From contig NZ_CANNDS010000007.1 in the NCBI RefSeq assembly GCF_947503415.1, positions 1-64,000 of the forward strand: 64,000 bases of DNA, in the 5' to 3' direction. Shown here in pieces: positions 1-64,000 of the stretch (position 1 is the stretch's first letter; each line of letters starts with the position of its first letter). Origin of the DNA: an uncultured Tateyamaria sp. (GTDB taxonomy: Bacteria > Pseudomonadota > Alphaproteobacteria > Rhodobacterales > Rhodobacteraceae). The notes beneath the pieces are model-generated. The model had not been told where the DNA came from. It searched no databases and saw nothing but the letters and a program-made list of their open reading frames with translations. A program made the translations under genes and the position numbers.

Positions 1-44
1 ATCCACGGCGATATGGATCACGGTCACTGACATCTGGATTTCGA

Positions 45-86
45 ATTGGCTTTGCCAATCCGACCAACGCGGGGGCCAGCCCCCGC
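45..86. terminator. Hairpin pair downstream of tupA
   Basis: Two inverted repeats lie beyond the tupA stop: ATTGGC/GCCAAT with a 3-nt loop at 45-59, and GCGGGGGC/GCCCCCGC with a 2-nt loop at 69-86. The second is followed on the + strand by a C-run and TATTTT. Neither has a clear T-run in the leftward direction, so a transcription-end role for tupA is an inference. Nothing else is recognisable in positions 1-135. Confidence 0.4.
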
Positions 87-135
87 ACCCCCGTGGTATT
101 TTCAGTCAGAAGAAGCCAAAAGCCCCTGTTTGGGT

Positions 136-939
136 CTATTCTGCGTTAAACACAAACAACGTCTCACCGTCGATTGTGTAGCCATCAATCAATGCCTGTG
201 CCTGATCGGATGTCAGCCAGGCTTCCAGCTTTGCGGCAAGATCTGATTTGACGTGGCTGTGCCGTGCAGGGTTAACGGGCAGATAGGCATATTGATTGAA
301 CAGAACCGGATCACCGGCAAAGAGCAGCGCCAAGTCACCCTTGTTACCAAAGTTCAGCCAACTCGCGCGGTCGGCCAACACGTAAGCATTGAGACCGGAC
401 GCAGTGTTCAGTGCGGCCCCCATCCCTGCGCCAACGGCATTGTACCATGTCCCGAATGTATCCACGGTGATCTCGGCCTCAGACCAGAGACTGAGTTCCT
501 TTTTGTGCGTCCCACTGTCGTCGCCGCGGCTTACGAAGGGTGCTTCGGATGTTGCAATGTTCTGTAGGGCTGTGGTCGCCGTCTCTGCAGTGCCAATCCG
601 CGCCGGGTCGTTTGCGGGGCCGATGAAGACGAAATCGTTGTACATGATCTCGCGCCGGTGCGTGCCGTAACCTTCGGATACAAATGCCTCTTCTGCCGCG
701 CGGGAGTGCACGAGGATCGCGTCGACGTCCCCTGCCAGTCCGAGCTTGAGCGCCTGCCCGGTGCCGACCACAAGCAACTGAACTTCAAGGTCCAGATCCT
801 TTTCGATCTCGGGCAGCAATACGTCCGCCAGTCCTGAATTGTGAAAGGATGTGGTCACAGCCATCCGCATCTGGTCTGCTGCATGTGCGGCACCGCCTGC
901 GACAAAAGCCAAAAGTGTGAGCGTAAGAGCCTGTTTCAT
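136..939 (-). CDS. tupA: Tungstate ABC transporter substrate-binding protein TupA
   Basis: This is a 267-residue periplasmic oxyanion-binding protein. Residues 1-20 form a signal peptide ending AHA-A. The mature part starts with the TTSFHNSGL stretch and has a central VSRGDDSGTH block, both typical of the TupA/PBP-like family, which binds tungstate in preference to molybdate. The start ATG overlaps the tupC stop (ATGA), so it is the last gene of a leftward tupB-tupC-tupA operon. The specificity for tungstate over molybdate is inferred from family resemblance. A formate dehydrogenase that could use the metal is encoded at 55.9-63.9 kb on the same replicon. Confidence 0.88.
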   Translation of the reverse strand: MKQALTLTLLAFVAGGAAHAADQMRMAVTTSFHNSGLADVLLPEIEKDLDLEVQLLVVGTGQALKLGLAGDVDAILVHSRAAEEAFVSEGYGTHRREIMYNDFVFIGPANDPARIGTAETATTALQNIATSEAPFVSRGDDSGTHKKELSLWSEAEITVDTFGTWYNAVGAGMGAALNTASGLNAYVLADRASWLNFGNKGDLALLFAGDPVLFNQYAYLPVNPARHSHVKSDLAAKLEAWLTSDQAQALIDGYTIDGETLFVFNAE

Positions 940-1652
940 TCCACAATATCTCCTTTCAGAAAGGCCCGCGCTTCGGGCGTCTGAGGCGCATCAAAGAAGG
1001 ATTTGGCTGGCCCGGTTTCGTGAACCATCCCCCCAAGAATAAAGACTACATCATCTGCAATGCGCCGGGCTTGACCCATGTCATGTGTCGACAGGATCAA
1101 CCGCGTGCCATCGGCCTTGGCCTGCAACAGGATGGCCTCGATCTCGCGCATGGCCCGGCCATCAAGCGACGCGGTGGGCTCGTCCAGAAACACAAGCGCC
1201 GGTTCCGTGATCAAGGCCCGCGCAATGGCCAGTTTCTGCTGTTCCCCTCCGGACAGAACCATCGCGCGGCGCGTCAGGTGGGGCTGCAATCCGACACGTT
1301 CCGCCCACTTGTGCGCCGCTGATTTTGCTGCCTTCCGCGCCACGCCGCGCAACCGCAACGGATAGGTCAGGTTCTCCTCCACTGTGCGCCGCAGAACAAC
1401 GGGCCGTTGGAAAACAAAGGCCTGATGATGGCGCGCCTCATCCGTATCACAGGCCCATTTCACCGACCCTCCGGTAAGCCTTGCAGTGCCGTGCATCAGG
1501 CGCAGAAGTGTGGTCTTACCGGCCCCGTTCGGCCCCATCACAACGCACAACCCCTGTCCATCAAGATGCAGGTCAACGGGCCCGACCAGACGCTTGCCGC
1601 GCCGGGACGTTTCGGCCCGCGTGAGCGTCAGCGGGAACAATTCCATCACCAT
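936..1652 (-). CDS. tupC: Tungstate ABC transporter ATP-binding protein TupC
   Basis: This 238-residue ABC ATPase has Walker A GPNGAGKTT, signature LSGGEQQK, Walker B LVFLDEP and the H-loop STHD. The open frame runs much further upstream, but only the part from MVMELF is ABC-like and the rest lies antiparallel in phase to tupB. I therefore start it at the ATG at 1652, preceded by AAAGGGACA, which overlaps the end of tupB. It would energise oxyanion import with TupB and TupA. A second in-frame ATG at 1646 is the alternative start. Confidence 0.85.
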   Translation of the reverse strand: MVMELFPLTLTRAETSRRGKRLVGPVDLHLDGQGLCVVMGPNGAGKTTLLRLMHGTARLTGGSVKWACDTDEARHHQAFVFQRPVVLRRTVEENLTYPLRLRGVARKAAKSAAHKWAERVGLQPHLTRRAMVLSGGEQQKLAIARALITEPALVFLDEPTASLDGRAMREIEAILLQAKADGTRLILSTHDMGQARRIADDVVFILGGMVHETGPAKSFFDAPQTPEARAFLKGDIVE

Positions 1653-2350
1653 CGGCTGTCCCTTTCGGTCTGACCGATCCAATGGATCAGAAGGTTCACG
1701 CCAAGCGCCAGCGCGATGAGGATGAAGCCGAGGGCGAGGGCCAAGGCGAACTCGCCTTTGCCGGTTTCGAGTGCAATGGCTGTGGTCAGCACGCGCGTGG
1801 CATTGTCGATATTGCCGCCAACAATCATGATCGCGCCAACCTCTCCGATCCCGCGACCAAAACCCGCCAGAGCAGCCGTCAGAAGCGCCCGGCGCGCATC
1901 CCACAGGAGCGTGCGCATCTTTTGCATCTGCGTCACATTCATTGAGATCAGAAGGTCGTGGTATTCCGCCCAAAGCTCGCGCAGCGACTGGTGCGCGATG
2001 GAGGCGATGAGGGGCACGATGATGATCACCTGCGCGATGATCATGGCCGTGGGTGTGAACAGCAGACCCAAAGCGCCGAAGGGGCCGGAGCGCGACAGGA
2101 AGATGTACACAATGAGGCCGACGACGACCGGCGGCAAACCCATCAAAGCATTCAACATGGCAATGGTCGCACGACGCCAGCGGAAACGGCGGACAGCCAG
2201 AAGGGCTGCGAGGGGCAGGGCGATCAGACAGGCAATGATCAACGCCGTGAGGGTGACGCGGAGCGAGCGCAGCGCGATCTCTGCCAGTTCGGCATCGAAC
2301 GTGACAACCAGCCAAAAGGCGTGGCGCAGACCCTCCCACAGATCGACGAT
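1646..2350 (-). CDS. tupB: Tungstate ABC transporter permease TupB, possible ATC start
   Basis: This is an inner-membrane permease with several hydrophobic segments and the EVGAIMIVGGN block near the EAA loop region of TupB/CysT-type permeases. With canonical starts the frame opens only at a TTG at 2242 (198 aa), which has no ribosome site and would cut the expected N-terminus. In-frame sequence continues upstream as IVDLWEGLRHAFWL, typical of TupB N-termini. An ATC codon at 2350-2348 sits 7 nt after a strong GGGAGG. Starting there gives 234 residues, about the family length. I therefore extend the gene to the ATC. The product call is firm, the start is not. Confidence 0.75.
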   Translation of the reverse strand: MVDLWEGLRHAFWLVVTFDAELAEIALRSLRVTLTALIIACLIALPLAALLAVRRFRWRRATIAMLNALMGLPPVVVGLIVYIFLSRSGPFGALGLLFTPTAMIIAQVIIIVPLIASIAHQSLRELWAEYHDLLISMNVTQMQKMRTLLWDARRALLTAALAGFGRGIGEVGAIMIVGGNIDNATRVLTTAIALETGKGEFALALALGFILIALALGVNLLIHWIGQTERDSRW

Positions 2351-2490
2351 GGCCGATCCTCCCGTTATTTGTTTTTCCTGAAATTGGACGGTTTTGCGGG
2401 GGGATACCAGCCCTGTTGTGACTTGGTGCCAGTCTGTCTCTGACGATGCGCCGTGCGGATGTTTATCGGGTCAGGTTGTCCGTTGAGAAA

Positions 2491-2544
2491 AAATTGCCCG
2501 CGGGCAATTTCCGCGGGCAGGAACGGAATTGCCCATGGGCAATT
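2491..2544. promoter_or_regulatory. Two near-identical palindromes, candidate parS
   Basis: AAATTGCCCGCGGGCAATTT is a perfect 20-bp palindrome at 2491-2510. AATTGCCCATGGGCAATT is a perfect 18-bp palindrome at 2527-2544. Their centres are 35 bp apart and they differ only in the central bases. They lie directly after the parB stop and before tupB. Position and repetition suggest ParB-binding centromere sites. The leftward palindrome is followed on the minus strand by a T-rich tract, so it may also end parAB transcription. Confidence 0.55.
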
Positions 2545-2552
2545 ATGCGAAA

Positions 2553-3542
2553 TCAAGTGTCGAATTCGGCTTTCAGATAGGCATCAAACGCGCCTGCAAG
2601 CTGCGCTTTGGTCATGCCTGCTTCGAACTCGATCTGCACTTTCCGGCCCTTCTGGACAACGGCGATCCCCTTGTCATGAATGCTGCGACGAAAGATCTGG
2701 CCTTCGGGTTGAGCCTTGGGCTGCACGGGTTTGCCCGCCCGCGTCAACCGTCGCATCACGGTCGCTGCATCGACAAAAGACCCACGCCCCGCCTTGGCCC
2801 GCGCCTGCTCTCGACAGATTGCATTGGCTTCTTCCAGCACGGCCCGGGATGTGTCGGCTTGCGACAAAAGCGGCTTCAACTCACGCGCGTTGCGCTCACG
2901 GATTTCGCGGATGTTGGGAAAGGCTTCGACAATCGCTTGCGGCAGTTTCGCCAGTTGCAAGTAACGCGACAGCCACGGCTGGCTGACCTCCAAACGCTCT
3001 GCCATCGCCTTTTGTTTGCCGCCATAGTAGCGCGCGACCGCATCCGCATAATCCAAAGCGCGCTCATAATCCGAGATATCCTCGCGGTCCCGGTTCTCGA
3101 TATCCGCAAGCCTGAACGCTTCCTCGTCCGACATCTGCCGCGCTTCGACCAGGTATTTGAACTGGGTGTAGTTGTTGGCTCGCAGCCACGATACGGCGAA
3201 ATGACGACGGGCGCCGCAGATCACTTCGAAGTCATAATCTTCGTCATCGACGGGCCGCACAATGGCCGGAAATTCCTGCTGCCCCTGACTGCGAATCCCA
3301 TCGATCAGGTCGCGGCAATTGTCTTCGGTCAGCAGCGCATAGTCACGATTGTGCCGCTCCCACATGCGGCAGCGGGCGGGGTCGATCCAGCGCAGGGTCT
3401 TTTCTTCGACTTCTCCGGCCAAACGGTCACTTATTGCGGTGGTCCGTTTCAAAAACCGGGCACCGGCGCGGTCGGAGGCATCGGGTGCGGCCTCCAGATC
3501 GCTCAGAACATCGTCAAATATCGCGTCGTGTTTGCGGGTCAT
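2553..3542 (-). CDS. parB: Plasmid partition protein ParB
   Basis: This is a 329-residue ParB/Spo0J-type centromere-binding protein. Residues 85-120 hold the N-terminal domain with the arginine patch GARRHFA (110-116), used for CTP-dependent clamp formation in this family. A helix-turn-helix follows around residues 168-190 (AERLEVSQPWLSRYL). The start chosen is the ATG at 3542, which overlaps the parA stop as ATGA and follows AGGAGGGACTGCT. The longer frame from 3584 has no such signal. It forms an operon with parA, and two palindromes just beyond its stop are the likely binding sites. Confidence 0.92.
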   Translation of the reverse strand: MTRKHDAIFDDVLSDLEAAPDASDRAGARFLKRTTAISDRLAGEVEEKTLRWIDPARCRMWERHNRDYALLTEDNCRDLIDGIRSQGQQEFPAIVRPVDDEDYDFEVICGARRHFAVSWLRANNYTQFKYLVEARQMSDEEAFRLADIENRDREDISDYERALDYADAVARYYGGKQKAMAERLEVSQPWLSRYLQLAKLPQAIVEAFPNIREIRERNARELKPLLSQADTSRAVLEEANAICREQARAKAGRGSFVDAATVMRRLTRAGKPVQPKAQPEGQIFRRSIHDKGIAVVQKGRKVQIEFEAGMTKAQLAGAFDAYLKAEFDT

Positions 3543-4744
3543 AGCAGTCCCTCCTTGCGTAAGCGCGCGTGATGGCTTGGCCATGTCTTGCGGATCAGCA
3601 CTTCGATCTCGCGATTCACGGCATCCAGATAGGCGCGGCAGCGTTTGTGCGTCTCGGTCCGGGTGGCCGGGCCAGTCAGCTCGTACACGGTGGATAGGTT
3701 CGCCGCGGCATTGTCGATCTCGGCGCTGTCCTTGAGCACCGATTGCAACATGTCGAGGGGAAAGACCGCGTCCATCATTCGTTTGATCGCCATATGCGCC
3801 GATTTCGAGTCGTTCATTTTGGTGGCGAGGATCTTAACGAAAGCATAATCGCGCGTACCCCCGTGGCGGGCGAGCTCATTGAGCGTGGCACCCAGCATCT
3901 TCAAAAAGTGCGCAGTAGAGCCGAAATCAATGTTGTTGGGCGGGGCAGGGATCACCAACGCGTCCGCCGCGCGCAGCACCGAAAGGGACAACATCCCAAG
4001 GGCAGGGGGCGGGTCGAGCAGGATGACGTCGAAGCGGTCTTTTATGGTCTCCAACCCGATGCGAAGTCGATCGAGGACGAACACCTGTTCGCGCGCCATG
4101 CGGGCGGCAAATTCGTATTCGGCGTCATAGAGACCGAGGTTCGCGGGGATCAGCGCGATATTGGGCCAGTAGGTGGCGCGCAGGGCGTAGCTGAGGTCCT
4201 GTGGCCCGCCGTGACGGAAGAAGGGGTAAAGCGTATCTTCCTCCTCGTCGACATCCACGTCTGGGTTCAGGCCAAAGACGGACGTGGTGCTGGCCTGGCT
4301 GTCGCAATCCACGACGCAGACGCGGTAGCCTTGCAGGGCGAGATGTTGGGCAAAGTGGCAGACCATTGTGGATTTGCCGACGCCGCCTTTGAAGTTCTGG
4401 ATGGCCAGAACCATCGCCGGATCGCTGTCGGCGCGGTGGGGCAGGGTGCCGAACACCTGCCGCATCCGGTTGACGTCTGCCAGTGAATAGCCAGTGCGTC
4501 GCCCTGTGTTAGGGTCTTTTTCCGGCATCGGCAGCCGCCCGTCCGCTTCGGCATCGCGGATCAGTTTGTCACTGCGGCCCACCATATCGGCGGCGCGCTT
4601 CACGTTAAAGCGCAGGTCGAGCGTCTTCTGAGCCCCGGGTGCATAGAGCCTGTCGCGCAGCCGGTCGATCACGGTCGAGGCGCGGGTGGCAAGCTTGTCC
4701 AGCTCCTCAAGGGAGACGGGGGGAAGGGCGGACTGCTCCATCAT
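3539..4744 (-). CDS. parA: Plasmid partition ATPase ParA (type Ia)
   Basis: This 401-residue ParA begins with a DNA-binding N-terminal region containing a MerR/HTH-like segment (about residues 44-97, RAADMVGRSDKLIRDAEADG). The deviant Walker A KGGVGKST is at residues 119-126, with VVDCDSQAS and LLDPPPALG downstream. The long N-terminal domain is characteristic of P1-like type Ia ParA proteins, which autorepress the par operon. I start at the ATG at 4744 (AAGAGGTCC upstream). An in-frame ATG at 4879 would add 45 low-complexity residues and lacks a good ribosome site. It is the first gene of parAB and diverges from the initiator gene. Confidence 0.92.
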   Translation of the reverse strand: MMEQSALPPVSLEELDKLATRASTVIDRLRDRLYAPGAQKTLDLRFNVKRAADMVGRSDKLIRDAEADGRLPMPEKDPNTGRRTGYSLADVNRMRQVFGTLPHRADSDPAMVLAIQNFKGGVGKSTMVCHFAQHLALQGYRVCVVDCDSQASTTSVFGLNPDVDVDEEEDTLYPFFRHGGPQDLSYALRATYWPNIALIPANLGLYDAEYEFAARMAREQVFVLDRLRIGLETIKDRFDVILLDPPPALGMLSLSVLRAADALVIPAPPNNIDFGSTAHFLKMLGATLNELARHGGTRDYAFVKILATKMNDSKSAHMAIKRMMDAVFPLDMLQSVLKDSAEIDNAAANLSTVYELTGPATRTETHKRCRAYLDAVNREIEVLIRKTWPSHHARLRKEGLL

Positions 4745-4961
4745 GGACCTCTTATGGGGGCTTTGCGCCGAATCATGACGGGTGCAGGCGTCCGCCTCAA
4801 GTGTAAACTTTCGAGGGGAGACACGAAAAAAGCGGAAATTTGAGGGTGTGTCGTCAATTGGCGGAAATTGGGTCGCCATTGCTGCCTGTCTGGAAGTCTA
4901 GCGCAGTTTGCATGCGACAGAACCCGTTTTGTATGGGCTGGGGTCAGTCGAGTGGTCGATT

Positions 4962-5030
4962 GCCATTAACACCTTAAAAAATCCAAACAAAAACACCCTC
5001 CTATTCCTATTTCATAGTGTTCTTTGTTCC
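4962..5030. other. AT-rich segment of the replication origin
   Basis: This stretch of A- and T-runs stands out from its GC-rich surroundings and lies between parA and the iterons. Such segments are where Rep_3 plasmid origins open. A DnaA box was looked for by eye and none was convincing. The role is inferred from position. Confidence 0.5.
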
Positions 5031-5074
5031 CATGCGGCAAAGCACTGAATTTCATAGAGAAAGAGGTGGTTTGG

Positions 5075-5334
5075 CTTACATCTTGGGGCTGCTTCGCTTA
5101 CGTCTCGGGACCGCTACGCCTACGTCCAGGGGCGGCTAAACTTACGTATCGGGTGGGCTTCAATCCTTACGTTTTGGGTGAGTCTCTGTCTCGACTCAGC
5201 CCTTTGATTTTTGGGTGTTATTCGAATCACTTGGACGACGCCCTGATTCCCTCCCGTTCCTTTAACCTTACAAATTGGGTGCCTCCGTTTTAGTAGACGC
5301 ACAGGTCCCGCGCCGTTATTCTTACGTCACATTG
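5075..5334 (+). repeat. Iteron array of the plasmid origin
   Basis: A motif of the form CTTACGTnnnGGGt recurs at 5075, 5097, 5119 and 5141, exactly 22 bp apart (two helical turns). Further copies are at 5166, 5267 and, partly, 5321, with a degenerate one near 5201. The last copies approach the start of the initiator gene. Regular iterons next to a Rep_3 gene are the classic binding sites for the initiator and for its copy-number control. The short open frames across this region are not believed to be genes. Confidence 0.85.
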
Positions 5335-5360
5335 CCCGTCAGAGGTAAGAGAAGAGCAGC

Positions 5361-6377
5361 ATGGCAGATCGCCCAACCCAATCCTACCGGACCATTGACG
5401 CCCGGCCAAATGCGCAAAGCCTGGTGAAGCCGGGCGAGTTGGTGGATCTGGTCGAGGTTACACCGCTGACGCTGGCGGACCGGCGTATCTACAACCAATT
5501 ACTGGAGAATGCGTGGGACGCGATTGAGAAGCCGGTCACGCATGTGATTTCCAAATCCGATTTGCGCGGGTCGCATAATTCCAATGACAGGGTGGGCGAG
5601 TCCGTTGAGCGGCTGATGTCGGCCATCGTCAAGGTGAAGGTCACGCATGAGGGTGAGGATGCCATCGAACGCGTGCAGCTTCTGGGCGGTAACATAGAGA
5701 CGACGCGGCGAGACGGGGTGCTGGAATACGAGATCCCGCAGCGGCTGCGCAAGATCATCAAGGATTCGACCGTGTTTGCACGCCTGCAACGTGAGGTGAT
5801 GTTTGCGCTGAGTTCAAAATATGCGCTGACCCTCTACGAGATGATTCAGAAGCGGGGGAACCTGCGCTATCGGTCGTCCGAAAAGTTTGCGCTGGACGAT
5901 CTGCGCGGTGTGCTGGGGGTGCCCAAGGGCAAGCTGACATCTTGGTCGAACCTGAAGCTGCGGGCGATTGAACCGGCGGTGGCCGAGGTGAACATGCTGT
6001 CGGATTATGTGGTCGAGATCGAGCCGGTGAAGACGGGCCGCCGGGTGACGCATATCGAGTTGAAATGGTGGCGCAAGGACGGGGCAGGGACGGCGGAGAC
6101 GGAGCGGGAGTTGTCATTCTCGAAGGTCGGGCGCAAGGCGCGGATGACGAACACCACCGAAGACCTCAAACCCCGGCCGGCGTGGTTGGAGGCCAGCGGC
6201 CCTGCGCTGCGTACCGAAACCTACGAGACCGCGCGGCTGCGTCATCCGGGCTATGACATTTACCACGTCGAAAAAGAGTGGCGCGCCTGGGCCGCGGGGA
6301 AAGAACCGCCGCGGGATGCGGACCGTGCTTATCTCGCTTTCTTTCGCAGCTTTGCGGAAAACAACCCGCTGCGCTAG
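5361..6377 (+). CDS. Rep_3-family plasmid replication initiator
   Basis: This 338-residue protein has the two winged-helix layout of Rep_3 initiators. The stretch FALSSKYALTLYEMIQKRG (around residues 153-171) and the following LGVPKGKLTSWSNLKLRAIEPAV are diagnostic. It binds iterons and starts replication. It sits 26 bp after the last iteron copy and diverges from parAB, the usual arrangement of small roseobacter replicons. Naming varies between RepA and RepB for such plasmids, so no symbol is given. The window is therefore anchored on a plasmid or chromid rather than on the main chromosome. Confidence 0.9.
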   Translation: MADRPTQSYRTIDARPNAQSLVKPGELVDLVEVTPLTLADRRIYNQLLENAWDAIEKPVTHVISKSDLRGSHNSNDRVGESVERLMSAIVKVKVTHEGEDAIERVQLLGGNIETTRRDGVLEYEIPQRLRKIIKDSTVFARLQREVMFALSSKYALTLYEMIQKRGNLRYRSSEKFALDDLRGVLGVPKGKLTSWSNLKLRAIEPAVAEVNMLSDYVVEIEPVKTGRRVTHIELKWWRKDGAGTAETERELSFSKVGRKARMTNTTEDLKPRPAWLEASGPALRTETYETARLRHPGYDIYHVEKEWRAWAAGKEPPRDADRAYLAFFRSFAENNPLR

Positions 6378-6386
6378 CGTGGTCCC

Positions 6387-8327
6387 ATGAACTCCGTCCG
6401 TTTCCGTCTGTTGATCCTGGCCCTTGCGCCGATGGTCGTGCTGATGCCGCTGCTGCTGTTTCTGGGCATGACGCGGTGGACGGCCGATTATGACGAGGTT
6501 CTGATTGCGAATGTGGAAAGCGATCTGCGGATCGCGGAGCAATACCTCTCGCGCCTGATGGTCGAAACGGGGGATGATTTGCAGGCCGTGGCCGGGTCGG
6601 TCGAATTTGCGCAGACGGCGCCTGCCGGGTTCGACGCGTTCTTTGAAGACAAGCGCGCCGCCCTCGAATTGGACTTCATGTACTACGTGCCGCGCGGTGC
6701 TGTAACGGACACGTGGCCTGTGATTCAGAGTGCAGCGGCGGGGCAGGGGAGGACGGAGATCGATATCTTCTCGGGCGACGCGCTTGCGGCGATATCGCCT
6801 GACCTTGCTGTGCGGGCGCTTCTGCCGCTGATCGAAACCGAAGCGGCGGTGCCCACGGATCGAGAGGTCGAGGATCGCGGCATGGTCATTCATTCGGCGA
6901 TCCCCGTGACTTTGCCGGGCCGCGATGGGGTGCTGGTCGGGGGCATTCTGCTGAACCGCAATCTGGGCTTCATCGATACGATCAACGCGCTGGTCTATCA
7001 GGAGGGGGCTGCCGGCGGGTCACGGCAGGGGACGGCAACGCTTTTTCTGGAAGATGTGCGGGTGTCCACCAATGTGCGCCTGTTCGAAGATGTGCGCGCC
7101 CTTGGCACCCGTGTGTCGGCGGCGGTGCGCGGCAAGGTGCTGGGTGAGGGTCGGACGTGGCTCGACCGGGCCTTTGTGGTGAACGATTGGTACATCTCGG
7201 GTTATCTGCCGCTGACCGACAGCTTTGGGAAGTATGTCGGCATGCTTTATGTCGGCTTTCTGGAAGGGCCGTTTACGGTTGCCAAGCGCAACGCGTTCCT
7301 TGCCATCCTTGGGGCATTCCTTGCTGTGCTGCTGCTGTCTGCGCCGGTGTTCCTGCTTGTGGCCAAGGGCATCTTTTCCCCGCTTGAGCGGATGACCCAC
7401 ACCATGTTTCTGGTGCAGCGCGGCAATCTGTCGGCGCGCAACGGGGCCGAGGGGGGCACCGGTGAGATTGGCGAAGTGGCAGGGCACCTCGATGATCTGC
7501 TGGATCAGGTGCAGGAGCGGGATGAGGAACTGAATGTGCGCGTGGCGCAGCGCACCGCGGAACTGCAGCAGGCAAACGAAAAGCTGGAAGAGACGTTTCG
7601 GCAATTGGTGATGAGCGAAAAGCTCGCCTCTATCGGCGAAATTACGGCGGGTGTTGCGCATGAGATCAACAACCCTGTCGCCGTCATTCAGGGCAATATG
7701 GACGTGATCCGCGAGAGCCTTGGGGATCAGGGGGACGCGATCCAAACCGAGTTGGGACTGGTGGACCGCCAGATCGGGCGCATCCAGACCATCGTGGGCA
7801 AGCTCTTGCAGTTTGCCCGGCCCGGCGAATTTGCAGATCTCGAACGGACGGTGCCGCTGGGTCCGGTGATCACGGATTGTCTGGTGCTGGTGAACCATGT
7901 GGTGGCGCAGTCGGATATTCAGGTTGAAACGGAACTGGAGGCGCTGAACGAAGTGCGCATTGACCCCGGCGAGTTGCAGCAGGTGCTGATCAACCTGATC
8001 CTGAATGCGGTGCAGGCGATGGGACCGCGCGGCGTGCTGAAGCTGAAGACAGAAGATCTGGAGCGGGACGGGGTGCCGGGCGTGTGCGTCACCGTGCTGG
8101 ACACAGGTCCGGGGATCGCACCGGATCGGATCGACGATGTATTTGCGCCGTTCTACACCACCAAACAGGCCGAGGGGACCGGGCTGGGCCTGTCGATCTC
8201 GCAAACCTTGATCCAGGGGGCAGGGGGGTTGATCCGCGCACGCAACCGCGCCGCAGATGGCGCGTGTTTCGAGATCTGGCTGCCCGCCGCCGAGCAGGAA
8301 GACCCGCCAGTATCGCGCACCGCCTGA
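6387..8327 (+). CDS. Membrane sensor histidine kinase
   Basis: This 646-residue kinase has TM1 at about residues 8-27, a large periplasmic sensing region (Cache-like, 28-300), TM2 at about 301-325, HAMP, a coiled coil, HisKA with the phospho-accepting His425 (AGVAHEINNPVAVI), and a HATPase with GIAP and GTGLGLSIS boxes. The layout matches DctB/AtoS-like kinases that partner NtrC-type regulators. No response regulator gene is adjacent. The only one in the window is the NtrC-like protein at 53.2-54.6 kb, so a pairing is possible but unproven. It starts 9 bp after the initiator gene with only a weak ribosome site. Confidence 0.88.
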   Translation: MNSVRFRLLILALAPMVVLMPLLLFLGMTRWTADYDEVLIANVESDLRIAEQYLSRLMVETGDDLQAVAGSVEFAQTAPAGFDAFFEDKRAALELDFMYYVPRGAVTDTWPVIQSAAAGQGRTEIDIFSGDALAAISPDLAVRALLPLIETEAAVPTDREVEDRGMVIHSAIPVTLPGRDGVLVGGILLNRNLGFIDTINALVYQEGAAGGSRQGTATLFLEDVRVSTNVRLFEDVRALGTRVSAAVRGKVLGEGRTWLDRAFVVNDWYISGYLPLTDSFGKYVGMLYVGFLEGPFTVAKRNAFLAILGAFLAVLLLSAPVFLLVAKGIFSPLERMTHTMFLVQRGNLSARNGAEGGTGEIGEVAGHLDDLLDQVQERDEELNVRVAQRTAELQQANEKLEETFRQLVMSEKLASIGEITAGVAHEINNPVAVIQGNMDVIRESLGDQGDAIQTELGLVDRQIGRIQTIVGKLLQFARPGEFADLERTVPLGPVITDCLVLVNHVVAQSDIQVETELEALNEVRIDPGELQQVLINLILNAVQAMGPRGVLKLKTEDLERDGVPGVCVTVLDTGPGIAPDRIDDVFAPFYTTKQAEGTGLGLSISQTLIQGAGGLIRARNRAADGACFEIWLPAAEQEDPPVSRTA

Positions 8328-8391
8328 CCCGCGACTCAGCCACCAATTTCATCCGTGATTCTGGGTAGACGCCCAATACGTCACCGTTGGT

Positions 8392-8404
8392 TGACAATTT
8401 GTCA
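8392..8404. promoter_or_regulatory. Palindrome TGACAA-T-TTGTCA upstream of acs
   Basis: This is a perfect 13-bp inverted repeat within the 369-bp gap (8328-8696) before acs, about 290 bp from its start. It loosely resembles a CRP/FNR half-site pair but does not match the consensus, so the binding protein is unknown. Confidence 0.35.
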
Positions 8405-8522
8405 CACGGGGCACCCCGCACGTGTTGTCCGCTAACAGTATGCAAACGGATACCGTTCTACCGTGAATGGAAAATGCTACGGTGCAGAAAAACATGGGAA
8501 AAATGAGACGAAAATAAAGTGA

Positions 8523-8601
8523 TTTACAAAAATGCCCCAACGGAAGAACAAAAATTTACAAAAAAATCGAGCAAGACCAGCATCCAAAGCGTAATTTTAC
8601 A
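8523..8601 (+). promoter_or_regulatory. Three TTTACA(A)n direct repeats upstream of acs
   Basis: TTTACAAAA-like elements begin at 8523, 8555 and 8596 in an AT-rich stretch 95-175 bp before the acs start. Three copies so close to each other in a GC-rich genome suggest an operator array or UP-type element for the acetate module. No known regulator consensus is claimed. The rest of the 8328-8696 gap shows no gene. Confidence 0.4.
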
Positions 8602-8696
8602 AAACCGTGTATGGTCCTCCTCAACAGGCGAGTGATGCACGCCCCGGGTCAGCAAGCCGATGCAGAGCGGCACAGGACCCATACCGGAGGAGACAC

Positions 8697-10670
8697 ATGA
8701 ATATTCAAAAGACGCCGAATTCGGCCACGTTCCCACCATCCGAAGAGACCAAAGCCCGCGCCCATCTGGACGCCGACGGCTATGCCAAGATGTATGCCGC
8801 GTCCGTGGCCGACCCCGAAGCGTTCTGGGGTGAACAGGGCAAGCGGCTGGACTGGATCAAGCCTTATACATCGGTCAAGAACACTTCGTTTGAACCGGGC
8901 AATATCGACATTCGCTGGTATGAAGATGGCACGCTGAACGTGGCGGCCAACTGCATCGACCGGCATCTTGAGACGCGCGGCGACCAGACGGCGATCATCT
9001 GGGAACCTGATGATACGTCCACGGATGCCCCCAAACACATTACGTATCGCGACCTCCATAGCTCTGTTTGCAAAATGGCAAACATCCTCGAAGAGTTGGG
9101 GGTTCGCAAAGGCGACCGGGTCGTCATTTACCTCCCCATGATCCCGGAAGCCGCTTATGCGATGCTGGCCTGTGCCCGCATCGGCGCCATCCATTCCATC
9201 GTCTTTGCCGGGTTCTCGCCCGATGCACTGGGCGCGCGGGTCAATGGGTGTGACGCCAAGGTGGTGATCACCGCCGACCACGCCCCTCGGGGCGGCCGTG
9301 CGACGCCGTTGAAGTCGAACACGGACGCGGCCCTGCTGCACTGCAAGGACAGCGTGAAATGTCTGGTGGTCAAGCGGACCGGAGGCCAGACAACCTGGAC
9401 CGACCGCGACTATGACTACAACGAGATGGCGCTGGAAGCGTCGGACTATTCCGCGCCCGCAGAGATGAGCGCCGAAGATCCGCTGTTCATCCTTTATACT
9501 TCGGGCTCCACTGGTCAGCCCAAAGGTGTTGTGCACACGTCGGGTGGTTATCTGACCTACGCGGCGATGACCCATCAGTATGTATTCGACTATCACGAAG
9601 GTGATGTGTTCTGGTGTACGGCGGACGTCGGCTGGGTCACGGGCCACAGCTATATCGTCTATGGTCCGCTCGCCAATGGGGCGACGACCATCATGTTCGA
9701 AGGTGTGCCAACCTTCCCCGATGCGGGTCGCTTCTGGGACGTGTGCGAGCGCCACAAGGTCACGCAGTTCTACACCGCGCCCACGGCCATCCGCGCCTTG
9801 ATGGGGGCCGGGAACGAGTGGGTCGAAAAGTACGACCTGTCGTCGCTGCGCCTGCTGGGCTCGGTGGGTGAGCCGATCAACCCGGAAGCGTGGACCTGGT
9901 ATCACGAGGTTGTTGGCAAGGGGAATTGCCCCATCGTAGACACGTTCTGGCAGACCGAGACCGGCGGTCACATGCTGACCCCGCTGCCCGGTGCCACGGA
10001 TCTGAAACCGGGATCGGCCCAACAGCCATTCTTTGGTGTGCAGCCTGTCGTTCTGGACCCACAAAGCGGGGTGGAGATTGAGGGCAATAGTGTCGAGGGT
10101 GTCTTGTGCATCGCGGACAGCTGGCCCGGTCAGATGCGCACCGTATGGGGCGACCATGAGCGGTTCGAGAAAACCTATTTCGGGGATTACAAAGGCTACT
10201 ATTTCTCGGGCGATGGCTGCCGCCGCGATGACGATGGCGATTACTGGATCACGGGCCGCGTCGATGACGTGATCAACGTGTCAGGCCATCGGATGGGTAC
10301 AGCCGAAGTGGAAAGCGCGCTGGTCGCCCATGCCAAGGTCGCGGAAAGCGCCGTCGTTGGATACCCGCACGAGGTGAAAGGGCAGGGCATCTATGCCTAT
10401 GTCACTTTGATGAACGGCGAAGAGCCCAGCGATGAGCTGCGCAAAGAGCTGGAAGTGTGGGTCCGGACCGAGATTGGCCCGATTGCCAAGCCCGACCTGA
10501 TCCAATGGGCCCCCGGCCTGCCTAAAACCCGTTCGGGCAAGATCATGCGCCGCATCCTTCGCAAAATTGCAGAAGACGATTTTGGCGCGCTGGGTGACAC
10601 TTCGACCTTGGCCGATCCGTCCGTTGTGGACGACCTGATCGAGAACCGCATGAACCGGAGTGATGACTGA
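8697..10670 (+). CDS. acs: Acetyl-CoA synthetase
   Basis: This 657-residue AMP-forming ligase converts acetate, CoA and ATP to acetyl-CoA, AMP and PPi. The phosphate-binding loop [11 protein letters not shown], the WWQTETG-like block ([12 protein letters not shown]), the hinge region [15 protein letters not shown] and the C-terminal acylation motif [11 protein letters not shown] are all present. I start at the ATG at 8697 because GGAGGAGACAC lies directly before it. The 30 extra codons upstream have no support. The stop overlaps the adk start (TGATG), so AMP-producing and AMP-recycling enzymes are translationally coupled. The acetate symporter genes follow downstream. Confidence 0.95.
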
Positions 10671-11356
10671 TGGATGGAACACAAGTGACTGCCACAGCGC
10701 CCGTCTTTATCCTGCTTGGCCCTCCGGGGGCAGGCAAGGGCACACAGGCGCGGATGCTGGAAGAGGAACATGGGTTCATCCAGCTGTCCACCGGTGATCT
10801 GTTGCGCGCAGCGGTTGCCGCCGGAACAGAGGCCGGCAAAGCGGCCCAGGCCGTGATGGAAGCGGGCGGGCTGGTGAGTGATGACATTGTCATCGCCATC
10901 CTCAAGGACCGTCTGGCCGATGATGATTGTGCCCATGGTGTGATTCTGGACGGCTTTCCGCGGACGACAGGTCAGGCCGAAGCACTGGATGATCTGCTGG
11001 CAAGCAGTGGGCAGCACATCAATGCCGCCATCAGCCTTGAGGTGGATGACGCCGCGATGGTCGCCCGCATCTCTGGCCGTTTCACCTGTGGCGGGTGTGG
11101 CGAGGGGTATCACGATGTGCACAAACCCACCGCCGTTCTGGGCACCTGTGACAAGTGCGGCAGCAGCCATATGAAGCGCCGCGCCGATGACAATGCCGAA
11201 ACGGTGGGCCAACGCCTGACCGAATATCACAAACAAACGGCACCGCTGATTGCCTACTACGATGGCAAGGGCGTGCTGCAATCTCTGGATGCGATGGGGT
11301 CGATCAATGTGATCGCCTCAGAGCTTTCGGGGATGGTGAAGGGTGCGACGGCCTGA
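10670..11356 (+). CDS. adk: Adenylate kinase with zinc-finger LID
   Basis: This is a 228-residue long-form adenylate kinase. The P-loop GPPGAGKGTQ is at residues 17-26, DGFPRT follows, and the LID domain carries a C-x2-C ... C-x2-C zinc site (CGGCG and CDKCG). It converts AMP and ATP to two ADP and removes the AMP made by Acs. Its start codon overlaps the acs stop by one base. An adenylate kinase is normally a chromosomal housekeeping gene beside ribosomal protein genes, so this is probably an additional, acetate-dedicated copy, although the rest of the genome is not visible here. Confidence 0.92.
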   Translation: MDGTQVTATAPVFILLGPPGAGKGTQARMLEEEHGFIQLSTGDLLRAAVAAGTEAGKAAQAVMEAGGLVSDDIVIAILKDRLADDDCAHGVILDGFPRTTGQAEALDDLLASSGQHINAAISLEVDDAAMVARISGRFTCGGCGEGYHDVHKPTAVLGTCDKCGSSHMKRRADDNAETVGQRLTEYHKQTAPLIAYYDGKGVLQSLDAMGSINVIASELSGMVKGATA

Positions 11357-11622
11357 GCGCCAGACGCCTTTAACAGACCCTGTGAAACGCGACTGTGTGT
11401 GTGGTCGCGCTCGTGCCGCGCGGCTTGCGTGGCACGGGATGGTCCCGGTGTGTCCGGGGCCGCGTAAAACCCCACCTTCGGGGCCTTGATCTGCGTCAAC
11501 GCAAACGACCGCAAGGCCCCCCAGAGTGGGTGAAATTTACCAAAGGCCGGGGCCTTCACCCCGGCACCAAAACCCCCCGGGACCCCGCGCGGCCCCGCAC
11601 TGAAACCAAAGGAGGAGCCGTA
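11357..11622 (+). other. Structured intergenic/leader region before the symporter genes
   Basis: There is no credible gene in this 266-bp GC-rich gap. Hairpins are visible: CGTGCC (11412-11417) with GGCACG (11431-11436); CCCC/GGGG around a CTTC tetraloop-like turn at 11470-11483; and GCCGGGG/CCCCGGC with a 6-nt loop at 11546-11565, some 57 bp before the next start. They may terminate acs-adk partially or form a structured 5' leader. No riboswitch class is recognised. Confidence 0.45.
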
Positions 11623-11907
11623 ATGTCGGAGGATACGACAAACATCGCTCAAGTGTCCGAACAGGACAAAGGGTATTGGGCTGCCAATGTCCGCATGATC
11701 TTAATTTCGCTGGTGATCTGGGCCGTTGTGTCCTTTGGCTTTGGCATCATCCTGCGCCCGGCATTGAGCGGCATTGCCGTGGGCGGCACTGACCTGGGCT
11801 TCTGGTTTGCCCAGCAGGGATCGATCCTGGTCTTTCTGGCGCTGATCTTTTTCTACGCCTGGCGGATGAACAAGCTCGATAAGCAATTCGGCGTGGAAGA
11901 GGAATAG
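11623..11907 (+). CDS. DUF4212 small subunit of sodium/solute symporter
   Basis: This 94-residue protein has two hydrophobic segments (about residues 26-49 and 62-83) and the short charged tail typical of DUF4212. The family is always encoded directly before an SSS-family symporter and is thought to be its small subunit, analogous to YjcH before ActP. I start at the ATG at 11623, which follows AAAGGAGGAGCCGTA. The longer frame reaching back to 11395 runs through the hairpin-rich leader. The symporter gene begins 5 bp after its stop. Confidence 0.88.
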   Translation: MSEDTTNIAQVSEQDKGYWAANVRMILISLVIWAVVSFGFGIILRPALSGIAVGGTDLGFWFAQQGSILVFLALIFFYAWRMNKLDKQFGVEEE

Positions 11908-11912
11908 GAACG

Positions 11913-13697
11913 ATGGACCAGTTTACCCTTAACCTGCTGTTTGTGGGCGCGTCCTTTGCGCTCTATATCGGCATCGCTGTCTGGGCCCGTGCGGGTTCGA
12001 CAAGCGAGTTCTACGCCGCCGGTCGCGGCGTGCACCCTGTCACCAACGGGATGGCCACGGCAGCCGACTGGATGTCGGCGGCCTCGTTCATTTCGATGGC
12101 GGGTCTGATCGCCTTCACCGGCTACGACAACTCGTCCTTCCTGATGGGGTGGACAGGTGGCTATGTGCTGCTCGCGCTGCTGCTTGCCCCTTACCTGCGC
12201 AAGTTCGGCAAGTTCACAGTGTCTGAGTTCATCGGCGACCGCTTCTACTCCAAGACCGCGCGCCTTGTGGCTGTGATCTGTCTGCTGACGGCCTCCATCA
12301 CTTACGTGATCGGTCAGATGCAGGGTGTTGGCATCGCCTTTGGTCGCTTTCTTGAGATCGACACGACATGGGGTCTGCTGATCGGGTCCTGCGTGGTGTT
12401 TGCCTATGCCGTGTTCGGGGGCATGAAGGGTGTGACCTATACCCAAGTGGCGCAGTACTGCGTTCTGATCACCGCCTACACGATCCCGGCGGTCTTCATC
12501 TCGTTGCAGCTGACGGGCAATCCGATCCCCGCACTTGGTCTGTTTGGGTCTGTTGAAAGTGGTGAGCCGCTTCTGGCCAAGCTCGACCAGATCGTCACTG
12601 ACTTGGGCTTTGCCGAGTATACGGCAGCACATGGGTCGACCATCAACATGGTGCTCTTCACTCTGTCCCTGATGATCGGGACGGCGGGTCTGCCCCACGT
12701 CATCATGCGTTTCTTCACCGTGCCCCGCGTGTCTGATGCGCGCTGGTCCGCGGGTTGGACGTTGGTGTTCATTGCGCTGCTCTATCTGACCGCCCCTGCG
12801 GTGGGTGCCATGGCGCGCCTGAACATCTCTGAGCTGATGTGGCCCAATGGGACGGAAGCCGCTGCTGTTACTGTCGAGGCGATCGAAAACGATCCCGAAT
12901 ACGGCTGGATGGCGACGTGGCAGAAGACCGGTCTTCTGGATTGGGAAGACAAGAACGGCGACGGCCAGATCCAGTACTACAACGACGCGAATGCCGAGTT
13001 GCAGGAAAAAGCCGCGGCGAATGGCTGGGAAGGCAACGAGTTGACCAAGTTCAACCGTGACATCCTTGTGCTGGCGAACCCCGAGATCGCGTCCCTTCCG
13101 GGCTGGGTGATCGGCCTTGTGGCGGCGGGTGGCCTAGCGGCGGCTCTGTCCACGGCGGCGGGTCTGCTTCTGGCGATTTCGTCGGCGGTGTCCCACGACT
13201 TGCTGAAGGGTCAGCTGACCCCGAACATGTCCGAGAAATCCGAGCTGATGGCAGCCCGAATTTCGATGGCAGCAGCGATTGTGGTGGCTGTGATCCTGGG
13301 TCTGAACCCACCGGGCTTTGCGGCCCAGACGGTGGCGTTGGCCTTTGGTCTGGCGGCGGCTTCGATCTTCCCTGCGCTGATGATGGGCATCTTCTCGACC
13401 CGCATCAACAACGTGGGCGCTGTGGCGGGCATGCTGGCCGGTCTGGTCGTGACCTTGCTGTATATCTTCCTGCACAAGGGCTGGTTCTTTATCCCTGACA
13501 CCAACCTGTTCACGGATGCAGACCCCTTGCTTGGGCCAATCAAGTCGACATCGTTCGGTGCGATCGGGGCCATGGTCAACTTCGGCACAGCCTATGTGGT
13601 GTCGGGCATGACCAAGGAAACCCCGCAAGAGATCAAGGACCTTGTGGAAAGCGTGCGCATCCCCCGTGGGGCGGGTGCCGCAGCGGCAGACCACTGA
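11913..13697 (+). CDS. Sodium:solute symporter, acetate permease-like (SSS family)
   Basis: This 594-residue protein has about 13 membrane spans. The N-terminus has the SSS pattern (FYAAGRGVHPVTNGMATAADWMSAASF) and the core carries GLPHVIMRFFTVP and GLAAALSTAAGLLLAISSAVSHDL. A hydrophilic insert at about residues 310-390 contains a DKNGDGQ motif resembling a calcium-binding loop, as in the VC_2705 subfamily. It likely imports acetate or another short monocarboxylate with sodium. It lies downstream of acs-adk and its small DUF4212 subunit. The name actP would be reasonable by role but the subfamily differs from E. coli ActP, so no symbol is given. Confidence 0.9.
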   Translation: MDQFTLNLLFVGASFALYIGIAVWARAGSTSEFYAAGRGVHPVTNGMATAADWMSAASFISMAGLIAFTGYDNSSFLMGWTGGYVLLALLLAPYLRKFGKFTVSEFIGDRFYSKTARLVAVICLLTASITYVIGQMQGVGIAFGRFLEIDTTWGLLIGSCVVFAYAVFGGMKGVTYTQVAQYCVLITAYTIPAVFISLQLTGNPIPALGLFGSVESGEPLLAKLDQIVTDLGFAEYTAAHGSTINMVLFTLSLMIGTAGLPHVIMRFFTVPRVSDARWSAGWTLVFIALLYLTAPAVGAMARLNISELMWPNGTEAAAVTVEAIENDPEYGWMATWQKTGLLDWEDKNGDGQIQYYNDANAELQEKAAANGWEGNELTKFNRDILVLANPEIASLPGWVIGLVAAGGLAAALSTAAGLLLAISSAVSHDLLKGQLTPNMSEKSELMAARISMAAAIVVAVILGLNPPGFAAQTVALAFGLAAASIFPALMMGIFSTRINNVGAVAGMLAGLVVTLLYIFLHKGWFFIPDTNLFTDADPLLGPIKSTSFGAIGAMVNFGTAYVVSGMTKETPQEIKDLVESVRIPRGAGAAAADH

Positions 13698-13765
13698 TCT
13701 GTCCCTGAAAGACCGGTCTGCCCGCCTTGTGTGGGCAGACCATTTCTTTGTCTCTGAGGTTTCCG

Positions 13766-15169
13766 ATGTCACCCACTGATCTGACCGTTTTGCCAGTGGG
13801 CCAGTTGATGACACGCGACCCTGTGACATGTTCGCCTGATACGCCCATTCAAAGCGCGGCTGAGCTGATGGCGGACCACCAGATTTCATCCATTTGTGTG
13901 GTTGATCCAGACGGCTTTCGCGGCCTCGTCACGGTGCGCGACATGAATGCCAAGGTGATCGCGCATGGCGTTGATCCGGCTGGGCCGGTGTCTGCCGTCA
14001 TGACCGTTGATCGGACAACTTTGCCGCCGTCCGCCTTGGGTCTGGATGTGCTGCACATGATGATGGAACGTCGCATCGGCCATGTGCCGATTGTGGATGC
14101 AGGCCGATTGGTGGGCATCGTGACCCAGACCGATCTGACCCGGTTTCAGGCCCTGTCCTCGGCCGATCTGGTGCGCCGTGTGGTGGAGGCCAGCGACGTG
14201 CCAGCCATGGCGCGCGTGACGGCAGAGATACCGACGCTGTTGGCGCAATTGGTTGGAACGGGCACGCGGCACGAGGTGATCACACGGCTTATCACCGATA
14301 TCGCCGACACCGTTACCCGCTGTTTGTTGAAGCGGGCGGAAGACGAGCTGGGCGCGCCGCCCGTGCCGTACCTCTGGTTGGCCTGCGGGTCGCAGGGGCG
14401 GCAGGAACAGACCGGTGTTTCGGATCAGGACAATTGCCTGATCCTGTCCGATGATGTGACGGATGCCGACATGCCGTACTTCGCCAAGCTGGCGCAGATC
14501 GTGAGCGATGGTCTGCATGCGTGCGGCTATGTTTATTGCCCCGGTGACATGATGGCGACAAACACCCGGTGGTGTCAGCCGCTGCGCGTGTGGCGCGGCT
14601 ATTTCGACGGCTGGATTGCGAAGCCCAGCCCAGAGGCGCAGATGCTTGCGTCGGTCATGTTTGATCTGCGACCCATCGGCGGGGACGAGGACCTATTTGC
14701 CGATCTGCAGGCCGATACGCTGGCCAAGGCCGCCCGTAATTCGATCTTTGTGGCGCATATGACGGCCAATTCACTGAAGCACGCGCCGCCCCTTGGAGTG
14801 TTCAACCGCCTGCCGCGCGGACCGCTGGACATGAAGCACAACGGCGTTGTGCCTGTGGTCGATCTGGGGCGGTTATATGCGTTGCAGGGGCAGGTGTTGC
14901 CGGTCAACACGCGCGCCCGCATCGAAGCAGCGATTGCGACGGGGGCCTTGTCCAAGACGGGCGGGGCCGACCTGTTGGACGCTTATGACCTGATCGCAAC
15001 CACACGGTTGCGGCACCAGGCCCGCCAGATACGGGTGGGGCAGGGGCCGGACAATGATTTGTTGCCTGCGACGCTTTCTGGGTTTGAGCGCAGCCATTTG
15101 CGCGATGCGTTTGTTGTCGTCAAAACCATGCAATCGGCCATAGGCTCGGGCAAGGGAGCATTGGGATAG
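13766..15169 (+). CDS. CBS-pair/DUF294 nucleotidyltransferase-like protein
   Basis: This 467-residue protein has two CBS motifs at about residues 10-125 (VGQLMTRDPV and VSAVMTVDRTTLP), then a DUF294 nucleotidyltransferase-like domain with GSQGRQEQTGVSDQDN at about 205-220 and a DUF294-associated C-terminal part. CBS pairs bind adenine nucleotides, which fits a sensor of AMP/ATP in an acetate-activation locus. The enzymatic target is unknown. I start at the ATG at 13766 after TGAGGTTTCCG. Proteins of this type are repeatedly found beside acs and symporter genes, together with a DnaQ-like exonuclease as seen here. Confidence 0.85.
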   Translation: MSPTDLTVLPVGQLMTRDPVTCSPDTPIQSAAELMADHQISSICVVDPDGFRGLVTVRDMNAKVIAHGVDPAGPVSAVMTVDRTTLPPSALGLDVLHMMMERRIGHVPIVDAGRLVGIVTQTDLTRFQALSSADLVRRVVEASDVPAMARVTAEIPTLLAQLVGTGTRHEVITRLITDIADTVTRCLLKRAEDELGAPPVPYLWLACGSQGRQEQTGVSDQDNCLILSDDVTDADMPYFAKLAQIVSDGLHACGYVYCPGDMMATNTRWCQPLRVWRGYFDGWIAKPSPEAQMLASVMFDLRPIGGDEDLFADLQADTLAKAARNSIFVAHMTANSLKHAPPLGVFNRLPRGPLDMKHNGVVPVVDLGRLYALQGQVLPVNTRARIEAAIATGALSKTGGADLLDAYDLIATTRLRHQARQIRVGQGPDNDLLPATLSGFERSHLRDAFVVVKTMQSAIGSGKGALG

Positions 15170-15172
15170 GCC

Positions 15173-15691
15173 ATGTTTGTTGAATTGATCGCGACCATCT
15201 TTGCCGGGATCGGCTGTGCTGGCATCGTCATGGTGTTGAACATGCTGACGGGCAAACGCTTGCCCAAGTGGCTGATGCCTGTTGCGGCAGGGGCGGGGAT
15301 GATCGGCATGACCATCTCGAACGAATACACGTGGTTCGGGCGCACCGCCGAACGGCTGCCCGAGGGCGTTGTGATTGCGATGACCGTGGACGAGCAAAGC
15401 TGGCTGCGCCCGTGGACCCAGTTGCGTCCCTATACCAAGCGGTTTGTGGCGGTGGATGTCGCGACGCTGCGCCGGAACGACGCGCAGCCAGATCAGCGTT
15501 TGGTGGACCTGTATTTCTTCGGACGGTGGGCACCCGTGAACCAGTTGCCCATGCTGATGGACTGCGCCGGAGCGCGCTCTGCCGTACTGGTCGACGGGGC
15601 AGAGTTCGCCGCCGACGGCTCCATCAGCGATGCCGATTGGCAAAATGTGCCCAATGACGACCCCATTCTGACCATGGTGTGCGAGACCTGA
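15173..15691 (+). CDS. Membrane protein of unknown function
   Basis: This 172-residue protein is not recognised. Two hydrophobic segments (about residues 3-22 and 33-48) are followed by a soluble domain rich in W, F and charged residues. It starts 3 bp after the DUF294 gene stop and ends one base before the exonuclease gene, so it is co-transcribed with both. Codon use and GC look like its neighbours. The genetic context suggests a role in the acetate/CBS-DUF294/DnaQ module, but no activity can be assigned. Confidence 0.75.
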   Translation: MFVELIATIFAGIGCAGIVMVLNMLTGKRLPKWLMPVAAGAGMIGMTISNEYTWFGRTAERLPEGVVIAMTVDEQSWLRPWTQLRPYTKRFVAVDVATLRRNDAQPDQRLVDLYFFGRWAPVNQLPMLMDCAGARSAVLVDGAEFAADGSISDADWQNVPNDDPILTMVCET

Positions 15692-15692
15692 C

Positions 15693-17102
15693 ATGTTGAC
15701 CCATCTGCCCCTGCGCCTGCGCATTTTCCTGTTCTTCTGCCTTGTGGCGGCAGCTGGGGCGGCGCTGGCGGCGGGGGCGCTGTGGTTCGGGTGGTCGCGG
15801 GCAGAGACGGCATTGCCCGGCGGGCCTTTCATCACCGCTTTTGTCATGTTTGCGTTCCTCAATACAGGGCTGGCGCTGGTGGTCTGGCTGCTGTTTGACG
15901 AGAACGTTGCCAAGCCCATCAACGCCCTTGCTGCCGATCTGCGTTTGCGCGCGCATTCGGGCGTGGAAGCGGAATTGAACACCAATACCGCGCGCTATCT
16001 GGGCGACCTCGCCCACGCGGCACAGGCGGTGTCTACGACCCTCAGTTCTGGTGTTGTCGACGCAGCATCGGAGGTGGCCCGCAAGACGGCGCAGCTGCAA
16101 TCCGAGGCGGAACGGCTGACCGCTCTTTTGACCGAGATTCCGGTGGCCACGATCATGGTGAACGATCACTTGTGCATTGTACTGTATGACGGGCAGGCGG
16201 CGCAGGTGTTGTCGGGGATTGCGCCGCCGAGGCTGAAAGCGCCGTTGATCGACTACTTCTATGCCGCTGATCTGGGCCGAGCAAAGTCAGAACTGAACAG
16301 GACTGGGGCCGAGGTGGCCTTTGAATTGCGCGACAAGAAAGCGGAGCAGGTATTTTCCGCCCGCCTCAAGCCCTTGGAAGATGCAGGCTTCATGCTGCTG
16401 ATCGACATACCCGACGTTGATTTGATGCCCCATGAGCCGCGCCCGCTTGTCTACGATTTTGATTTGCTGAATGCAGGCGTAGTGACTGACCTGCATGCGA
16501 CGCCACTGTCCGAACTGTGCTTCGTCGCGTTTGATTCCGAAACGACGGGCCTGTCGACCCAGACGGATGACGTTGTGCAATTGGGTGCGGTGCGGGTCCT
16601 GAACGGGCGTATCGTTGAGGGTGAAGTGATCAACACCTTTGTCGATCCGGGTCGCCCAATCCCTCCGGCGTCAACTGCGGTGCACCAAGTCAGTGACGAC
16701 AACGTGAAAGGGGCCCCCGATTTTGGGACTGTTGCACAGGACCTGCATGGCTTTTGTCGTGACGCTGTTTTGGTGGCGCACAATGCACCCTTCGACATCG
16801 CCTTTCTGCGCCGGGTTGAAGGGCAAAACGATATCTCCTGGGATCATCCGGTTTTGGACACGGTCCTGTTGTCGGCCATCGTGTTCGGCACCACCGAGGA
16901 ACACACGTTGGATGCGCTCTGTGATCGGTTGAGCATCACGATCCCACCCGCGTTGCGGCACACCGCGCTTGGTGATGCGCAGGTGACGGCACAGGCGCTT
17001 GTCAAACTGATCCCTCTGCTTGAGGGAAAAGGGCTGGGAACGCTTTCAGATGCGATTGCCGAGAGCAAAAAGCATGGCCGGCTGCTGCAAGACCTGAATT
17101 GA
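15693..17102 (+). CDS. Membrane-anchored DnaQ-like 3'-5' exonuclease
   Basis: This 469-residue protein begins with two membrane segments (about residues 7-30 and 44-66), then a helical linker and a PAS-like region (about 140-240). The C-terminal DEDDh exonuclease domain (about 275-455) has all acidic ligands: FDSET, HNAPFDIAF and HTALGDA. The exonuclease fold is that of DNA polymerase III epsilon and RNase T. Membrane anchoring and the sensor-like middle make replication proofreading unlikely. A signalling or oligonucleotide-degrading role beside the CBS-DUF294 nucleotidyltransferase is more plausible, but this is inference. Confidence 0.85.
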   Translation: MLTHLPLRLRIFLFFCLVAAAGAALAAGALWFGWSRAETALPGGPFITAFVMFAFLNTGLALVVWLLFDENVAKPINALAADLRLRAHSGVEAELNTNTARYLGDLAHAAQAVSTTLSSGVVDAASEVARKTAQLQSEAERLTALLTEIPVATIMVNDHLCIVLYDGQAAQVLSGIAPPRLKAPLIDYFYAADLGRAKSELNRTGAEVAFELRDKKAEQVFSARLKPLEDAGFMLLIDIPDVDLMPHEPRPLVYDFDLLNAGVVTDLHATPLSELCFVAFDSETTGLSTQTDDVVQLGAVRVLNGRIVEGEVINTFVDPGRPIPPASTAVHQVSDDNVKGAPDFGTVAQDLHGFCRDAVLVAHNAPFDIAFLRRVEGQNDISWDHPVLDTVLLSAIVFGTTEEHTLDALCDRLSITIPPALRHTALGDAQVTAQALVKLIPLLEGKGLGTLSDAIAESKKHGRLLQDLN

Positions 17103-17164
17103 CGCGCCTCTTGCGCCTTGTGGGTTCATCTCCATATACTACTGAGTAGCAATTGGAGTCGGTC

Positions 17165-17434
17165 ATGTCTGTCAAAGCCTCTATTTCCATCACTGATCGG
17201 CAAGATGAGTTTGCCCGCCAACTGGTGGCAGACGGGCAGTATTCGAGCATCAGTGCCGTGGTGCAGCGCGGACTTGAGCTGGTTCGGTCCGAGGAGGAGC
17301 GGGAGGCGGCAGAGTTGGCCGCGTTGCAAGCGTTCTTTACCGAGCGCGCAAATGGACGCTTTGTTGCTGCGGATGAAGGTCGCCGCCGGACCGAAGACAT
17401 GATTGCGGCCAAAGCGCGTGCCCAAGGGATATAA
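17165..17434 (+). CDS. ParD/CopG-like antitoxin
   Basis: This 89-residue protein has an N-terminal ribbon-helix-helix (MSVKASISITDRQDEFARQL) with a ParD-type helix SSISAVVQRGLELVRSEEE, followed by a charged C-terminal tail that would wrap the toxin. I start at the ATG at 17165, 7 nt after GGAG. The gene overlaps the ParE-like frame, the standard antitoxin-toxin order. It probably represses its own promoter. Such pairs stabilise plasmids, which fits the replicon. Confidence 0.85.
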   Translation: MSVKASISITDRQDEFARQLVADGQYSSISAVVQRGLELVRSEEEREAAELAALQAFFTERANGRFVAADEGRRRTEDMIAAKARAQGI

Positions 17435-17771
17435 TGTCTTCCGCAGCAGTGCTTGCGATGCGGATATCGAGGCGATTTTCGACCATCTGTTCCAATCCTA
17501 TTGCGATCTTGGCGATCCCGTCGAGGATGCGCTGAACCGCGCTGCAGTACGGGTGCGAGGGATCGAGGATAGTTTGGCCGGTCTCGGAGAGGTTCCATTC
17601 CAAGGCACGCTTATGCCGCACATTTTGGACGGATTGCGCCACGTGACAAAGGACAATGCGGTTTTCTATTTCATAGCGGACGAGGCGCGGGCGGAACTGC
17701 GGGTTCTCGCCGTGTTTTTCCGCGGGCAGGATCACAAACGGCATATCCTGCGCCGGATTCTGGGTCGATGA
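17418..17771 (+). CDS. ParE/RelE-superfamily toxin
   Basis: This protein of about 117 residues has the ParE pattern YNVFRSSACDADIEAIFDHLF near the start and FYFIADEARAELRVLAVFFRGQD near the end. ParE toxins inhibit DNA gyrase, whereas RelE members cut mRNA. The sequence is closer to ParE. No ATG is available: GTG at 17418 gives an N-terminus that matches the family, and TTG at 17403 is the alternative. It overlaps the antitoxin stop, so translation is coupled. Positions 17772-17968 after it hold no recognisable feature. Confidence 0.82.
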   Translation: MPKGYNVFRSSACDADIEAIFDHLFQSYCDLGDPVEDALNRAAVRVRGIEDSLAGLGEVPFQGTLMPHILDGLRHVTKDNAVFYFIADEARAELRVLAVFFRGQDHKRHILRRILGR

Positions 17772-17968
17772 GGAATGTACTTGTAATCTGTCTTATGTGA
17801 AAAATATTACTTTCGATAGCTGGCGAGACATTGGGACCTTCTGCACACGCTTCGTCACGCCCGCAAGGACAGGTAACGACGGATCGGCGCAACAGCGACC
17901 GACCAGTCGTTGGGAATACCTTTGCTCATTGAGCGCGGGCGTCCGGTTCATGTGCTTTGCGCATATCC

Positions 17969-19573
17969 TCACATGATGAAGTCTGCGGCCTCCATGTCCT
18001 GAAAGATGTCGTATCCGCCGCTGGTGTCGATTTCGGGGTGTTCGACTTGCCCTTGCAAGGCATTGCGTGATGCATCGGGCATCACACACGCCTCCGCCCA
18101 GTCAAGAAAGAAGCCGTCTTGCAAGGCGGTTTCCCCGGCCTCTACCGTCAACTTGGCGCTATTGAGGTTCCCTGCATTGCCGACGTATTGATTTCTCTGA
18201 TTGGAGAACTCCAAATCGACATCTTCCTGGAAGAACCTGATGCGATACCCGTCCTGTGCCAGCACATCCTGGAAGTCATAGTTTCCGTCGGCATCGGTGC
18301 GCGTCACAGCAACCTTTTCCCCATCGCGCCTTAGCTGCACGCGATGATCGGACACGGCGCGATCACCCTCGTCGAATTTGTTGTTGCCATTCGTATCTAT
18401 GAAAAAGCGCCCCTCAACCGTGCCGGTCTGGTCGGGGTCAGGACCCAACTCAAACGCACCCAGATCGGGGGCCGACCCGTTGAAGGATGTGCCCGCAGGC
18501 ACACCGGCATCCACCAGATCACTGTCTTCGGCAAGGCGCAGGAAATCGGGGCTTGTCGGGTCGAGGCTCACAAAATCATCGGCGGTCACATCGACATCTG
18601 ATGACCAGCTGTTGGCGGTGTCGACGACAGAGTCCCCGATCAACTGATTCACACCATTGTCGAAGCTCAGGTTGTTGCGCAGCTCATGCGTGCCGCTGGC
18701 AAAGTTGAAACCTGCATAGCCATTGTCATAGGCGGTGTTGTTGTAGACCTCAAAGCTGCCCGCGCTGTTGTTGTAGTCGAACCCGCGGGTGGTATTGCCC
18801 CAGGCAATGTTGTTGTGCAGCACGTGCTGTGTCTCTGTGACCGAGGATGCGTCGCCCCCGGACAGTTTAAACCCGTTTCCATTTCCTTCAAACAGCGGCC
18901 CGTGATCCCACCGGTCCACGCCATGGCCGAAGGCTTCGGAATTGCGAATGGTGACTGATCCGTCAAAATCCCACATGTCGATCCCGTCGTCGGAATTGTT
19001 GTACATGCGCACACCATCGACCACATTGCCTTCGCCGGACCCAAACTTGATCCCGATGCCGTCTGCGTCCTGACCGTTGTTGGCTGCATCGAAATTGTGG
19101 TGGAATTCGCCGCCCAGGATCAGGTTGTTCGAGTTGTCGCCGTAGAGCTGAAGCCCTGTGTTGTCGTTGTGGTGGATATTGAGGTCCTTGAACACGCTGC
19201 CCTCAACCGAGAACGCCAGATATCCGTTCCGAGGGCCGCCGGTGATTTCCAACCCTTCGACATGCCAGTAGTCGCCGGTCTGTGTGATCAGGATGCTGTT
19301 GGAATTGCGGTCGTCGTACTTGGTCCACGCGCTGCCATCCAGAATGGGCACCTCGTCCTCATAGGCCATCAGCCAGATCGGCGCATCCGCCGTCCCGCTT
19401 TTGCTGAGGGTTGTTGTCGTGTCCAGAGGCAGGTCGTAGGTGCCGCCTCGAAGATAGATCGTGTCGCCGGGGTTCACGAGCTCATGCGCGGCGGCAATGG
19501 TGGACAGCGGTTGATCCAGAGAGGTTCCGCTGTTCGTATCGGTTCCAGTCGGAGACACATAGTAGACTGCCAT
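17969..19573 (-). CDS. PL9-like right-handed beta-helix protein with SdrD-like domain
   Basis: This is a 534-residue secreted-type protein. Residues 1-40 (VYYVSPTGTDTNSGTSLDQPL) are the usual start of parallel beta-helix lyases. Residues 110-290 contain the PL9-type series DADGIGIKFGSGEGNVVDG, NNSDDGIDMWD and GNGNGFKLSGG. An SdrD/Cna-B-like domain (EGRFFIDTNGNNKFDEGD) follows near residues 390-460. There is no N-terminal signal peptide, and the hydrophobic C-terminal end (AADFIM) suits type I secretion. I start at the ATG at 19573 after AAGGAA. It would cleave an acidic polysaccharide by beta-elimination; the substrate is unknown. Confidence 0.8.
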   Translation of the reverse strand: MAVYYVSPTGTDTNSGTSLDQPLSTIAAAHELVNPGDTIYLRGGTYDLPLDTTTTLSKSGTADAPIWLMAYEDEVPILDGSAWTKYDDRNSNSILITQTGDYWHVEGLEITGGPRNGYLAFSVEGSVFKDLNIHHNDNTGLQLYGDNSNNLILGGEFHHNFDAANNGQDADGIGIKFGSGEGNVVDGVRMYNNSDDGIDMWDFDGSVTIRNSEAFGHGVDRWDHGPLFEGNGNGFKLSGGDASSVTETQHVLHNNIAWGNTTRGFDYNNSAGSFEVYNNTAYDNGYAGFNFASGTHELRNNLSFDNGVNQLIGDSVVDTANSWSSDVDVTADDFVSLDPTSPDFLRLAEDSDLVDAGVPAGTSFNGSAPDLGAFELGPDPDQTGTVEGRFFIDTNGNNKFDEGDRAVSDHRVQLRRDGEKVAVTRTDADGNYDFQDVLAQDGYRIRFFQEDVDLEFSNQRNQYVGNAGNLNSAKLTVEAGETALQDGFFLDWAEACVMPDASRNALQGQVEHPEIDTSGGYDIFQDMEAADFIM

Positions 19574-19712
19574 GTTCGGGTTCCTTGCATCGATGTGTTG
19601 GCTTTTGGGGTGGTCGTGCACCGGCCTGACACATCATGCATCAAGGGTGTCAGCGTAATCTTTCGATGCGCGCCGCAGGGGCGATAACCTGCTGATATAT
19701 AGCAAGAAATCG

Positions 19713-19725
19713 CCAATATGATTGG
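19713..19725. promoter_or_regulatory. CCAAT-ATG-ATTGG inverted repeat upstream of the PL9-like gene
   Basis: This 13-bp palindrome lies about 140 bp before the PL9-like start. Reading leftward it is followed by TTGCTATATATC, which could include a -10 element. It is a candidate operator/promoter only. Confidence 0.3.
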
Positions 19726-19755
19726 ACTGTATCAGGTTGCTTTACGCACGACGAA

Positions 19756-19787
19756 ACGGTCCTCGGCGCGCGATGGCCGGGGACCGT
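19756..19787 (-). terminator. Hairpin after the RTX gene
   Basis: ACGGTCC (19756-19762) pairs with GGACCGT (19781-19787). On the minus strand the stem is followed by TTTCG. It lies about 50 bp beyond the RTX gene stop and may end its transcript. The T-run is short. Confidence 0.4.
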
Positions 19788-19835
19788 GCTTGAATGGCCG
19801 CTGGATCGTTTCAGCGACCTTGAGTCTGGTGCCTG

Positions 19836-22800
19836 TCAGACAAACAGGTCCAGTAAATCCGCCGGCTCTGTGATCAGCTCGAACCGAACCGCGTCGGCAA
19901 TGATGGTGCCGTCAGCCTCCTGCGCGCCGAAATCGACAAACAGCGTTTGGCCTGCGGTCACGTCCACAGTGCCAAGGGTGGTGTACTGATCCTCGGTCGC
20001 GTCCATGTTCAATCCTTCAAAGACAAACGCATCCTCCCCGGCCCCAAAGGTGATATCGACATCCGTTGCTTGGTTGCGCAGGGCCGTGCTGCCCTCGTCA
20101 TTCAGATTGCGGATCGACACGGTGTATTGCCCTGTGGTCACGGCCTCTGCTTCATACCGGATCGACGCATCCGATCCTGCCGCGGCCCAAAGGAAATCAA
20201 GGCCAAGGAACCCGCCGATGCCCGCCGTGCTGGTAAAGTCGCCTGTGGTGGTCGCCGCGTCATTGTCCACAATGATCAACCGGTCCGCGATCAGCGACGC
20301 GTCATAGGCGCTGTAGGCGTCGATGCTGATCTCACCGATGCGCGTCTCACCGTCACGCGTTTCTTGCGCCAGATTGAACCCGGAAGCGGCAGTGGCCGAT
20401 GTGGTGCCGGCCGCGAACAAGCTGGCATCTTCGGTGACATAGCGCGGGATTGAGCCGTCGAAGGGGCCATTGTGCCAAGCGCCCAAAACCTCGCTGACAC
20501 CGCCGTTGATGGTCTTCAGAACGGTGCCTTCGTCTTCGGTCTTGATCCCGAGGGCGAGGAAGTTCGCGCCGTCGTTAACGATCTTGGCCTCGATCCCACG
20601 CTCGGCATTGTCGCCTTCAATGTTGATGTGGCGGCCATAGGCGTTCTGGTCATGCAGGTTGATCGGGCCCCCAACGAAATTGGCAAAAAATACATCGCCC
20701 TGATCTGTCTCTGCCACCGCGTCATAGCTGGCTGCCGATAGATCCCGCAGCACAAGGGTACGGTCGCTGTCATGCAGGAACTGCGTTTGAGATCCGGTGA
20801 ATACAGCGCTGACGCCTTCGATGATCACGGTGTCGGCGGTGCCATCAACGATGCGGAACTGCGCGCCGCCCTCAAGGCGACCGGCATCCGATCCGATGAT
20901 GCGTTCGACATTGCCCCGCACAAGGATCTCTTCTTCGAATTGCCAGCGCCCTTCGGCGGGCGGGATGTATATGGTTGTGGCCCCTGAATCGATGGCCGCC
21001 TGCAACGCGGCGGAGGCATCCTGCCCCTCCACCCCGCCGAAATCCAGAAGGCTGGCCCAGTTGGACAGATCAGGATCAAGCGGTGGTTCAGGCGTGTCCT
21101 CGAACTCCAACCCGATCCGTGTGTCCGGGCTTTCAAACAGGCTCGATGCGCCACCACGGCGCGGGCCGCTGATACCGATGCCGATATACTCGTCGACGAC
21201 ATCGCCATTCACATCGCCATTGCCCACATTCTGCAAGGTCTGCGCGTCGATGGCCTGTGCAAAGCCGTTGGTCTCGATATTCTCGGCATACAGAAACCGC
21301 GTGTTCAGGATGGCGGCCTGATCCCCCGCCTCGGCGGTGGAGGTGAACGTGCTGTCCACGATCACCGCACGAGATGAATTGTCGGCGTTGACGACACCAA
21401 TGCCGGGCCCGGTATAGTCAATCTCGCGTCCAAAGAACGCGTCGGCCCGCCCGTTGTGAATGCCAACGTCCTGTCCAACCAGCGTGACGTTCTCAAGCGT
21501 GATGCTGTTGCCCTGATTGCGATTGTCGATGCCGATTTCGAACCCTTCGATGGTGACATCCTCGATCAGGGTGGGGCCGGTTTCGCCGTTGTTCACGTCA
21601 AGCCCAATGGCTCCGCCTTCGCCCGACCGGATGGTCACATCGCTGATGGTGGACTGGTTGTTGCCGTTGAAGGACAGGCCGGTGGCCGCCGTGTTGCCCG
21701 TGCCGATGTCAAAGGTCATGTCGAGCACACGGTTGTTGAAGCCCTGCGCCACACCTGCGCCGAAATCAAGGATCGCGCCCTGATGATCCAGCCCGTCCGC
21801 CAGTTTGAAGATTGTGCCATCCTCGCTTTCGCCCTGGATGGTGATGAAGTTGGGCACCGGCACGCCAACCCCGTTGGGCGGCATCAGCGTGTCCGAAATG
21901 TCATAAACGCCGTCCTCGAAATAGTAGGTCACACGGGTCTGGAAGGTGTCGAGCAACTCCTGAATGGCGGCGGTGTCGTCGATCCCATCGTCTGCAATGA
22001 TCCCGAAGTCGGCGACGTTGATCACGCCGAAGTCCACCGGGAACGGATAATCCGAGGTCGCATCCCCTTCAAAAACAAAGTCTCCTGCATCCAGTTCATC
22101 GGCAGTTACGTTGCGCAGAAGAACCTCAGCCTCGTCCAGTGTCACGCGCACGCCGCGCCGCGTGTCGGTCAGGGTCAAGTCTTCGAAGTCGGCGCCAGTG
22201 CCCTCGAACATCACCAGATCGACACCCAGTTCGAAATCGCGCACGTCGCCCGATACCGGATCAGGGCCAAACACAAACAGGTCGGCACCGGCCCCGCCGT
22301 CCAACACGTTGCGCCCGGTGCCACCATCCAGCCGGTCATCGCCATCGCCGCCATCAAGGCGGTCGTTGCCTGCCCCACCGCTCAGGCTGTCATCGCCGCT
22401 GCCACCGCGCAACTGATCGCGCCCATCGCAACCGTTCAGACTGTCGTTGCCTCCGTCACCGCGCAGGTTGTCGCTGCCCGCGCCACCCTCAAGTATGTCA
22501 TCACCCGACCCACCGTACTGTTTGTCATCGCCCGCACCCCCAACGAGCAGGTCATTGTCAGCCCCGCCGCGTTGCCTGTCGTTTCCGTCCCCTCCGGTCA
22601 GGATGTCATCACCTGCGTTGCCGTCCTGGTTTGTGCTGACCCTCAGACCACTGGCATCGAACGCGTCGTTTCCAACACCGCCCGTCGCCCACTCCACGCT
22701 GGTGTCGAACTGGTTGAGGACAATGCCGACCGTGCTTTTGACGATGACGCGATCCAACCCGTCTCCGCCATCAATCAGCGTATCCTCACTGTCCACGTAA

Positions 22801-23042
22801 AGGCTGTCGTCACCGGCCCCGCCCAGAAGGGCATCAGCCCCGTCATTTCCGAACAACCGGTCGTTGCCGTCGTCGCCTTGCAGTGTGTCATCACCGCCGC
22901 GCCCTTCGATCCGGTCATTGCCGCCATAGCCGCGCAAGATCTCATCCGTATCATCGCCCAGTATTCTATCGTTTCCGGGCATGGGATCTGTTGGCAAGGG
23001 GTCATTGTTCAGCGGTGTTTGGCTTGGCGTCGGTGTCGGCAT
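19836..23042 (-). CDS. RTX protein with tandem pectate-lyase-3 beta-helices (GH55-like)
   Basis: This 1068-residue protein opens with about fifteen RTX nonapeptide repeats (GGxGxDxLx; residues 23-275) that would bind calcium outside the cell. Two beta-helix modules follow, each starting with a pectate-lyase-3 signature: VADFGIIADDGIDDTAAIQ near residue 340 and LLDFGGVEGQDASAALQAAI near 670. The pair of helices recalls GH55-type glucanases. A golvesin/CBM-like beta-sandwich ends the chain. The C-terminus DLLDLFV fits a type I secretion signal and no N-terminal signal is present. Transport genes are not in the window. RTX at the N-terminus rather than the C-terminus is less common. Confidence 0.82.
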   Translation of the reverse strand: MPTPTPSQTPLNNDPLPTDPMPGNDRILGDDTDEILRGYGGNDRIEGRGGDDTLQGDDGNDRLFGNDGADALLGGAGDDSLYVDSEDTLIDGGDGLDRVIVKSTVGIVLNQFDTSVEWATGGVGNDAFDASGLRVSTNQDGNAGDDILTGGDGNDRQRGGADNDLLVGGAGDDKQYGGSGDDILEGGAGSDNLRGDGGNDSLNGCDGRDQLRGGSGDDSLSGGAGNDRLDGGDGDDRLDGGTGRNVLDGGAGADLFVFGPDPVSGDVRDFELGVDLVMFEGTGADFEDLTLTDTRRGVRVTLDEAEVLLRNVTADELDAGDFVFEGDATSDYPFPVDFGVINVADFGIIADDGIDDTAAIQELLDTFQTRVTYYFEDGVYDISDTLMPPNGVGVPVPNFITIQGESEDGTIFKLADGLDHQGAILDFGAGVAQGFNNRVLDMTFDIGTGNTAATGLSFNGNNQSTISDVTIRSGEGGAIGLDVNNGETGPTLIEDVTIEGFEIGIDNRNQGNSITLENVTLVGQDVGIHNGRADAFFGREIDYTGPGIGVVNADNSSRAVIVDSTFTSTAEAGDQAAILNTRFLYAENIETNGFAQAIDAQTLQNVGNGDVNGDVVDEYIGIGISGPRRGGASSLFESPDTRIGLEFEDTPEPPLDPDLSNWASLLDFGGVEGQDASAALQAAIDSGATTIYIPPAEGRWQFEEEILVRGNVERIIGSDAGRLEGGAQFRIVDGTADTVIIEGVSAVFTGSQTQFLHDSDRTLVLRDLSAASYDAVAETDQGDVFFANFVGGPINLHDQNAYGRHINIEGDNAERGIEAKIVNDGANFLALGIKTEDEGTVLKTINGGVSEVLGAWHNGPFDGSIPRYVTEDASLFAAGTTSATAASGFNLAQETRDGETRIGEISIDAYSAYDASLIADRLIIVDNDAATTTGDFTSTAGIGGFLGLDFLWAAAGSDASIRYEAEAVTTGQYTVSIRNLNDEGSTALRNQATDVDITFGAGEDAFVFEGLNMDATEDQYTTLGTVDVTAGQTLFVDFGAQEADGTIIADAVRFELITEPADLLDLFV

Positions 23043-23435
23043 GTATCTGTCCTTTTGTGCACTGCGTCAGACACTTGCCGTCCGACTCGGCGACATTAGG
23101 AGGTTCGTTTGCCAGTGGTTTTCACGTTTCGCATGAATGCGAAAAACCGCCGAAGGGAATGGGACGTATAGCTCGTTTCGATGCACAAAACCGGCGGCGA
23201 ATTACAGAGTATTAAGGGCAAAAGCCCGCTGTGAAATGCGGGCGAAAATCTGCCAAATAGAACATGCCCGGGGTTCCATGCGCTGACGTATTGGCGGACA
23301 TCAGCGTTTTCTGTGACGCCCTGAGGCGCCGACATGGAGGCCAACAGCCTTAAATTTGTTCATTGCAATCGGGCGCAGATGGCTTTGACAGGACCGCGAA
23401 CTTCCTTCTGGCCTAGCCGTGTCATGGAATTCCGA
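23043..23435. other. Intergenic region with two inverted repeats
   Basis: No gene is seen in this 393-bp gap upstream of the RTX gene. TTTCGCAT-GA-ATGCGAAA at 23127-23144 is a perfect 8-bp-arm inverted repeat, 85-102 bp before the RTX start, and is a good operator candidate. GCCCGC/GCGGGC with an 8-nt loop at 23224-23243 is a weak hairpin. The stretch is AT-richer than the flanking genes and may hold the RTX promoter. Confidence 0.45.
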
Positions 23436-24479
23436 TCAATCGCGGGCCAGTGCTGGATGCCGATAGGCCTCCGGGTATGTCATTGGCTTGACCGGTCCAA
23501 GCGGCACGACATTGTTCCAGCTCCGCCCAAAATACCCCTGACGGCAATGGATCAATGACCCGCTGTCTGCCACGCCGTCCAGCCCATAGACCCGGCACAA
23601 CCATCGCCACAGATGGGGATAGTCGAGAATGCGCCCCCCGTTCAGTTTCATCCGCACATAATACACGGGATCATGTCGGTAGAGTGTCGGGAACAAACGC
23701 AGGTCGGCTTCGGTGAAACGATCGCCGGTCAGAAAGGGCCGGCCATCGGCCAGTCGCTGCTCCAGCGTTGCAAGCGCGGAAAAGTAGTTGGCAAAGGCCG
23801 CGTCATAGACGCTTTGGTCGCTGGAAAACCCGGCCTTGTAGGACCCGTTGTTGATGTTCACGTAGATAAATTCGTTCAACTCATCGATGTCACGCCGCAA
23901 GTCCGCAGCGGTGTCGTCTGCTGGGTACATGTCCAGCAAAAGGTCCGGGGCCAGAGTGCTGCCAAGGGCGTTGGCATGCGCGCCCAGCATCCGCACAATC
24001 TCGGCGCTTTCGTTTGATACGATGCGCTTTGTCTTCTTGTCATACAGGATCGGCACCGACCGTTCCTCGGACCCTTCGGCAGCATAGAGGTCTTTGGCCA
24101 GACGATATCCGCTGCCGCTTGCCGTCTCTTCGGTGCATTCCGGCAACGGCGCACCAGTCAGCGGTGAAATGCGGTCGGGGGTGAAATGCCAGAAATTTGC
24201 CCCTGCCGGATCGGTGTCATCGGTCCGGTTCGGGAATGCCACGTCCATCGAGATCGAGGTCTGCAATCCAAGAATGCCCCGGGCCAACGTCACACGGTGG
24301 CACCAAGGGCAATTCAGTGCGACATGAAGGTGGTACCGACTCGGCTCTGCCGGGAAGTCCGGCGTGTCCCCGATCACATTACGAAACCGGCTGACACCGC
24401 GCACAAACTCACCCTTTTGACGACGCTGTGCCGCATTCGCCTGATCTTCCTGTGTCGAGGCATCGGTCTGATCGGTCAC
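23436..24479 (-). CDS. Glutathione transferase, glutathionyl-hydroquinone reductase-like
   Basis: This 347-residue protein belongs to the ECM4/YqjG (Xi/omega-like) class. The active-site block HVALNCPWCHRVTLARG is near residue 60 and the C-terminal helical domain contains DRFTEADLRLFPTLYRHDPVYY. Xi-class members usually read CPWA here, so the second Cys is a variation. The family reduces glutathionyl-hydroquinones in the cytoplasm, a role that would suit nearby catechol catabolism. The start is a GTG at 24479, supported by AAGGAGAAGTTT. It appears to be a single-gene unit. Confidence 0.88.
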   Translation of the reverse strand: MTDQTDASTQEDQANAAQRRQKGEFVRGVSRFRNVIGDTPDFPAEPSRYHLHVALNCPWCHRVTLARGILGLQTSISMDVAFPNRTDDTDPAGANFWHFTPDRISPLTGAPLPECTEETASGSGYRLAKDLYAAEGSEERSVPILYDKKTKRIVSNESAEIVRMLGAHANALGSTLAPDLLLDMYPADDTAADLRRDIDELNEFIYVNINNGSYKAGFSSDQSVYDAAFANYFSALATLEQRLADGRPFLTGDRFTEADLRLFPTLYRHDPVYYVRMKLNGGRILDYPHLWRWLCRVYGLDGVADSGSLIHCRQGYFGRSWNNVVPLGPVKPMTYPEAYRHPALARD

Positions 24480-24665
24480 AAACTTCTCCTTGCGTCCTGA
24501 TCAATCGCGTGTGCCGTGATGCAGGATAACCGCCGCGGTCAGCCCTCGTTCGTGGATCAGATGCGGCCCTCAAGTATTTTGACGTATCAAGGAGTACTTA
24601 GTAACCGTCCTGTCGGGGGCGACAAGTGCTTGAACGGCTGGAAGGGCGTGATGTGGACATACTGC

Positions 24666-24878
24666 CTATGTGTCTGCGGACTTGCGGCTTTCGTCTATCT
24701 CGGTCTGGCTGTTCCCGCCGGTAAACCAATCGCTCCGTGCGCGGTCTTGAAAGATGATCCAATTGTGTTCGGGATGACTGCCAAGCACGTCGTGGAAGAC
24801 TTCTGCAATCCCTTCGGCAATGGCCTTTTTCTGTGCCTGCGTCCGGCCTTCGAACAATTCGATTTTCACGAGGGGCAT
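24666..24878 (-). CDS. 4-oxalocrotonate tautomerase-family protein
   Basis: This 70-residue protein starts MPLVKIELFEGRTQAQKKAIAEGI. After Met removal, Pro1 is the catalytic general base of the tautomerase superfamily. The length and the beta-alpha-beta pattern fit the 4-OT group. It follows the betaine transporter genes (22 bp after proV) and may be their last co-transcribed gene. It could act as an isomerase on a muconate-type intermediate from the meta-cleavage pathway at 47-51 kb, where an HpaF-type isomerase is missing; that link is inference. The ribosome site AAAGGACAAGCC supports the start. The gap 24480-24665 shows nothing clear. Confidence 0.82.
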   Translation of the reverse strand: MPLVKIELFEGRTQAQKKAIAEGIAEVFHDVLGSHPEHNWIIFQDRARSDWFTGGNSQTEIDESRKSADT

Positions 24879-24900
24879 GGCTTGTCCTTTTGCAGTGATC

Positions 24901-25950
24901 CTAGGGGTGGTTGGCGTCGTTGGCTTGTTTCGGAACGAGGGCCCGCACCAAGTCCTTCATATCAAGCACGCCGACATCCTCGCCTTCTTTCTGAACGCGG
25001 AACTTGATGGTCGTGTCGCCATGCGACATGGCGATCACTGACTCGAGCGTCGCCTGATGATCCACGGTCCCCTTGATCCTGTCATATCCTGCATCGGGCG
25101 GCGACATGACCGACCGGGCGCGCAAAACCCGCGCGCGGTTGATGTCGTTCACGAACTCTTCGATGTAGGCGTCGGCGGGATGTAGAAGAATGTGCTGGGG
25201 TTCGCCCTGTTGAACGACGGCCCCATCCTTCAGGATCACAAGATGATCTGCGAGCCGCAGTGCCTCGTCCAGATCATGGGTGATGAACACCACGGTCTTC
25301 CGCAGTTCCGCCTGAAGTTCCAAAAGCAGGCCCTGCATATCAGTGCGGATCAGGGGATCGAGCGCGGAAAAGGCTTCGTCCATCAACATGATGTCGGAAT
25401 CCGATGTCAGCGCGCGCGCAATGCCGACCCTTTGCTGCATGCCGCCTGACAGCTGATACGGGTATTGGTCCTCGATCCCAGCCAACCCCACACGGTTGAG
25501 CCAATAGAGCGCCTTTTCAAGGCTTTCGGCCTTGTCATCACCGCGGGATATGGGCGCAAGCGCGGCATTCTGCAAAACGGTTCTGTGCGGCAGTAGCGCG
25601 AAGTTCTGAAACACCATCGACATTTTGGACTGACGCATCCGGCGTATGCCCGCTGCTTCCATTTTGGTGATGTCCTTGCCGTCGATGACAATGGACCCGG
25701 CCGTTGGTTCGATAAGGTAATTGATGTGGCGGATCAGCGTAGACTTTCCTGACCCCGACAAGCCCATGACGACGGTAATGTCGCCCTCGTTCATCTTTAT
25801 GTTGATGTCCTGCAGCCCCAGAACATGCCCATGATCCGCCAAAAGCTGCGTTTTGCTTGCACCGGCATAGACATGTTCAAGTGCCGCCGCAGGCTTTGCG
25901 CCGAACACCTTGTACAGGCCCGAGACTTCGATCTTGGCGTTCTTGGACAT
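24901..25950 (-). CDS. proV: Glycine betaine/proline-type ABC transporter ATPase
   Basis: This 349-residue ABC ATPase of the ProV/OpuAA group has Walker A GLSGSGKST, signature LSGGMQQR, Walker B DIMLMDEA and the switch His in FITHDLDEA. The C-terminal extension (about residues 275-345) is the place of the CBS-like osmosensing tail in this family. I start at the ATG at 25950, since upstream codons overlap the permease end. It follows proW by 10 bp in a leftward proX-proW-proV operon. Given the neighbouring demethylase genes, its substrate may be a quaternary ammonium compound used as a nutrient rather than as an osmolyte. Confidence 0.9.
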   Translation of the reverse strand: MSKNAKIEVSGLYKVFGAKPAAALEHVYAGASKTQLLADHGHVLGLQDINIKMNEGDITVVMGLSGSGKSTLIRHINYLIEPTAGSIVIDGKDITKMEAAGIRRMRQSKMSMVFQNFALLPHRTVLQNAALAPISRGDDKAESLEKALYWLNRVGLAGIEDQYPYQLSGGMQQRVGIARALTSDSDIMLMDEAFSALDPLIRTDMQGLLLELQAELRKTVVFITHDLDEALRLADHLVILKDGAVVQQGEPQHILLHPADAYIEEFVNDINRARVLRARSVMSPPDAGYDRIKGTVDHQATLESVIAMSHGDTTIKFRVQKEGEDVGVLDMKDLVRALVPKQANDANHP

Positions 25951-25960
25951 GACAAGCCCC

Positions 25961-26989
25961 CTATTGCTGCGCGCGACCGGTGTTGATGCGGTCGAGGGCG
26001 GCTTTGCTCGTGCGATCCAGAATGACGGCCAACAGGACGATCCCAAGACCGGCGACCAGACCCACGCCCAGTTCCAGATTACGGATGCCACGCAGCACCA
26101 GAACACCAAGGCCCGGAGCGGAGACAAGCGATGCAATCACCACCATAGCCAGCGACATCATGATGGTCTGGTTCAGCCCGGCCATGATGTTCGGCAATGC
26201 AAGCGGCAATTGGATGCCGAACAGCTTTTGCTTGCTGCTTAGCCCGTAGGCGTCTGCGGCTTCGATCACACTGCGGTCCACGAGGCGGATGCCGAGATCC
26301 GTCAATCGGATGATCGGCACAATCGCATAGAGAATAATGGCGATCCCGTACAGTTTCGGCTCTGTGACGCTGAACAGGAAGATCAGGGGGATCAGGTAAA
26401 CGAACGACGGCAATGTCTGCAGCAAGTCCAGAATCGGCAAGGATATCCGCTGCACGGCATCGCTTTTGGACATCAGGATTCCTATGGGGACACCCAGCAG
26501 CACACTGATGAACGTGCAGACAAACACGATGGACAGGGTTTGGATCGCCGGTTCGAGATGGTCGATGAAACCCAAAAAGAAAAAGGACAGGGCAACAAAG
26601 ATTGTGACGCGCAGGGATCGGGACACCCAGTACGCGCACCCGATCAGCAGAGGCAGCAGCAGCCACCACGGCATGGCCGAAAACAGGGTCAACGATCCGT
26701 CCAACATCCAGCTCAGCGGTTGGGTCAACGGATCCAGAACGATCTTGAGCTCGTCTTTGACGTTCAGAAAGCCGTTTTCCAGCCCGGTGGTCAGATCGCG
26801 GGCCTGAGGGATCTTGGCGCAGGCATCGTGCAGGACATCCATGGATGGGAAAGGAAACGCCTCACCTTCGGTTTCCACGCCGGTGTTTCTGGCCGTCAAT
26901 TGGTTCAGTGAGATCAGGCCGCCGCCTTCGTCTTCACCACACCAGCCACCAAGGCCCAAAGTCTCAACCAAGCGATCGTATACGGACAC
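25961..26989 (-). CDS. proW: Glycine betaine/proline-type ABC transporter permease
   Basis: This 342-residue inner-membrane protein has a long cytoplasmic or periplasmic N-terminal part (about residues 1-95) and then six to seven hydrophobic segments. The EAA-like loop reads EAADAYGLSSKQKLFGIQLPLALPNIMAGLNQTI. This matches ProW/OpuAB. No ATG is available. I use the GTG at 26989, 4-5 nt after GGAGGG, in preference to the TTG at 26995 that touches the ribosome site. It is the middle gene of proX-proW-proV. Confidence 0.88.
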   Translation of the reverse strand: MSVYDRLVETLGLGGWCGEDEGGGLISLNQLTARNTGVETEGEAFPFPSMDVLHDACAKIPQARDLTTGLENGFLNVKDELKIVLDPLTQPLSWMLDGSLTLFSAMPWWLLLPLLIGCAYWVSRSLRVTIFVALSFFFLGFIDHLEPAIQTLSIVFVCTFISVLLGVPIGILMSKSDAVQRISLPILDLLQTLPSFVYLIPLIFLFSVTEPKLYGIAIILYAIVPIIRLTDLGIRLVDRSVIEAADAYGLSSKQKLFGIQLPLALPNIMAGLNQTIMMSLAMVVIASLVSAPGLGVLVLRGIRNLELGVGLVAGLGIVLLAVILDRTSKAALDRINTGRAQQ

Positions 26990-27048
26990 ACCCAACCCTC
27001 CAGATCGTCGTCCGCGCAGCGCAAGTGCCGCGCGGAAGCGCTGTGTTG

Positions 27049-28020
27049 TTACTTCAGCAGTTCAGAAAGGTTTGCCTTGGCTTCGTCCGATAACCATTCT
27101 GCCCAGACGTCCTGGTAGTTGAGCAGGAAGTAAGCTGCTGTTTCATCCGCGGAGGCGTTGTTTTCTTCGCGCCATGCCAGCAGTTGACCCATTTGCGGGT
27201 TGGTAAAGGCGACGTTGCCCATCAACTCCGCAGCGGCGGGTTCGCGTTCCTTGAAAGCCGGCGTGATGATCGTCCAGACCTCATCGCGGGGATAGGGGGA
27301 GACAACCGGGTTCGCGCAGTCTTCCTCGATGTTGCATTCATGTCCGGCCTTGTCGAACGAGCCCATATCCACCATCACCATCGGATTTTTGCCCAACAAG
27401 GCGGTCGGGGCCCAGTAATATCCAAGCCACGGTTCCTCCTCGGCGTAAGCCGCGGCAAGGGAGCTCGACAATGCCTCGCCCGATCCGGGGTCAAATACAT
27501 CAATCCCGGCCTCCTCAAGACCTGCAGCCTTGGCGATGTTGGCATTGATGTTCTTGCACACCCAGCCATCCGGGCAGGTGAACAGGCGGCCGTCAAAAAG
27601 GTCTGCGTTGGCGAGAATACCGTCGAGCGTGGCAAGTTCCGGGTTCTCATCCACCATGTATTGCGGCACCCACCACCCCTGTTGTCCGCCATCCGTCAGA
27701 ACGATGCTATGGAACAGGGCCTTGCCTTCGTCCTGCAGCTTTTCGACCGCAGGCACACTGTTGCCCCAGATTTCAGTCACGATGTCGGGCGTGCCGTTTT
27801 CGGCCAGTGACACCATGGCGGTATTGGTGGCAGATGGCACGGCGGTCACGTTGCATCCCAGACCTTGCTCCATCAGGAACTTGGACACAGCCGTGACCAC
27901 CTGAGATGACGCCCAGTCCATATCCGTGATCGTGACGTCGCCGCATTCTGCATGGGCTGCATTCACCGATAGGATCGTGGCCGTCATTGCCCCGGCAGCG
28001 GCGAGTGTGAATTTGTTCAT
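27049..28020 (-). CDS. proX: Betaine-type ABC transporter substrate-binding protein
   Basis: This 323-residue periplasmic protein begins with a signal peptide (MNKFTLAAAGAMTATILSVN, cleaved near AHA-E). The mature chain has the OpuAC/ProX fold with ITDMDWASSQVVTAV, a central EIWGNSVPAVEKL block and YYWAPTALLGKNPMV. Trp and Tyr residues in these blocks usually make the aromatic cage around a trimethylammonium group. Four cysteines (CPDGWVC, CNIEEDC) are unusual and may form disulfides. I start at the ATG at 28020 after AGGGAGAAAGCC. It is the first gene of the operon and its 5' region faces a racemase-like gene. Confidence 0.9.
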   Translation of the reverse strand: MNKFTLAAAGAMTATILSVNAAHAECGDVTITDMDWASSQVVTAVSKFLMEQGLGCNVTAVPSATNTAMVSLAENGTPDIVTEIWGNSVPAVEKLQDEGKALFHSIVLTDGGQQGWWVPQYMVDENPELATLDGILANADLFDGRLFTCPDGWVCKNINANIAKAAGLEEAGIDVFDPGSGEALSSSLAAAYAEEEPWLGYYWAPTALLGKNPMVMVDMGSFDKAGHECNIEEDCANPVVSPYPRDEVWTIITPAFKEREPAAAELMGNVAFTNPQMGQLLAWREENNASADETAAYFLLNYQDVWAEWLSDEAKANLSELLK

Positions 28021-28526
28021 GGCTTTCTCCCTGAAGGTTCTGTCGGTTTCCAGACGCGCGCTGTAAGCGCTTATATTTTCCGGCCTAGGCGGAGCCGGTT
28101 TTGGATGATCTTTGGCCGCTATGTTCCGGCTTTTCGTTGACATGCACGGTGCTGTTGCAGGCGTATCGACACCTTGGTTTTCGGGTGTTGCCCCCTGATT
28201 TGCTGGGCAGACACACGTTCGAGCAGCGGCACATCATATTTCCCAATTGTTAATGTTTTTTCTTATTGGTCAACTTATTTCTTGGTGATGGTCCATTTCG
28301 GGCCAATGGGAAGCGCATGGGTTGCCACAGTTCAGCGGTGTTCAAATGCCGAGCCGTGGAGCCAAATTTCTTTTCGTCGCACTTGCTTCATAAGAAAAAT
28401 AGTTGACTGAAAGTCAAAAAATGTTGGAGACTTTGGAAGGGCTTTCAATTTGGATTCCGCCAAATGGATATAGGCGGCTTCCAGCGGACGCATGACTGCG
28501 CCCTATTGAACCAAGCCGGAGGTGTC
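28021..28526. other. Divergent intergenic region with operator candidates
   Basis: No gene is believed in these 506 bp between proX (leftward) and the racemase-like gene (rightward). TAAGCGCTTA at 28064-28073 is a perfect 10-bp palindrome 44 bp before proX. TTGACT-GAA-AGTCAA at 28403-28417 is a 15-bp palindrome about 110 bp before the rightward gene. The middle (about 28220-28300) is AT-rich and probably holds promoters. Confidence 0.45.
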
Positions 28527-29363
28527 ATGAAAGATTACTTAAAACCAACAACTTGGAATGACCCGTCCGTCAAACTTTTCCCATATCAGGTCGCGTTCAC
28601 CTGTCCGCCAAATGATTTTGATCCGTCGCCGTCGGATTTTCTGCGCATTTCTCCGCGTTCGGTTGGTGTGCATGCGCGCATGTTGTTCAATCGGGATTAC
28701 GGCCATGAGCTGAGCCAGCGAAAGGCGATGTTCGGCCAGCTGGAAGAGTACGTGGAGTGTATGGCAAACACCGGTGCTGACGTTTGCGGGCAAATCGGAT
28801 CGAACTGGGTGCATGCCAGCGGGCTGGGCGTGGACGGGGTGCGCCAGTATTGTGACGAGATCAGTGACCGCTACGAAACGCCGTTCCACATGGCCGGATA
28901 TTGCATGGTCGAAGCGCTGCGCGACATGAATGTGGAAAAGGTTGCCCTGAACGCAAGTTATCACTGGCCTGAATGGTGGCAGGGCACGGTTGGGTTTTTG
29001 AAAGAGGCTGGTTTCGACGTTGTTTGGGCGGGAAATTTTGTCGATCAGGGCTGGTTCGATGTGCAGGATGATCTGAACGACTGTATCTGGTGTTTCGATG
29101 GTGAATTGGCGAAAAAGTCATTCGAATATGTGGCCGACAAGGCCCCAAATGCCGACGCCTACCTTGCAAATGGCCTGCCGAATTTTCGTCGGGCTTCGGA
29201 TGGTCTTGCAGAGCGGCTTGTCGACCTTGAAGTCGGTCTGGAGCAGGCACTGGGCAAACCGATCGTCAGCCATGACAGCGCCCTATATTGGCGGATTTTC
29301 AAGACATTGGGCATTGGGCCAGCAACCGAACAAGGAGCCCTTTTGTCCAGTTTGAAAAGCTGA
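28527..29363 (+). CDS. Asp/Glu racemase-superfamily protein lacking the usual Cys
   Basis: This 278-residue protein resembles the arylmalonate decarboxylase/maleate isomerase branch of the Asp/Glu racemase superfamily. The repeated half-domains are visible around GADVCGQIGSNWVHASG and NADAYLANGLPNFRRASDG. At the positions where the paired catalytic cysteines are normally found (xxxCTSG and xxxCTN), the protein has GSN and NGLPN, so classical two-cysteine chemistry looks impossible. I start at the ATG at 28527 after GGAGGTGTC. It converges with the catabolic operon, ending 2 bp from the ornithine-cyclodeaminase-like gene. The reaction is unknown. Confidence 0.68.
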   Translation: MKDYLKPTTWNDPSVKLFPYQVAFTCPPNDFDPSPSDFLRISPRSVGVHARMLFNRDYGHELSQRKAMFGQLEEYVECMANTGADVCGQIGSNWVHASGLGVDGVRQYCDEISDRYETPFHMAGYCMVEALRDMNVEKVALNASYHWPEWWQGTVGFLKEAGFDVVWAGNFVDQGWFDVQDDLNDCIWCFDGELAKKSFEYVADKAPNADAYLANGLPNFRRASDGLAERLVDLEVGLEQALGKPIVSHDSALYWRIFKTLGIGPATEQGALLSSLKS

Positions 29364-29365
29364 CG

Positions 29366-30343
29366 TCACAGCGCCAGCCGGGTTCCCAACCCTTTATGGG
29401 CCGCTGCGGAAAGATATGCCTGTGCCAGCATGAGATCACAGGCTGCCACTCCGCGATGGCAAAACAGGACACGGTCTGAAGGCGAATGGCGACCCGTTGC
29501 CTTGCCGGCAATCACATCTCCGATCAAAGCAGAAAGTGTGGCCTCGCTGATTTCGCCGCTGGTTGTATGCGGCCCCAGCCCGCCGCGGCCATCCGGGACC
29601 CAACGATCCATTACCAACCGGTCAATATGGGCGGTGATCCCAACGGGCAGCGAACTGTAAGCGCCGAACACGATTAACAGGCAGCCCGGCGCCATCACGT
29701 CCGCCGGGAACAGAGCGCGGTTGTTCGGCAGGGCTGATCCGTCGATCATAATGTCTGCCCGGCTCATGCAGCTTTCCCAATCCGGCGTTGCGACAACAGG
29801 AACGCCGATGTCTTTTTGCAACTGCTCTGCCGCGGCCTGTGTGCGTGATGGATCACGACCGTGCAGTCGGATTTCGTCCAAGGGCAGCGCCGCCGCAATG
29901 TAGCGCGTCGACAGGACCGAGATACCACCGGTCCCGATGCACCCCAAAACCCGCGCTTCGGGGTGTGCAAGCCGCGTGGCACCGATTGCCGTCACCATGG
30001 CCGTGCGTTCCGACGTAATGCGGGACGCAGGCAACAGTCCGGTGGTTTGCCCGGTGTCCGTTTCGATCAAGGTCAACAGACCCGGGTTGGTTGCTAGCCC
30101 TTTCGCAGCATTGCCTGAAAAGCCCCCGACCGTTTTGACCAGCGCCAGGCGTTGTTCCGGAAGCGCGCCCCGGATCACCGCGATCAGATCATCGGCGCCG
30201 GGTGTCGGATTGAAAACAGAAGTTGGTTCTGCCAGCGCAGAGCCATCCGCCTGCGCGATCAGGCCTGCTTCTACGGCATTGCGGATAGCGTCGTTCGACA
30301 GTCCAATATCGCACAGATCAGCATCGGTCAGGATCGAGATCAT
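29366..30343 (-). CDS. Ornithine cyclodeaminase/mu-crystallin family protein
   Basis: This 325-residue protein has the family N-terminus and a Rossmann motif GCIGTGGIS near residues 130-140, with VKTVGGFSGNAAKGL before it. Members deaminate ornithine or reduce cyclic imines such as pyrroline-2-carboxylate, or make alanine-type amino acids. An imine-reducing role would suit a pathway that degrades N-methylated cyclic amino acids, but this is inference. The start ATG at 30343 overlaps the cupin stop (ATGA). It is the last gene of the ten-gene leftward operon. Confidence 0.8.
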   Translation of the reverse strand: MISILTDADLCDIGLSNDAIRNAVEAGLIAQADGSALAEPTSVFNPTPGADDLIAVIRGALPEQRLALVKTVGGFSGNAAKGLATNPGLLTLIETDTGQTTGLLPASRITSERTAMVTAIGATRLAHPEARVLGCIGTGGISVLSTRYIAAALPLDEIRLHGRDPSRTQAAAEQLQKDIGVPVVATPDWESCMSRADIMIDGSALPNNRALFPADVMAPGCLLIVFGAYSSLPVGITAHIDRLVMDRWVPDGRGGLGPHTTSGEISEATLSALIGDVIAGKATGRHSPSDRVLFCHRGVAACDLMLAQAYLSAAAHKGLGTRLAL

Positions 30344-30708
30344 GGTCCGGCATCCAACACAACTTTCAGCAGCATGTAGGACTTTTGCGTCTCCTCTACG
30401 GTTCGCCAAATCCCGGTCCAACCCATCGGTATGAAACCGGCTTGTCCCGGCCCGACGCGCACGACGGACCCATCCTCTTCTATCAGCTCGACAAGACCCC
30501 GGATCACCGTGAACATCTCGTGATGCGCGCGCGGACGCACGTCGAGTTCACCGGGTTGGCCCACCCATTGTCCACACATCAGAACACCACTGCCCAGATC
30601 AACACGGTTCCACAGCGTAGATGATCCATCGCCGGATCTGACAATTGCAGGATCAGGATGACGGGTTACACCGGTGGCATCATCTATATCGAGAAGGCTG
30701 GCGGGCAT
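30340..30708 (-). CDS. Small cupin-domain protein
   Basis: This 122-residue single cupin has the two motifs around RPRAHHEMFTVIRGLVELIEEDG and VGPGQAGFIPMGWTGIWRTVEE. The second motif has Trp and Thr instead of the usual His, as in DUF861/EutQ-like cupins that often lack metal catalysis. I start at the ATG at 30708 after AGGAGTGTTCCC. It overlaps the 3' end of the aldehyde dehydrogenase? No: the dehydrogenase ends at 30725, 16 bp upstream. The role within the operon, binding or isomerising a metabolite, is unknown. Confidence 0.72.
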   Translation of the reverse strand: MPASLLDIDDATGVTRHPDPAIVRSGDGSSTLWNRVDLGSGVLMCGQWVGQPGELDVRPRAHHEMFTVIRGLVELIEEDGSVVRVGPGQAGFIPMGWTGIWRTVEETQKSYMLLKVVLDAGP

Positions 30709-30724
30709 GGGAACACTCCTTGGT

Positions 30725-32206
30725 TCACGCGAATGGGTTCGGCACGACGGGCGCGGTGTTGAACCAGATGCTTTTGGTGGACATGAATTCTTCAATCGCT
30801 TTCATGCCGTTTTCGCGTCCGATGCCACTTTGCTTGACCCCTCCAAACGGTGACGTATAGCTGACCGCCCGGTAGGTGTTGACCCAGACAGTGCCCGCAC
30901 GCAGACGGTCAGACAGGCGCACGGCACTCGACAGGTCCTGCGTCCAAAGCCCTGCGGCCAGACCGAAATCGGTGTCATTGGCGATCGCGATGGCGTCGTC
31001 CTCATCCTCGAAAGAGATGACCGACAGCACCGGCCCGAACACCTCTTCACGCGCAATGCGCATGGAATTGGTCACGCCTGTGAAAATGGTGGGTTGGACA
31101 AACAGGCCGTCCCCGCAAGAGGCCCCCTGCCCCGCCCCGCCGCCCAGCACACAGGTCGCCCCTTCGGATCTAGCGATCTCCATGTACTCCAGTATTTTGG
31201 CGTGTTGCGCCGCGGTCGCAACCGGAGCCACTTGGGTGGCCGGATCGAGCGGGTCGCCCATCTTCAGATTTTTGGACTTTTCAATCAGTCGTTCGACCAG
31301 ATCGTCGTAGATGTTCCGGTGCACCAAAAGGCGCGACCCCGCGATACAGGTCTGACCCGTTGCGGCGAAAATCCCGGCCAGCACACCATTGGATGCGTTT
31401 TCCAAATCTGCATCCGGGAAGACGATGTTGGGTGACTTGCCGCCAAGCTCTAGCGCGACCTCATGAAAATGCTCCGTCGCCGCCCGATAGACTGCGCGCC
31501 CACCGGCCTCGCCGCCCGTAAAGGACACTTTGGCAATGCGTTTGTCTGTGACCAGCGCCTCACCGATTTCTTGCCCGTATCCGGTGACAACATTGACAAC
31601 ACCGGGTGGAAAACCGGCTTCGTCAAAAAGCTGCCCAAAGGCCAGAGACGAGGCTGAGGTGAACTCTGACGGTTTCAGAATGATCGTGTTCCCCGCCGCC
31701 AAAGCCGGGGCGAGTTTGTAGGCGGCCAGCAAAAGCGGAGAATTCCATGGTGTGATGCACACGATGACGCCCAAGGGGCCCGGCCGCGTGATGTTCAGCA
31801 CCGCCTGGTTTTCATTGGGCAGCACAGCACCCTCAACCTTGTCCGCAAGACCTGCGAAATAGCGATACCAGTCCGGGATGCGCCGCATCTGGCCCAGCAT
31901 TTCAGTGATCCGCTTTCCGTTGTCCATCACTTCAAGACGGGCAAATTCTTCGGCCTTGGCCTCGAACAGATCTGCGAGCCGATAGAGCAACTTGCCCCGG
32001 GCCGTTGGCGTCAACCCGGCCCAACGGGGATCTTCAAACGCAGCCACAGCGGCGGATACCGCCGTGTCGGCATCGGCGGCCGTGCCGCGCGGAATGCGGC
32101 ACCACGTTTTTTGAGTGTAAGGAAAGGTGCTGTCGATCCATGCGCCGCCCTTGGGACTATGGGCCTCCGCATTGATCAGCATTGGGACATCTTGGATGGG
32201 GTCCAT
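30725..32206 (-). CDS. NAD(P)-dependent aldehyde dehydrogenase
   Basis: This 493-residue enzyme has the family's catalytic Glu block (LELGGKSPN) and Cys in TGQTCIAGSR. The TPWNSPLLLAAYKLAPALAAGNT region supplies the cofactor site. It would oxidise an aldehyde from the operon's pathway to the acid. Start ATG at 32206, 3 bp after the MmgE/PrpD stop. It differs from the HpaE-type dehydrogenase at 49.9-51.4 kb, so the two probably have different substrates. Betaine-aldehyde or semialdehyde substrates are possible, but none can be singled out. Confidence 0.9.
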   Translation of the reverse strand: MDPIQDVPMLINAEAHSPKGGAWIDSTFPYTQKTWCRIPRGTAADADTAVSAAVAAFEDPRWAGLTPTARGKLLYRLADLFEAKAEEFARLEVMDNGKRITEMLGQMRRIPDWYRYFAGLADKVEGAVLPNENQAVLNITRPGPLGVIVCITPWNSPLLLAAYKLAPALAAGNTIILKPSEFTSASSLAFGQLFDEAGFPPGVVNVVTGYGQEIGEALVTDKRIAKVSFTGGEAGGRAVYRAATEHFHEVALELGGKSPNIVFPDADLENASNGVLAGIFAATGQTCIAGSRLLVHRNIYDDLVERLIEKSKNLKMGDPLDPATQVAPVATAAQHAKILEYMEIARSEGATCVLGGGAGQGASCGDGLFVQPTIFTGVTNSMRIAREEVFGPVLSVISFEDEDDAIAIANDTDFGLAAGLWTQDLSSAVRLSDRLRAGTVWVNTYRAVSYTSPFGGVKQSGIGRENGMKAIEEFMSTKSIWFNTAPVVPNPFA

Positions 32207-32209
32207 GGG

Positions 32210-33550
32210 TCAGGTCTCCGGTGCGAGTGCGGACAGCAGCGACGTCAGCTCGCCGGCGCTCTCAATTGCAAGTATTTGATCTGCGACGTCCCTTGCGCGA
32301 TTTCCAAGTCGAGGGTGAGCCAAGCGCACGAACTTTTGCCGCAGTCGTGTTTCCTGTTCATCCAGATCGCTGGCGGGCGCGCTGACATCTAAACGCTGTT
32401 CATGCGTGGTGCCATCACGCAGGGTAATCCGGGTTGCTGCTTCCATTCTGTTGTCGGTGTGCAGTGGCGCGACATCGACTTTCTCACGCAAGGCACAAAG
32501 CACACCATCTGCTGCCAGCGCGTCTTTAAAGGTCGTGGGATCAGTAGTGTCCCGCCCGGCCAAGACCATGGCGACCAGGTGACGTACGGAGAATTTGACC
32601 TCTAATCCGGTTGTCGGCTCAACAATGTCACATACGCCTTCCAGTCCGGGTTTCAGTTGGATCAGCACCCGGTCGATGTCAGCTGTCCGGAGTTCGAATT
32701 TGCGGCGCAGTTGTGCAACCGCTTCAATTGCTGAATGGGTGTAGTAACAGGCCGCATGATACTTAAAGACGTTGCCTTCGATGCCAAAGGATGCGGACAT
32801 GTCCGGCCTGATTGGAAGCGGGGCAAAATCCTCGGACAAGGCCGGACCAAACCCGACATCGTCACCAATGCCGTCGGCAGCAGCGGACATCCCCCGTGCT
32901 GCCCACCGCGCGGCCATCAGACCGCGTTCGGCGGCAAGTCCGGCATGCAGGGGCTTGGCCATTGTGCCGAACATGGCGCGCAGACCGGACGCTTGCGTTG
33001 CCGCCAGCGACAGGGCCCGTCCGGATGTATCCGCATCGGCGTTGATTACCCGACAGACCCCAGCCGCAGCAGCAACAGTCCCGATTGTAGCTGTTGCGTG
33101 AAACCCGCGCGCGTAATGCGCTTCGCCCATCATCTCGCCTAGCATGCAGGCCACTTCGGTGCCTGTGACAAACGCGTCGACAATGTCGGCGTCGGCGTGT
33201 TCCTGCGCTCCGGCCAATATGGCAGGGACGATCGCCACGCTGGGATGGCCGCGCATCCGCTTGTTGATGTCATCAAAGTCCAGAGCATGCGAGGATGCCC
33301 CGTTGATCCGTGCGGCCTGTGGTGCCGTAACACGCATTTCGTGACCAATGATCGGGTGGTGCCCGCGGCACCCGTCTGACTGTGCGTCTGCGATCAAATG
33401 CGCAACCAACGGCTCATCCGCGCCCGCCAAGGCGACCCCGGTCCAATCCAACAGTGCCTGCTGCGCGGCGCGCCGTGCGCGAGGTGACGGCGGATCATCC
33501 CGCCGCGCGATCCATCGCGCCAGTTCTGCTGTGACCGAATTCGCAATCAT
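32210..33550 (-). CDS. MmgE/PrpD family protein
   Basis: This 446-residue protein has the helical N-terminal domain (WTGVALAGADEPLVAHLI, NGASSHALDFDDIN) and the C-terminal lid (AACYYTHSAIEA, VKFSVRHLVAMVLAG) of the MmgE/PrpD family, which contains 2-methylcitrate dehydratase and cis-aconitate decarboxylase. The HALDFDD element is well kept. I start at the ATG at 33550, which overlaps the upstream stop as TGATG, rather than at the preceding TTG. Here it probably dehydrates or decarboxylates a dicarboxylic intermediate; the substrate is unknown. Confidence 0.85.
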   Translation of the reverse strand: MIANSVTAELARWIARRDDPPSPRARRAAQQALLDWTGVALAGADEPLVAHLIADAQSDGCRGHHPIIGHEMRVTAPQAARINGASSHALDFDDINKRMRGHPSVAIVPAILAGAQEHADADIVDAFVTGTEVACMLGEMMGEAHYARGFHATATIGTVAAAAGVCRVINADADTSGRALSLAATQASGLRAMFGTMAKPLHAGLAAERGLMAARWAARGMSAAADGIGDDVGFGPALSEDFAPLPIRPDMSASFGIEGNVFKYHAACYYTHSAIEAVAQLRRKFELRTADIDRVLIQLKPGLEGVCDIVEPTTGLEVKFSVRHLVAMVLAGRDTTDPTTFKDALAADGVLCALREKVDVAPLHTDNRMEAATRITLRDGTTHEQRLDVSAPASDLDEQETRLRQKFVRLAHPRLGNRARDVADQILAIESAGELTSLLSALAPET

Positions 33551-34746
33551 CAATAGGACTTTGGCAGCCCAAGCACGTGCTGCGCCACGAAACTCAGGAT
33601 CAGGTTGGGTGAAATGGGTGCAATCCTACTCAGCCGCGCATCGCGCCACTTGCGTTCGATGTCATATTCGCGGGCAAAGGCAAAACCTCCGAACGTGGTG
33701 AAACACGCCTCTGCAGCTTTCCAGGCAGACTCGGCCGACAGCAGGCGCGCCATGTTGGCCTCCGCCCCGCACGGCAGTCCGGCTTCGAACATGGCCGTGG
33801 CCTTGCGCACCATCAGGTCGGCGGCCTCCAATTCAGCATGGGCCTGGGCCAGAGGGAACTGGATGCCCTGGTTCTGGCCGATGGGGCGGTTGAAGACGAC
33901 CCGTTCACGGGCGTAGTCGCTTGCCTTGCCGATGAAGTAGCGCCCGTTGCCGATGCCTTCGGAGGCGGTCAGGCAGCGTTCGGCGTTCATGCCGTCAAGG
34001 ATGTATCGAAAGCCCTTGCCCTCTTCCCCGATCAGTGCATCGGCGGGGATGGGCACGTTGTCAAAGAACACCTCGCAGGTGTTGTGGTTGATCATCGCGT
34101 CTATGGGCTTGATCGTGCAGCCGTTCTGCTTGGCCTCTTGCAGATCAATCAGGAAGGTCGAGATCCCGTGATGGCGCTTTTCGACTTTATCGAGCGGTGT
34201 GGTGCGCGCGATCAGCAGCATGAGGTCGGAATGCAGCGCGCGGCTGGTCCAGACCTTTTGTCCGTTGATGACATAGCCATCATTGGTACGGTCCGCCCGC
34301 GTCTTGATCTGCGTGGTGTCAGAGCCGGAGGTTGGTTCGGTGACGCCAAAGGCTTGCAAACGCAATTCACCGCTGGCGATCTTGGGCAGGAATTTCTGCT
34401 TCTGTTCCGGCGTGCCGTGGCGCAGGATCGTGCCCATCGTGTACATCTGCGCGTGCCCTGCTGCCGCAGAGCATCCCATGGCGTTGATCGTCTCTAGGAT
34501 CACAGCACCGCCGCGCAGCGGCAGGCCCGCGCCGCCATATTCTTCGGGGATCAGTGCGGCCAGATATCCCGCTTCGGTCAGCGCGTCGATAAAGGCCGTG
34601 GGATAGCTGCCGTCGACCGGCTGGTCTTCGAGGTTTTGCCAGTATTCGCCGGGAAACCCCTCGCACAGCTTGGCGACCTGATCGCGGATATCGGCGTAGT
34701 CATTGCCGAGATCGACATTGATTTCTGAGGCGGGTGCGGAGGTCAT
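33550..34746 (-). CDS. Acyl-CoA dehydrogenase
   Basis: This 398-residue FAD enzyme shows the family signatures AFGVTEPTSGSDTTQIKTRA and the C-terminal FGGFAFAREYDIERKWRDARL. It would introduce or reduce a double bond next to a CoA thioester and pass electrons to ETF. It lies between an HMG-CoA-lyase-like and an MmgE/PrpD gene, with a CaiB-type CoA transferase and a crotonase further upstream in the operon, so a full CoA-ester route can be built. The stop overlaps the next start. Confidence 0.9.
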   Translation of the reverse strand: MTSAPASEINVDLGNDYADIRDQVAKLCEGFPGEYWQNLEDQPVDGSYPTAFIDALTEAGYLAALIPEEYGGAGLPLRGGAVILETINAMGCSAAAGHAQMYTMGTILRHGTPEQKQKFLPKIASGELRLQAFGVTEPTSGSDTTQIKTRADRTNDGYVINGQKVWTSRALHSDLMLLIARTTPLDKVEKRHHGISTFLIDLQEAKQNGCTIKPIDAMINHNTCEVFFDNVPIPADALIGEEGKGFRYILDGMNAERCLTASEGIGNGRYFIGKASDYARERVVFNRPIGQNQGIQFPLAQAHAELEAADLMVRKATAMFEAGLPCGAEANMARLLSAESAWKAAEACFTTFGGFAFAREYDIERKWRDARLSRIAPISPNLILSFVAQHVLGLPKSY

Positions 34747-34757
34747 GATATCGTCTT

Positions 34758-35696
34758 TCAGATTGCAGTTGCAGGGGTGAACCCTTTGGGCACACCAGCT
34801 TTGACAAAAGTGCCATGGGTCGGCTCATCGCCCAGATGGGAGGCCATGACAGCGCGCGCTTCCAGCAGCAGATCAAGGTTGATGCCCGTGCGCACGCCCA
34901 TGGATTCCAGCATGAACACAAGGTCCTCGGTCACAACATTTCCCGTGGCGCCGGGGGCATAGGGACAGCCGCCCAAGCCCCCTTGCGCGCCGTCCAGCGT
35001 GGTGGCCCCCGCCTCGAACGCGGCAAAGCAATTGGCAAGGCCAAGCCCGCGTGTGTCGTGGAAATGCGCGCCGACGGGCAAGTCATCCGCCATATCGACG
35101 ACGTGGCGATAGACCCGTTTGACTTGCGCTGGATTTCCATATCCCACCGTATCGGCAAGGCCGATCTTGTCCGCCCCCAGCGCCTTGAGCTGTTCGGCAT
35201 AGTGGAACACATCGGCCTCGGGCACAGTGCCCTGTATCGTGCAGCCAAAGCAGGTCGCGAGCCCGCCTGAGACGCGGATGTGTTCGGCGCCAGGGGTGTC
35301 ATTGCGTGCGGCCACAATACCGGCGAATTCTTCCAGCGATTGCTCGCGCGTCTTGCGTACATTGTTGAGGTTGTGCGGCTCCGACGCCGACATCACAAAG
35401 TTGATCTGATCGGCCCCGGCGGCGATGGCGTTTTGCGCGCCGCGCAGGTTTGGGACCAGCACGCTGATCGAAAAGCCGCCGATCTTTTTGGCTTCGGCTA
35501 CCAACTCGGCCGTGTCCGCCAGTTGCGGCATCAGCTTGGGCGGCACGAAGCTGCCCACCTGAATTTGGGGCATGCCCGCTGCGGCCAGCGCCTTGATCCA
35601 TGCGATCTTGGCCTGCGTCGGCATGATGATGTCGGTGGCTTGCAACCCGTCGCGGGGCCCGACCTCTTGCACGGTGATATCTCGGTCCGGTGTCAT
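34758..35696 (-). CDS. HMG-CoA lyase-like protein (DRE-TIM metallolyase)
   Basis: This 312-residue TIM-barrel has the N-terminal QEVGPRDGLQ, the metal-binding HFHDTRGLGLAN and the signature GGCPYAPGATGNVVTEDLV with the lyase Cys. The family cleaves hydroxyacyl-CoA esters such as HMG-CoA to acetyl-CoA and an oxo acid. Its ATG overlaps the enolase-superfamily gene stop (ATGA). It may cleave the CoA ester produced by the crotonase and CaiB steps. Whether it replaces a HpaI-type aldolase, which is missing here, cannot be told. Confidence 0.88.
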   Translation of the reverse strand: MTPDRDITVQEVGPRDGLQATDIIMPTQAKIAWIKALAAAGMPQIQVGSFVPPKLMPQLADTAELVAEAKKIGGFSISVLVPNLRGAQNAIAAGADQINFVMSASEPHNLNNVRKTREQSLEEFAGIVAARNDTPGAEHIRVSGGLATCFGCTIQGTVPEADVFHYAEQLKALGADKIGLADTVGYGNPAQVKRVYRHVVDMADDLPVGAHFHDTRGLGLANCFAAFEAGATTLDGAQGGLGGCPYAPGATGNVVTEDLVFMLESMGVRTGINLDLLLEARAVMASHLGDEPTHGTFVKAGVPKGFTPATAI

Positions 35697-36811
35697 GCCG
35701 CTTCCATTTCATAGATGGCAGCAGGATCGCCCAAAGCGTCCAGATCAGGTGTGGTGCCGTGGCCGGGCGTGGAATGCGGGGACAGGAACCCGTTTTGGTT
35801 GCGCGGTGCGGTGCCGTTGCAGATGTCGATATCGACCAGATCTTCGACCGACCACGACGACAAACGATTTGCGGTGGGCGTGGAGCTGGCCAGATGCAAC
35901 ACCGCCATGTCTTCCAATCCACAGCCGCCAAGGCCCTCAATATGCATCTGCCAGCCGACACTGACACCAAAGTCTCGGATCTGTCTTGCGCGGGTCAGAC
36001 CGCCTGCGCGTCCCGGTTTGACTTTGACACCCTGTGCCGCGCCCAAAGACCACGCCCGCAAATGATCGTCGAAGGTAAATAGGCATTCATCCAGCATGAT
36101 GGGGTTGGCCACACGACCCGCCACCAACGCACATTCCGAGATGCCGTCGCAGGGCTGTTCGACCCAATGCGTGGTCTGCGTCGCATTCAACACCTGCATC
36201 GCTACGCCTGGCGTCCATCCCCGATTTGCATCCCACGTGATACACTCGCCCGCGGGCAAGGCTGCGTCCACGGCACGAATGCGTTCGATATCAAGGGCCG
36301 GGTTGAGATCACCAAGTTTGATGGAATGGGCGCGCACACCACGAGCACTGCAAATCTTCATTCTAGCGACCATGTCGTCGGGATCACCCGCAGACACGGA
36401 ACCAGTCATTTCAACCGCGTCCGGCCCATCGCCGCCAAACAATTGCCATAACGGCAGGCCAGAAACTTTGCCCAAGATATCCCAACAAGCGATATCCAGC
36501 CCCGATTTCACATAAGGATGGCCGGGCAAGGCCGCATCCATCACCCGGTTGATATGCTCCAGCCCCAACGGGTTTTCACCGATTAGGTCCGGTGCCACTG
36601 TTTCCAGACCGGCCCGCACGCCTGGTCCATGCGCAGGCAGATAGCGCGACCCCCAAGGGCACGCCTCGCCCCAGCCGCTGACACCTTCATCGGTGTCGAT
36701 GCGGATCAGGGTGCTGTCGATCGATGTCACCTTGAGCCGCCCGCCCCGCAGGAAATACGGGTCGGTCAGCGGGATTGGAACCGCCCAGCAGGTGATGCGC
36801 GTGATCTTCAT
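35693..36811 (-). CDS. Mandelate racemase/muconate lactonising family enzyme
   Basis: This 372-residue enolase-superfamily member has a capping domain (WGEACPWGS) and a barrel with metal ligands in WDANRGW, WVEQPCDG and MLDECLF. Possible base lysines are in HSIKLG and GVKVKPG. Lysines on both sides of the active site fit a racemase/epimerase such as 4-hydroxyproline betaine 2-epimerase, rather than a one-base dehydratase; cis-3-hydroxyproline dehydratase is the other candidate. I start at the ATG at 36811, since the upstream frame overlaps the crotonase gene. Betaine chemistry fits the neighbours, but the substrate is inferred. Confidence 0.85.
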   Translation of the reverse strand: MKITRITCWAVPIPLTDPYFLRGGRLKVTSIDSTLIRIDTDEGVSGWGEACPWGSRYLPAHGPGVRAGLETVAPDLIGENPLGLEHINRVMDAALPGHPYVKSGLDIACWDILGKVSGLPLWQLFGGDGPDAVEMTGSVSAGDPDDMVARMKICSARGVRAHSIKLGDLNPALDIERIRAVDAALPAGECITWDANRGWTPGVAMQVLNATQTTHWVEQPCDGISECALVAGRVANPIMLDECLFTFDDHLRAWSLGAAQGVKVKPGRAGGLTRARQIRDFGVSVGWQMHIEGLGGCGLEDMAVLHLASSTPTANRLSSWSVEDLVDIDICNGTAPRNQNGFLSPHSTPGHGTTPDLDALGDPAAIYEMEAA

Positions 36812-36812
36812 G

Positions 36813-37607
36813 TCACTTGCCCTTAAATACCGGGGCGCGCTTCTCGTTGAACGCGTTGATCGCCTCGACCCGGTCTTCGGTGCCGACAAGGCGGTTGTAG
36901 GCCTCAAGTTCAAACTGAAAGCCGGTGTGCGGGTCCATGTTCTGCGCCACGGACATCGCCCGTTTGGCCCGCAGGGTCGACAGCGGCGCATTGGCGGCGA
37001 TCTTGCGGGCTGTGGCGCGAGTCTCGTCCAACAGATCGGCGTAGGGCACAACTTTATTGACCAGCCCCCAATCCAGCGCGTCCTGGGCCGAGAACGGCTC
37101 GCCCGTCAGGATCAACTCCTTGGCGCGGCGTTCGCCCAAGGCGCGGGGCAGGTTCTGGGTTCCGGTGCAGCCCGGCATGATGCCCAGCTTGACCTCGGTC
37201 AGGGCAAAGCGGGCATGGTCAGCCGCATAGATGAAATCGCAGTTGAGCGCGGTCTCCAACCCGCCTGCATAGGCCACACCGTTCACAGCGGCGATCACGG
37301 GCACGGGGCAGTCGCGTAGGGCCATCATGTTCTGCTCGAAGACGGCGTGCTGCTTGTGCCAATCCGCTTCGGACATGGTCTTGCGCTCTTTCAGATCGCC
37401 CCCTGCACTAAACGCCTTGTCGCCGCGCGCCGTCAGGATCACGACACGGATGTCCTCCTGATCGACATAGAGCGACCGCATCACTTCCATCTGGTCCAGC
37501 GCCATCTGGGTGTTGCGCGCATTGCGCACTTCGGGCCGGTCGAACATCACCATCAACACATGATCATCGGTGCGCTCAACATGCAGGGTCTCGTAGTCCA
37601 TACGCAT
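36813..37607 (-). CDS. Enoyl-CoA hydratase/isomerase (crotonase family)
   Basis: This 264-residue crotonase has FSAGGDLKE for the oxyanion hole and both catalytic Glu positions (AGGLETALNCDF and LTEVKLGIMPGCTGTQNLPR). It would hydrate an enoyl-CoA or dehydrate a hydroxyacyl-CoA, as CaiD does for carnityl-CoA. I start at the ATG at 37607, preceded by GGAG. The open frame further upstream is a shadow of the CaiB gene. It lies 5 bp after the CaiB-type CoA transferase gene. Confidence 0.9.
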   Translation of the reverse strand: MRMDYETLHVERTDDHVLMVMFDRPEVRNARNTQMALDQMEVMRSLYVDQEDIRVVILTARGDKAFSAGGDLKERKTMSEADWHKQHAVFEQNMMALRDCPVPVIAAVNGVAYAGGLETALNCDFIYAADHARFALTEVKLGIMPGCTGTQNLPRALGERRAKELILTGEPFSAQDALDWGLVNKVVPYADLLDETRATARKIAANAPLSTLRAKRAMSVAQNMDPHTGFQFELEAYNRLVGTEDRVEAINAFNEKRAPVFKGK

Positions 37608-37612
37608 GGGCG

Positions 37613-38749
37613 TCAGGCTCCTTTCAGCCGGGCGGTCTGTGCGCCGATGGCCGGGGGGGTGCTGCGCAGCGCCGGGCGCGCGCCGTCGAAACTGATGGGC
37701 AGACTGACCAGATCGGCGGCCCCGCCCTCGACCGATTGCATTATGCCAAGCGCCTTGGTTTGCGGGTCGTCCAACATCTCGGTGATCGTGCACACTTTGG
37801 CGCAGGGCACCCCGGCAGTGTTCAAAAGTGCGCCCCAATGATCGCGGGATTGGCGTGCAATCAGGGGCACCAAGATCGTGTTCAACGCGGCCAGATTGGC
37901 ATAACGATTCTGGTTGGTGTCAAAACGCGCATCCTCCAACAGGTCAGGCTGCTCCAACGCCTCGCACAATTTTTCAAACAGCCGGTCATTGGGGGCCGAA
38001 ATCACCAGATGCCCGTCATTGCATTCATAGGCCTGATAGGGCGCCATGCCGCGCGCGCCTGACCCGACCTTTTCTGGATTCTTGCCATCGACCTGCACCA
38101 TCGCTGCCTGATTTGCGACCCAAGCCACCGCCGTTTCGTAAAGTGAGCCGTCCAGAACACAGCCCTGCCCTGTGGCCTGCCGCCGGTAAAGCGCAGCAAG
38201 AACACCAATGGCCCCCCACATGCCGGACCCCATATCCACGATGCTGACGCCCACGCGTACGGGCGGGCGGTCAGGCTCTCCGGTCACGGACATGATACCT
38301 GCGGCGGCCTGCATCAGTGGATCATAGCCCGGTTCCTGTGCCCGTGGCCCCTGCGCACCAAAGGCCCCAAGATTGAAATAGATCAGGCGCGGGTTCTCCA
38401 GCTGCAAGGCCACGCCGTCCAGCCCGAGTTCCGCGATCTTGCCAGGGCGCATGTTCTGGATCACCACGTCGGCCCGTTCTGCGCAAAACGCCTTGAGCCA
38501 ATCGCGCTCAGCCGTGTTGCGTAGATCTACCACCACGCTTTCCTTGTTGGCGTTCAGCGCTTCGAAGAACGAGGATCGACCATCGGAAAACAGCCGCCCC
38601 CATTGCCGCGCGTCGTCACCGCGCGCACTTTCCACCTTGATCACACGCGCGCCCAGACAACCCAGAATCCACGACCCGTAAGGCGCCGCGACACTGGTGC
38701 CGATTTCGACAACGGTGATCCCGTACAAAGGGCGTGTGGCGTCGGTCAT
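37613..38749 (-). CDS. CaiB/BaiF-family CoA transferase
   Basis: This 378-residue family III CoA transferase begins LYGITVVEIGTSVAAPYGSWILGCLGA and contains GYDPLMQAAAGIMSVTG with the region of the catalytic Asp. Family members move CoA between acids by an Asp-acyl intermediate (CaiB: carnitine/crotonobetaine; Frc: formyl-CoA). It would activate the acid entering the CoA module. The ATG overlaps the flavoprotein stop (ATGA). Confidence 0.92.
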   Translation of the reverse strand: MTDATRPLYGITVVEIGTSVAAPYGSWILGCLGARVIKVESARGDDARQWGRLFSDGRSSFFEALNANKESVVVDLRNTAERDWLKAFCAERADVVIQNMRPGKIAELGLDGVALQLENPRLIYFNLGAFGAQGPRAQEPGYDPLMQAAAGIMSVTGEPDRPPVRVGVSIVDMGSGMWGAIGVLAALYRRQATGQGCVLDGSLYETAVAWVANQAAMVQVDGKNPEKVGSGARGMAPYQAYECNDGHLVISAPNDRLFEKLCEALEQPDLLEDARFDTNQNRYANLAALNTILVPLIARQSRDHWGALLNTAGVPCAKVCTITEMLDDPQTKALGIMQSVEGGAADLVSLPISFDGARPALRSTPPAIGAQTARLKGA

Positions 38750-40827
38750 TCGGCGGCCCCGCGCAGTGGTTCCGCACCCCAGCCGCTCAGGTTTGGCGAC
38801 AACTCCACATCTTCCCGCAGGAACGGCACCACGTCAGGGTCCCCGAGCCCCAGATCGCGGGCAAATTTGTGCCCCGCAAAAATGGCCGATGCGATGGTGG
38901 CGGGGGCCTGGCAATCACCGATTGCGACGATGCGTTGCGTGCTTTGGCCTGCGCTGAGCGATCGGAACAGCGTATCGTTTGGCGTCTGACCGGCGACCAT
39001 GATCACGGCGTCACAGGCGATATCCCGTGCGTCGGTGCCAAAGACACCAACAGCGCTGACATAGCCTGCGCCCAAAGCCGTCACCGTCGTCAGTGGCACA
39101 ATCTGCACCCCCAGTTCCGCCATGCGGCGCTGAATATGCGCAATCTCAAGTGACATTTGCGAGAAGCCCGCGAACTGCGCCGCAGGTGTCAGGATCGTGA
39201 CCGTACAGCCCTGCTTGACCAGCGCCTCTGCCACGACCGAGCCCATATAGAAGTGATCGTCATCATAGATGACGATATGCCCCGAGACCTGAACACCGGC
39301 CATGATATCGTCCGGTGTCAACACATTGGCATCAGCCGTCGTCGCAACAGGCGTGCGCAGATGGCGGCCAACACCGTCGCGTCGCCAGCGCGATCCGGTG
39401 GCCACGGCGACAAGGCTGCATTCGGTCTCGGCCACCTCATCCTGGCCCATCTGACTGTCGAGGAACACGTCCACATTGGTCATCTTCTGGATCTGCTGGA
39501 CCCGGTGATCGCGCACGCGAGCCCAGGCGCTTAGCCCCGGCAGGCGGCTTTCCAATGTCACACGTCCACCGAGTTCGGTGCGCGCCTCGGCCAACAGCAC
39601 CTGATAGCCGCGCTGCCCCATGGCCCGCGCTGCCTCCAGCCCCGCTGGCCCCGCGCCCACGATCAGAACCGTATCGTCCGTGGATTTGTGCGCGATGTAT
39701 TCGGGATGCCAACCGCGCCGCCATTCCTCGCTCATCGTGGGGTTTTGCGTGCAGCGGATCGGCGCGCCCAGATAGTTGTTGGTCACACACATGTTGCAGC
39801 CAATACACTCGCGTATGTCCTCAAGCGCGCCGGTACGGATTTTCTCGGGCAGGAACGGATCGGCGATGGACGGACGGGCAGCGCCAATCATATCCAGCAC
39901 GCCCCGCCTGATCTGCCCCACCATCGTGTCGGGCGAGGTAAAACGGCCCACGCCCACAACGGGTTTGGTCGTCACCCGTTTGACGAAATCAACATAGGCT
40001 TCCTGCCGCCCCTCCTCGCCAAAGCGCGAGGTGATGGAATCCTGCGCCCAGCCGCTCACATTCACGTCCCAGATGTCGGGCAACTCGGCCAACATCTCGA
40101 CCACCTCGCGCCCTTCGCCGTCCGCGCATATGCCCGCAGGTCCGATCAACTCATCGACGGAGAACCGAACGCCGACCGCGCAGCGATCCCCGATGGCCTC
40201 CTTCGCCACCTCGATCAACTCGCGCAGCAGACGCACCCGGTTTTCCAGCGATCCACCATATTCGTCGCCACGCGTGTTGTGCTTGCGCGAGATGAAGTGG
40301 AATGGCAGCGCCAGATCGTGCGCGGCGTAAATGTTCACGATATCAAACCCGGCCTTCACCGCGTTCAGCGCCGCCGCCCGCGTCCAGCGGTGCAACGCCT
40401 TGATATCGGCCTTGTCGATGGCGCGGGTGTGGGTGGGGAAATTGCCAAAGGCGGCCCCGCCCGATGGGGAAAAGGGCAATTCGCGGCTGATGATGTTTGG
40501 CGTGATATAGCCATTATGAGCCAGCATCAGCCCGGCCAGACTGCCATGTTCGTGAACCATGTCCGTCATGCGGGCCAGGATCGGGATGTCCTGTTCGTCC
40601 CAGAGCCGGACATTGCGCGTGTTGTCTGAGGTGTAGTGGAAATCGCACTGCTCGGCAAAGACGACACCCCAGCCGCCTTCCGCCTTGACCCCGCGCATCA
40701 CGGCCATGGACGTGGGATAGGTGCGGCCCATACCGTTGCATTGCGGTGTCTGGTAAAATCGGTTGCGGCTGGTGACAGGCCCAATCTGAACCGGTTCAAA
40801 CAGTATGTCGTAGCGGGGATCTCGCAC
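38746..40827 (-). CDS. TMADH-like iron-sulfur flavoprotein (N-demethylating dehydrogenase)
   Basis: This 693-residue protein aligns by eye along its full length with trimethylamine dehydrogenase. It starts MRDPRYDILFEPVQIGP, keeps Cys30 (the 6-S-cysteinyl-FMN attachment site in TMADH), the active-site Tyr/His in NIYAAHD, and the 4Fe-4S set CIGCNMC plus Cys of RCTQN. An ADP/FAD-binding half follows (VLIVGAGPAGLEAARA). TMADH relatives demethylate amines and release formaldehyde. His29 of TMADH is Gln here. The start is GTG at 40827 after GGGAGGCGCGCG. It leads the ten-gene operon. Confidence 0.9.
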   Translation of the reverse strand: MRDPRYDILFEPVQIGPVTSRNRFYQTPQCNGMGRTYPTSMAVMRGVKAEGGWGVVFAEQCDFHYTSDNTRNVRLWDEQDIPILARMTDMVHEHGSLAGLMLAHNGYITPNIISRELPFSPSGGAAFGNFPTHTRAIDKADIKALHRWTRAAALNAVKAGFDIVNIYAAHDLALPFHFISRKHNTRGDEYGGSLENRVRLLRELIEVAKEAIGDRCAVGVRFSVDELIGPAGICADGEGREVVEMLAELPDIWDVNVSGWAQDSITSRFGEEGRQEAYVDFVKRVTTKPVVGVGRFTSPDTMVGQIRRGVLDMIGAARPSIADPFLPEKIRTGALEDIRECIGCNMCVTNNYLGAPIRCTQNPTMSEEWRRGWHPEYIAHKSTDDTVLIVGAGPAGLEAARAMGQRGYQVLLAEARTELGGRVTLESRLPGLSAWARVRDHRVQQIQKMTNVDVFLDSQMGQDEVAETECSLVAVATGSRWRRDGVGRHLRTPVATTADANVLTPDDIMAGVQVSGHIVIYDDDHFYMGSVVAEALVKQGCTVTILTPAAQFAGFSQMSLEIAHIQRRMAELGVQIVPLTTVTALGAGYVSAVGVFGTDARDIACDAVIMVAGQTPNDTLFRSLSAGQSTQRIVAIGDCQAPATIASAIFAGHKFARDLGLGDPDVVPFLREDVELSPNLSGWGAEPLRGAAE

Positions 40828-40936
40828 CGCGCGCCTCCCATCGATTGATACTAGGTAAAATTTATTGAACTGGGGTCAATGTCAACGTAAAACGACAGGG
40901 AGTTCCACCGACTGCGACTCAAGGAAAGGCACCCCC
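40828..40936. promoter_or_regulatory. Divergent promoter region of the two flavoprotein genes
   Basis: This 109-bp gap separates the leftward and rightward operons. A leftward -35 TTGACA lies at 40885-40880 (minus strand), with an AT-rich -10-like stretch 16-17 bp on, near 40858-40863. The direct repeats ATTGATAC and ATTGAAC lie here too. One shared operator could control both operons. Confidence 0.4.
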
Positions 40937-42904
40937 TTGACCGACACCGCCCAGTACCCTCATCTTTTGTCGCCCTTGCAAGTCGGGTCGGTCACCTTGC
41001 GCAACCGGATCGTATCGACGGGACACGGCACGCGGCTGGCCTCGGGCCGGATCGCAAGCGAGGCACTCATTGCGTATCACGAGGCGCGGGCCAAAGGCGG
41101 TGCCGGGCTGATCATCACCGAAGCCGCGATGATCGACGAGGAAGGGGTCTATTCCGAAAGCCATCTGGTCGTGGACACCGACAAGGTGATCCCGTCGCTG
41201 GCACGTCTTGCGGATGCCGTGCACGCTCATGGGGCCAAGCTTTTTGGTCAGGTCTTTCATCTGGGGCTTGAACAGATGTCGGAACTGGACGGGCGCCGCG
41301 CGGCGGCACTTGGGCCATCTGGCGGCATGTCCGAACGCTATCACGTGTCGGGGCGCGTGATGCCCAAGGCTAAGATCAAGCAACTGATCCAGAAATTCGG
41401 CACTGCCGCGGCGCGCATGAGAACAGCAGGGTTCGACGGGATCGAAGTGGCCGCCAGCCACGGCTATCTGATTGCGCAATTCCTGTCGCCACAGATCAAT
41501 CAACGCACCGACGAATACGGCGGCTCGGACGAAAACCGGCTGCGCTTCCTGCTTGAGGTGCTGGCCGAGATACGTGCGCAAGTCGGCCCCGACATGCCCA
41601 TCGGCGTGCGGATATCCGGGGATGAACTGGCAAGTGATGGTCTGACGCCGGACGAGGTTTTGGGCGTGTGCGACAGGCTGGAGGCGCAGGGCGGTGTGGC
41701 CTATTTCAACGTCACGTCCGGCTCGTCCCGTCAGGCTGGTTCGGCGATCCATATCGTGCCGCCCATGAGCACGGATATGGCCCTGACCGCCGGATATGCC
41801 GCGGAGATCAAGAAACGGGTGTCCGCGCCCGTCATGGCAGTGGGTCGGATCAATCACGCTGGCACTGCCGAAGATGTGCTGTCCTCGGATCAGGCTGATT
41901 TCTGCGGGATGACACGGGCGCTGATCACGGACCCCGAGTTCCCCAACAAACTGATGGCCGGTCAGGCCAATGACGTCCGGGTGTGTATCGGATGCAACCA
42001 AGCCTGCATTGATCGCATGCACCGGGGCTATGGCGTGTCGTGCATTCAGCATCCTGAAACGGGTCGCGAATTGAAATTCGGCACCGTTACGACGGCCCCT
42101 CAGCCCAAGACCGTTCTGATCGCAGGGGGCGGTCCCGGTGGGCTCAAGGCGGCTGCGGCCGCGGCAGCGCGTGGGCACAAGGTTACATTATACGAAGCGT
42201 CAGGGCGGCTTGGTGGGCAGGCGCAGATCGCACAGCTGCTGCCCCGACGCGCAGAGTTCGGCGGCATCATCGGCAATCTGGAACGCGAAGCGCGCGCCGC
42301 CGGTGCCGACATCAAGCTGAACACAAAAGTCGACCGCGCCATGATCGAAGCGGCAAACCCGGACGCCGTCATCATTGCAACAGGCGCGAAGACATTCCGT
42401 CCCGAGCTGGACGGGATTGATGAGGCGCATGTCCTTGATGCGTGGGAGGTCCTGGAGAGCCGTGCCAACATAGGCGGGCGCGTCGTCATCGCGGACTGGC
42501 GCTGTGACTGGATCGGTCTGGGGTTAGCCGAAAAGCTGGCCAAGGACGGATGTTCGGTGCGCCTTGTCTCCACCGGTCATGTCGCGGGCGAGATGATCCC
42601 GAAATACATGCGCGACCTGTGGCTGGGCGAAATGCACAAGCTGGGTGTGGACCTGATCCCGATGGCCCGCCTGTTCGGAGTGGATGACGACAGCGTCTAT
42701 TTCCAGCACATCGCAAGCCATGAACCCGTCATCTGTGAGGATGTCGATACCGTGGTTCTTGCCCAAGGGCATCGCCCGGTGACGCAGTTGGAAGAGAGCC
42801 TTTCGGACTGGACGGGCAAAGTACATGTGATTGGCGACGCCTTGGCTGCGCGCACCGCGGAAGAGGCGGTGCTGGAGGGATTGGAAGCCGGGGCCGCGCC
42901 CTGA
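40937..42904 (+). CDS. OYE/TMADH-family FMN-4Fe-4S oxidoreductase
   Basis: This 655-residue protein has an N-terminal OYE-type FMN barrel (LLSPLQVGSVTLRNRIVSTGHGTRLA), an iron-sulfur site CIGCNQAC plus Cys of GVSCIQHP, and a C-terminal NAD/FAD domain (VLIAGGGPGGLKAAAAAAARG). The group includes N-methylproline demethylases and dimethylglycine-type enzymes as well as dienoyl-CoA reductases. It lacks the TMADH Cys30 position (GHG instead). There is no good ATG. I take TTG at 40937, with AAGGAAAGG 7 nt before it. It heads the rightward operon with two Rieske genes. Confidence 0.85.
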   Translation: MTDTAQYPHLLSPLQVGSVTLRNRIVSTGHGTRLASGRIASEALIAYHEARAKGGAGLIITEAAMIDEEGVYSESHLVVDTDKVIPSLARLADAVHAHGAKLFGQVFHLGLEQMSELDGRRAAALGPSGGMSERYHVSGRVMPKAKIKQLIQKFGTAAARMRTAGFDGIEVAASHGYLIAQFLSPQINQRTDEYGGSDENRLRFLLEVLAEIRAQVGPDMPIGVRISGDELASDGLTPDEVLGVCDRLEAQGGVAYFNVTSGSSRQAGSAIHIVPPMSTDMALTAGYAAEIKKRVSAPVMAVGRINHAGTAEDVLSSDQADFCGMTRALITDPEFPNKLMAGQANDVRVCIGCNQACIDRMHRGYGVSCIQHPETGRELKFGTVTTAPQPKTVLIAGGGPGGLKAAAAAAARGHKVTLYEASGRLGGQAQIAQLLPRRAEFGGIIGNLEREARAAGADIKLNTKVDRAMIEAANPDAVIIATGAKTFRPELDGIDEAHVLDAWEVLESRANIGGRVVIADWRCDWIGLGLAEKLAKDGCSVRLVSTGHVAGEMIPKYMRDLWLGEMHKLGVDLIPMARLFGVDDDSVYFQHIASHEPVICEDVDTVVLAQGHRPVTQLEESLSDWTGKVHVIGDALAARTAEEAVLEGLEAGAAP

Positions 42905-42923
42905 GACAGGAAGAGGTAAGACG

Positions 42924-44021
42924 TTGGATGCTGCTTTGACCGATCTGAAGGCTCTGCGCCACGATGTTGAACGCGGCTGGGGTCTGCCAGTGACAAGCTA
43001 CTCGGATCAGGACTGGCTGTGCCGCGAACGCGCCGCCATCTTTGACAAGTCTTGGTATTACATCGGTATGTCGCAAACGATCCCCGCGCCGGGCGATGTG
43101 ATGCTGGGACATGCCGGACGCATCCCCGTCATCGTTTCGCGTGATCAATCCGGCACGCTGCACGCCATGGCCAACGTGTGCAGGCATCGCGGCCACCCCG
43201 TCTGCCTCAAACCGGGGCAGCATCGGGTGCTAAGCTGCCCCTATCACGGCTGGACATACGGGCTTGATGGCCGCCTGCGCGGCGCGCCGGGCAGCGAGGA
43301 TGAGGCCGATTTCGACAAAGCCGAGTTTGGACTTAGGAAACTGAGCATCGACACGTGGGGGCCGATGATCTTTGTCTCTGCCGACCCGGACGCACGCCCC
43401 CTGATCGAACATTACCCCGCCTTCCCAGATGTCGCCGCGCAGCGCGATTTCAACTTGGATCCCGACGCCTACACATACCACCGCCGCTACCAAGCGACGG
43501 CCAAGGCGAATTGGAAGATCTGGTATGACAACAGCCTCGAATGCTTTCACTGCCCCCATGTGCACGGCAGTTCCTTCAACGATGCCTATGCCGTGGACGC
43601 CGCAGATTACGAGTGCCTGATCGAAGATCGTGTCGTCAGCTACCACTTCCCGCCGAAACCGCAGCGCAATGCCAACCAGCTGCAAGTCACATGGAACAAG
43701 CACCTGCATCTGTTCCCCGGCTTTTTCGTCACGCAGCAGGACGACATCATGCTGGTGCACCAGATGCGGGTAATCGACGCGGACACCACCCATGTCTACT
43801 GGGACATCCTTGCTGAAAAGGGTGCTGATCCCGCGCGGGTCAAGGCGTGGTGCAAGATCTGGGAAGATACGCTTGTGGAAGACAAGCTGGCCGTGGAAGC
43901 CGTTCATGCCAACGTAAACGCCCAAACCTTTACCGCCAATCGGTACATGAACAGCCGCGAACCGGTGCCACAGAACATCAACCGCTGGGTTCTGGATGCG
44001 CTTGGGGCACAGACGTCGTGA
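42924..44021 (+). CDS. Rieske non-heme iron oxygenase, first copy
   Basis: This 365-residue oxygenase alpha subunit has the Rieske cluster ligands CRHRGH and CPYHGW and the mononuclear iron ligands in DNSLECFHCPHVH. Proteins of this type remove N-methyl groups from quaternary ammonium compounds (as in stachydrine and carnitine degradation) or hydroxylate aromatics. No ferredoxin or reductase is encoded nearby. The only sensible start is TTG at 42924 (after AGAGGTAAGACG); the ATG at 42928 is out of frame. It sits between the flavoprotein and RidA genes. Confidence 0.88.
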   Translation: MDAALTDLKALRHDVERGWGLPVTSYSDQDWLCRERAAIFDKSWYYIGMSQTIPAPGDVMLGHAGRIPVIVSRDQSGTLHAMANVCRHRGHPVCLKPGQHRVLSCPYHGWTYGLDGRLRGAPGSEDEADFDKAEFGLRKLSIDTWGPMIFVSADPDARPLIEHYPAFPDVAAQRDFNLDPDAYTYHRRYQATAKANWKIWYDNSLECFHCPHVHGSSFNDAYAVDAADYECLIEDRVVSYHFPPKPQRNANQLQVTWNKHLHLFPGFFVTQQDDIMLVHQMRVIDADTTHVYWDILAEKGADPARVKAWCKIWEDTLVEDKLAVEAVHANVNAQTFTANRYMNSREPVPQNINRWVLDALGAQTS

Positions 44022-44022
44022 C

Positions 44023-44388
44023 ATGATCGGGCCGGTCTTTGCCATGTCGGACCGCTGCCAATCGCGCGGCTATGTGGCGGCCAATGGTATGCTTTTTGGC
44101 GTGGCCGCGTCCCGCGGATTTGACGACCTGGATCGACCCGGCGACATCACAGACCACGCATATGGCGCATTCGAACGCATGCAGACGGTGTTGCACGAGG
44201 CGTGGTTCGACCTCTGCGATGTCTGCGCCGTCACGGTCTACCTTGCCGACGTGCACCGCGACGCAAACACCTTCAACACCGTGTGGCAACGCGTCTTTGC
44301 AGGTCACGCACCGGCGCGCTGCTGTGTCGGTGCAGTGTTGCAGGGCGGCCTGCTGGTCGAGATGTCATTTACGGCCGTGCGCGCCTGA
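44023..44388 (+). CDS. RidA/YjgF-family protein
   Basis: This 121-residue protein shows the RidA-family fold pattern (NGMLFGVAASRG, LCDVCAVTVYLADVHRDANTFNTVW, and a final ARCCVGAVLQGGLLVEMSFTAV). RidA proteins hydrolyse reactive enamines/imines, and amine-oxidising pathways often carry one. The Arg of the canonical imine-binding site appears to be in PARCCVG. The ATG at 44023 almost abuts the Rieske stop. An inner Met at 44044 is the alternative start. It suggests that imine intermediates arise in this pathway. Confidence 0.8.
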   Translation: MIGPVFAMSDRCQSRGYVAANGMLFGVAASRGFDDLDRPGDITDHAYGAFERMQTVLHEAWFDLCDVCAVTVYLADVHRDANTFNTVWQRVFAGHAPARCCVGAVLQGGLLVEMSFTAVRA

Positions 44389-44412
44389 CAGGGCAGATCG
44401 TGTACAAAGTCA

Positions 44413-44448
44413 ATTATTGACAAGTAAGAAATTATTTTTATCAATAAT
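44413..44448 (+). promoter_or_regulatory. Promoter with 8-bp inverted repeat before the second Rieske gene
   Basis: TTGACA at 44417-44422 is a -35 candidate, followed after 16-17 bp by an AT-rich -10-like hexamer near 44439-44445. ATTATTGA (44413-44420) and TCAATAAT (44441-44448) are a perfect inverted repeat that brackets the promoter, a typical repressor layout. The stretch 44417-44434 resembles 46344-46361 before the racemase-like gene. Confidence 0.5.
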
Positions 44449-44473
44449 CAAACGATACAGCCGGAGAGGTCTC

Positions 44474-45613
44474 ATGTCGCATCCGTTTCCGCATAGCGTT
44501 CTCGACAACATTTCAAAGCCCATCGAAGAGGCCCGAGGTTTGCCGAACAACGCCTTCATCGACCCTGCCTTTTTGCAATTGGAGAACGAAACTCTGTTCC
44601 GGCGACACTGGGTTTTTGCAGGCAGACAAAGCGAGATACCAAACCCCGGTGACATCAAGATGGTCGACATTGCTGACCAGCCCCTTTTGCTGGTGCGGGG
44701 CAAGGACAATGCGGTGCGCGCCTTCTACAACGTCTGCCCGCACAGGGGTGCTCAGATCGTGACGGAGGATCGGACGGGCGCGCGGGTCATTGCCTGCAAA
44801 TACCACGCGTGGACCTTCGAACTGGAGGGACCGCTGCGGGCCCGGGCGCATTTCAATGGCCCGAACAAACATGCCAAGGCGGATGCGAGTGACCCGAACT
44901 GTCCCAGCCTGTATCCGGTGGTCAGCGACACATGGTACGACGCCATCTTCGTCAACCTCGATGGGAATGCTGGCCCCCTGAAGGATCATCTGGACCCGGT
45001 GCTCCGCCAGGCCGAAGGGTTCGACATCAGCCAATTTCAGTATACCCGCACCGTCGAAGGGGAATTCGACTCCAACTGGAAACTCACGGTCGAGAACTGG
45101 TCTGACGTTTATCACGTCTTTGCCGTTCACCCGACATTGAACAAGATCATGGACGCCGACGCCCGCACCGGGATGGAGACGGACCGGAACCTGATCTACT
45201 GCCGCTGGGGCTATGACGCAGACACGTTGGCGCGCGAGGTTTTGCCCATCGCGCAAGGGCTGCAAGGGCAAGCGCGCAATACCTCGTTCATGGGGCACCT
45301 GTTTCCCGCCCTGTGCATCAGCTTTCATCCTGCGGCCTTCCTGTTGTGGGACTACAAGCCGCTGGCGCATGACCGGACCAAAGTGAAGCTGCACATTTAC
45401 GCGGCGGGCGATGCCGCCACGAACCCGGCTGTTCAGAAACATCTGGATGACCGCGTTGAGTATTACACCGGCCTGAATGGCGAAGACGACGAAGTGTGCC
45501 GCCTGATGCAGCGCGGACGACGCGCCGACGGATATGATGGCGGGCGGTTTGCCCCCTACTGGGACAAGGGCACACTGCACCTTGCGCAACTTGTGCTGGA
45601 CGCGGTGTCCTGA
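44474..45613 (+). CDS. Rieske non-heme iron oxygenase, second copy
   Basis: This 379-residue alpha subunit has Rieske ligands CPHRGA and CKYHAW and the iron-site motif ENWSDVYHVFAVHP. It is only distantly similar to the first copy and has its own promoter region, so the two probably act on different substrates or steps. Related enzymes include aromatic-ring dioxygenases and N-demethylases such as stachydrine and carnitine monooxygenases. I start at the ATG at 44474 after GGAGAGGTCTC; the long upstream frame is a shadow of RidA. No electron-transfer partner is in the window. Confidence 0.9.
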   Translation: MSHPFPHSVLDNISKPIEEARGLPNNAFIDPAFLQLENETLFRRHWVFAGRQSEIPNPGDIKMVDIADQPLLLVRGKDNAVRAFYNVCPHRGAQIVTEDRTGARVIACKYHAWTFELEGPLRARAHFNGPNKHAKADASDPNCPSLYPVVSDTWYDAIFVNLDGNAGPLKDHLDPVLRQAEGFDISQFQYTRTVEGEFDSNWKLTVENWSDVYHVFAVHPTLNKIMDADARTGMETDRNLIYCRWGYDADTLAREVLPIAQGLQGQARNTSFMGHLFPALCISFHPAAFLLWDYKPLAHDRTKVKLHIYAAGDAATNPAVQKHLDDRVEYYTGLNGEDDEVCRLMQRGRRADGYDGGRFAPYWDKGTLHLAQLVLDAVS

Positions 45614-45661
45614 CCGTTAGCGGGTTGTTGCGCGTCACCCATTTGTCGTAAACTCTGTCGG

Positions 45662-46330
45662 ATGACAGACCGTTCCACAGATCCAGTTCCCGGTGCCTTG
45701 GCCGAACGCGAAGTGCTTTCCGTGCTGGAGCCGTCCACAGAACGCGGTGATGATGACAAAAGCCTGATCGGCAACGAAGTCCGGTTCTGGCGCAAGGAAC
45801 GCAGCCTGACCGGATCGAAGCTTGCCAAGCTGTCGGACATCACGCCAGGCATGCTGACCAAGATTGAACAGGGCAAGGTTGCGCCATCCATCCAGACCTT
45901 GCTGTCGATTTCCAATGCTTTGAACGTCCCGATCTCGATGTTCTTTCATCGCATCGAGAAAAGCAGATACGTGTCTTTCGTGCCCGCGGACAAACGGATG
46001 CAGGTCGACAAGCGCGGCACGCGTGCGGGGCATCTGTATGAAATGCTGGGTCACAACACCGGCCAATCCATCGCGATAGAGCCATTTTTCGTCACCTATG
46101 ATCAGGACTCAGAGCCGTTTTCCACATTTCAGGAAGAGGGCTACAAGTTCATCTACATGGTGTCGGGTCACATCGTTTACCGTCACGGGGCTCGGTATTT
46201 CCCGCTGCATGCGGGCGACTCGTTGATCTTTGACGCCATGGCCCCCCATGGCCCGGCCGAATTGAAGGAACTGCCGTCGACCCTTTTGTCGGTGGCCGTG
46301 TCGTCTCGGTACGACCCCGGGCTGCGCTAG
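45662..46330 (+). CDS. XRE-family regulator with C-terminal cupin
   Basis: This 222-residue regulator has a helix-turn-helix at about residues 38-92 (VRFWRKERSLTGSKLAKLSDITPGMLTKIEQGKVAPSI split over two helices) and a cupin sensor domain at about 140-215 (PFSTFQEEGYKFIYMVSGHIVYRHG). Regulators of this kind control amino acid and amine catabolism and sense a small pathway metabolite through the cupin. It lies between the second Rieske gene and the racemase-like gene, both preceded by a similar TTGAC-containing motif, so it is the best local regulator candidate. Confidence 0.88.
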   Translation: MTDRSTDPVPGALAEREVLSVLEPSTERGDDDKSLIGNEVRFWRKERSLTGSKLAKLSDITPGMLTKIEQGKVAPSIQTLLSISNALNVPISMFFHRIEKSRYVSFVPADKRMQVDKRGTRAGHLYEMLGHNTGQSIAIEPFFVTYDQDSEPFSTFQEEGYKFIYMVSGHIVYRHGARYFPLHAGDSLIFDAMAPHGPAELKELPSTLLSVAVSSRYDPGLR

Positions 46331-46343
46331 CCCCTATCTGTAA

Positions 46344-46361
46344 TTGACTTGCAGGAAATAA
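46344..46361 (+). promoter_or_regulatory. TTGACT promoter-like motif shared with the Rieske promoter
   Basis: TTGACTTGCAGGAAATAA matches TTGACAAGTAAGAAATTA at 44417-44434 in 13 of 18 positions. It begins 94 bp before the racemase-like start and directly after the XRE-cupin gene. The TTGACT could be a -35 element with TATTTG near 46369 as a poor -10. It may be an operator of the XRE regulator. Confidence 0.4.
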
Positions 46362-46437
46362 GATGTCGTATTTGTTAATATGGCATCTGTGACACTCCGT
46401 CCTTGATTGCCGTATCTCATTTGAGAAAGGCGTGACG

Positions 46438-47220
46438 ATGTCCAACAGCCCGCCCATCGCAGGGATCATTACCCCGCCCGACTGGTATGATCCGACACCG
46501 GAGCGGTTTCGGGACTTGGCGACAACACCGGTCCGTGTGCAACAGACCCTGATGCCTGCGGTCAGCTTCGATTTCAGCCTCGACAGCATCGCCGCCAGCG
46601 AACCTGAGATGCAGGTTGCTGCCCGGTCCCTCGGGCGCACGGGCTGCAAGGCCATTGTTCTCAGCGGGACGCCCTTTACCTGGGCACATGATCCGACCGA
46701 AGCGGGCGCACGCGCCTTGCAGGCAAGGTTGTCGCGGGCTGCAGGCCACATTCCCTTTGTGTTTCCGGGCCTCGCCATTGTCGACGCCTGCCGGTCGCTG
46801 GGGATCAAGCGTCCTGCGTGCTGCACAACGTACTACCCCGCGGACTGGCGCGATGGCTGGGCGGGCTTTTTGCGCGATTGCGGGTTGGGCCCGAATGTTG
46901 TGCTGTCGATGGATCAGCTTGACATGGTGCCAACCATAAATGCGGTTTCTGAACAGGGTTGGACACTCTCCGCCGACGATATTGTCGCCTCGGCCCGTGC
47001 CGTTCGACGGGCCGATCCGGATGCAGACGGTATGCTGATCACCGGTGCGGGTGCCAGCACATACGGATTGATCAACGACATGGAACGGGAGTTCGGAATA
47101 CCGGTGATCGGCGCGGATGGGGCCATTCTTTGGGGCCTCGCCCGGGCAATGGATATTGAGCTTGCCTACGGCTGCCTTGGACAAGTGACCAACGCGCCGA
47201 TGCCCAGCCCGTCCGCGTGA
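46438..47220 (+). CDS. Asp/Glu racemase-superfamily (maleate isomerase/AMDase-like) protein
   Basis: This 260-residue protein opens AGIITPPDWYDPTPERF, as in maleate isomerase/arylmalonate decarboxylase relatives. The two catalytic-cysteine sites read VLSGTPF and ITGAGAST, so both cysteines appear replaced by Ser/Gly. A pair CC lies elsewhere (PACCTTYY). It is the second superfamily member of the window lacking the cysteines and is only distantly similar to the one at 28.5 kb. I start at the ATG at 46438 after GAGAAAGG. It converges with the hpa operon, ending 70 bp from hpaH. Confidence 0.7.
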   Translation: MSNSPPIAGIITPPDWYDPTPERFRDLATTPVRVQQTLMPAVSFDFSLDSIAASEPEMQVAARSLGRTGCKAIVLSGTPFTWAHDPTEAGARALQARLSRAAGHIPFVFPGLAIVDACRSLGIKRPACCTTYYPADWRDGWAGFLRDCGLGPNVVLSMDQLDMVPTINAVSEQGWTLSADDIVASARAVRRADPDADGMLITGAGASTYGLINDMEREFGIPVIGADGAILWGLARAMDIELAYGCLGQVTNAPMPSPSA

Positions 47221-47290
47221 CATTGATCATGTCACGCCAGAAAAGGTGAACCTTCAGGAAGCGTAAGCAAAATGCCGACCGCCACAGGCG

Positions 47291-48091
47291 CTACGCAAAA
47301 GAAATATCAACAGACCCAAACGCGCCGAAATCTGCCGTGATATCGCTCCCAGAAGGGCATTCGACCGGCCGAATGAAACTGCCTGACAGGATGATCTGAC
47401 CCGGTTCAATGCTTTGGCCGTAGCCCGCCATGCGGCGGGCGAGCCACACAACACTTTCCACCGGGTCGTTCAGCACACCCGCGCCCAGACCGGTTTCCTC
47501 GACCTCACCATTCTTCGACGTGATCGCCCCGACCCAGCGCAGGTCGAACGCATCCACTGCGTGCCTTTGCGGACCCAGCACAACGCCCGCATTGGCCGCG
47601 TTGTCGCTGATCGTGTCAAAGACGGTGCGCGTCTTGCCCGTCTCCGCATCCACCCGCGTAATCCGCGTGTCGAGGATTTCGATGGATGGGGCCACGTAAT
47701 CCGTGGCCGCCAGCACGTCCGCGCGGGTCACCTCTGCACCTGCAAGAGGCGCTTTCATCACAAAGGCAATCTCCGCCTCGATCCGGGGTTGGATGAACCG
47801 ACCGTTGGGCACCGCAGCGCCATGCTCGAACACCATGTCGTTAAACAAAATCCCGCTGTCGGGGATGTCGATGTTCAGCGCGTATTGCATCGCCTTGGAC
47901 GTCAGTCCGATCTTCCAGCCCACGACGGACCGGCCCTGTTTCAGCTTGGCCTGGTAAATAGCGTTCTGGATGGCATAGGCGTCGTCCATCCCCATCTCCG
48001 GATGGCGTTTCGTGAGCAAGCCAATCTGCGTGCCTGACGCCTCGGCCTCCAGCAAATCGGCGGCGGCCTGTGCGTGATCTTCGGGGGTCAT
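47291..48091 (-). CDS. hpaH: 2-oxo-hepta-3-ene-1,7-dioate hydratase
   Basis: This 266-residue member of the hydratase/decarboxylase (MhpD/HpaH) family shows GWKIGLTSKAMQYAL, IEAEIAFVMKAPL and the final ILSGSFIRPVECPSGSDITADFGAFGSV. It would add water to the dienoate formed from the ring-cleavage product of homoprotocatechuate, giving 4-hydroxy-2-oxoheptanedioate. It is the last gene of the leftward hpaE-hpaD-hpaG-hpaH operon and overlaps hpaG by 4 bp. The aldolase HpaI that would act next is not in the window. Confidence 0.88.
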   Translation of the reverse strand: MTPEDHAQAAADLLEAEASGTQIGLLTKRHPEMGMDDAYAIQNAIYQAKLKQGRSVVGWKIGLTSKAMQYALNIDIPDSGILFNDMVFEHGAAVPNGRFIQPRIEAEIAFVMKAPLAGAEVTRADVLAATDYVAPSIEILDTRITRVDAETGKTRTVFDTISDNAANAGVVLGPQRHAVDAFDLRWVGAITSKNGEVEETGLGAGVLNDPVESVVWLARRMAGYGQSIEPGQIILSGSFIRPVECPSGSDITADFGAFGSVDISFA

Positions 48092-48948
48092 ACCACCTCG
48101 TCCTCTACCGTATTGCGCAGGGTTCCAATGGTGTTCACCTCCACCTCGACCACGTCGCCGGGCTTCAGAAATTGCGGTGGGTCCAGCCGCGCACCGGACC
48201 CTGTGGGTGTGCCGGTGACGATGATGTCACCCGGCAGCAATTCCATGAAGGTCGAGATATATTCGATCTCCCGCCGGATCGGATGCATCATGCGAGACAG
48301 CACATCGTCCTGTCTCACCTCACCATTCACGCGGGTGATGATGCGGGCATCATCCAGCTGAGACGCATCCGTAAATGGCACCAGCCATGGGCCAAGGGCT
48401 GCGGAGCGATCCCAGTTCTTGCCTTGGGTGACGTTGAACTTCGCGTGCCGCACCCAGTCGCGAATGGTCCCTTCGTTGCAAATGGTCAGCGCCGCGATGT
48501 GGTCATAGGCATCGGCTTGCGCGATCCGACGACCCGCCTTGCCAATGACAATTGCCACCTCGCCTTCGTAATCCAGTTGGTGACTTTCCGGGGGGCGGAT
48601 CAGTGGGCGATCATGCCCGGTGAACCCACTGGCAAAGCGCGGAAACAGCGACATGAACTTGGGCTGTTCGCTGCCGTCCTTGTACTCGGCATTGCGATCC
48701 GGGAAGTTCACGCCAACGCACAGGATACGTCGCGCACCCGGCAGGACCATGTCGTAGCTGACTTGCGCATGCGTCACAGATTGCCCGACGGCGGCTTGCA
48801 CCAGTTGCTCCAAACCACCCGCCACAACCGCATCGAACAGCGTCGGCCACTGCGGAAATGCGTCGTTCAGGGCAATCATACCGGCATCGGTGACCGCGCC
48901 ATAGAAGCTGTCGCCGCCAGCGGAGTAGCTTGCCAAACGCGCACTCAT
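48088..48948 (-). CDS. hpaG: Fumarylacetoacetate hydrolase-family decarboxylase/isomerase
   Basis: This 286-residue FAH-fold protein contains ILCVGVNFPDRNAEYKDG, the metal ligands in LDYEGEVAIVIGK and the C-terminal GDIIVTGTPTGSG. In the homoprotocatechuate pathway HpaG decarboxylates 5-oxo-pent-3-ene-1,2,5-tricarboxylate and isomerises the product. It is a single-domain protein, unlike the two-domain enterobacterial HpaG. Its start overlaps the hpaD stop (ATGA-type, 4 bp). The hpa name is by context and family. Confidence 0.85.
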   Translation of the reverse strand: MSARLASYSAGGDSFYGAVTDAGMIALNDAFPQWPTLFDAVVAGGLEQLVQAAVGQSVTHAQVSYDMVLPGARRILCVGVNFPDRNAEYKDGSEQPKFMSLFPRFASGFTGHDRPLIRPPESHQLDYEGEVAIVIGKAGRRIAQADAYDHIAALTICNEGTIRDWVRHAKFNVTQGKNWDRSAALGPWLVPFTDASQLDDARIITRVNGEVRQDDVLSRMMHPIRREIEYISTFMELLPGDIIVTGTPTGSGARLDPPQFLKPGDVVEVEVNTIGTLRNTVEDEVV

Positions 48949-49928
48949 GGCGCGATGATCGGGGTGGCCTGCATGTCCGACTCCTGTGTTTCCACGCCTC
49001 CAAAGATCGTGCCATGTTCAAACCAGCTGCGCGGCGCGGGTGCGCCCCACAGCGTCTGGCGCTGCGGGTCCTTCAAGTCCCATTTGATCGGCTCAAGGTC
49101 CGGATCAACAGTCTGATAATCCGAACAATAAATCTCGATCCGGTGGCCGTCAGGGTCGAGGATATACAGGAAGAACGCGTTGGAAATCCCATGCCGGCCC
49201 GGCCCGCGTTCGATGTTGCTGACATACCCCGTGGTCGCCATCAGATCGAGCAGATCGATGATGTTCAACGGTGTCGGCACCCAAAACGCGACATGGTGCA
49301 ATCGGGGGCCGGTTCCGTTGGTAAACGCCATGTCATGCACGCCGCCCTTGCGGTGCATCCACGCGGCCCAAAGCCGTTTACTCTCGTCATCCTCTGTATA
49401 TTCGGTCACGCGAAAGCCCATGTCGGAATAGAATGCGACAGACGCGTCCACATCCGGGCTGAAACAGTTGAAGTGATCAATGCGCAGCGGCTTCACCCCG
49501 CGGTACAGCGCGTATTTCTGGTGGATGGGCGCAAGCCGATCCATCTTGTGATAAAATTCCAGCGGGATACCATGGTTGTCCGAGGTCAGCAGCGTGCGCC
49601 CCTGATACGGACGATCCACCCATTCGGTGGGGCGGCCCTTGCCTTGAAAAAACGCCTCTGCCCGGTCCAGATCATCTTCATCAAGGGTCTTGAATCCCAT
49701 CACCTCGACCGTGCCCGGCTCATCGGATTTCTGCAGGATGATACAGTGGTGGCCACGTTCCTCCATCGCGCGCAGGTAGACGTGGCTGTCGTCTTCATCC
49801 GTGATTTGCAGGCCCAGCGTGTCACAGTAAAAGGCCTTGGACGCCGCCAAATCAGCGACGTTCAGGCAGACATGGCTCAGGCGGATGGTGTTGAAATCCG
49901 GGTAAAGGTTCGGTGCAGGCACAGGCAT
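48945..49928 (-). CDS. hpaD: 3,4-dihydroxyphenylacetate 2,3-dioxygenase (type I extradiol)
   Basis: This 327-residue vicinal-oxygen-chelate enzyme has two repeated modules. The second bears the iron ligands: His in RIDHFNCFSPDV, His in HHVAFWVPTP and Glu in HRIEIYCSDYQT. The block NIERGPGRHGISNAFFLYIL is characteristic of homoprotocatechuate 2,3-dioxygenases. It opens the catechol ring of 3,4-dihydroxyphenylacetate by meta cleavage to 5-carboxymethyl-2-hydroxymuconate semialdehyde. It lies between hpaE and hpaG with overlapping starts and stops. Confidence 0.92.
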   Translation of the reverse strand: MPVPAPNLYPDFNTIRLSHVCLNVADLAASKAFYCDTLGLQITDEDDSHVYLRAMEERGHHCIILQKSDEPGTVEVMGFKTLDEDDLDRAEAFFQGKGRPTEWVDRPYQGRTLLTSDNHGIPLEFYHKMDRLAPIHQKYALYRGVKPLRIDHFNCFSPDVDASVAFYSDMGFRVTEYTEDDESKRLWAAWMHRKGGVHDMAFTNGTGPRLHHVAFWVPTPLNIIDLLDLMATTGYVSNIERGPGRHGISNAFFLYILDPDGHRIEIYCSDYQTVDPDLEPIKWDLKDPQRQTLWGAPAPRSWFEHGTIFGGVETQESDMQATPIIAP

Positions 49929-51439
49929 CAGAGCGCTCCCAATTTGGTGATCTTGTGCTGGCCGGTGGCAAAGCCGATATGCTTTTGCTCCATGTAAAAC
50001 TCGAAGGACCAGTCGCCGCCGTCGCGTCCAATGCCGCTCGCTTTGACCCCGCCGAAGGGGGTGGGCAGGTGGCGCACATTCTCGGAATTCACCCAGATCA
50101 TCCCCGCCTCCAGCTTGTCCGTAAAGCGCAGGGCGCGGGTCAGATCGTTGGTCCAGACATACCCTGTCAGACCGTAGGGCGTATCGTTGGCCATCTGCAA
50201 CGCCTCCTCCTCGGAGCCGAAGGGGATTGAGGTCAGAACGGGGCCAAAGATTTCCTCCTGCGCGATGGTCATGTCATTGCTGGCATCGGTAAAGAGCGTG
50301 GGTTTGATGAAATATCCCTCATCGCCCATGGCCTCCCCACCTGCCGCGATGGTGGCACCATCCGTCCTCGCAATATCGAAATAACTGGTGACCTTGTTGA
50401 AATGCTCCTCGCTCACAAGTGGGCCAATCTCGGTCGCAGGGTCAAGCGGATGCCCGACCTTGATATTGTTGACCCGCGCCACCAGCTTGGCCTCGAATTC
50501 CGCCCGGATTGTGTCCTGTATCAACAGCCGGGACGAGGACGTGCAGCGTTCCCCGTTGATCGAATAGATCATGAAGATCACGGCATCGAGCGCGCGGTCC
50601 AGATCGGCATCGTCAAAGACAATGACCGGGTTCTTGCCACCCAGCTCCAGATGGTTCCGCTTGAGCGTATCGGCACCCTGTTTGGTGATCAGCGACCCCG
50701 TTCGGCTTTCGCCCACAAAGGCGATGGCGCGGATCTTGGGGTGTTCGCAGAGCGCCTTGCCCGCGTCCTCTCCAAACCCGTTCACGGTGTTCAGAACGCC
50801 CGGCGGCAGGCCCGCTTCCTCCGCAATCTCGACCAGCAGACGGGCTGTCAGGGGCGACGCCTCAGCCGGTTTGTGAACGACGGTGCAACCCGCGGCAAGC
50901 GCAGGCGCGATCTTCCAAGTGGACAGCATGAAGGGCGTATTCCACGGCGTGATCACGCCCACCGGGCCAATCGGCACACGGGTGGTGATGTTCATCAACG
51001 TGGGCGATTTCAGGTGCTGACCGTCCCTTGCCTGTACGACCTGATCTGCGAAATAGCGGAAATTCTCGGCTCCGCGCAACGCGGCCTTGGACATGAACTT
51101 GTAGGCCTGCCCCGTGTCCCAACACTCGCATAGTGCAATCTCTTCCGCCCGCGCCTCGATCCCTTCGGCTATGCGGATCAGGATCTTGCGCCGCTCGGTC
51201 GCTGGCAGGTCGCGCCAGTCTGCAAAGGCATCGTGGGCCGCCTTCGCTGCCGCATCAATATCCGCCGTCGTGCCGCGCGCAACATCGCAAATCACGCTCT
51301 TGTCGACCGGAGAGATCGTCTGGAACACGCCCCCCGCCCCGGCCTCATCCTCCCCTGCGATCCGGTTTTGGATGCCCGTGTTCTGGAACCGCTCAAGATA
51401 GCCGTTCAGTTTGGCGATGTTGTCGTCCAGCACGGACAT
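49928..51439 (-). CDS. hpaE: 5-carboxymethyl-2-hydroxymuconate semialdehyde dehydrogenase
   Basis: This 503-residue aldehyde dehydrogenase has ELGGKNP and the catalytic Cys in GERCTSSSRL. It is the first gene of the hpa operon and its stop overlaps the hpaD start. It would oxidise the semialdehyde from HpaD to 5-carboxymethyl-2-hydroxymuconate. I take the ATG at 51439, with GGAGG 4 nt before it; an ATG 15 bp upstream lacks a ribosome site. The MarR-type gene hpaR is divergent, with a palindromic operator between them. Confidence 0.9.
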   Translation of the reverse strand: MSVLDDNIAKLNGYLERFQNTGIQNRIAGEDEAGAGGVFQTISPVDKSVICDVARGTTADIDAAAKAAHDAFADWRDLPATERRKILIRIAEGIEARAEEIALCECWDTGQAYKFMSKAALRGAENFRYFADQVVQARDGQHLKSPTLMNITTRVPIGPVGVITPWNTPFMLSTWKIAPALAAGCTVVHKPAEASPLTARLLVEIAEEAGLPPGVLNTVNGFGEDAGKALCEHPKIRAIAFVGESRTGSLITKQGADTLKRNHLELGGKNPVIVFDDADLDRALDAVIFMIYSINGERCTSSSRLLIQDTIRAEFEAKLVARVNNIKVGHPLDPATEIGPLVSEEHFNKVTSYFDIARTDGATIAAGGEAMGDEGYFIKPTLFTDASNDMTIAQEEIFGPVLTSIPFGSEEEALQMANDTPYGLTGYVWTNDLTRALRFTDKLEAGMIWVNSENVRHLPTPFGGVKASGIGRDGGDWSFEFYMEQKHIGFATGQHKITKLGAL

Positions 51440-51457
51440 GGCGCCTCCGATCATTTC

Positions 51458-51471
51458 ATTAACATGTTAAT
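51458..51471. promoter_or_regulatory. HpaR operator candidate ATTAACATGTTAAT
   Basis: This is a perfect 14-bp palindrome 19 bp before the hpaE start and 60 bp before hpaR. MarR regulators bind such palindromes and relieve repression when an aromatic ligand binds. The location in the shared hpaE/hpaR promoter region makes it the best operator candidate. Confidence 0.6.
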
Positions 51472-51530
51472 TGTTGCGAAGTTAAGTAAATCTGTGTTGA
51501 ACTGTCAAGACCGACCAACCCCGAGGCTGC

Positions 51531-51968
51531 ATGACGAAAACGCTCCCCTCCACGTCCCGCTCCCTGCCCATCGCGCTGATCCGCGCGCGCGAAGGGGTGA
51601 TGGCCCCAATCCGCGAAATGCTGGCCGAGACCGGGATCACGGAACAGCAATGGCGCGTACTGCGAGTACTGGCGGAGTTCGGCGTGATGGATGCCAAGAC
51701 GCTCGCTGATCGGTCCAGCCTGCTGTTTCCCAGCCTGACCCGCATAGCGGCGACCTTGCGGGACAAAGGGTTGGTGACGCAAACCCGCGATGACAAGGAC
51801 CGCCGCCGCCAGTTTATCCAGATCACGCAGGCCGGGCAAAAGATCATCGACGACCGCGCAGGTCAGGCGGCACAGATCGTGGCAGGGTTCAAATCCACGC
51901 TCGGCGCGCGGGAGTATGAAACATTGCTTGATCTGCTCGCCCGCCTTGATCCGGGGGCTGATGGCTAG
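51531..51968 (+). CDS. hpaR: MarR-family regulator of homoprotocatechuate degradation
   Basis: This 145-residue MarR protein has a winged helix (ITEQQWRVLRVLAEFGVMDA, then RIAATLRDKGLVTQTRDDKDRRRQFIQ). HpaR proteins repress the hpa meta operon in the absence of hydroxyphenylacetates. Divergent position next to hpaE supports the name. Its stop overlaps that of the convergent UPF0261 gene by 4 bp. Confidence 0.88.
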   Translation: MTKTLPSTSRSLPIALIRAREGVMAPIREMLAETGITEQQWRVLRVLAEFGVMDAKTLADRSSLLFPSLTRIAATLRDKGLVTQTRDDKDRRRQFIQITQAGQKIIDDRAGQAAQIVAGFKSTLGAREYETLLDLLARLDPGADG

Positions 51969-53197
51969 CGTTTGACTGTACCGTCCGCACACCACGCATC
52001 GAAAATCTCCAACGCCTTATCGGCAAATTCCGGATCATTGATGTGACAGCCGATGCGGTGTTGCTGCACATGCGCGGGCAAAGCGCGCTCCAACGCGGCC
52101 AGAAACACAGCCAACCCTTCGGCATTGTGCAAATCCGCCCCGTCCCGGTCCCATTCGCCCAGACCATGCTCCGGCAGGATCATCGCAACCGGCCCGGTGG
52201 CCCCTGCCAATTGCCGGGCATGGGCGTGAGCCACCTTTTTGCGTTCGTCCATGTCCAGAACAACGGACGACAACAAGCGGTTGTGGGCGTGCTGCATGTG
52301 GTCCGCCCACTTGTCCGCAATCGGCTGCCAGCCCACCACATCGACCAGATCATAGCACCCCGGGGCCACAATCTGTGGCGTGCCACGCGCGCCCGCATTC
52401 GTCAGCCGATCCGCCCCGGCCGAGATGTTGGAACCGTGAATATGATTGCCCAGCTCTTGCGTGCAGAAGTCAAAGACGCAGGCAAAGGCCCCCTGCCCGG
52501 CAAGGCTTTCGAACGCGCGCCCCCCCATGCCCGTGGCATGGAACACAGCGACTTCAAAACCGCGCGCCTCAAGCGCAGGCTTTAACGGGACCACGTATTT
52601 CAGGGCCGACGTACCCAGTGACATCATCCCGATCAGTGGCTTGTCAGGGTCGGGCATCTGCACCGCCCGGGCGGCCCCCAGCACAGCCCCCGCGGCCTGA
52701 GACAGCGACGCCTTACATACCGCATTCAAGCCATACAGCCCGCCAGCCCACAGGATCATCTGCGCATCCGCAGGCAGCCGTTCGGCAGGAATAAGCGGGG
52801 AAAAGGAAACGGTGGATACAATGTATTTGGGCACCCCAAGCGGCAGGGCCGACGCAACATCAAGCGCCAGATCGGTGCCCATCGTGCCGCCCAGTACGAT
52901 CATCCCGTCAAACGCTCCCTCCGCATAGAGGCGCGCAGCCAGCAGGCTCGCACCCTTCGCCATGATCTGCATTGCGTGGTTTTCGTCGCCACTGTCGATG
53001 GCAGCCTGAATGGAACTGCCACCCTCACCCGCAACATCATGCTTGGAATAATCGGTGGGCGCAGACGGGTCGCCCAGCACGGACACATCCATTGTGACAA
53101 CCCGCCCGCCCTGATCCCGGATCACACCGGCAAGAAAGCTCAGCTCGTCATCCTTGGTGTCATAGGTGCCGATCACCAGAATGGTCTTGTCGGTCAT
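51965..53197 (-). CDS. Tm-1-like ATP-binding / UPF0261 family protein
   Basis: This 410-residue protein belongs to the UPF0261 (Tm-1-like) family, which shares its N-terminal domain with plant Tm-1 proteins. It starts TILVIGTYDTKDDELSFL, with GGTMGTDLALDVASALPLG near residue 100 and APGCYDLVDVVGWQP near 280. The function in bacteria is unsettled; members occur with catabolic and regulatory genes. It converges with hpaR and lies 27 bp beyond the NtrC-like gene, whose direction is the same but upstream on its right. No reaction is assigned. Confidence 0.82.
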   Translation of the reverse strand: MTDKTILVIGTYDTKDDELSFLAGVIRDQGGRVVTMDVSVLGDPSAPTDYSKHDVAGEGGSSIQAAIDSGDENHAMQIMAKGASLLAARLYAEGAFDGMIVLGGTMGTDLALDVASALPLGVPKYIVSTVSFSPLIPAERLPADAQMILWAGGLYGLNAVCKASLSQAAGAVLGAARAVQMPDPDKPLIGMMSLGTSALKYVVPLKPALEARGFEVAVFHATGMGGRAFESLAGQGAFACVFDFCTQELGNHIHGSNISAGADRLTNAGARGTPQIVAPGCYDLVDVVGWQPIADKWADHMQHAHNRLLSSVVLDMDERKKVAHAHARQLAGATGPVAMILPEHGLGEWDRDGADLHNAEGLAVFLAALERALPAHVQQHRIGCHINDPEFADKALEIFDAWCADGTVKR

Positions 53198-53224
53198 GGG
53201 GCGCTCCTGACGTCTGCTGCGCGC

Positions 53225-54571
53225 CTATTCAGACCACACAGCCATCTTCCGGTCGATGGTTTTGCGCGACACACCCAGCCGGCGCGCCGCCTCGGCCCGG
53301 TTGCCATCGCATAGGTCAAGCATGCGCAGGATGTGACGCTGCACGACAAGATCAAGGTTCTCGATGGCCTGCGCGCCCGTGACACTACCGCCGCCCGAGA
53401 ACTCTTCGGGGAAGGCCCCAAGAATGACCGACCGCTCAATCAGATTGCGCAACTCGCGCACATTGCCGGGCCAGTCGTAGCGGCGCAGTTTCAACAGCGT
53501 TTCCTCGTCCAACTCAAGCGAGGGCATGGCCAGCGAGGCCGAAAACTGCGCCATGAAATGCGCGGCCAGTTCGACAATATCCTCCATCCGGTCCTTGAGG
53601 GGCGGCATGTCGATCTTGACCACGTGAATACGGTGATACAGGTCCGCGCGGAAGCGACCAGCCGCCACCGACGCCTCGATGTCATCATTGGTTGCGAACA
53701 GGAATCGAACGTTCAGCGGGATCTCCCGTTCCGCCCCCACTGGTCGCACCTTCTTATCCTCCAGAACGCGCAACAGGGCGGCCTGAACCGTCTCAGGCAT
53801 CTGCGCAATCTCATCAAGCAGCAGCGACCCCCCATCCGCCAACAGCAAAAGGCCGGGCTTCAGACGATCTTCGGCCTCGACCACGCCAAACAACTCTTCG
53901 GCAAAACGGTCGGGTTGGATTGTGGCGCAGTTCACGGGAACAAAGGGGGCGTCCGCCCGGTCGGACGCATCATGCAAATGCCGCGCAGCCATCTCCTTTC
54001 CTGTTCCACTGGCCCCGGTGAACAACACCGGCGTGGGCAAGGGGGCCAGACGCGCCAGCATCGCACGCACGTCTTCCATGGGTTCGGAATTGCCCAGCAG
54101 CTTGCCATGTCCGTTGCCCGACGACAGTTCGCGCCGCAGCAGCGTGTTGTCCCGTTGCAGGTACTTGCGATCCAGCGTGCGGGCCACAGCGCCCAAAATC
54201 TGGTTTGCGCGGAACGGTTTAAGCACAAAGTCACTGACCCCGGCGCGCAAGGCGGCAATGGCCGTTTCCAGATCTGCATAGGCGGTGATCAGGATCGCGT
54301 CGGCAAAGAACCCCTTGCGCTTCTGTTCGGTCAGCCAATCAAGGCCCGTGCCACCCGGCATCAAATTATCAAGGATCACCAAGTCGTATTGCGCCTCGTC
54401 CAGCGCCTTGGTCGCCTGCGCGGGCGAGCCGACGGCCTCGACCCGCTTGACCCGAGGTTCCAGCGTCTTGGTCAGAAAATGCCGCATGCCCGGCTCGTCA
54501 TCGATCACAAGGATCGACGCCCCGGCAAGGGACTTGCCATAGATGTCGGGAGTCGAGCGCGGCGCGTTCAT
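53225..54571 (-). CDS. NtrC-like response regulator without GAFTGA motif
   Basis: This 448-residue regulator has a receiver domain (VIDDEPGMRHFL, phospho-accepting Asp in LVILDNLMPGG, LKPF), an AAA+ domain (Walker A GASGTGKE, Walker B LLLDEI, Arg finger FRADLYHRI) and a Fis-type HTH (NRAEAARRLGVSRKTIDRKM). Between ELFG and LADGG there are only about 14 residues, and the GAFTGA loop that contacts sigma-54 is missing. Rhodobacter capsulatus NtrC also lacks it and works with sigma-70. It may control the adjacent formate dehydrogenase genes, possibly with the kinase at 6.4 kb. Confidence 0.88.
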   Translation of the reverse strand: MNAPRSTPDIYGKSLAGASILVIDDEPGMRHFLTKTLEPRVKRVEAVGSPAQATKALDEAQYDLVILDNLMPGGTGLDWLTEQKRKGFFADAILITAYADLETAIAALRAGVSDFVLKPFRANQILGAVARTLDRKYLQRDNTLLRRELSSGNGHGKLLGNSEPMEDVRAMLARLAPLPTPVLFTGASGTGKEMAARHLHDASDRADAPFVPVNCATIQPDRFAEELFGVVEAEDRLKPGLLLLADGGSLLLDEIAQMPETVQAALLRVLEDKKVRPVGAEREIPLNVRFLFATNDDIEASVAAGRFRADLYHRIHVVKIDMPPLKDRMEDIVELAAHFMAQFSASLAMPSLELDEETLLKLRRYDWPGNVRELRNLIERSVILGAFPEEFSGGGSVTGAQAIENLDLVVQRHILRMLDLCDGNRAEAARRLGVSRKTIDRKMAVWSE

Positions 54572-54575
54572 GGCT

Positions 54576-54701
54576 TCAGTCCAGCCTTACGGCGTCACCC
54601 GAATGCACGGCATCCGCAGAAAACCCCATCTCCTGCAGCACGAAATACGAGCCGACCGAGATTGCGATCATCGCGGCAAAGCCCATCATCATGGCTTTCA
54701 T
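54576..54701 (-). CDS. 41-residue membrane peptide
   Basis: This 42-codon frame (with stop) reads MKAMMMGFAAMIAISVGSYF and continues to a soluble tail ending VRLD. The first 23 residues form one membrane span. An excellent AAGGAGGACTGAAC precedes the ATG at 54701, and the gene starts 2 bp before the stop of the cytochrome gene is cleared and ends 4 bp before the regulator start. Tight packing between two genes supports translation. It may stabilise the formate dehydrogenase or cytochrome in the membrane. Confidence 0.7.
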   Translation of the reverse strand: MKAMMMGFAAMIAISVGSYFVLQEMGFSADAVHSGDAVRLD

Positions 54702-54703
54702 GT

Positions 54704-56002
54704 TCAGTCCTCCTTGGTTGCCGTGCGCAGAAACGCAATCAGATCAGCCCGGTCCTGCGGTTCGGCAATCACCTGCATCGGCATCTTAGAGCCGGGGATG
54801 TAATGGTCAGGCCCTTGGTCAAAGAGCGCATCAATGGTGGTGTCGTCCCACACAATGTCCGAACCATCAAGGATTGGCGAGTAGCGATAACCATCGACCA
54901 CCCCTGCCCTGCGCCCGAACACATTGTGCAGCGTCGGCCCTGCCTTGCGCGACGGGCCGTTCTCAAGACTGTGGCAGATCGAGCATTTGCGCATGAACTG
55001 CCGCTCGCCATTGCTCATCGTCTCGGCATCGCGCAGGAAACTGCGCTGTTCCCCTCCGGCGGGATCGTACGTGTCAAGCAAGGCAACAGGCCAGGCATAG
55101 ATCACGTCGTCGATCCCCCCGGCATGGATCACCGTGCCATCGTTTGAAAACGCCAGCGCCCAAACCGGCCCCTGTCGCATGGCGCGAAAGTCGCGCGTGA
55201 TCTGCCACGTTTTTGTGTCGATCATCATGATGAAGCCCTGCCCATCCCCAACCGCGAGCTGTCCAGAGGGCGCGTGGTGGTCCATCGACAGGATCGGGCG
55301 ACGATCAAGGGTCAAATCGACAAGCTCGTCTTCGCTTGTCAGATCGATGATCCGCGTTGCCCCATCCAAAGCGCCATAGGCAAGCCAGTCATCCGCAACA
55401 ACAATCCGGTTAATGCCAAAGCCCTGATTGGCGATGATACGGGACCCGTCGCCTTCCCAAACCCGCACCGTTCCATCGGATGAGGCGGAATAAAGCGTGC
55501 CATCGGGCGAAAAAGCCACGTCTGTGACATTTGACCGGTGGCCCAGCAGGTCTCCGCCAATCTTAACCGACGGCGGGTCGTCATTGCTGTCCAGCGCGTC
55601 GAAAAAGCTCAAAAGGCGGATGGAACCATCCCAACTGGCGATGGCAACACGGCTCTGATCCGGTGAGATGGCGATGCCGCTGATCTTGCCTTTCATTTTG
55701 GTGAGTTCGTACGGCTCGGACTGCCCCGCGCGCCACATCAGCACCCGAAAGTCGTCCCCGCCGGAAAAGGCCACCGGCCCCGCCTGATAATTCAGGGCCG
55801 TCACCGCGGCGTCATGCCCCTCCAACCATTGCGGGCCGGGCCAGACCCCAACCGAATTGTCAAAGCTGGCCGAGGCAAGCGTCCCATCGGGCGACACATC
55901 AAGCGCCATGATCGGCCCACCATGTCCCTTGTAGGTGGTGAACTCCTGCGCGCCGGCGGGCAGCGCGAGGCACACAAGCAGGCTACTCAGCAGGCGTCGC
56001 AT
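54704..56002 (-). CDS. WD40-repeat protein fused to cytochrome c
   Basis: This 432-residue periplasmic protein starts with a signal peptide (MRRLLSSLLVCLALPAGAQ). Residues 25-320 hold about six WD40 repeats (VSPDGTLASASFDNSVGVW; FSPDGTLYSASSDGTVRVWE). A class I cytochrome c follows, with one heme site CSICH near residue 340 and a distal Met in SKMPM. The ATG at 56002 lies inside the gamma-subunit gene end (20-bp overlap). It could carry electrons away from the formate dehydrogenase or stabilise it. Fusions of this kind are infrequent. Confidence 0.85.
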   Translation of the reverse strand: MRRLLSSLLVCLALPAGAQEFTTYKGHGGPIMALDVSPDGTLASASFDNSVGVWPGPQWLEGHDAAVTALNYQAGPVAFSGGDDFRVLMWRAGQSEPYELTKMKGKISGIAISPDQSRVAIASWDGSIRLLSFFDALDSNDDPPSVKIGGDLLGHRSNVTDVAFSPDGTLYSASSDGTVRVWEGDGSRIIANQGFGINRIVVADDWLAYGALDGATRIIDLTSEDELVDLTLDRRPILSMDHHAPSGQLAVGDGQGFIMMIDTKTWQITRDFRAMRQGPVWALAFSNDGTVIHAGGIDDVIYAWPVALLDTYDPAGGEQRSFLRDAETMSNGERQFMRKCSICHSLENGPSRKAGPTLHNVFGRRAGVVDGYRYSPILDGSDIVWDDTTIDALFDQGPDHYIPGSKMPMQVIAEPQDRADLIAFLRTATKED

Positions 56003-57188
56003 TTTTCGGGGCATCTTTGGGGGCCGCCTCGCCTTTCTTTTGCAACTCTTCCAGCCACAGCGAATGGTGCTGTTTGGCCCAGGCCTCGTCCACCTCGCCC
56101 GTGCCCATGGCGTCATACGCCCCTTCCATGCCGACCGACCCGATATAGATGTGCGCGATGATGATCGCCATCAGCACGAAGGCGACAATGGCGTGCCACG
56201 CTTGGGCGTACTGCATCTCTTCATGCGGGGCGAGGGCCGTGGGCAGCGGCCCATAGATCGGCAGACTTTCGATCCCTACGCTGCGCATCAGATCAAAGGT
56301 CTTCATGAACATCGGCAGCTCGAACGGGAACAGCAGCGACACCCCGGACAGGGAAATCGAGCCCCCCAGCAGGATCACGGACCAGAAGATGATTTTCTGG
56401 CCACCGTTGAACTTCTTGGCGGGGGGGTGCTTGGACCCGACAATGCCACCGGCCTGCGCAAACCACGTGATGTCGGTGCGGTTCGGGATGTTGTGCCAGA
56501 CCCACATCACGAACACCGCAAACAGCGCCACGATAAAGGCCCACGCCACGTTGTTGTGGATGTATTTCGACGCCAGCAGCAGCGTGGCGTTGAAATCCTT
56601 TGAGATGTAGGGCGCGATGAACATGCGCCCGAACAGGGTCAGAAGGCCGGTGATGCCCAGCAGAATGAAGGATCCGGCCAGCAGCCAATGCGCCGCCCGC
56701 TCCATCGTCTTGAACCGGGTGACGGTGCGCCCGGTCTTTTCGTAATCCAGCTTGACCCGACCGCGCAGGACAAAGAACACAAGCAGCAGCGCAATGGTCC
56801 CCAGCAACAGATAGCCGCCGTATTTGGCGAGCGGACCCTCGCGGAACTCCAGCCACGCCATGCCGCCATCCTGCATCAGGACCGACGCAACCTCGCCCCC
56901 CGATGACACGGTGATGTCGGCAGACCCATAGCGCAACGCACGCCACAGATCGGGATCGGATGCACCACCAAGCGTGCCCAACTGCCCCGACAGATCGCGC
57001 GCGGCACTTGCAGCATCGCCTGTTCTGGGTGCGACCTCTTCGCCGCGTTGACGCGCCAGAATGTCCTCGAGCGTTTGCGCCCCGCCCGTGGCAGACCGAT
57101 CTGTCACTGTCTCCTGTGCCGACACCATAGGCGCCGAGACGGGCAGCAGCCCAAGGCAAAGAACCAAAACCAGAAACGCTCTTAGCAT
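55983..57188 (-). CDS. Formate dehydrogenase gamma subunit, cytochrome b
   Basis: This 401-residue protein starts with a signal peptide (LVLVLCLGLLPVSAPMVSAQ), then a soluble periplasmic extension of about 100 residues, and ends with four or five membrane segments. HWLLAGSFILLGITGLL and HNNVAWAFIVALFAVFVMWVWH contain the heme-ligand His residues of FdnI/FdoI-type cytochrome b. It transfers electrons from the beta subunit to quinone. The start is ATG at 57188. It follows an FKBP gene and overlaps the cytochrome fusion gene. Confidence 0.88.
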   Translation of the reverse strand: MLRAFLVLVLCLGLLPVSAPMVSAQETVTDRSATGGAQTLEDILARQRGEEVAPRTGDAASAARDLSGQLGTLGGASDPDLWRALRYGSADITVSSGGEVASVLMQDGGMAWLEFREGPLAKYGGYLLLGTIALLLVFFVLRGRVKLDYEKTGRTVTRFKTMERAAHWLLAGSFILLGITGLLTLFGRMFIAPYISKDFNATLLLASKYIHNNVAWAFIVALFAVFVMWVWHNIPNRTDITWFAQAGGIVGSKHPPAKKFNGGQKIIFWSVILLGGSISLSGVSLLFPFELPMFMKTFDLMRSVGIESLPIYGPLPTALAPHEEMQYAQAWHAIVAFVLMAIIIAHIYIGSVGMEGAYDAMGTGEVDEAWAKQHHSLWLEELQKKGEAAPKDAPKNATPAE

Positions 57189-57224
57189 GTCATGTCTCTC
57201 CGTTTGCCGCGGGCGGGTGCGGCG

Positions 57225-57914
57225 TTAGCTGTCGATACTGATCAACTCGATGGTGAAATTCAGGACTTCATTCGGACCGATGGATTGCCCGGCCCCTTGG
57301 GTCCCATAGGCGGCCTCGGACGGGATCCAGACCTCCCACGTGGCACCGGGCTTCATCAGTTGCAGCGCTTCCTGCCAGCCACGGATCACCCCATTGACCG
57401 GAAAGGACGCAGGCGTGCCACGGGCAATGGAACTGTCAAAGACAGTGCCCGTCAAAAGTCGACCTTCATAGTGCACGGTCACGGAGTCTGTCGCGGCGGG
57501 GCTCTCGCCTGACCCTTCTTCGATGACCTTGTACTGCAGGCCGCTTTCGGTGGTGATCACGCCATCCTCGTCGCGGTTGGCGTCAAGGAAGGTATTCCCC
57601 TCTGCCAGCGCTGTTTCTCCGCGGGCTTGCGCCTGCTCTTCAGCCTTGGCGCTCAGCGCGGCAAAGGCGGCTTGTATTTCAGCGTCATCCAATCGAGGTG
57701 CCGTCCCATCCAGCCGATCCTGAATGGCCAGCGCCAGCGCGTCGACATCAAAGTCGGGAATGCCTTGCGACGCCAGTTGCTGGCCGATCTGCAGGCCTAT
57801 GCCATAGGCGACGCGCGCCTCGACGGTGTCAAGCGCAGGGGCGTCTTGCGCCATGGTCGGAGCTGCTGCGGACAGGGCCACGGTCAGAACCAGCGCGGAA
57901 GTGAAACGATGCAT
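57225..57914 (-). CDS. Periplasmic FKBP-type peptidyl-prolyl isomerase
   Basis: This 229-residue protein has a signal peptide (MHRFTSALVLTVALSAAAPT, cut near MAQ), a helical Mip/FkpA-like N-terminal domain (residues 30-110), and a C-terminal FKBP domain (SVTVHYEGRLLTGTVFDSS, GVIRGWQEALQLMKPGATWEVWIPSEAAYG). It assists protein folding in the periplasm. Its location between the beta and gamma genes of formate dehydrogenase is unusual and suggests help in assembling this complex. The ATG at 57914 has AAAGG before it. Three hairpins separate it from the beta gene. Confidence 0.88.
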   Translation of the reverse strand: MHRFTSALVLTVALSAAAPTMAQDAPALDTVEARVAYGIGLQIGQQLASQGIPDFDVDALALAIQDRLDGTAPRLDDAEIQAAFAALSAKAEEQAQARGETALAEGNTFLDANRDEDGVITTESGLQYKVIEEGSGESPAATDSVTVHYEGRLLTGTVFDSSIARGTPASFPVNGVIRGWQEALQLMKPGATWEVWIPSEAAYGTQGAGQSIGPNEVLNFTIELISIDS

Positions 57915-57989
57915 GGGAAGCCTTTCAAGAAACGGAAACATCATACGATCGTTGCTAGCGCCTCTGCGCGATGAACCCAAATAAACAGA

Positions 57990-58012
57990 AGCGGAGCGCG
58001 CGGAACTCCGCT
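57990..58012 (-). terminator. Hairpin upstream of the FKBP gene
   Basis: AGCGGAG (57990-57996) pairs with CTCCGCT (58006-58012). On the minus strand it is followed by TCTGTTTATTT. It looks like a weak intrinsic terminator or attenuator between the beta subunit and FKBP genes. Confidence 0.4.
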
Positions 58013-58032
58013 GCGGGCCGTGTTTGGAAAAG

Positions 58033-58050
58033 GGGCGCCACGCGGCGCCC
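58033..58050 (-). terminator. Intrinsic terminator-like hairpin
   Basis: GGGCGCC/GGCGCCC with a 4-nt loop, followed on the minus strand by CTTTTCC. This is the best rho-independent terminator shape in this gap, 100 bp after the beta-subunit stop, and may reduce transcription into the FKBP-gamma part. Confidence 0.5.
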
Positions 58051-58069
58051 GATTTCATGACTGTGATCG

Positions 58070-58095
58070 CCCGGGCAGCCTTACCGCTGCCCGGG
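58070..58095. terminator. Strong 10-bp hairpin after the beta-subunit gene
   Basis: CCCGGGCAGC pairs with GCTGCCCGGG across a 6-nt loop, the most stable hairpin in the gap 57915-58149. It has no T-run in either direction, so it may protect the 3' end of the upstream mRNA rather than terminate. Confidence 0.45.
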
Positions 58096-58149
58096 TTTGG
58101 GGGACTGTCGGCGCGTGGGTTGGGCACACTGGCCGACGATCCCTTTCGT

Positions 58150-58758
58150 TTAGCCGTCCTGACGGCCGTAGGCTGAACCCCAGCCCCACGCGCCCGAGCC
58201 GAAGCCACGGGCCACCACACGCTCGCGGTAGATGGCCGACACAACGTCGCCATCACCGGCCAGCAGCGCCTTGGTCGAACACATCTCGGCGCAGATGGGC
58301 AGCTTGCCCTCGGCGATCCGGTTGCGCCCGTACTTGGCGAACTCCGCGGTGGAGTGGGTTTCTTCGGGACCACCGGCGCAGAAGGTACATTTGTCCATCT
58401 TGCCGCGGGAGCCGAAGTTGCCGGCCTGCGGGAATTGCGGCGCGCCAAAGGGGCACGCGTAGAAGCAATATCCACACCCGATGCAGAGGTCCTTGGAGTG
58501 CAGAACCACTCCTTCCTCGTTCTGGTAAAAGCAGTCTACCGGGCAGACCGCCATACAAGGTGCATCGGAACAGTGCATGCAGGCCACGGAAATCGACCGT
58601 TCGCCGGGATCACCATCATTGATGGTCACCACGCGGCGGCGGTTGATGCCCCAGGGCACTTCATGCTCGTTCTTACACGCCGTGACGCAAGCGTTGCATT
58701 CAATGCAGCGCTCGGCGTCGCACAGGAACTTGGCTCTCGCCTGTCCTCCTAATGCCAT
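58150..58758 (-). CDS. Formate dehydrogenase beta subunit, four 4Fe-4S clusters
   Basis: This 202-residue ferredoxin-like subunit holds four cysteine groups: CIECNACVTACKN, CMHCSDAPCMAVCPVDC, CIGCGYCFYACPFG and CTFC...CAEMC. It passes electrons from the catalytic subunit to cytochrome b. It is shorter than E. coli FdnH and lacks the C-terminal membrane helix of that protein. Start ATG at 58758 after GGAGGAAACGAC, 12 bp beyond the alpha-subunit stop. It ends in a Gly/Trp/Ser-rich tail of unknown role. Confidence 0.92.
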   Translation of the reverse strand: MALGGQARAKFLCDAERCIECNACVTACKNEHEVPWGINRRRVVTINDGDPGERSISVACMHCSDAPCMAVCPVDCFYQNEEGVVLHSKDLCIGCGYCFYACPFGAPQFPQAGNFGSRGKMDKCTFCAGGPEETHSTAEFAKYGRNRIAEGKLPICAEMCSTKALLAGDGDVVSAIYRERVVARGFGSGAWGWGSAYGRQDG

Positions 58759-58770
58759 GTCGTTTCCTCC

Positions 58771-61737
58771 TTACGCTGTCCAGATTTTGCAGAGAGTCGC
58801 TTTGGTCTCTTGCATCTGGGTTACTGAATCATAGCCATAGGTCTGGGCCGTGTTGGTGCTTTCACCCAACACATATGGATCGGCACCCTCGGGATATTTC
58901 GAGCGTTGATCCTCACCCTGGAAATGACCGCCAAAGTGGAAGGGCATAAAGGCCACGCCTTCGCCCACCCGGTTGGTGACCATCGCCATAACCTTGACCT
59001 TGCCGCCTTCGGGCCCTTCGACCCAGACTTGCGCGCCGTCCCGCACACCAAGATTGTTGGCGTCACGCGGGTTGATCTCGACAAACATGTCCTGCTGCAG
59101 CTCGGCCAGCCACGGGTTCGACCGGGTTTCGTCCCCGCCGCCCTCATATTCGACCAAACGGCCGGAGGTGAGGATGATCGGGTAGTCCTTCGAAAAGTCC
59201 TGCTTCTGGATCGATGCGTACATCGTCGGCAGGCGATAGAACTTCCGGTCTTCGTAGGTGGGGTAGTCGGCCACAAGGTCCCTGCGGTTCGTATACAGGG
59301 GCTCGCGGTGGACAGGCACCGGATCGGGGAAGGTCCAGACGACCGCGCGGGCCTTGGCGTTCCCGAAGGGCGCACAGCCATGCTTGATCGCGACCCGCTG
59401 GATACCGCCCGACAGGTCGGTCTTCCAGTTCACACCGGCGACCCTGTCGTCATAATCCGACGGGAACGGCGACATGCCCGCTTCTCCGACTTCCTTGAAC
59501 CCTTCCAATGAAGCACCGCGCGCAATCCCGCGCCGCTCTTCTTCGGTCAGGTCGCTGTCCCAACCAAGATCCTTGAGCATCTGATACGTGAACTCAGGAT
59601 AGCCATCCTGAATTTCCGACCCGACACTGTAGACCCCTTCGGCCAGCAGGTTGTCACCGTCCCGTTCCACACCAAAGCGCGCACGGAAGGTCAAACCCCC
59701 CTCAGCCACGGGCTTGGACATGTCATACAGGTTCGGCGTGCCCGGATGGTTCATCTCGGGCGTGCCCCAGCTGGGCCATGGCAGACCGTAATAATCGCCA
59801 TCTGCGGGGCCACCAATGGCCTGCAGCGTGGTGCGATCAAACGTGTGCTGGTTCGCCATGTGCTTCTTGATCCGCTCAGGCGACTGACCGGTGTAGCCAA
59901 CGGTCCACATGCCCTTGTTGATCTCGCGCAGCGTGTCCTCGACATCCGGCGTCAGGCCGTCTTCCTCCAACTTGATGTTGCGGAAGATACGGTCGTGGAA
60001 GCCGAACTTCTGAGCGAACAGGGCAATGATCTCTTCGTCCCGCTTGGATTCAAACAGGGGATCAATGACCTTCTCACGCCACTGGATCGACCGGTTCGAC
60101 GCCGTGACAGAGCCGCGCGTTTCGAACTGGGTACAGGCCGGCAGCAGATACACACCGTCGGTGCGATCATGCAGCACTGCAGACACGGTCGGGAAGGGGT
60201 CGATGACAACCAGCATGTCCAGCTGTTCCATCGCCTTTTTCATCTCGACCATGCGGGTCTGCGAGTTGGGCGCGTGGCCCCACAGAACCATGGCACGCAC
60301 CTTGCTGGGCTGATCCGTGTTCTCGGGATCTTCCAGCACACCATCGATCCAGCGCGACACCGGAATACCGGTGAGGTTCTGAAGCGACTTCTCTTTGCCG
60401 TCCGCACCGGTGACCTTGGCAAATTGCCCTGCCAGCCATTCGGAGTCTTCACCCCAGACACGGCCCCAGTGGCCCCATGCACCTGCCGACAGTCCGTAGT
60501 AGCCGGGCAGCGTGTGAGACAGAACACCAAGGTCCGTGGCACCCTGCACGTTGTCGTGGCCGCGGAAGATGTTGGTACCGCCACCGGACGTGCCCATGTT
60601 GCCCAGAGCAAGCTGGAGCACACAGTACGCGCGGGTGTTGTTGTTACCATTGGTGTGCTGCGTGCCACCCATGCACCAGATCACGGTGCCGGGGCGGTTG
60701 TTGGCCAGCGTCCGCGCCACGCGCTTCAGCTGAGATCCAGGTGCCCCGGTCACACGCTCGACTTCCTCGGGCGTCCACTTGGCCACTTCTTCCTTGATCT
60801 GGTCCATGCCCCAGACACGGGTGCGGATGAATTCCTGATCCTCCCACCCGTTATCGAAGATGTGCCAAAGGATACCCCAAACGAGCGCCACGTCCGAACC
60901 CGGACGGAAGCGCACATATTCATCCGCATGGGCTGCCGTGCGGGTAAAGCGCGGGTCACACACGATGACGGGGGCGTTGTTTTGCTCCTTTGCGCGCAGC
61001 AGGTGCAGCAGGGACACGGGGTGTGCCTCGGCCGGGTTGCCACCAATGATAAAGATCGCCTTGGAGTTATGGATGTCGTTGTAGCTGTTGGTCATGGCGC
61101 CGTAGCCCCATGTGTTCGCAACACCCGCAACAGTGGTCGAGTGACAGATCCGCGCCTGGTGATCCACATTGTTCGTGCCCCAGTAGGCGGCGAACTTGCG
61201 GAACAGGTAGGCCTGTTCGTTGTTGTGCTTGGCCGAACCGAGCCAGTACACGCTGTCCGGGCCGCTTTCCTCGCGGATGTTCATCATGCCGCCGCCGATC
61301 TCGTCGATCGCCTGCTCCCATGAGACGCGCTTCCACTCACCACCCTCTTTCTTCATCGGGTACTTGAGGCGGCGTTCGCCATGGGCGTGTTCGCGCACGG
61401 CAGCGCCTTTGGCACAGTGGGCACCAAGGTTGAACGGGCTGTCCCAGCCGGGCTCCTGACCCGTCCAGACACCGTCCTGCACCTCGGCCACGACCGTACA
61501 GCCGACCGAGCAGTGCGTGCACACCGTCTTTTTCAAATCCACTTTGCCCGCTGCGGCGGTCGCAGCATTGGCCTGGGTGACGGTTCCACCCGTGGCGGCA
61601 ATGGCCGACAGGCCCCCGATCACCAGTCCCGATCCGCGCAGAAACGCGCGCCGGTCTACCGAAGCGTTTGCCGCTTCAGTCAGGATACTTGTCCGCTGGG
61701 GGCGTCGCGCAACCCCGTTGGTCTTTTTCCTAAGCAT
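58771..61737 (-). CDS. Formate dehydrogenase catalytic (alpha) subunit, W/Mo-bis-MGD
   Basis: This 988-residue enzyme has a Tat signal (DRRAFLRGSG, residues 28-37), a 4Fe-4S site (Cys73, Cys76, Cys80, Cys108) and molybdopterin domains. Active-site Cys198 is followed by the catalytic His199 (ARICHSTTVAG), so it is a Cys enzyme, not a selenoprotein. The C-terminal dinucleotide-binding domain ends near residue 985. It oxidises formate to CO2 in the periplasm. The start ATG has GGAGGAAGCAAC before it. The tungstate importer at 0.1-2.4 kb suggests tungsten as the metal, but the sequence cannot tell tungsten from molybdenum. Confidence 0.95.
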   Translation of the reverse strand: MLRKKTNGVARRPQRTSILTEAANASVDRRAFLRGSGLVIGGLSAIAATGGTVTQANAATAAAGKVDLKKTVCTHCSVGCTVVAEVQDGVWTGQEPGWDSPFNLGAHCAKGAAVREHAHGERRLKYPMKKEGGEWKRVSWEQAIDEIGGGMMNIREESGPDSVYWLGSAKHNNEQAYLFRKFAAYWGTNNVDHQARICHSTTVAGVANTWGYGAMTNSYNDIHNSKAIFIIGGNPAEAHPVSLLHLLRAKEQNNAPVIVCDPRFTRTAAHADEYVRFRPGSDVALVWGILWHIFDNGWEDQEFIRTRVWGMDQIKEEVAKWTPEEVERVTGAPGSQLKRVARTLANNRPGTVIWCMGGTQHTNGNNNTRAYCVLQLALGNMGTSGGGTNIFRGHDNVQGATDLGVLSHTLPGYYGLSAGAWGHWGRVWGEDSEWLAGQFAKVTGADGKEKSLQNLTGIPVSRWIDGVLEDPENTDQPSKVRAMVLWGHAPNSQTRMVEMKKAMEQLDMLVVIDPFPTVSAVLHDRTDGVYLLPACTQFETRGSVTASNRSIQWREKVIDPLFESKRDEEIIALFAQKFGFHDRIFRNIKLEEDGLTPDVEDTLREINKGMWTVGYTGQSPERIKKHMANQHTFDRTTLQAIGGPADGDYYGLPWPSWGTPEMNHPGTPNLYDMSKPVAEGGLTFRARFGVERDGDNLLAEGVYSVGSEIQDGYPEFTYQMLKDLGWDSDLTEEERRGIARGASLEGFKEVGEAGMSPFPSDYDDRVAGVNWKTDLSGGIQRVAIKHGCAPFGNAKARAVVWTFPDPVPVHREPLYTNRRDLVADYPTYEDRKFYRLPTMYASIQKQDFSKDYPIILTSGRLVEYEGGGDETRSNPWLAELQQDMFVEINPRDANNLGVRDGAQVWVEGPEGGKVKVMAMVTNRVGEGVAFMPFHFGGHFQGEDQRSKYPEGADPYVLGESTNTAQTYGYDSVTQMQETKATLCKIWTA

Positions 61738-61884
61738 TGTTGCTTCCTCCCTTGCTTGCCATCGTTCCCGAACGGCTCGCTTGGTCTCTCACTTTGGCTT
61801 TCAGCAGTCGGGCGTCACGCAACCAGTCGCTGTTGGCCTGCCTCGTCCGGGCTTATTCCCGGGCGGTGCGGTCTCGCATGCGCT

Positions 61885-62073
61885 TTAGAATTTGGCGCTC
61901 TCAAAATACGCGCGCGTGTGCGCGGTATCCTGCATCTTCTCCGAGGTCAGGTCCGGCTCTGCCGCCTCGGCCTGCTGCGCACCGGTCGCAACCGCCACCG
62001 CCGCAATCGGCGCCGTGGTCCCGGCCAGCTTCAGAAAATCGCGGCGCGATGCACCGTCTTCTTTCCTGCTCAT
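61885..62073 (-). CDS. Small Tat-signal protein of formate dehydrogenase region
   Basis: This 62-residue protein is nearly all a Tat signal (SRRDFLKLAGTTAPIAAVAV) with a 30-residue tail. It matches the formate dehydrogenase region Tat-target family, whose members are found just before fdhA. AAAGGAGACC precedes its start. It may be a small subunit or an assembly factor exported with the enzyme. The gap 61738-61884 shows no clear terminator. Confidence 0.82.
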   Translation of the reverse strand: MSRKEDGASRRDFLKLAGTTAPIAAVAVATGAQQAEAAEPDLTSEKMQDTAHTRAYFESAKF

Positions 62074-62129
62074 CGAAAGGTCTCCTTTCGCTGCTTAAGG
62101 CCGGGTTGCCCCGACCGATCTGACGCCGA

Positions 62130-62753
62130 TCACTCGGCGCCGCTCATCCGGAAGGCTTCCGCCTCCACGGCCATGAAAATCTTCCCCACCGTTCCGACCG
62201 GGGAATAGAAGACAGATGTCTTCGCCTCCTCCAGATCGGTAAAGAAGTGCCCGGCCCAAGGGCCGATATGCTTGTTGAAGAACTGCTTTTGCTCGGTCAC
62301 ATCAGCAGGCGTGCCAAAACGGCCCACGATCATCGCCGCCATCATCTCCATCAGGCTGGCAATGCTGTCTTCGGGCTCAAACACCGTCTCGGACCGCTGC
62401 ATACCCTTGGCCAGCATGTCCTGCCGCAACAACGCCAACGGTTTCTCATTCAAAAAGCCCGTCAGGTAGTAGCTGGCAAAGGGCAACAACTCGCCCCGGC
62501 CCAGACCGATGAACAGTTTGTTGAACTCAGACTCCGCCGCCTTGGGCTTCGTCACCTTCGCCAGCTTGGACAAGGTGCCAATGGCCTGACCCAGCTCCGT
62601 CTCGTCGCCACTCAAACCAGCGGTCTGCGCCAGCAGCATCTCATCCGGTGGACCAGCCAGCAGCGCACCAAGGAAGTTGTACAGATCGGCGCGGGCGCGA
62701 TCCATGTCTGCGATTGAGGTGTCTTCAGCGGCTGTCACGGTCTTGTCTTCCAT
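62130..62753 (-). CDS. TorD-family chaperone for formate dehydrogenase
   Basis: This 207-residue all-helical protein has the TorD/DmsD pattern (RADLYNFLGALLAGPPDEMLL; EFNKLFIGLGRGELLPFASYYLTG; EPEDSIASLMEMMAAMI). TorD-family chaperones bind the Tat signal of a molybdoenzyme and help insert the cofactor. The ATG overlaps the DUF3306 stop by one base. Located between DUF3306 and the small Tat protein, it is evidently dedicated to this formate dehydrogenase. Confidence 0.88.
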   Translation of the reverse strand: MEDKTVTAAEDTSIADMDRARADLYNFLGALLAGPPDEMLLAQTAGLSGDETELGQAIGTLSKLAKVTKPKAAESEFNKLFIGLGRGELLPFASYYLTGFLNEKPLALLRQDMLAKGMQRSETVFEPEDSIASLMEMMAAMIVGRFGTPADVTEQKQFFNKHIGPWAGHFFTDLEEAKTSVFYSPVGTVGKIFMAVEAEAFRMSGAE

Positions 62754-63295
62754 TATGCAGTATCAAATGCGAACCGCATCCGGCGCTGCGGCATCGCTAC
62801 CGGCTCCGGCTCAGGCTCTGGCAAGGGAACGGGTTCAGCCTGCGCAATCAGCGGGGCCTCTTCCTCACTATCTTCGATCTCTTCGGCGGGGACCTCTTCG
62901 GCCTCGTCTTCCTCATCCTCAAGGAAGGCCGTCACCATCCCTTTGCCGACCTGATACACGGTCTGCATGTTCTCGATGACGGTCGCGGCGTCAGTATAAT
63001 CCTCGCCGTAATCCACCAGCCCATCCAGATTGGCGAGCATCGGATTGAGCCGCCACAACCGTCGCAAGGCGCGGGTCTTGAGGCGTTGCGGCAGTTCTTC
63101 CTTCAGGAACGCCTGCACGGCCTCCGCGCTGTCCAGCGCCTCCGGCTCGGGCAGGTTCAGCTCCGCCAAAATCTCTTCATCCGGGCGTTCGGCCAGTTCG
63201 GCATCCTGTGCCTCGGCCACACGGGCCTCGAGCACTTCGGCTTCGGCCTCTACCCCGGCACGCCGCCGGGACCAGAAATCACGCCCGCTGTTCAA
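62753..63295 (-). CDS. DUF3306 protein
   Basis: This 180-residue acidic protein starts NSGRDFWSRRRAGVEAEA, typical of DUF3306, and has a Glu/Ala/Pro-rich low-complexity C-terminal half. The function is unknown; DUF3305 and DUF3306 are found together in formate dehydrogenase loci and are presumed maturation factors. The start is TTG at 63295, with GGAGG 8 nt upstream, overlapping the DUF3305 stop. Confidence 0.85.
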   Translation of the reverse strand: MNSGRDFWSRRRAGVEAEAEVLEARVAEAQDAELAERPDEEILAELNLPEPEALDSAEAVQAFLKEELPQRLKTRALRRLWRLNPMLANLDGLVDYGEDYTDAATVIENMQTVYQVGKGMVTAFLEDEEDEAEEVPAEEIEDSEEEAPLIAQAEPVPLPEPEPEPVAMPQRRMRFAFDTA

Positions 63296-63855
63296 TGCAT
63301 CCGCCTCCGCTGCCGCGCGGGGGACGCGTAGATGTCCGCCGTCGTTTGAATGCGCGGATCGCCAATGCCGTCCTGCGTCAAGTCGATGCGCTTCTTGTCG
63401 CGCTTGCGCTTGATGAACACCTCGTCCTCGTGAAAGTCAGTGACAAAGCCCTGCACCCACGCCATCAACCCGGCGGGCATTGGGACTTTCTCGACAATCT
63501 CCTCGCCGCTGTCGGTGTAATCCTGCGCCTCGTAAGGCGACGCAGTCACCAGCAACACCTCAAGCGGTTGCTCACCGGGGCACTCGCGCATCACCACGTA
63601 GATCGCGGGCTCTGCGGCAGACAGGCCATGCAGATACGCCTCCGTCTCTGCCCCATGCAGATCCAGCGGCAGGGTTGCTGCGTGGTATTCGATCGCCTCG
63701 CCCTCGCGGCGTAACTCCTGCCAATCGGCAGGGCCAGCACCCGGCAACACGGCGACAGCTTTCCAGGAATAGGACGCCCACCGAGTCACACCCGGCAGCC
63801 GTCGCAAAACGACGCCCAAAGGCATGGTCTGATACTGGTCGGGGTTTCGGATCAC
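63292..63855 (-). CDS. DUF3305 protein
   Basis: This 187-residue protein matches DUF3305 (MPLGVVLRRLPGVTRWASYSWKAVAVLPG near residue 10-40). The function is unknown, and it is part of the formate dehydrogenase maturation group. It starts with GTG at 63855, preceded by AGGGAGGACATTG, and its stop overlaps the DUF3306 start by 4 bp. The last 145 bases of the window (63856-64000) show no start or coding signal that I can support. An upstream gene on the minus strand may be cut off there. Confidence 0.82.
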   Translation of the reverse strand: MIRNPDQYQTMPLGVVLRRLPGVTRWASYSWKAVAVLPGAGPADWQELRREGEAIEYHAATLPLDLHGAETEAYLHGLSAAEPAIYVVMRECPGEQPLEVLLVTASPYEAQDYTDSGEEIVEKVPMPAGLMAWVQGFVTDFHEDEVFIKRKRDKKRIDLTQDGIGDPRIQTTADIYASPARQRRRMH

Positions 63856-64000
63856 CCAATGTCCTCCCTGTCTCGTTATAAAACTGCCAAAATTTTCATC
63901 CTCAAAGCGGCTTGTCGGGGAATTGTCCGTTTCCCCTGACGCAAAGGCAGTTTGGCCAGCCTGTCCGGCGGCGCATGGCGTTCAGGGCCAAAATGTCCAT

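Follow-up and report, generated by a model that had tools for sequence, protein, structure and literature searches.

The locus analysed here raises the question whether two divergent operons and a neighbouring set of hpa genes encode one pathway for an N-methylated, possibly aromatic compound, as proposed in a preliminary description, or whether the genes serve different purposes. It lies in a 64,000-nucleotide stretch of DNA (the window) from an uncultured Tateyamaria sp. Profile matches in the window confirmed every gene family named in that description, and additionally revealed an XRE-cupin regulator, a EutQ-like Cupin_3 protein and two proteins with an arylmalonate-decarboxylase/Asp-Glu-racemase fold (Table 1). 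Our main reading, to which we assign a probability of roughly 0.6, is that positions 29,366–46,330, perhaps together with the importer (24.9–28.1 kb) and the two AMDase-fold genes, constitute a single catabolic unit for a betaine-type (quaternary-ammonium) compound, a unit that is rare and was probably gained by horizontal transfer.

Table 1 Features of the locus in the window. Percentages are identities to the counterparts in L138 (uncultured Roseovarius contig) and L140 (MAG)
Feature	Position	Strand	Basis or counterpart
ABC importer	24901..28143	-	Pfam; putative unit member
Importer ATP-binding protein	ORF 24901-26136	-	
Importer permease	ORF 25961-26995	-	
ProX/OpuAC binding protein	27049-28143	-	
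Operator-like palindrome TTGACTGAAAGTCAA	28403..28417		between ProX and AMD1
AMD1, arylmalonate-decarboxylase/Asp-Glu-racemase fold	28464..29363	+	weak Pfam match, below cut-off
OCD, ornithine cyclodeaminase/mu-crystallin family	29366..30343	-	L138 61%
EutQ-like Cupin_3 protein	30340..30711	-	Pfam on ORF 30340-30795; L138 71%
Aldehyde dehydrogenase	30725..32206	-	L138 83%
MmgE/PrpD family protein	32210..33553	-	L138 about 62%
ACAD, acyl-CoA dehydrogenase	33550..34746	-	L138 92%
HMGL, HMG-CoA-lyase-like	34758..35696	-	NF004283; L138 83%
ENOL, mandelate-racemase/muconate-lactonizing-enzyme-type enolase superfamily	35693..36811	-	L138 76%
ECH, crotonase/enoyl-CoA hydratase	36813..37607	-	L138 87%
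CaiB-type CoA transferase	37613..38749	-	L138 78%
OYE1, histamine/trimethylamine dehydrogenase-family flavoprotein	38746..40827	-	L138 85%, L140 68%
Imperfect operator-like site TTGAACTGGGGTCAA	40865..40879	+	OYE1-OYE2 divergent intergenic stretch
OYE2, second OYE-family flavoprotein	40937..42904	+	L138 86%
RO1, Rieske oxygenase, E-C-F-H-C motif	42909..44021	+	L138 75%
RidA-family protein	44023..44388	+	Pfam on ORF 43996-44388; L138 52%
RO2, Rieske oxygenase without cysteine pair (D-V-Y-H-V)	44471..45613	+	L138 81%
XRE-cupin regulator	45662..46330	+	L138 86%, L140 54%
AMD2, arylmalonate-decarboxylase-fold protein, possible unit member	46432..47220	+	33% relative in L138
hpaH, hpaG-like, hpaD, hpaE (-), hpaR (51531-51968, +), UPF0261	47291..53197	-	separate neighbouring block

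The two divergent operons comprise 15 genes, from OCD through XRE. All 15 were found in identical positional order on the Roseovarius contig L138, with protein identities of 52–92%; RidA, Cupin, OCD and MmgE are the least conserved. Neither copy contains internal stops in these genes, and in 15 of 15 gene pairs the third codon positions diverge far more than the first and second. The conserved order, together with this pattern of divergence, indicates that the grouping is more than chance. Since L138 retains the two operons side by side, they behave as one unit, and L140 contains a reduced form consisting of XRE, OYE1, CaiB, ECH, HMGL, ACAD and a Rieske oxygenase. The association of the ten-gene operon with the Rieske set, as previously described, is thus borne out. 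L138 is the one second full copy among the matches listed, so that the membership of any single gene is based on one comparison. The L138 unit carries an extra FAA-hydrolase gene, which is absent from the unit in the window, and is bordered at its XRE end by a fragment of the phage-integrase family, with an SBP_bac_5 gene at the opposite end.

The unit is rare and was probably acquired horizontally. A match to RO1 was found in one of 390 genomes, namely the host's own, and the unit is absent from the seven congeners searched. In congener G552 (L228), a gap of about 2.3 kb separates a formate dehydrogenase block from the genes orthologous to window positions 5.3–8.3 kb, which suggests that 8.3–53.2 kb was inserted; this arrangement was seen in one of five congeners, the fetched stretches of G544, G479, G240 and G455 lacking it. 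A survey of CaiB loci retained 80 loci of at least 551 relatives, 46 of them at least 19 kb long, and further copies of the unit may exist beyond the loci surveyed.

Evidence for the substrate class comes mainly from RO1. Its closest known counterparts are carnitine monooxygenase CntA and stachydrine demethylase Stc2, both of them group V (quaternary-ammonium) Rieske oxygenases. Enzymes of this group feature a bridging Glu followed by Cys-x-x-Cys, corresponding to E205, C206 and C209 in CntA (available part of PMC10952381). The aligned stretch of RO1, N-S-L-E-C-F-H-C, agrees with the E-C-x-H-C motif of these enzymes; E-C-F-H-C is present in RO1 of both full loci, and the Rieske oxygenase of L140 has E-C-Y-H-C. 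CntA is the best solved-structure match of RO1 and shares the E-C-x-H-C stretch, but the score of this match is no more than about 107 bits. In contrast, the quaternary-ammonium motif is missing from RO2 and from its counterpart in L138; both read W-S-D-V-Y-H-V, with D-V-Y-H-V in place of the motif described for CntA. Both RO1 (136.8 bits) and RO2 (123.6 bits) score below the cut-off of NF058607, the model for glycine betaine monooxygenase GbcA (670 bits). Among the genes of the window that were searched, none could be recognised as a reductase partner of RO1 or RO2, CntB-type reductases included.

OYE1 aligns end to end with histamine dehydrogenase (3k30, 6de6) and trimethylamine dehydrogenase, with 722 bits for 3k30 compared to 519 bits for trimethylamine dehydrogenase. 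Cys30, Gln60 and the Tyr/His/Asp triad are retained in the alignments; the roles of such residues in the histamine dehydrogenase family, including the FMN-binding Cys30, are described in the available part of PMC10180351. Cys30 and the Tyr/His/Asp catalytic residues place OYE1 in the histamine/trimethylamine dehydrogenase family. However, pocket-lining residues of Rhizobium histamine dehydrogenase are altered or deleted: Ile69, Phe72, Glu74 and Asp354 (Rhizobium numbering) correspond to Asn, a two-residue deletion with Asn, and Asn. These changes are identical in the window, L138 and L140, and OYE1 falls outside histamine dehydrogenase proper. Judged from sequence, OYE1 is probably an amine dehydrogenase and OYE2 probably an N-demethylase. 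As a marker of the operon OYE1 was rejected as not specific, its relatives occurring in many contexts (84 of 295 family genomes at E ≤ 1e-80, the best other relative at 58% identity). MmgE, with relatives at E ≤ 1e-40 in 112 of 295 family genomes, and ENOL were set aside as markers as well.

The CaiB-ECH-HMGL-ACAD module is widespread. It was found in 35 of the 80 CaiB loci kept, with identities of 45–87% for ECH, 40–83% for HMGL and 55–92% for ACAD. In many proteobacteria the same four enzymes occur together, often with MmgE/PrpD; TRAP or TctA transporters adjoin them in the examples inspected, whereas among the loci kept Rieske/OYE1 genes accompany the module only in L138 and L140. One narrow literature query found no paper on this module. 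HMGL scored 293 bits against the HMG-CoA lyase subfamily model NF004283 (cut-off 246) and shares with 6nds the stretches QEVxPRDGLQ, HFHxTRG and GGLGGCPxAPGAxGN, which we take to be active-site motifs. The values for the CaiA-, CaiB- and CaiD-type models of the carnitine/crotonobetaine CoA pathway are below the cut-offs for ACAD (149.1 of 540 bits, NF002885), CaiB (64.1 of 413, NF002914) and ECH (164.2 of 500, NF002936). The best NCBIfam match of CaiB, succinate-glutarate CoA-transferase NF052585, likewise reached 249.3 bits against a cut-off of 750.

The roles of ENOL, OCD, MmgE, AMD1 and AMD2 do not fit neatly into one scheme. ENOL relatives (E ≤ 1e-90) occur in 30 of 295 family genomes; the closest (55–61%) are located in tandem-enolase clusters or next to OYE genes, where the CoA module does not adjoin, and Rieske oxygenases are often near relatives of 42–61% identity. 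AMD1 matches Pfam Amdase with an E value of 0.00039 (20.6 bits, cut-off 25.9) and is present in 19 of 295 family genomes, the host's own counted; in 9 of 15 fetched AMD1 loci the neighbours include a Rieske relative and an enolase that is 40% or more identical to ENOL. The AMD2 relative in L138 follows OCD. When aligned with 3dtv, AMD2 has no Cys in the catalytic-cysteine stretch (the catalytic cysteine of arylmalonate decarboxylase is presumably Cys188), which sets it apart from this enzyme.

ProX relatives (E ≤ 1e-40) were found in 3 of 15 genomes tested, including the host, and are absent from congener G240. A ProX-type importer was not seen in L138, where the transporter gene adjoining the unit is SBP_bac_5. 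Upstream of the latter, L138 contains a perfect TTGACNNNNNGTCAA at 20432–20446, so that the same palindrome precedes a transporter gene in both loci; of 229 loci, 226 contain no copy, and among the three that do, two are fragments of this window. The pattern was chosen by eye. In its loose form it matched three times in the window (0.37 expected), two matches being both strands of one palindrome. With one mismatch allowed, the window gave 5 matches compared to 1.95 expected, a number reached in 6 of 100 shuffles and hence not clearly enriched, and L138 gave 1 compared to 0.63. An inverted-repeat search at the settings used found none. The operator-like palindrome shared with L138 lends weak support to the main reading.

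The joint operons in L138, their reduced form in L140 and the RO1 motif support an N-methylated substrate, probably a quaternary ammonium compound. The pairing of relatives of RO1 (35%) and OYE2 (49%) on a Rhodococcus plasmid, in a cluster with an aminobutyraldehyde-dehydrogenase-annotated gene and a transporter annotated as betT, points the same way. We infer every reaction, the order of steps and the substrate of the unit as follows. The compound would be taken up by the ProX-type importer and undergo a first oxidative N-demethylation by RO1, while additional methyl groups might be removed, or the product oxidised, by OYE2 and RO2, and enamine or imine intermediates cleared by RidA. OYE1 would then convert the freed amine to an aldehyde, which the aldehyde dehydrogenase would oxidise to the acid. 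After putative CoA transfer by CaiB, desaturation, hydration and cleavage by ACAD, ECH and HMGL would yield an oxo acid together with acetyl-CoA. For ENOL, OCD and MmgE/PrpD we envisage a part in forming or rearranging an intermediate that is cyclic or carboxylated, and both operons may be controlled by the XRE-cupin protein. With low confidence, we guess that the skeleton is a C5–C6 dicarboxylate such as glutarate or 3-methylglutarate, derived from a betaine of the valerobetaine type or of a cyclic amino acid. We tentatively suggest, as a possibility less likely than not, a previously undescribed route for a quaternary-ammonium natural product in which Rieske/OYE demethylation, deamination by a histamine dehydrogenase relative with a new pocket and CoA-type breakage of the skeleton, including HMG-CoA-lyase-type cleavage, are encoded by one mobile two-operon unit. 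Against the betaine reading stand the absence of the motif from RO2, the different importer class in L138 and the lack of a recognised reductase partner in the window; members of the OYE1 family also serve methyl-free primary biogenic amines.

The unit could alternatively degrade an N-methylated aromatic compound (a tyramine, tyrosine or DOPA derivative), the demethylated product being ring-cleaved via homoprotocatechuate by the hpa genes. The hpa genes adjoin the unit and HpaD (413.3 bits, cut-off 321.4), HpaE (764.1, 638.35), HpaH (378.2, 351.5) and HpaR (130.7, 121.2) pass the NCBIfam cut-offs for this pathway, the hpaG-like protein remaining below with 151 bits (276.4). Tyramine is accepted by some OYE1-family enzymes (available part of PMC10180351), and in G072 (L105, L134) hpa genes lie beside a Rieske/enolase/AMD1 group. 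In three other hpa clusters (L123, L130, L131), hpaG and hpaD enclose a Pyridoxal_deC gene, which points to aromatic amino acid substrates, but the window has none at this place. Of 30 other genomes tested, 14 carry hpaD; in 13 of these 14, congener G240 among them, the DNA fetched around it includes no Rieske, OYE, enolase, OCD, XRE or AMD relatives. Congeners carry hpa genes without the unit, and in G560 and G552 the hpaHGDE-hpaR-UPF0261 block is located at another genomic place (at most 40 initial candidates per genome scored). L138 has no hpa gene within its 21 kb, and none of the 80 CaiB loci kept of at least 551 relatives, L138 included, contains hpaD, hpaE or hpaH relatives of at least 35% identity. 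The CoA module would, in addition, have no task in an aromatic route. Independent occurrence of operons and hpa genes, which the preliminary description had named as speaking against its proposal, was therefore observed as far as hpa without the two operons is concerned, and its idea of hpa genes as half of one pathway and of an aromatic part in the substrate finds no support. On genome comparison we rejected an aromatic N-methyl pathway including hpa, and we regard this explanation as very improbable. As hpa occurs without the unit in other genomes and elsewhere in congeners, the block looks like a real, ordinary separate pathway beside the unit.

That the two operons are merely neighbours, a Rieske/OYE2 demethylation set beside an amine or dicarboxylate operon, appears quite unlikely. 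The CoA module does occur without Rieske/OYE1 genes in 33 of the 80 loci kept of at least 551 relatives (the 35 minus L138 and L140), OYE1 relatives accompany aldehyde dehydrogenase and cupin genes in Ideonella (a cupin gene likewise adjoins the relative in G249), and the Rhodococcus plasmid combines an RO1 and an OYE2 relative with other dehydrogenases. However, the operons are joined in L138, and a single stretch of L140 contains OYE1, XRE, all four genes of the CoA module and a Rieske oxygenase with the motif. Unlikely, though less so, is a cyclic hydroxy-amino-acid betaine (3-hydroxyproline-betaine-like), whose ring ENOL would dehydrate, with OCD reducing the imine, RidA hydrolysing the enamine and the CoA module taking the opened chain. 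RidA is present, ENOL matches cis-3-hydroxy-L-proline dehydratase (NF043002) best among the NCBIfam models, and OCD, probably an imine reductase or cyclodeaminase, resembles several cyclodeaminase and pyrroline-2-carboxylate reductase models. Yet ENOL, with 309.7 bits, falls short of the 500-bit cut-off, OCD stays far under every cut-off, neither of the two has a match in L140, and we know of no hydroxyproline route that includes a CoA module.

Betaines constitute a large reservoir of organic carbon and nitrogen, and every catabolic unit newly found shows which compounds bacteria can use. In the unit described here, genes for demethylation are combined with a CoA module that is widespread, so that finding its substrate would also tell that of the module in many other proteobacteria. 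The hpa genes beside it illustrate that proximity on an island can suggest a false pathway. No description of the whole gene set was found in the literature searched, which largely excluded subscription journals and is weak evidence of absence; no degradation operon for comparison was found there for homarine, a candidate substrate. StcD has been described as an N-methylproline demethylase (available part of PMC12239276).

Taken together, the unit of the main reading is a novel combination of genes in which no single enzyme family is new. Stachydrine and hydroxyproline betaine catabolism brings together a Rieske oxygenase, an OYE-type flavoprotein, an enolase-superfamily enzyme and a betaine-type importer, and these four components are common to the unit. 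Those routes finish in proline metabolism and, to our knowledge, include neither a CaiB-ECH-HMGL-ACAD module nor a histamine-dehydrogenase-type enzyme.

The 15 genes from OCD, of the ornithine cyclodeaminase/mu-crystallin family, to the XRE-cupin regulator gene (XRE) form two divergent operons, here called the unit. All genes listed in the preliminary description, namely the ten-gene operon, the Rieske set, the importer and the hpa genes, were confirmed.

Features of the window in order of position
Feature	Position	Strand	Remarks
Beta-helix protein with SdrD_B-like domain; RTX-repeat protein with pectate-lyase-like domain	17969-23042	-	
ProX-type ABC importer	24.9-28.1 kb		
AMD1, arylmalonate-decarboxylase / Asp-Glu-racemase fold	28,464		flanks the 15-gene set; weak match
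Ten-gene operon, in gene order	40,827 down to 29,366	-	OYE1 (OYE-family flavoprotein), CaiB, ECH (crotonase), ENOL (enolase superfamily), HMGL (HMG-CoA-lyase-like), ACAD (acyl-CoA dehydrogenase), MmgE/PrpD, ALDH (aldehyde dehydrogenase), Cupin_3, OCD
Divergent operon		+	OYE2 (OYE family), RO1 (Rieske oxygenase), RidA, RO2 (Rieske oxygenase), XRE-cupin regulator
AMD2, arylmalonate-decarboxylase / Asp-Glu-racemase fold	46,432		flanks the 15-gene set on the other side
hpaH, hpaG-like, hpaD, hpaE, hpaR	47.3-52.0 kb		
UPF0261, then sigma-54 response regulator and formate dehydrogenase cluster			beyond the hpa genes

CaiB was aligned with three relatives, a collection of species-representative genomes was scanned with the alignment, and the best 80 loci among the matches listed were compared. 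An uncultured Roseovarius contig (L138) carries all 15 genes in the positional order of the window, with protein identities of 52–92%, XRE in reversed orientation and an additional FAA-hydrolase gene between OYE2 and OYE1. None of the 15 genes has internal stops in either copy, and the copies differ at 41–65% of third and 3.5–30% of second codon positions. OCD is followed in L138 by an AMD2-like gene (33%); the contig is bounded at the XRE end by a fragment of the Phage_integrase family and at the opposite end by the beginning of an SBP_bac_5 transporter gene. A reduced form was found on a MAG contig (L140), with XRE (54%), OYE1 (68%), CaiB (67%), ECH (63%), HMGL (61%), ACAD (80%) and a Rieske oxygenase 36% identical to RO1. 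Because L138 holds the full set and L140 a reduced form, the ten-gene operon and the Rieske set belong together as one unit. Past the Rieske gene of L140, at about 15.6–17.0 kb, ORFs resembling a glycosyltransferase and a cupin were noted by eye.

The unit is rare. At E ≤ 1e-60, RO1 was detected in one of 390 genomes of the order, its own, and in none of the seven congeners of that sample; OYE1, ENOL, RO2, AMD1 and ProX had no match in congener G240 at the limits used. The closest plasmid relatives of RO1 and RO2 are about 33–35% identical. When 20 kb queries from window positions 44–64 kb were compared with seven congeners, no match among those listed started before 47,289. The unit looks acquired. 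In congener G552 (L228, compared also with window 53.2–64 kb), a distance of about 2.3 kb separates the formate dehydrogenase block from orthologues of window 5.3–8.3 kb; this arrangement, present in one of five congener stretches, suggests an insertion of about 45 kb in the window.

The preliminary description had tentatively included the hpa genes in one pathway for an N-methylated, possibly aromatic substrate. hpaD was found in 15 of 31 chosen genomes, its own counted, and 18.7–20 kb around it were compared in the 14 others. No relatives (E ≤ 1e-15) of OYE1, OYE2, RO1, RO2, ENOL, OCD, RidA, XRE, AMD1, AMD2 or ProX were present in 13 of these 14 stretches, the exception being G072, in which the hpa genes adjoin enolases, a Rieske oxygenase and AMD1 (L105, L134). 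Isolated weak relatives of MmgE (38%), CaiB (33%) or ALDH (41%) occur among these hpaD stretches. Relatives of hpaD, hpaE, hpaG or hpaH with at least 35% identity were absent from all 80 CaiB loci (the best 80 among the matches listed). In congeners G560 and G552, hpaHGDE-hpaR-UPF0261 is found at a different location with 78–91% protein identity (L223, L224), as one moving block. A Pyridoxal_deC gene lies between hpaG and hpaD in three relatives (L123, L130, L131), which fits ordinary catabolism of an aromatic amino acid or amine. By this gene-neighbourhood evidence the hpa block is a neighbour, separate from the unit. With 13 of 14 stretches lacking Rieske, OYE and enolase relatives and the block placed elsewhere in G560 and G552, the aromatic part of the proposal is probably wrong.

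The RO1 motif E-C-F-H-C aligns with E205, C206 and C209 of CntA. E-C-x-H-C also occurs in the Rieske oxygenases of L140, of the enolase clusters L032, L095 and L105 and of two Rhodococcus relatives; RO2 has D-V-Y-H-V at this position in both copies (window and L138). The cysteine pair is tied, in an excerpt of PMC10952381, to a clade acting on quaternary ammonium compounds. On Rhodococcus rhodochrous plasmid pNit, relatives of RO1 (35%) and OYE2 (49%) lie within 9 kb of a betT-annotated gene; genes annotated as aminobutyraldehyde dehydrogenase and succinate-semialdehyde dehydrogenase accompany them, as does a PDR/VanB reductase.

OYE1 scored 722 and 721 bits against histamine dehydrogenase and 519 bits against trimethylamine dehydrogenase; Cys30, Gln60 and the Tyr/His/Asp triad are conserved. 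The histamine dehydrogenase pocket includes Ile69, Phe72, Glu74 and Asp354 (PMC10180351, excerpt), and OYE1 keeps none of the four; its changes there are shared by L138 and L140 but not by the Ideonella relative. Given the family scores, the kept catalytic residues and a pocket altered at positions with the roles described in that excerpt, OYE1 is predicted to be an amine dehydrogenase with a substrate other than histamine. Two or three OYE1 relatives stand in tandem in L068, L069 and L070, two of which also hold an OYE2 relative.

The best solved relative of ENOL is 2qdd (493 bits), a structure entry without stated function. Enolases 42–61% identical to ENOL accompany Rieske oxygenases in several clusters, and an enolase at least 40% identical to ENOL, AMD1 and a Rieske oxygenase occur together in 9 of the 15 AMD1 loci compared. 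Further genes of these clusters encode a DMGDH-like flavoprotein, class III aminotransferases, zinc dehydrogenases and a DMSP_lyase-family cupin. The clusters have the appearance of betaine-type ones and, as a second line of evidence, support a part for ENOL in N-methyl chemistry. The cupin (PF16867; L062, 7704-8306) lies amid tandem enolases, a Rieske oxygenase, a GCV_T/DAO flavoprotein and a class III aminotransferase, and ORFs of about 200 aa that look similar occur in L097 and L060. In a cluster of this kind, the cupins may take part in betaine-type chemistry. Elsewhere in the own genome (L135, C1:661157-665639), AMD2 relatives of 58–65% (two pieces in different frames; this first copy looks frameshifted) and 35% adjoin two ORFs in which a CIGCGLC-type stretch recurs.

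For the CoA module, CaiB, ECH (at least 45%), ACAD (at least 55%) and HMGL (at least 40%) are combined in 35 of the 80 CaiB loci, including L138 and L140, and MmgE relatives in 46, again counting the best 80 among the matches listed. The module lies beside a TRAP transporter in Pontibrevibacter, beside MFS genes in Paraburkholderia and near TctA or DctM genes in two MAG loci; because of these transporters, its substrate is likely to be a carboxylic acid. HMGL carries the complete motif set of HMG-CoA lyase and would therefore cleave a 3-hydroxyacyl-CoA. The best family model of CaiB is succinate-glutarate CoA-transferase, with a score far under the cut-off.

The sequence TTGACNNNNNGTCAA occurs in perfect form between ProX and AMD1 and also in L138, 70 bases before the SBP_bac_5 gene; the stretch between OYE1 and OYE2 has an imperfect copy. 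Perfect copies were found in 3 of 229 loci, namely L138 and two window pieces, the remaining counted loci amounting to 2,802,986 bases. The pattern was picked by eye and is not clearly enriched across the whole window, so these sites are no more than a hint that transporter and operons share a regulator.

Of the earlier proposal, the unit is thus judged real and its N-methyl chemistry right, the aromatic part probably wrong. The best substrate class, named with low confidence, is a quaternary-ammonium compound whose skeleton would lead to a C5-C6 dicarboxylate. No description of this gene combination was found in the literature searched; its enzyme families are all known ones, and the unit is filed as a putative betaine-type catabolic cluster.
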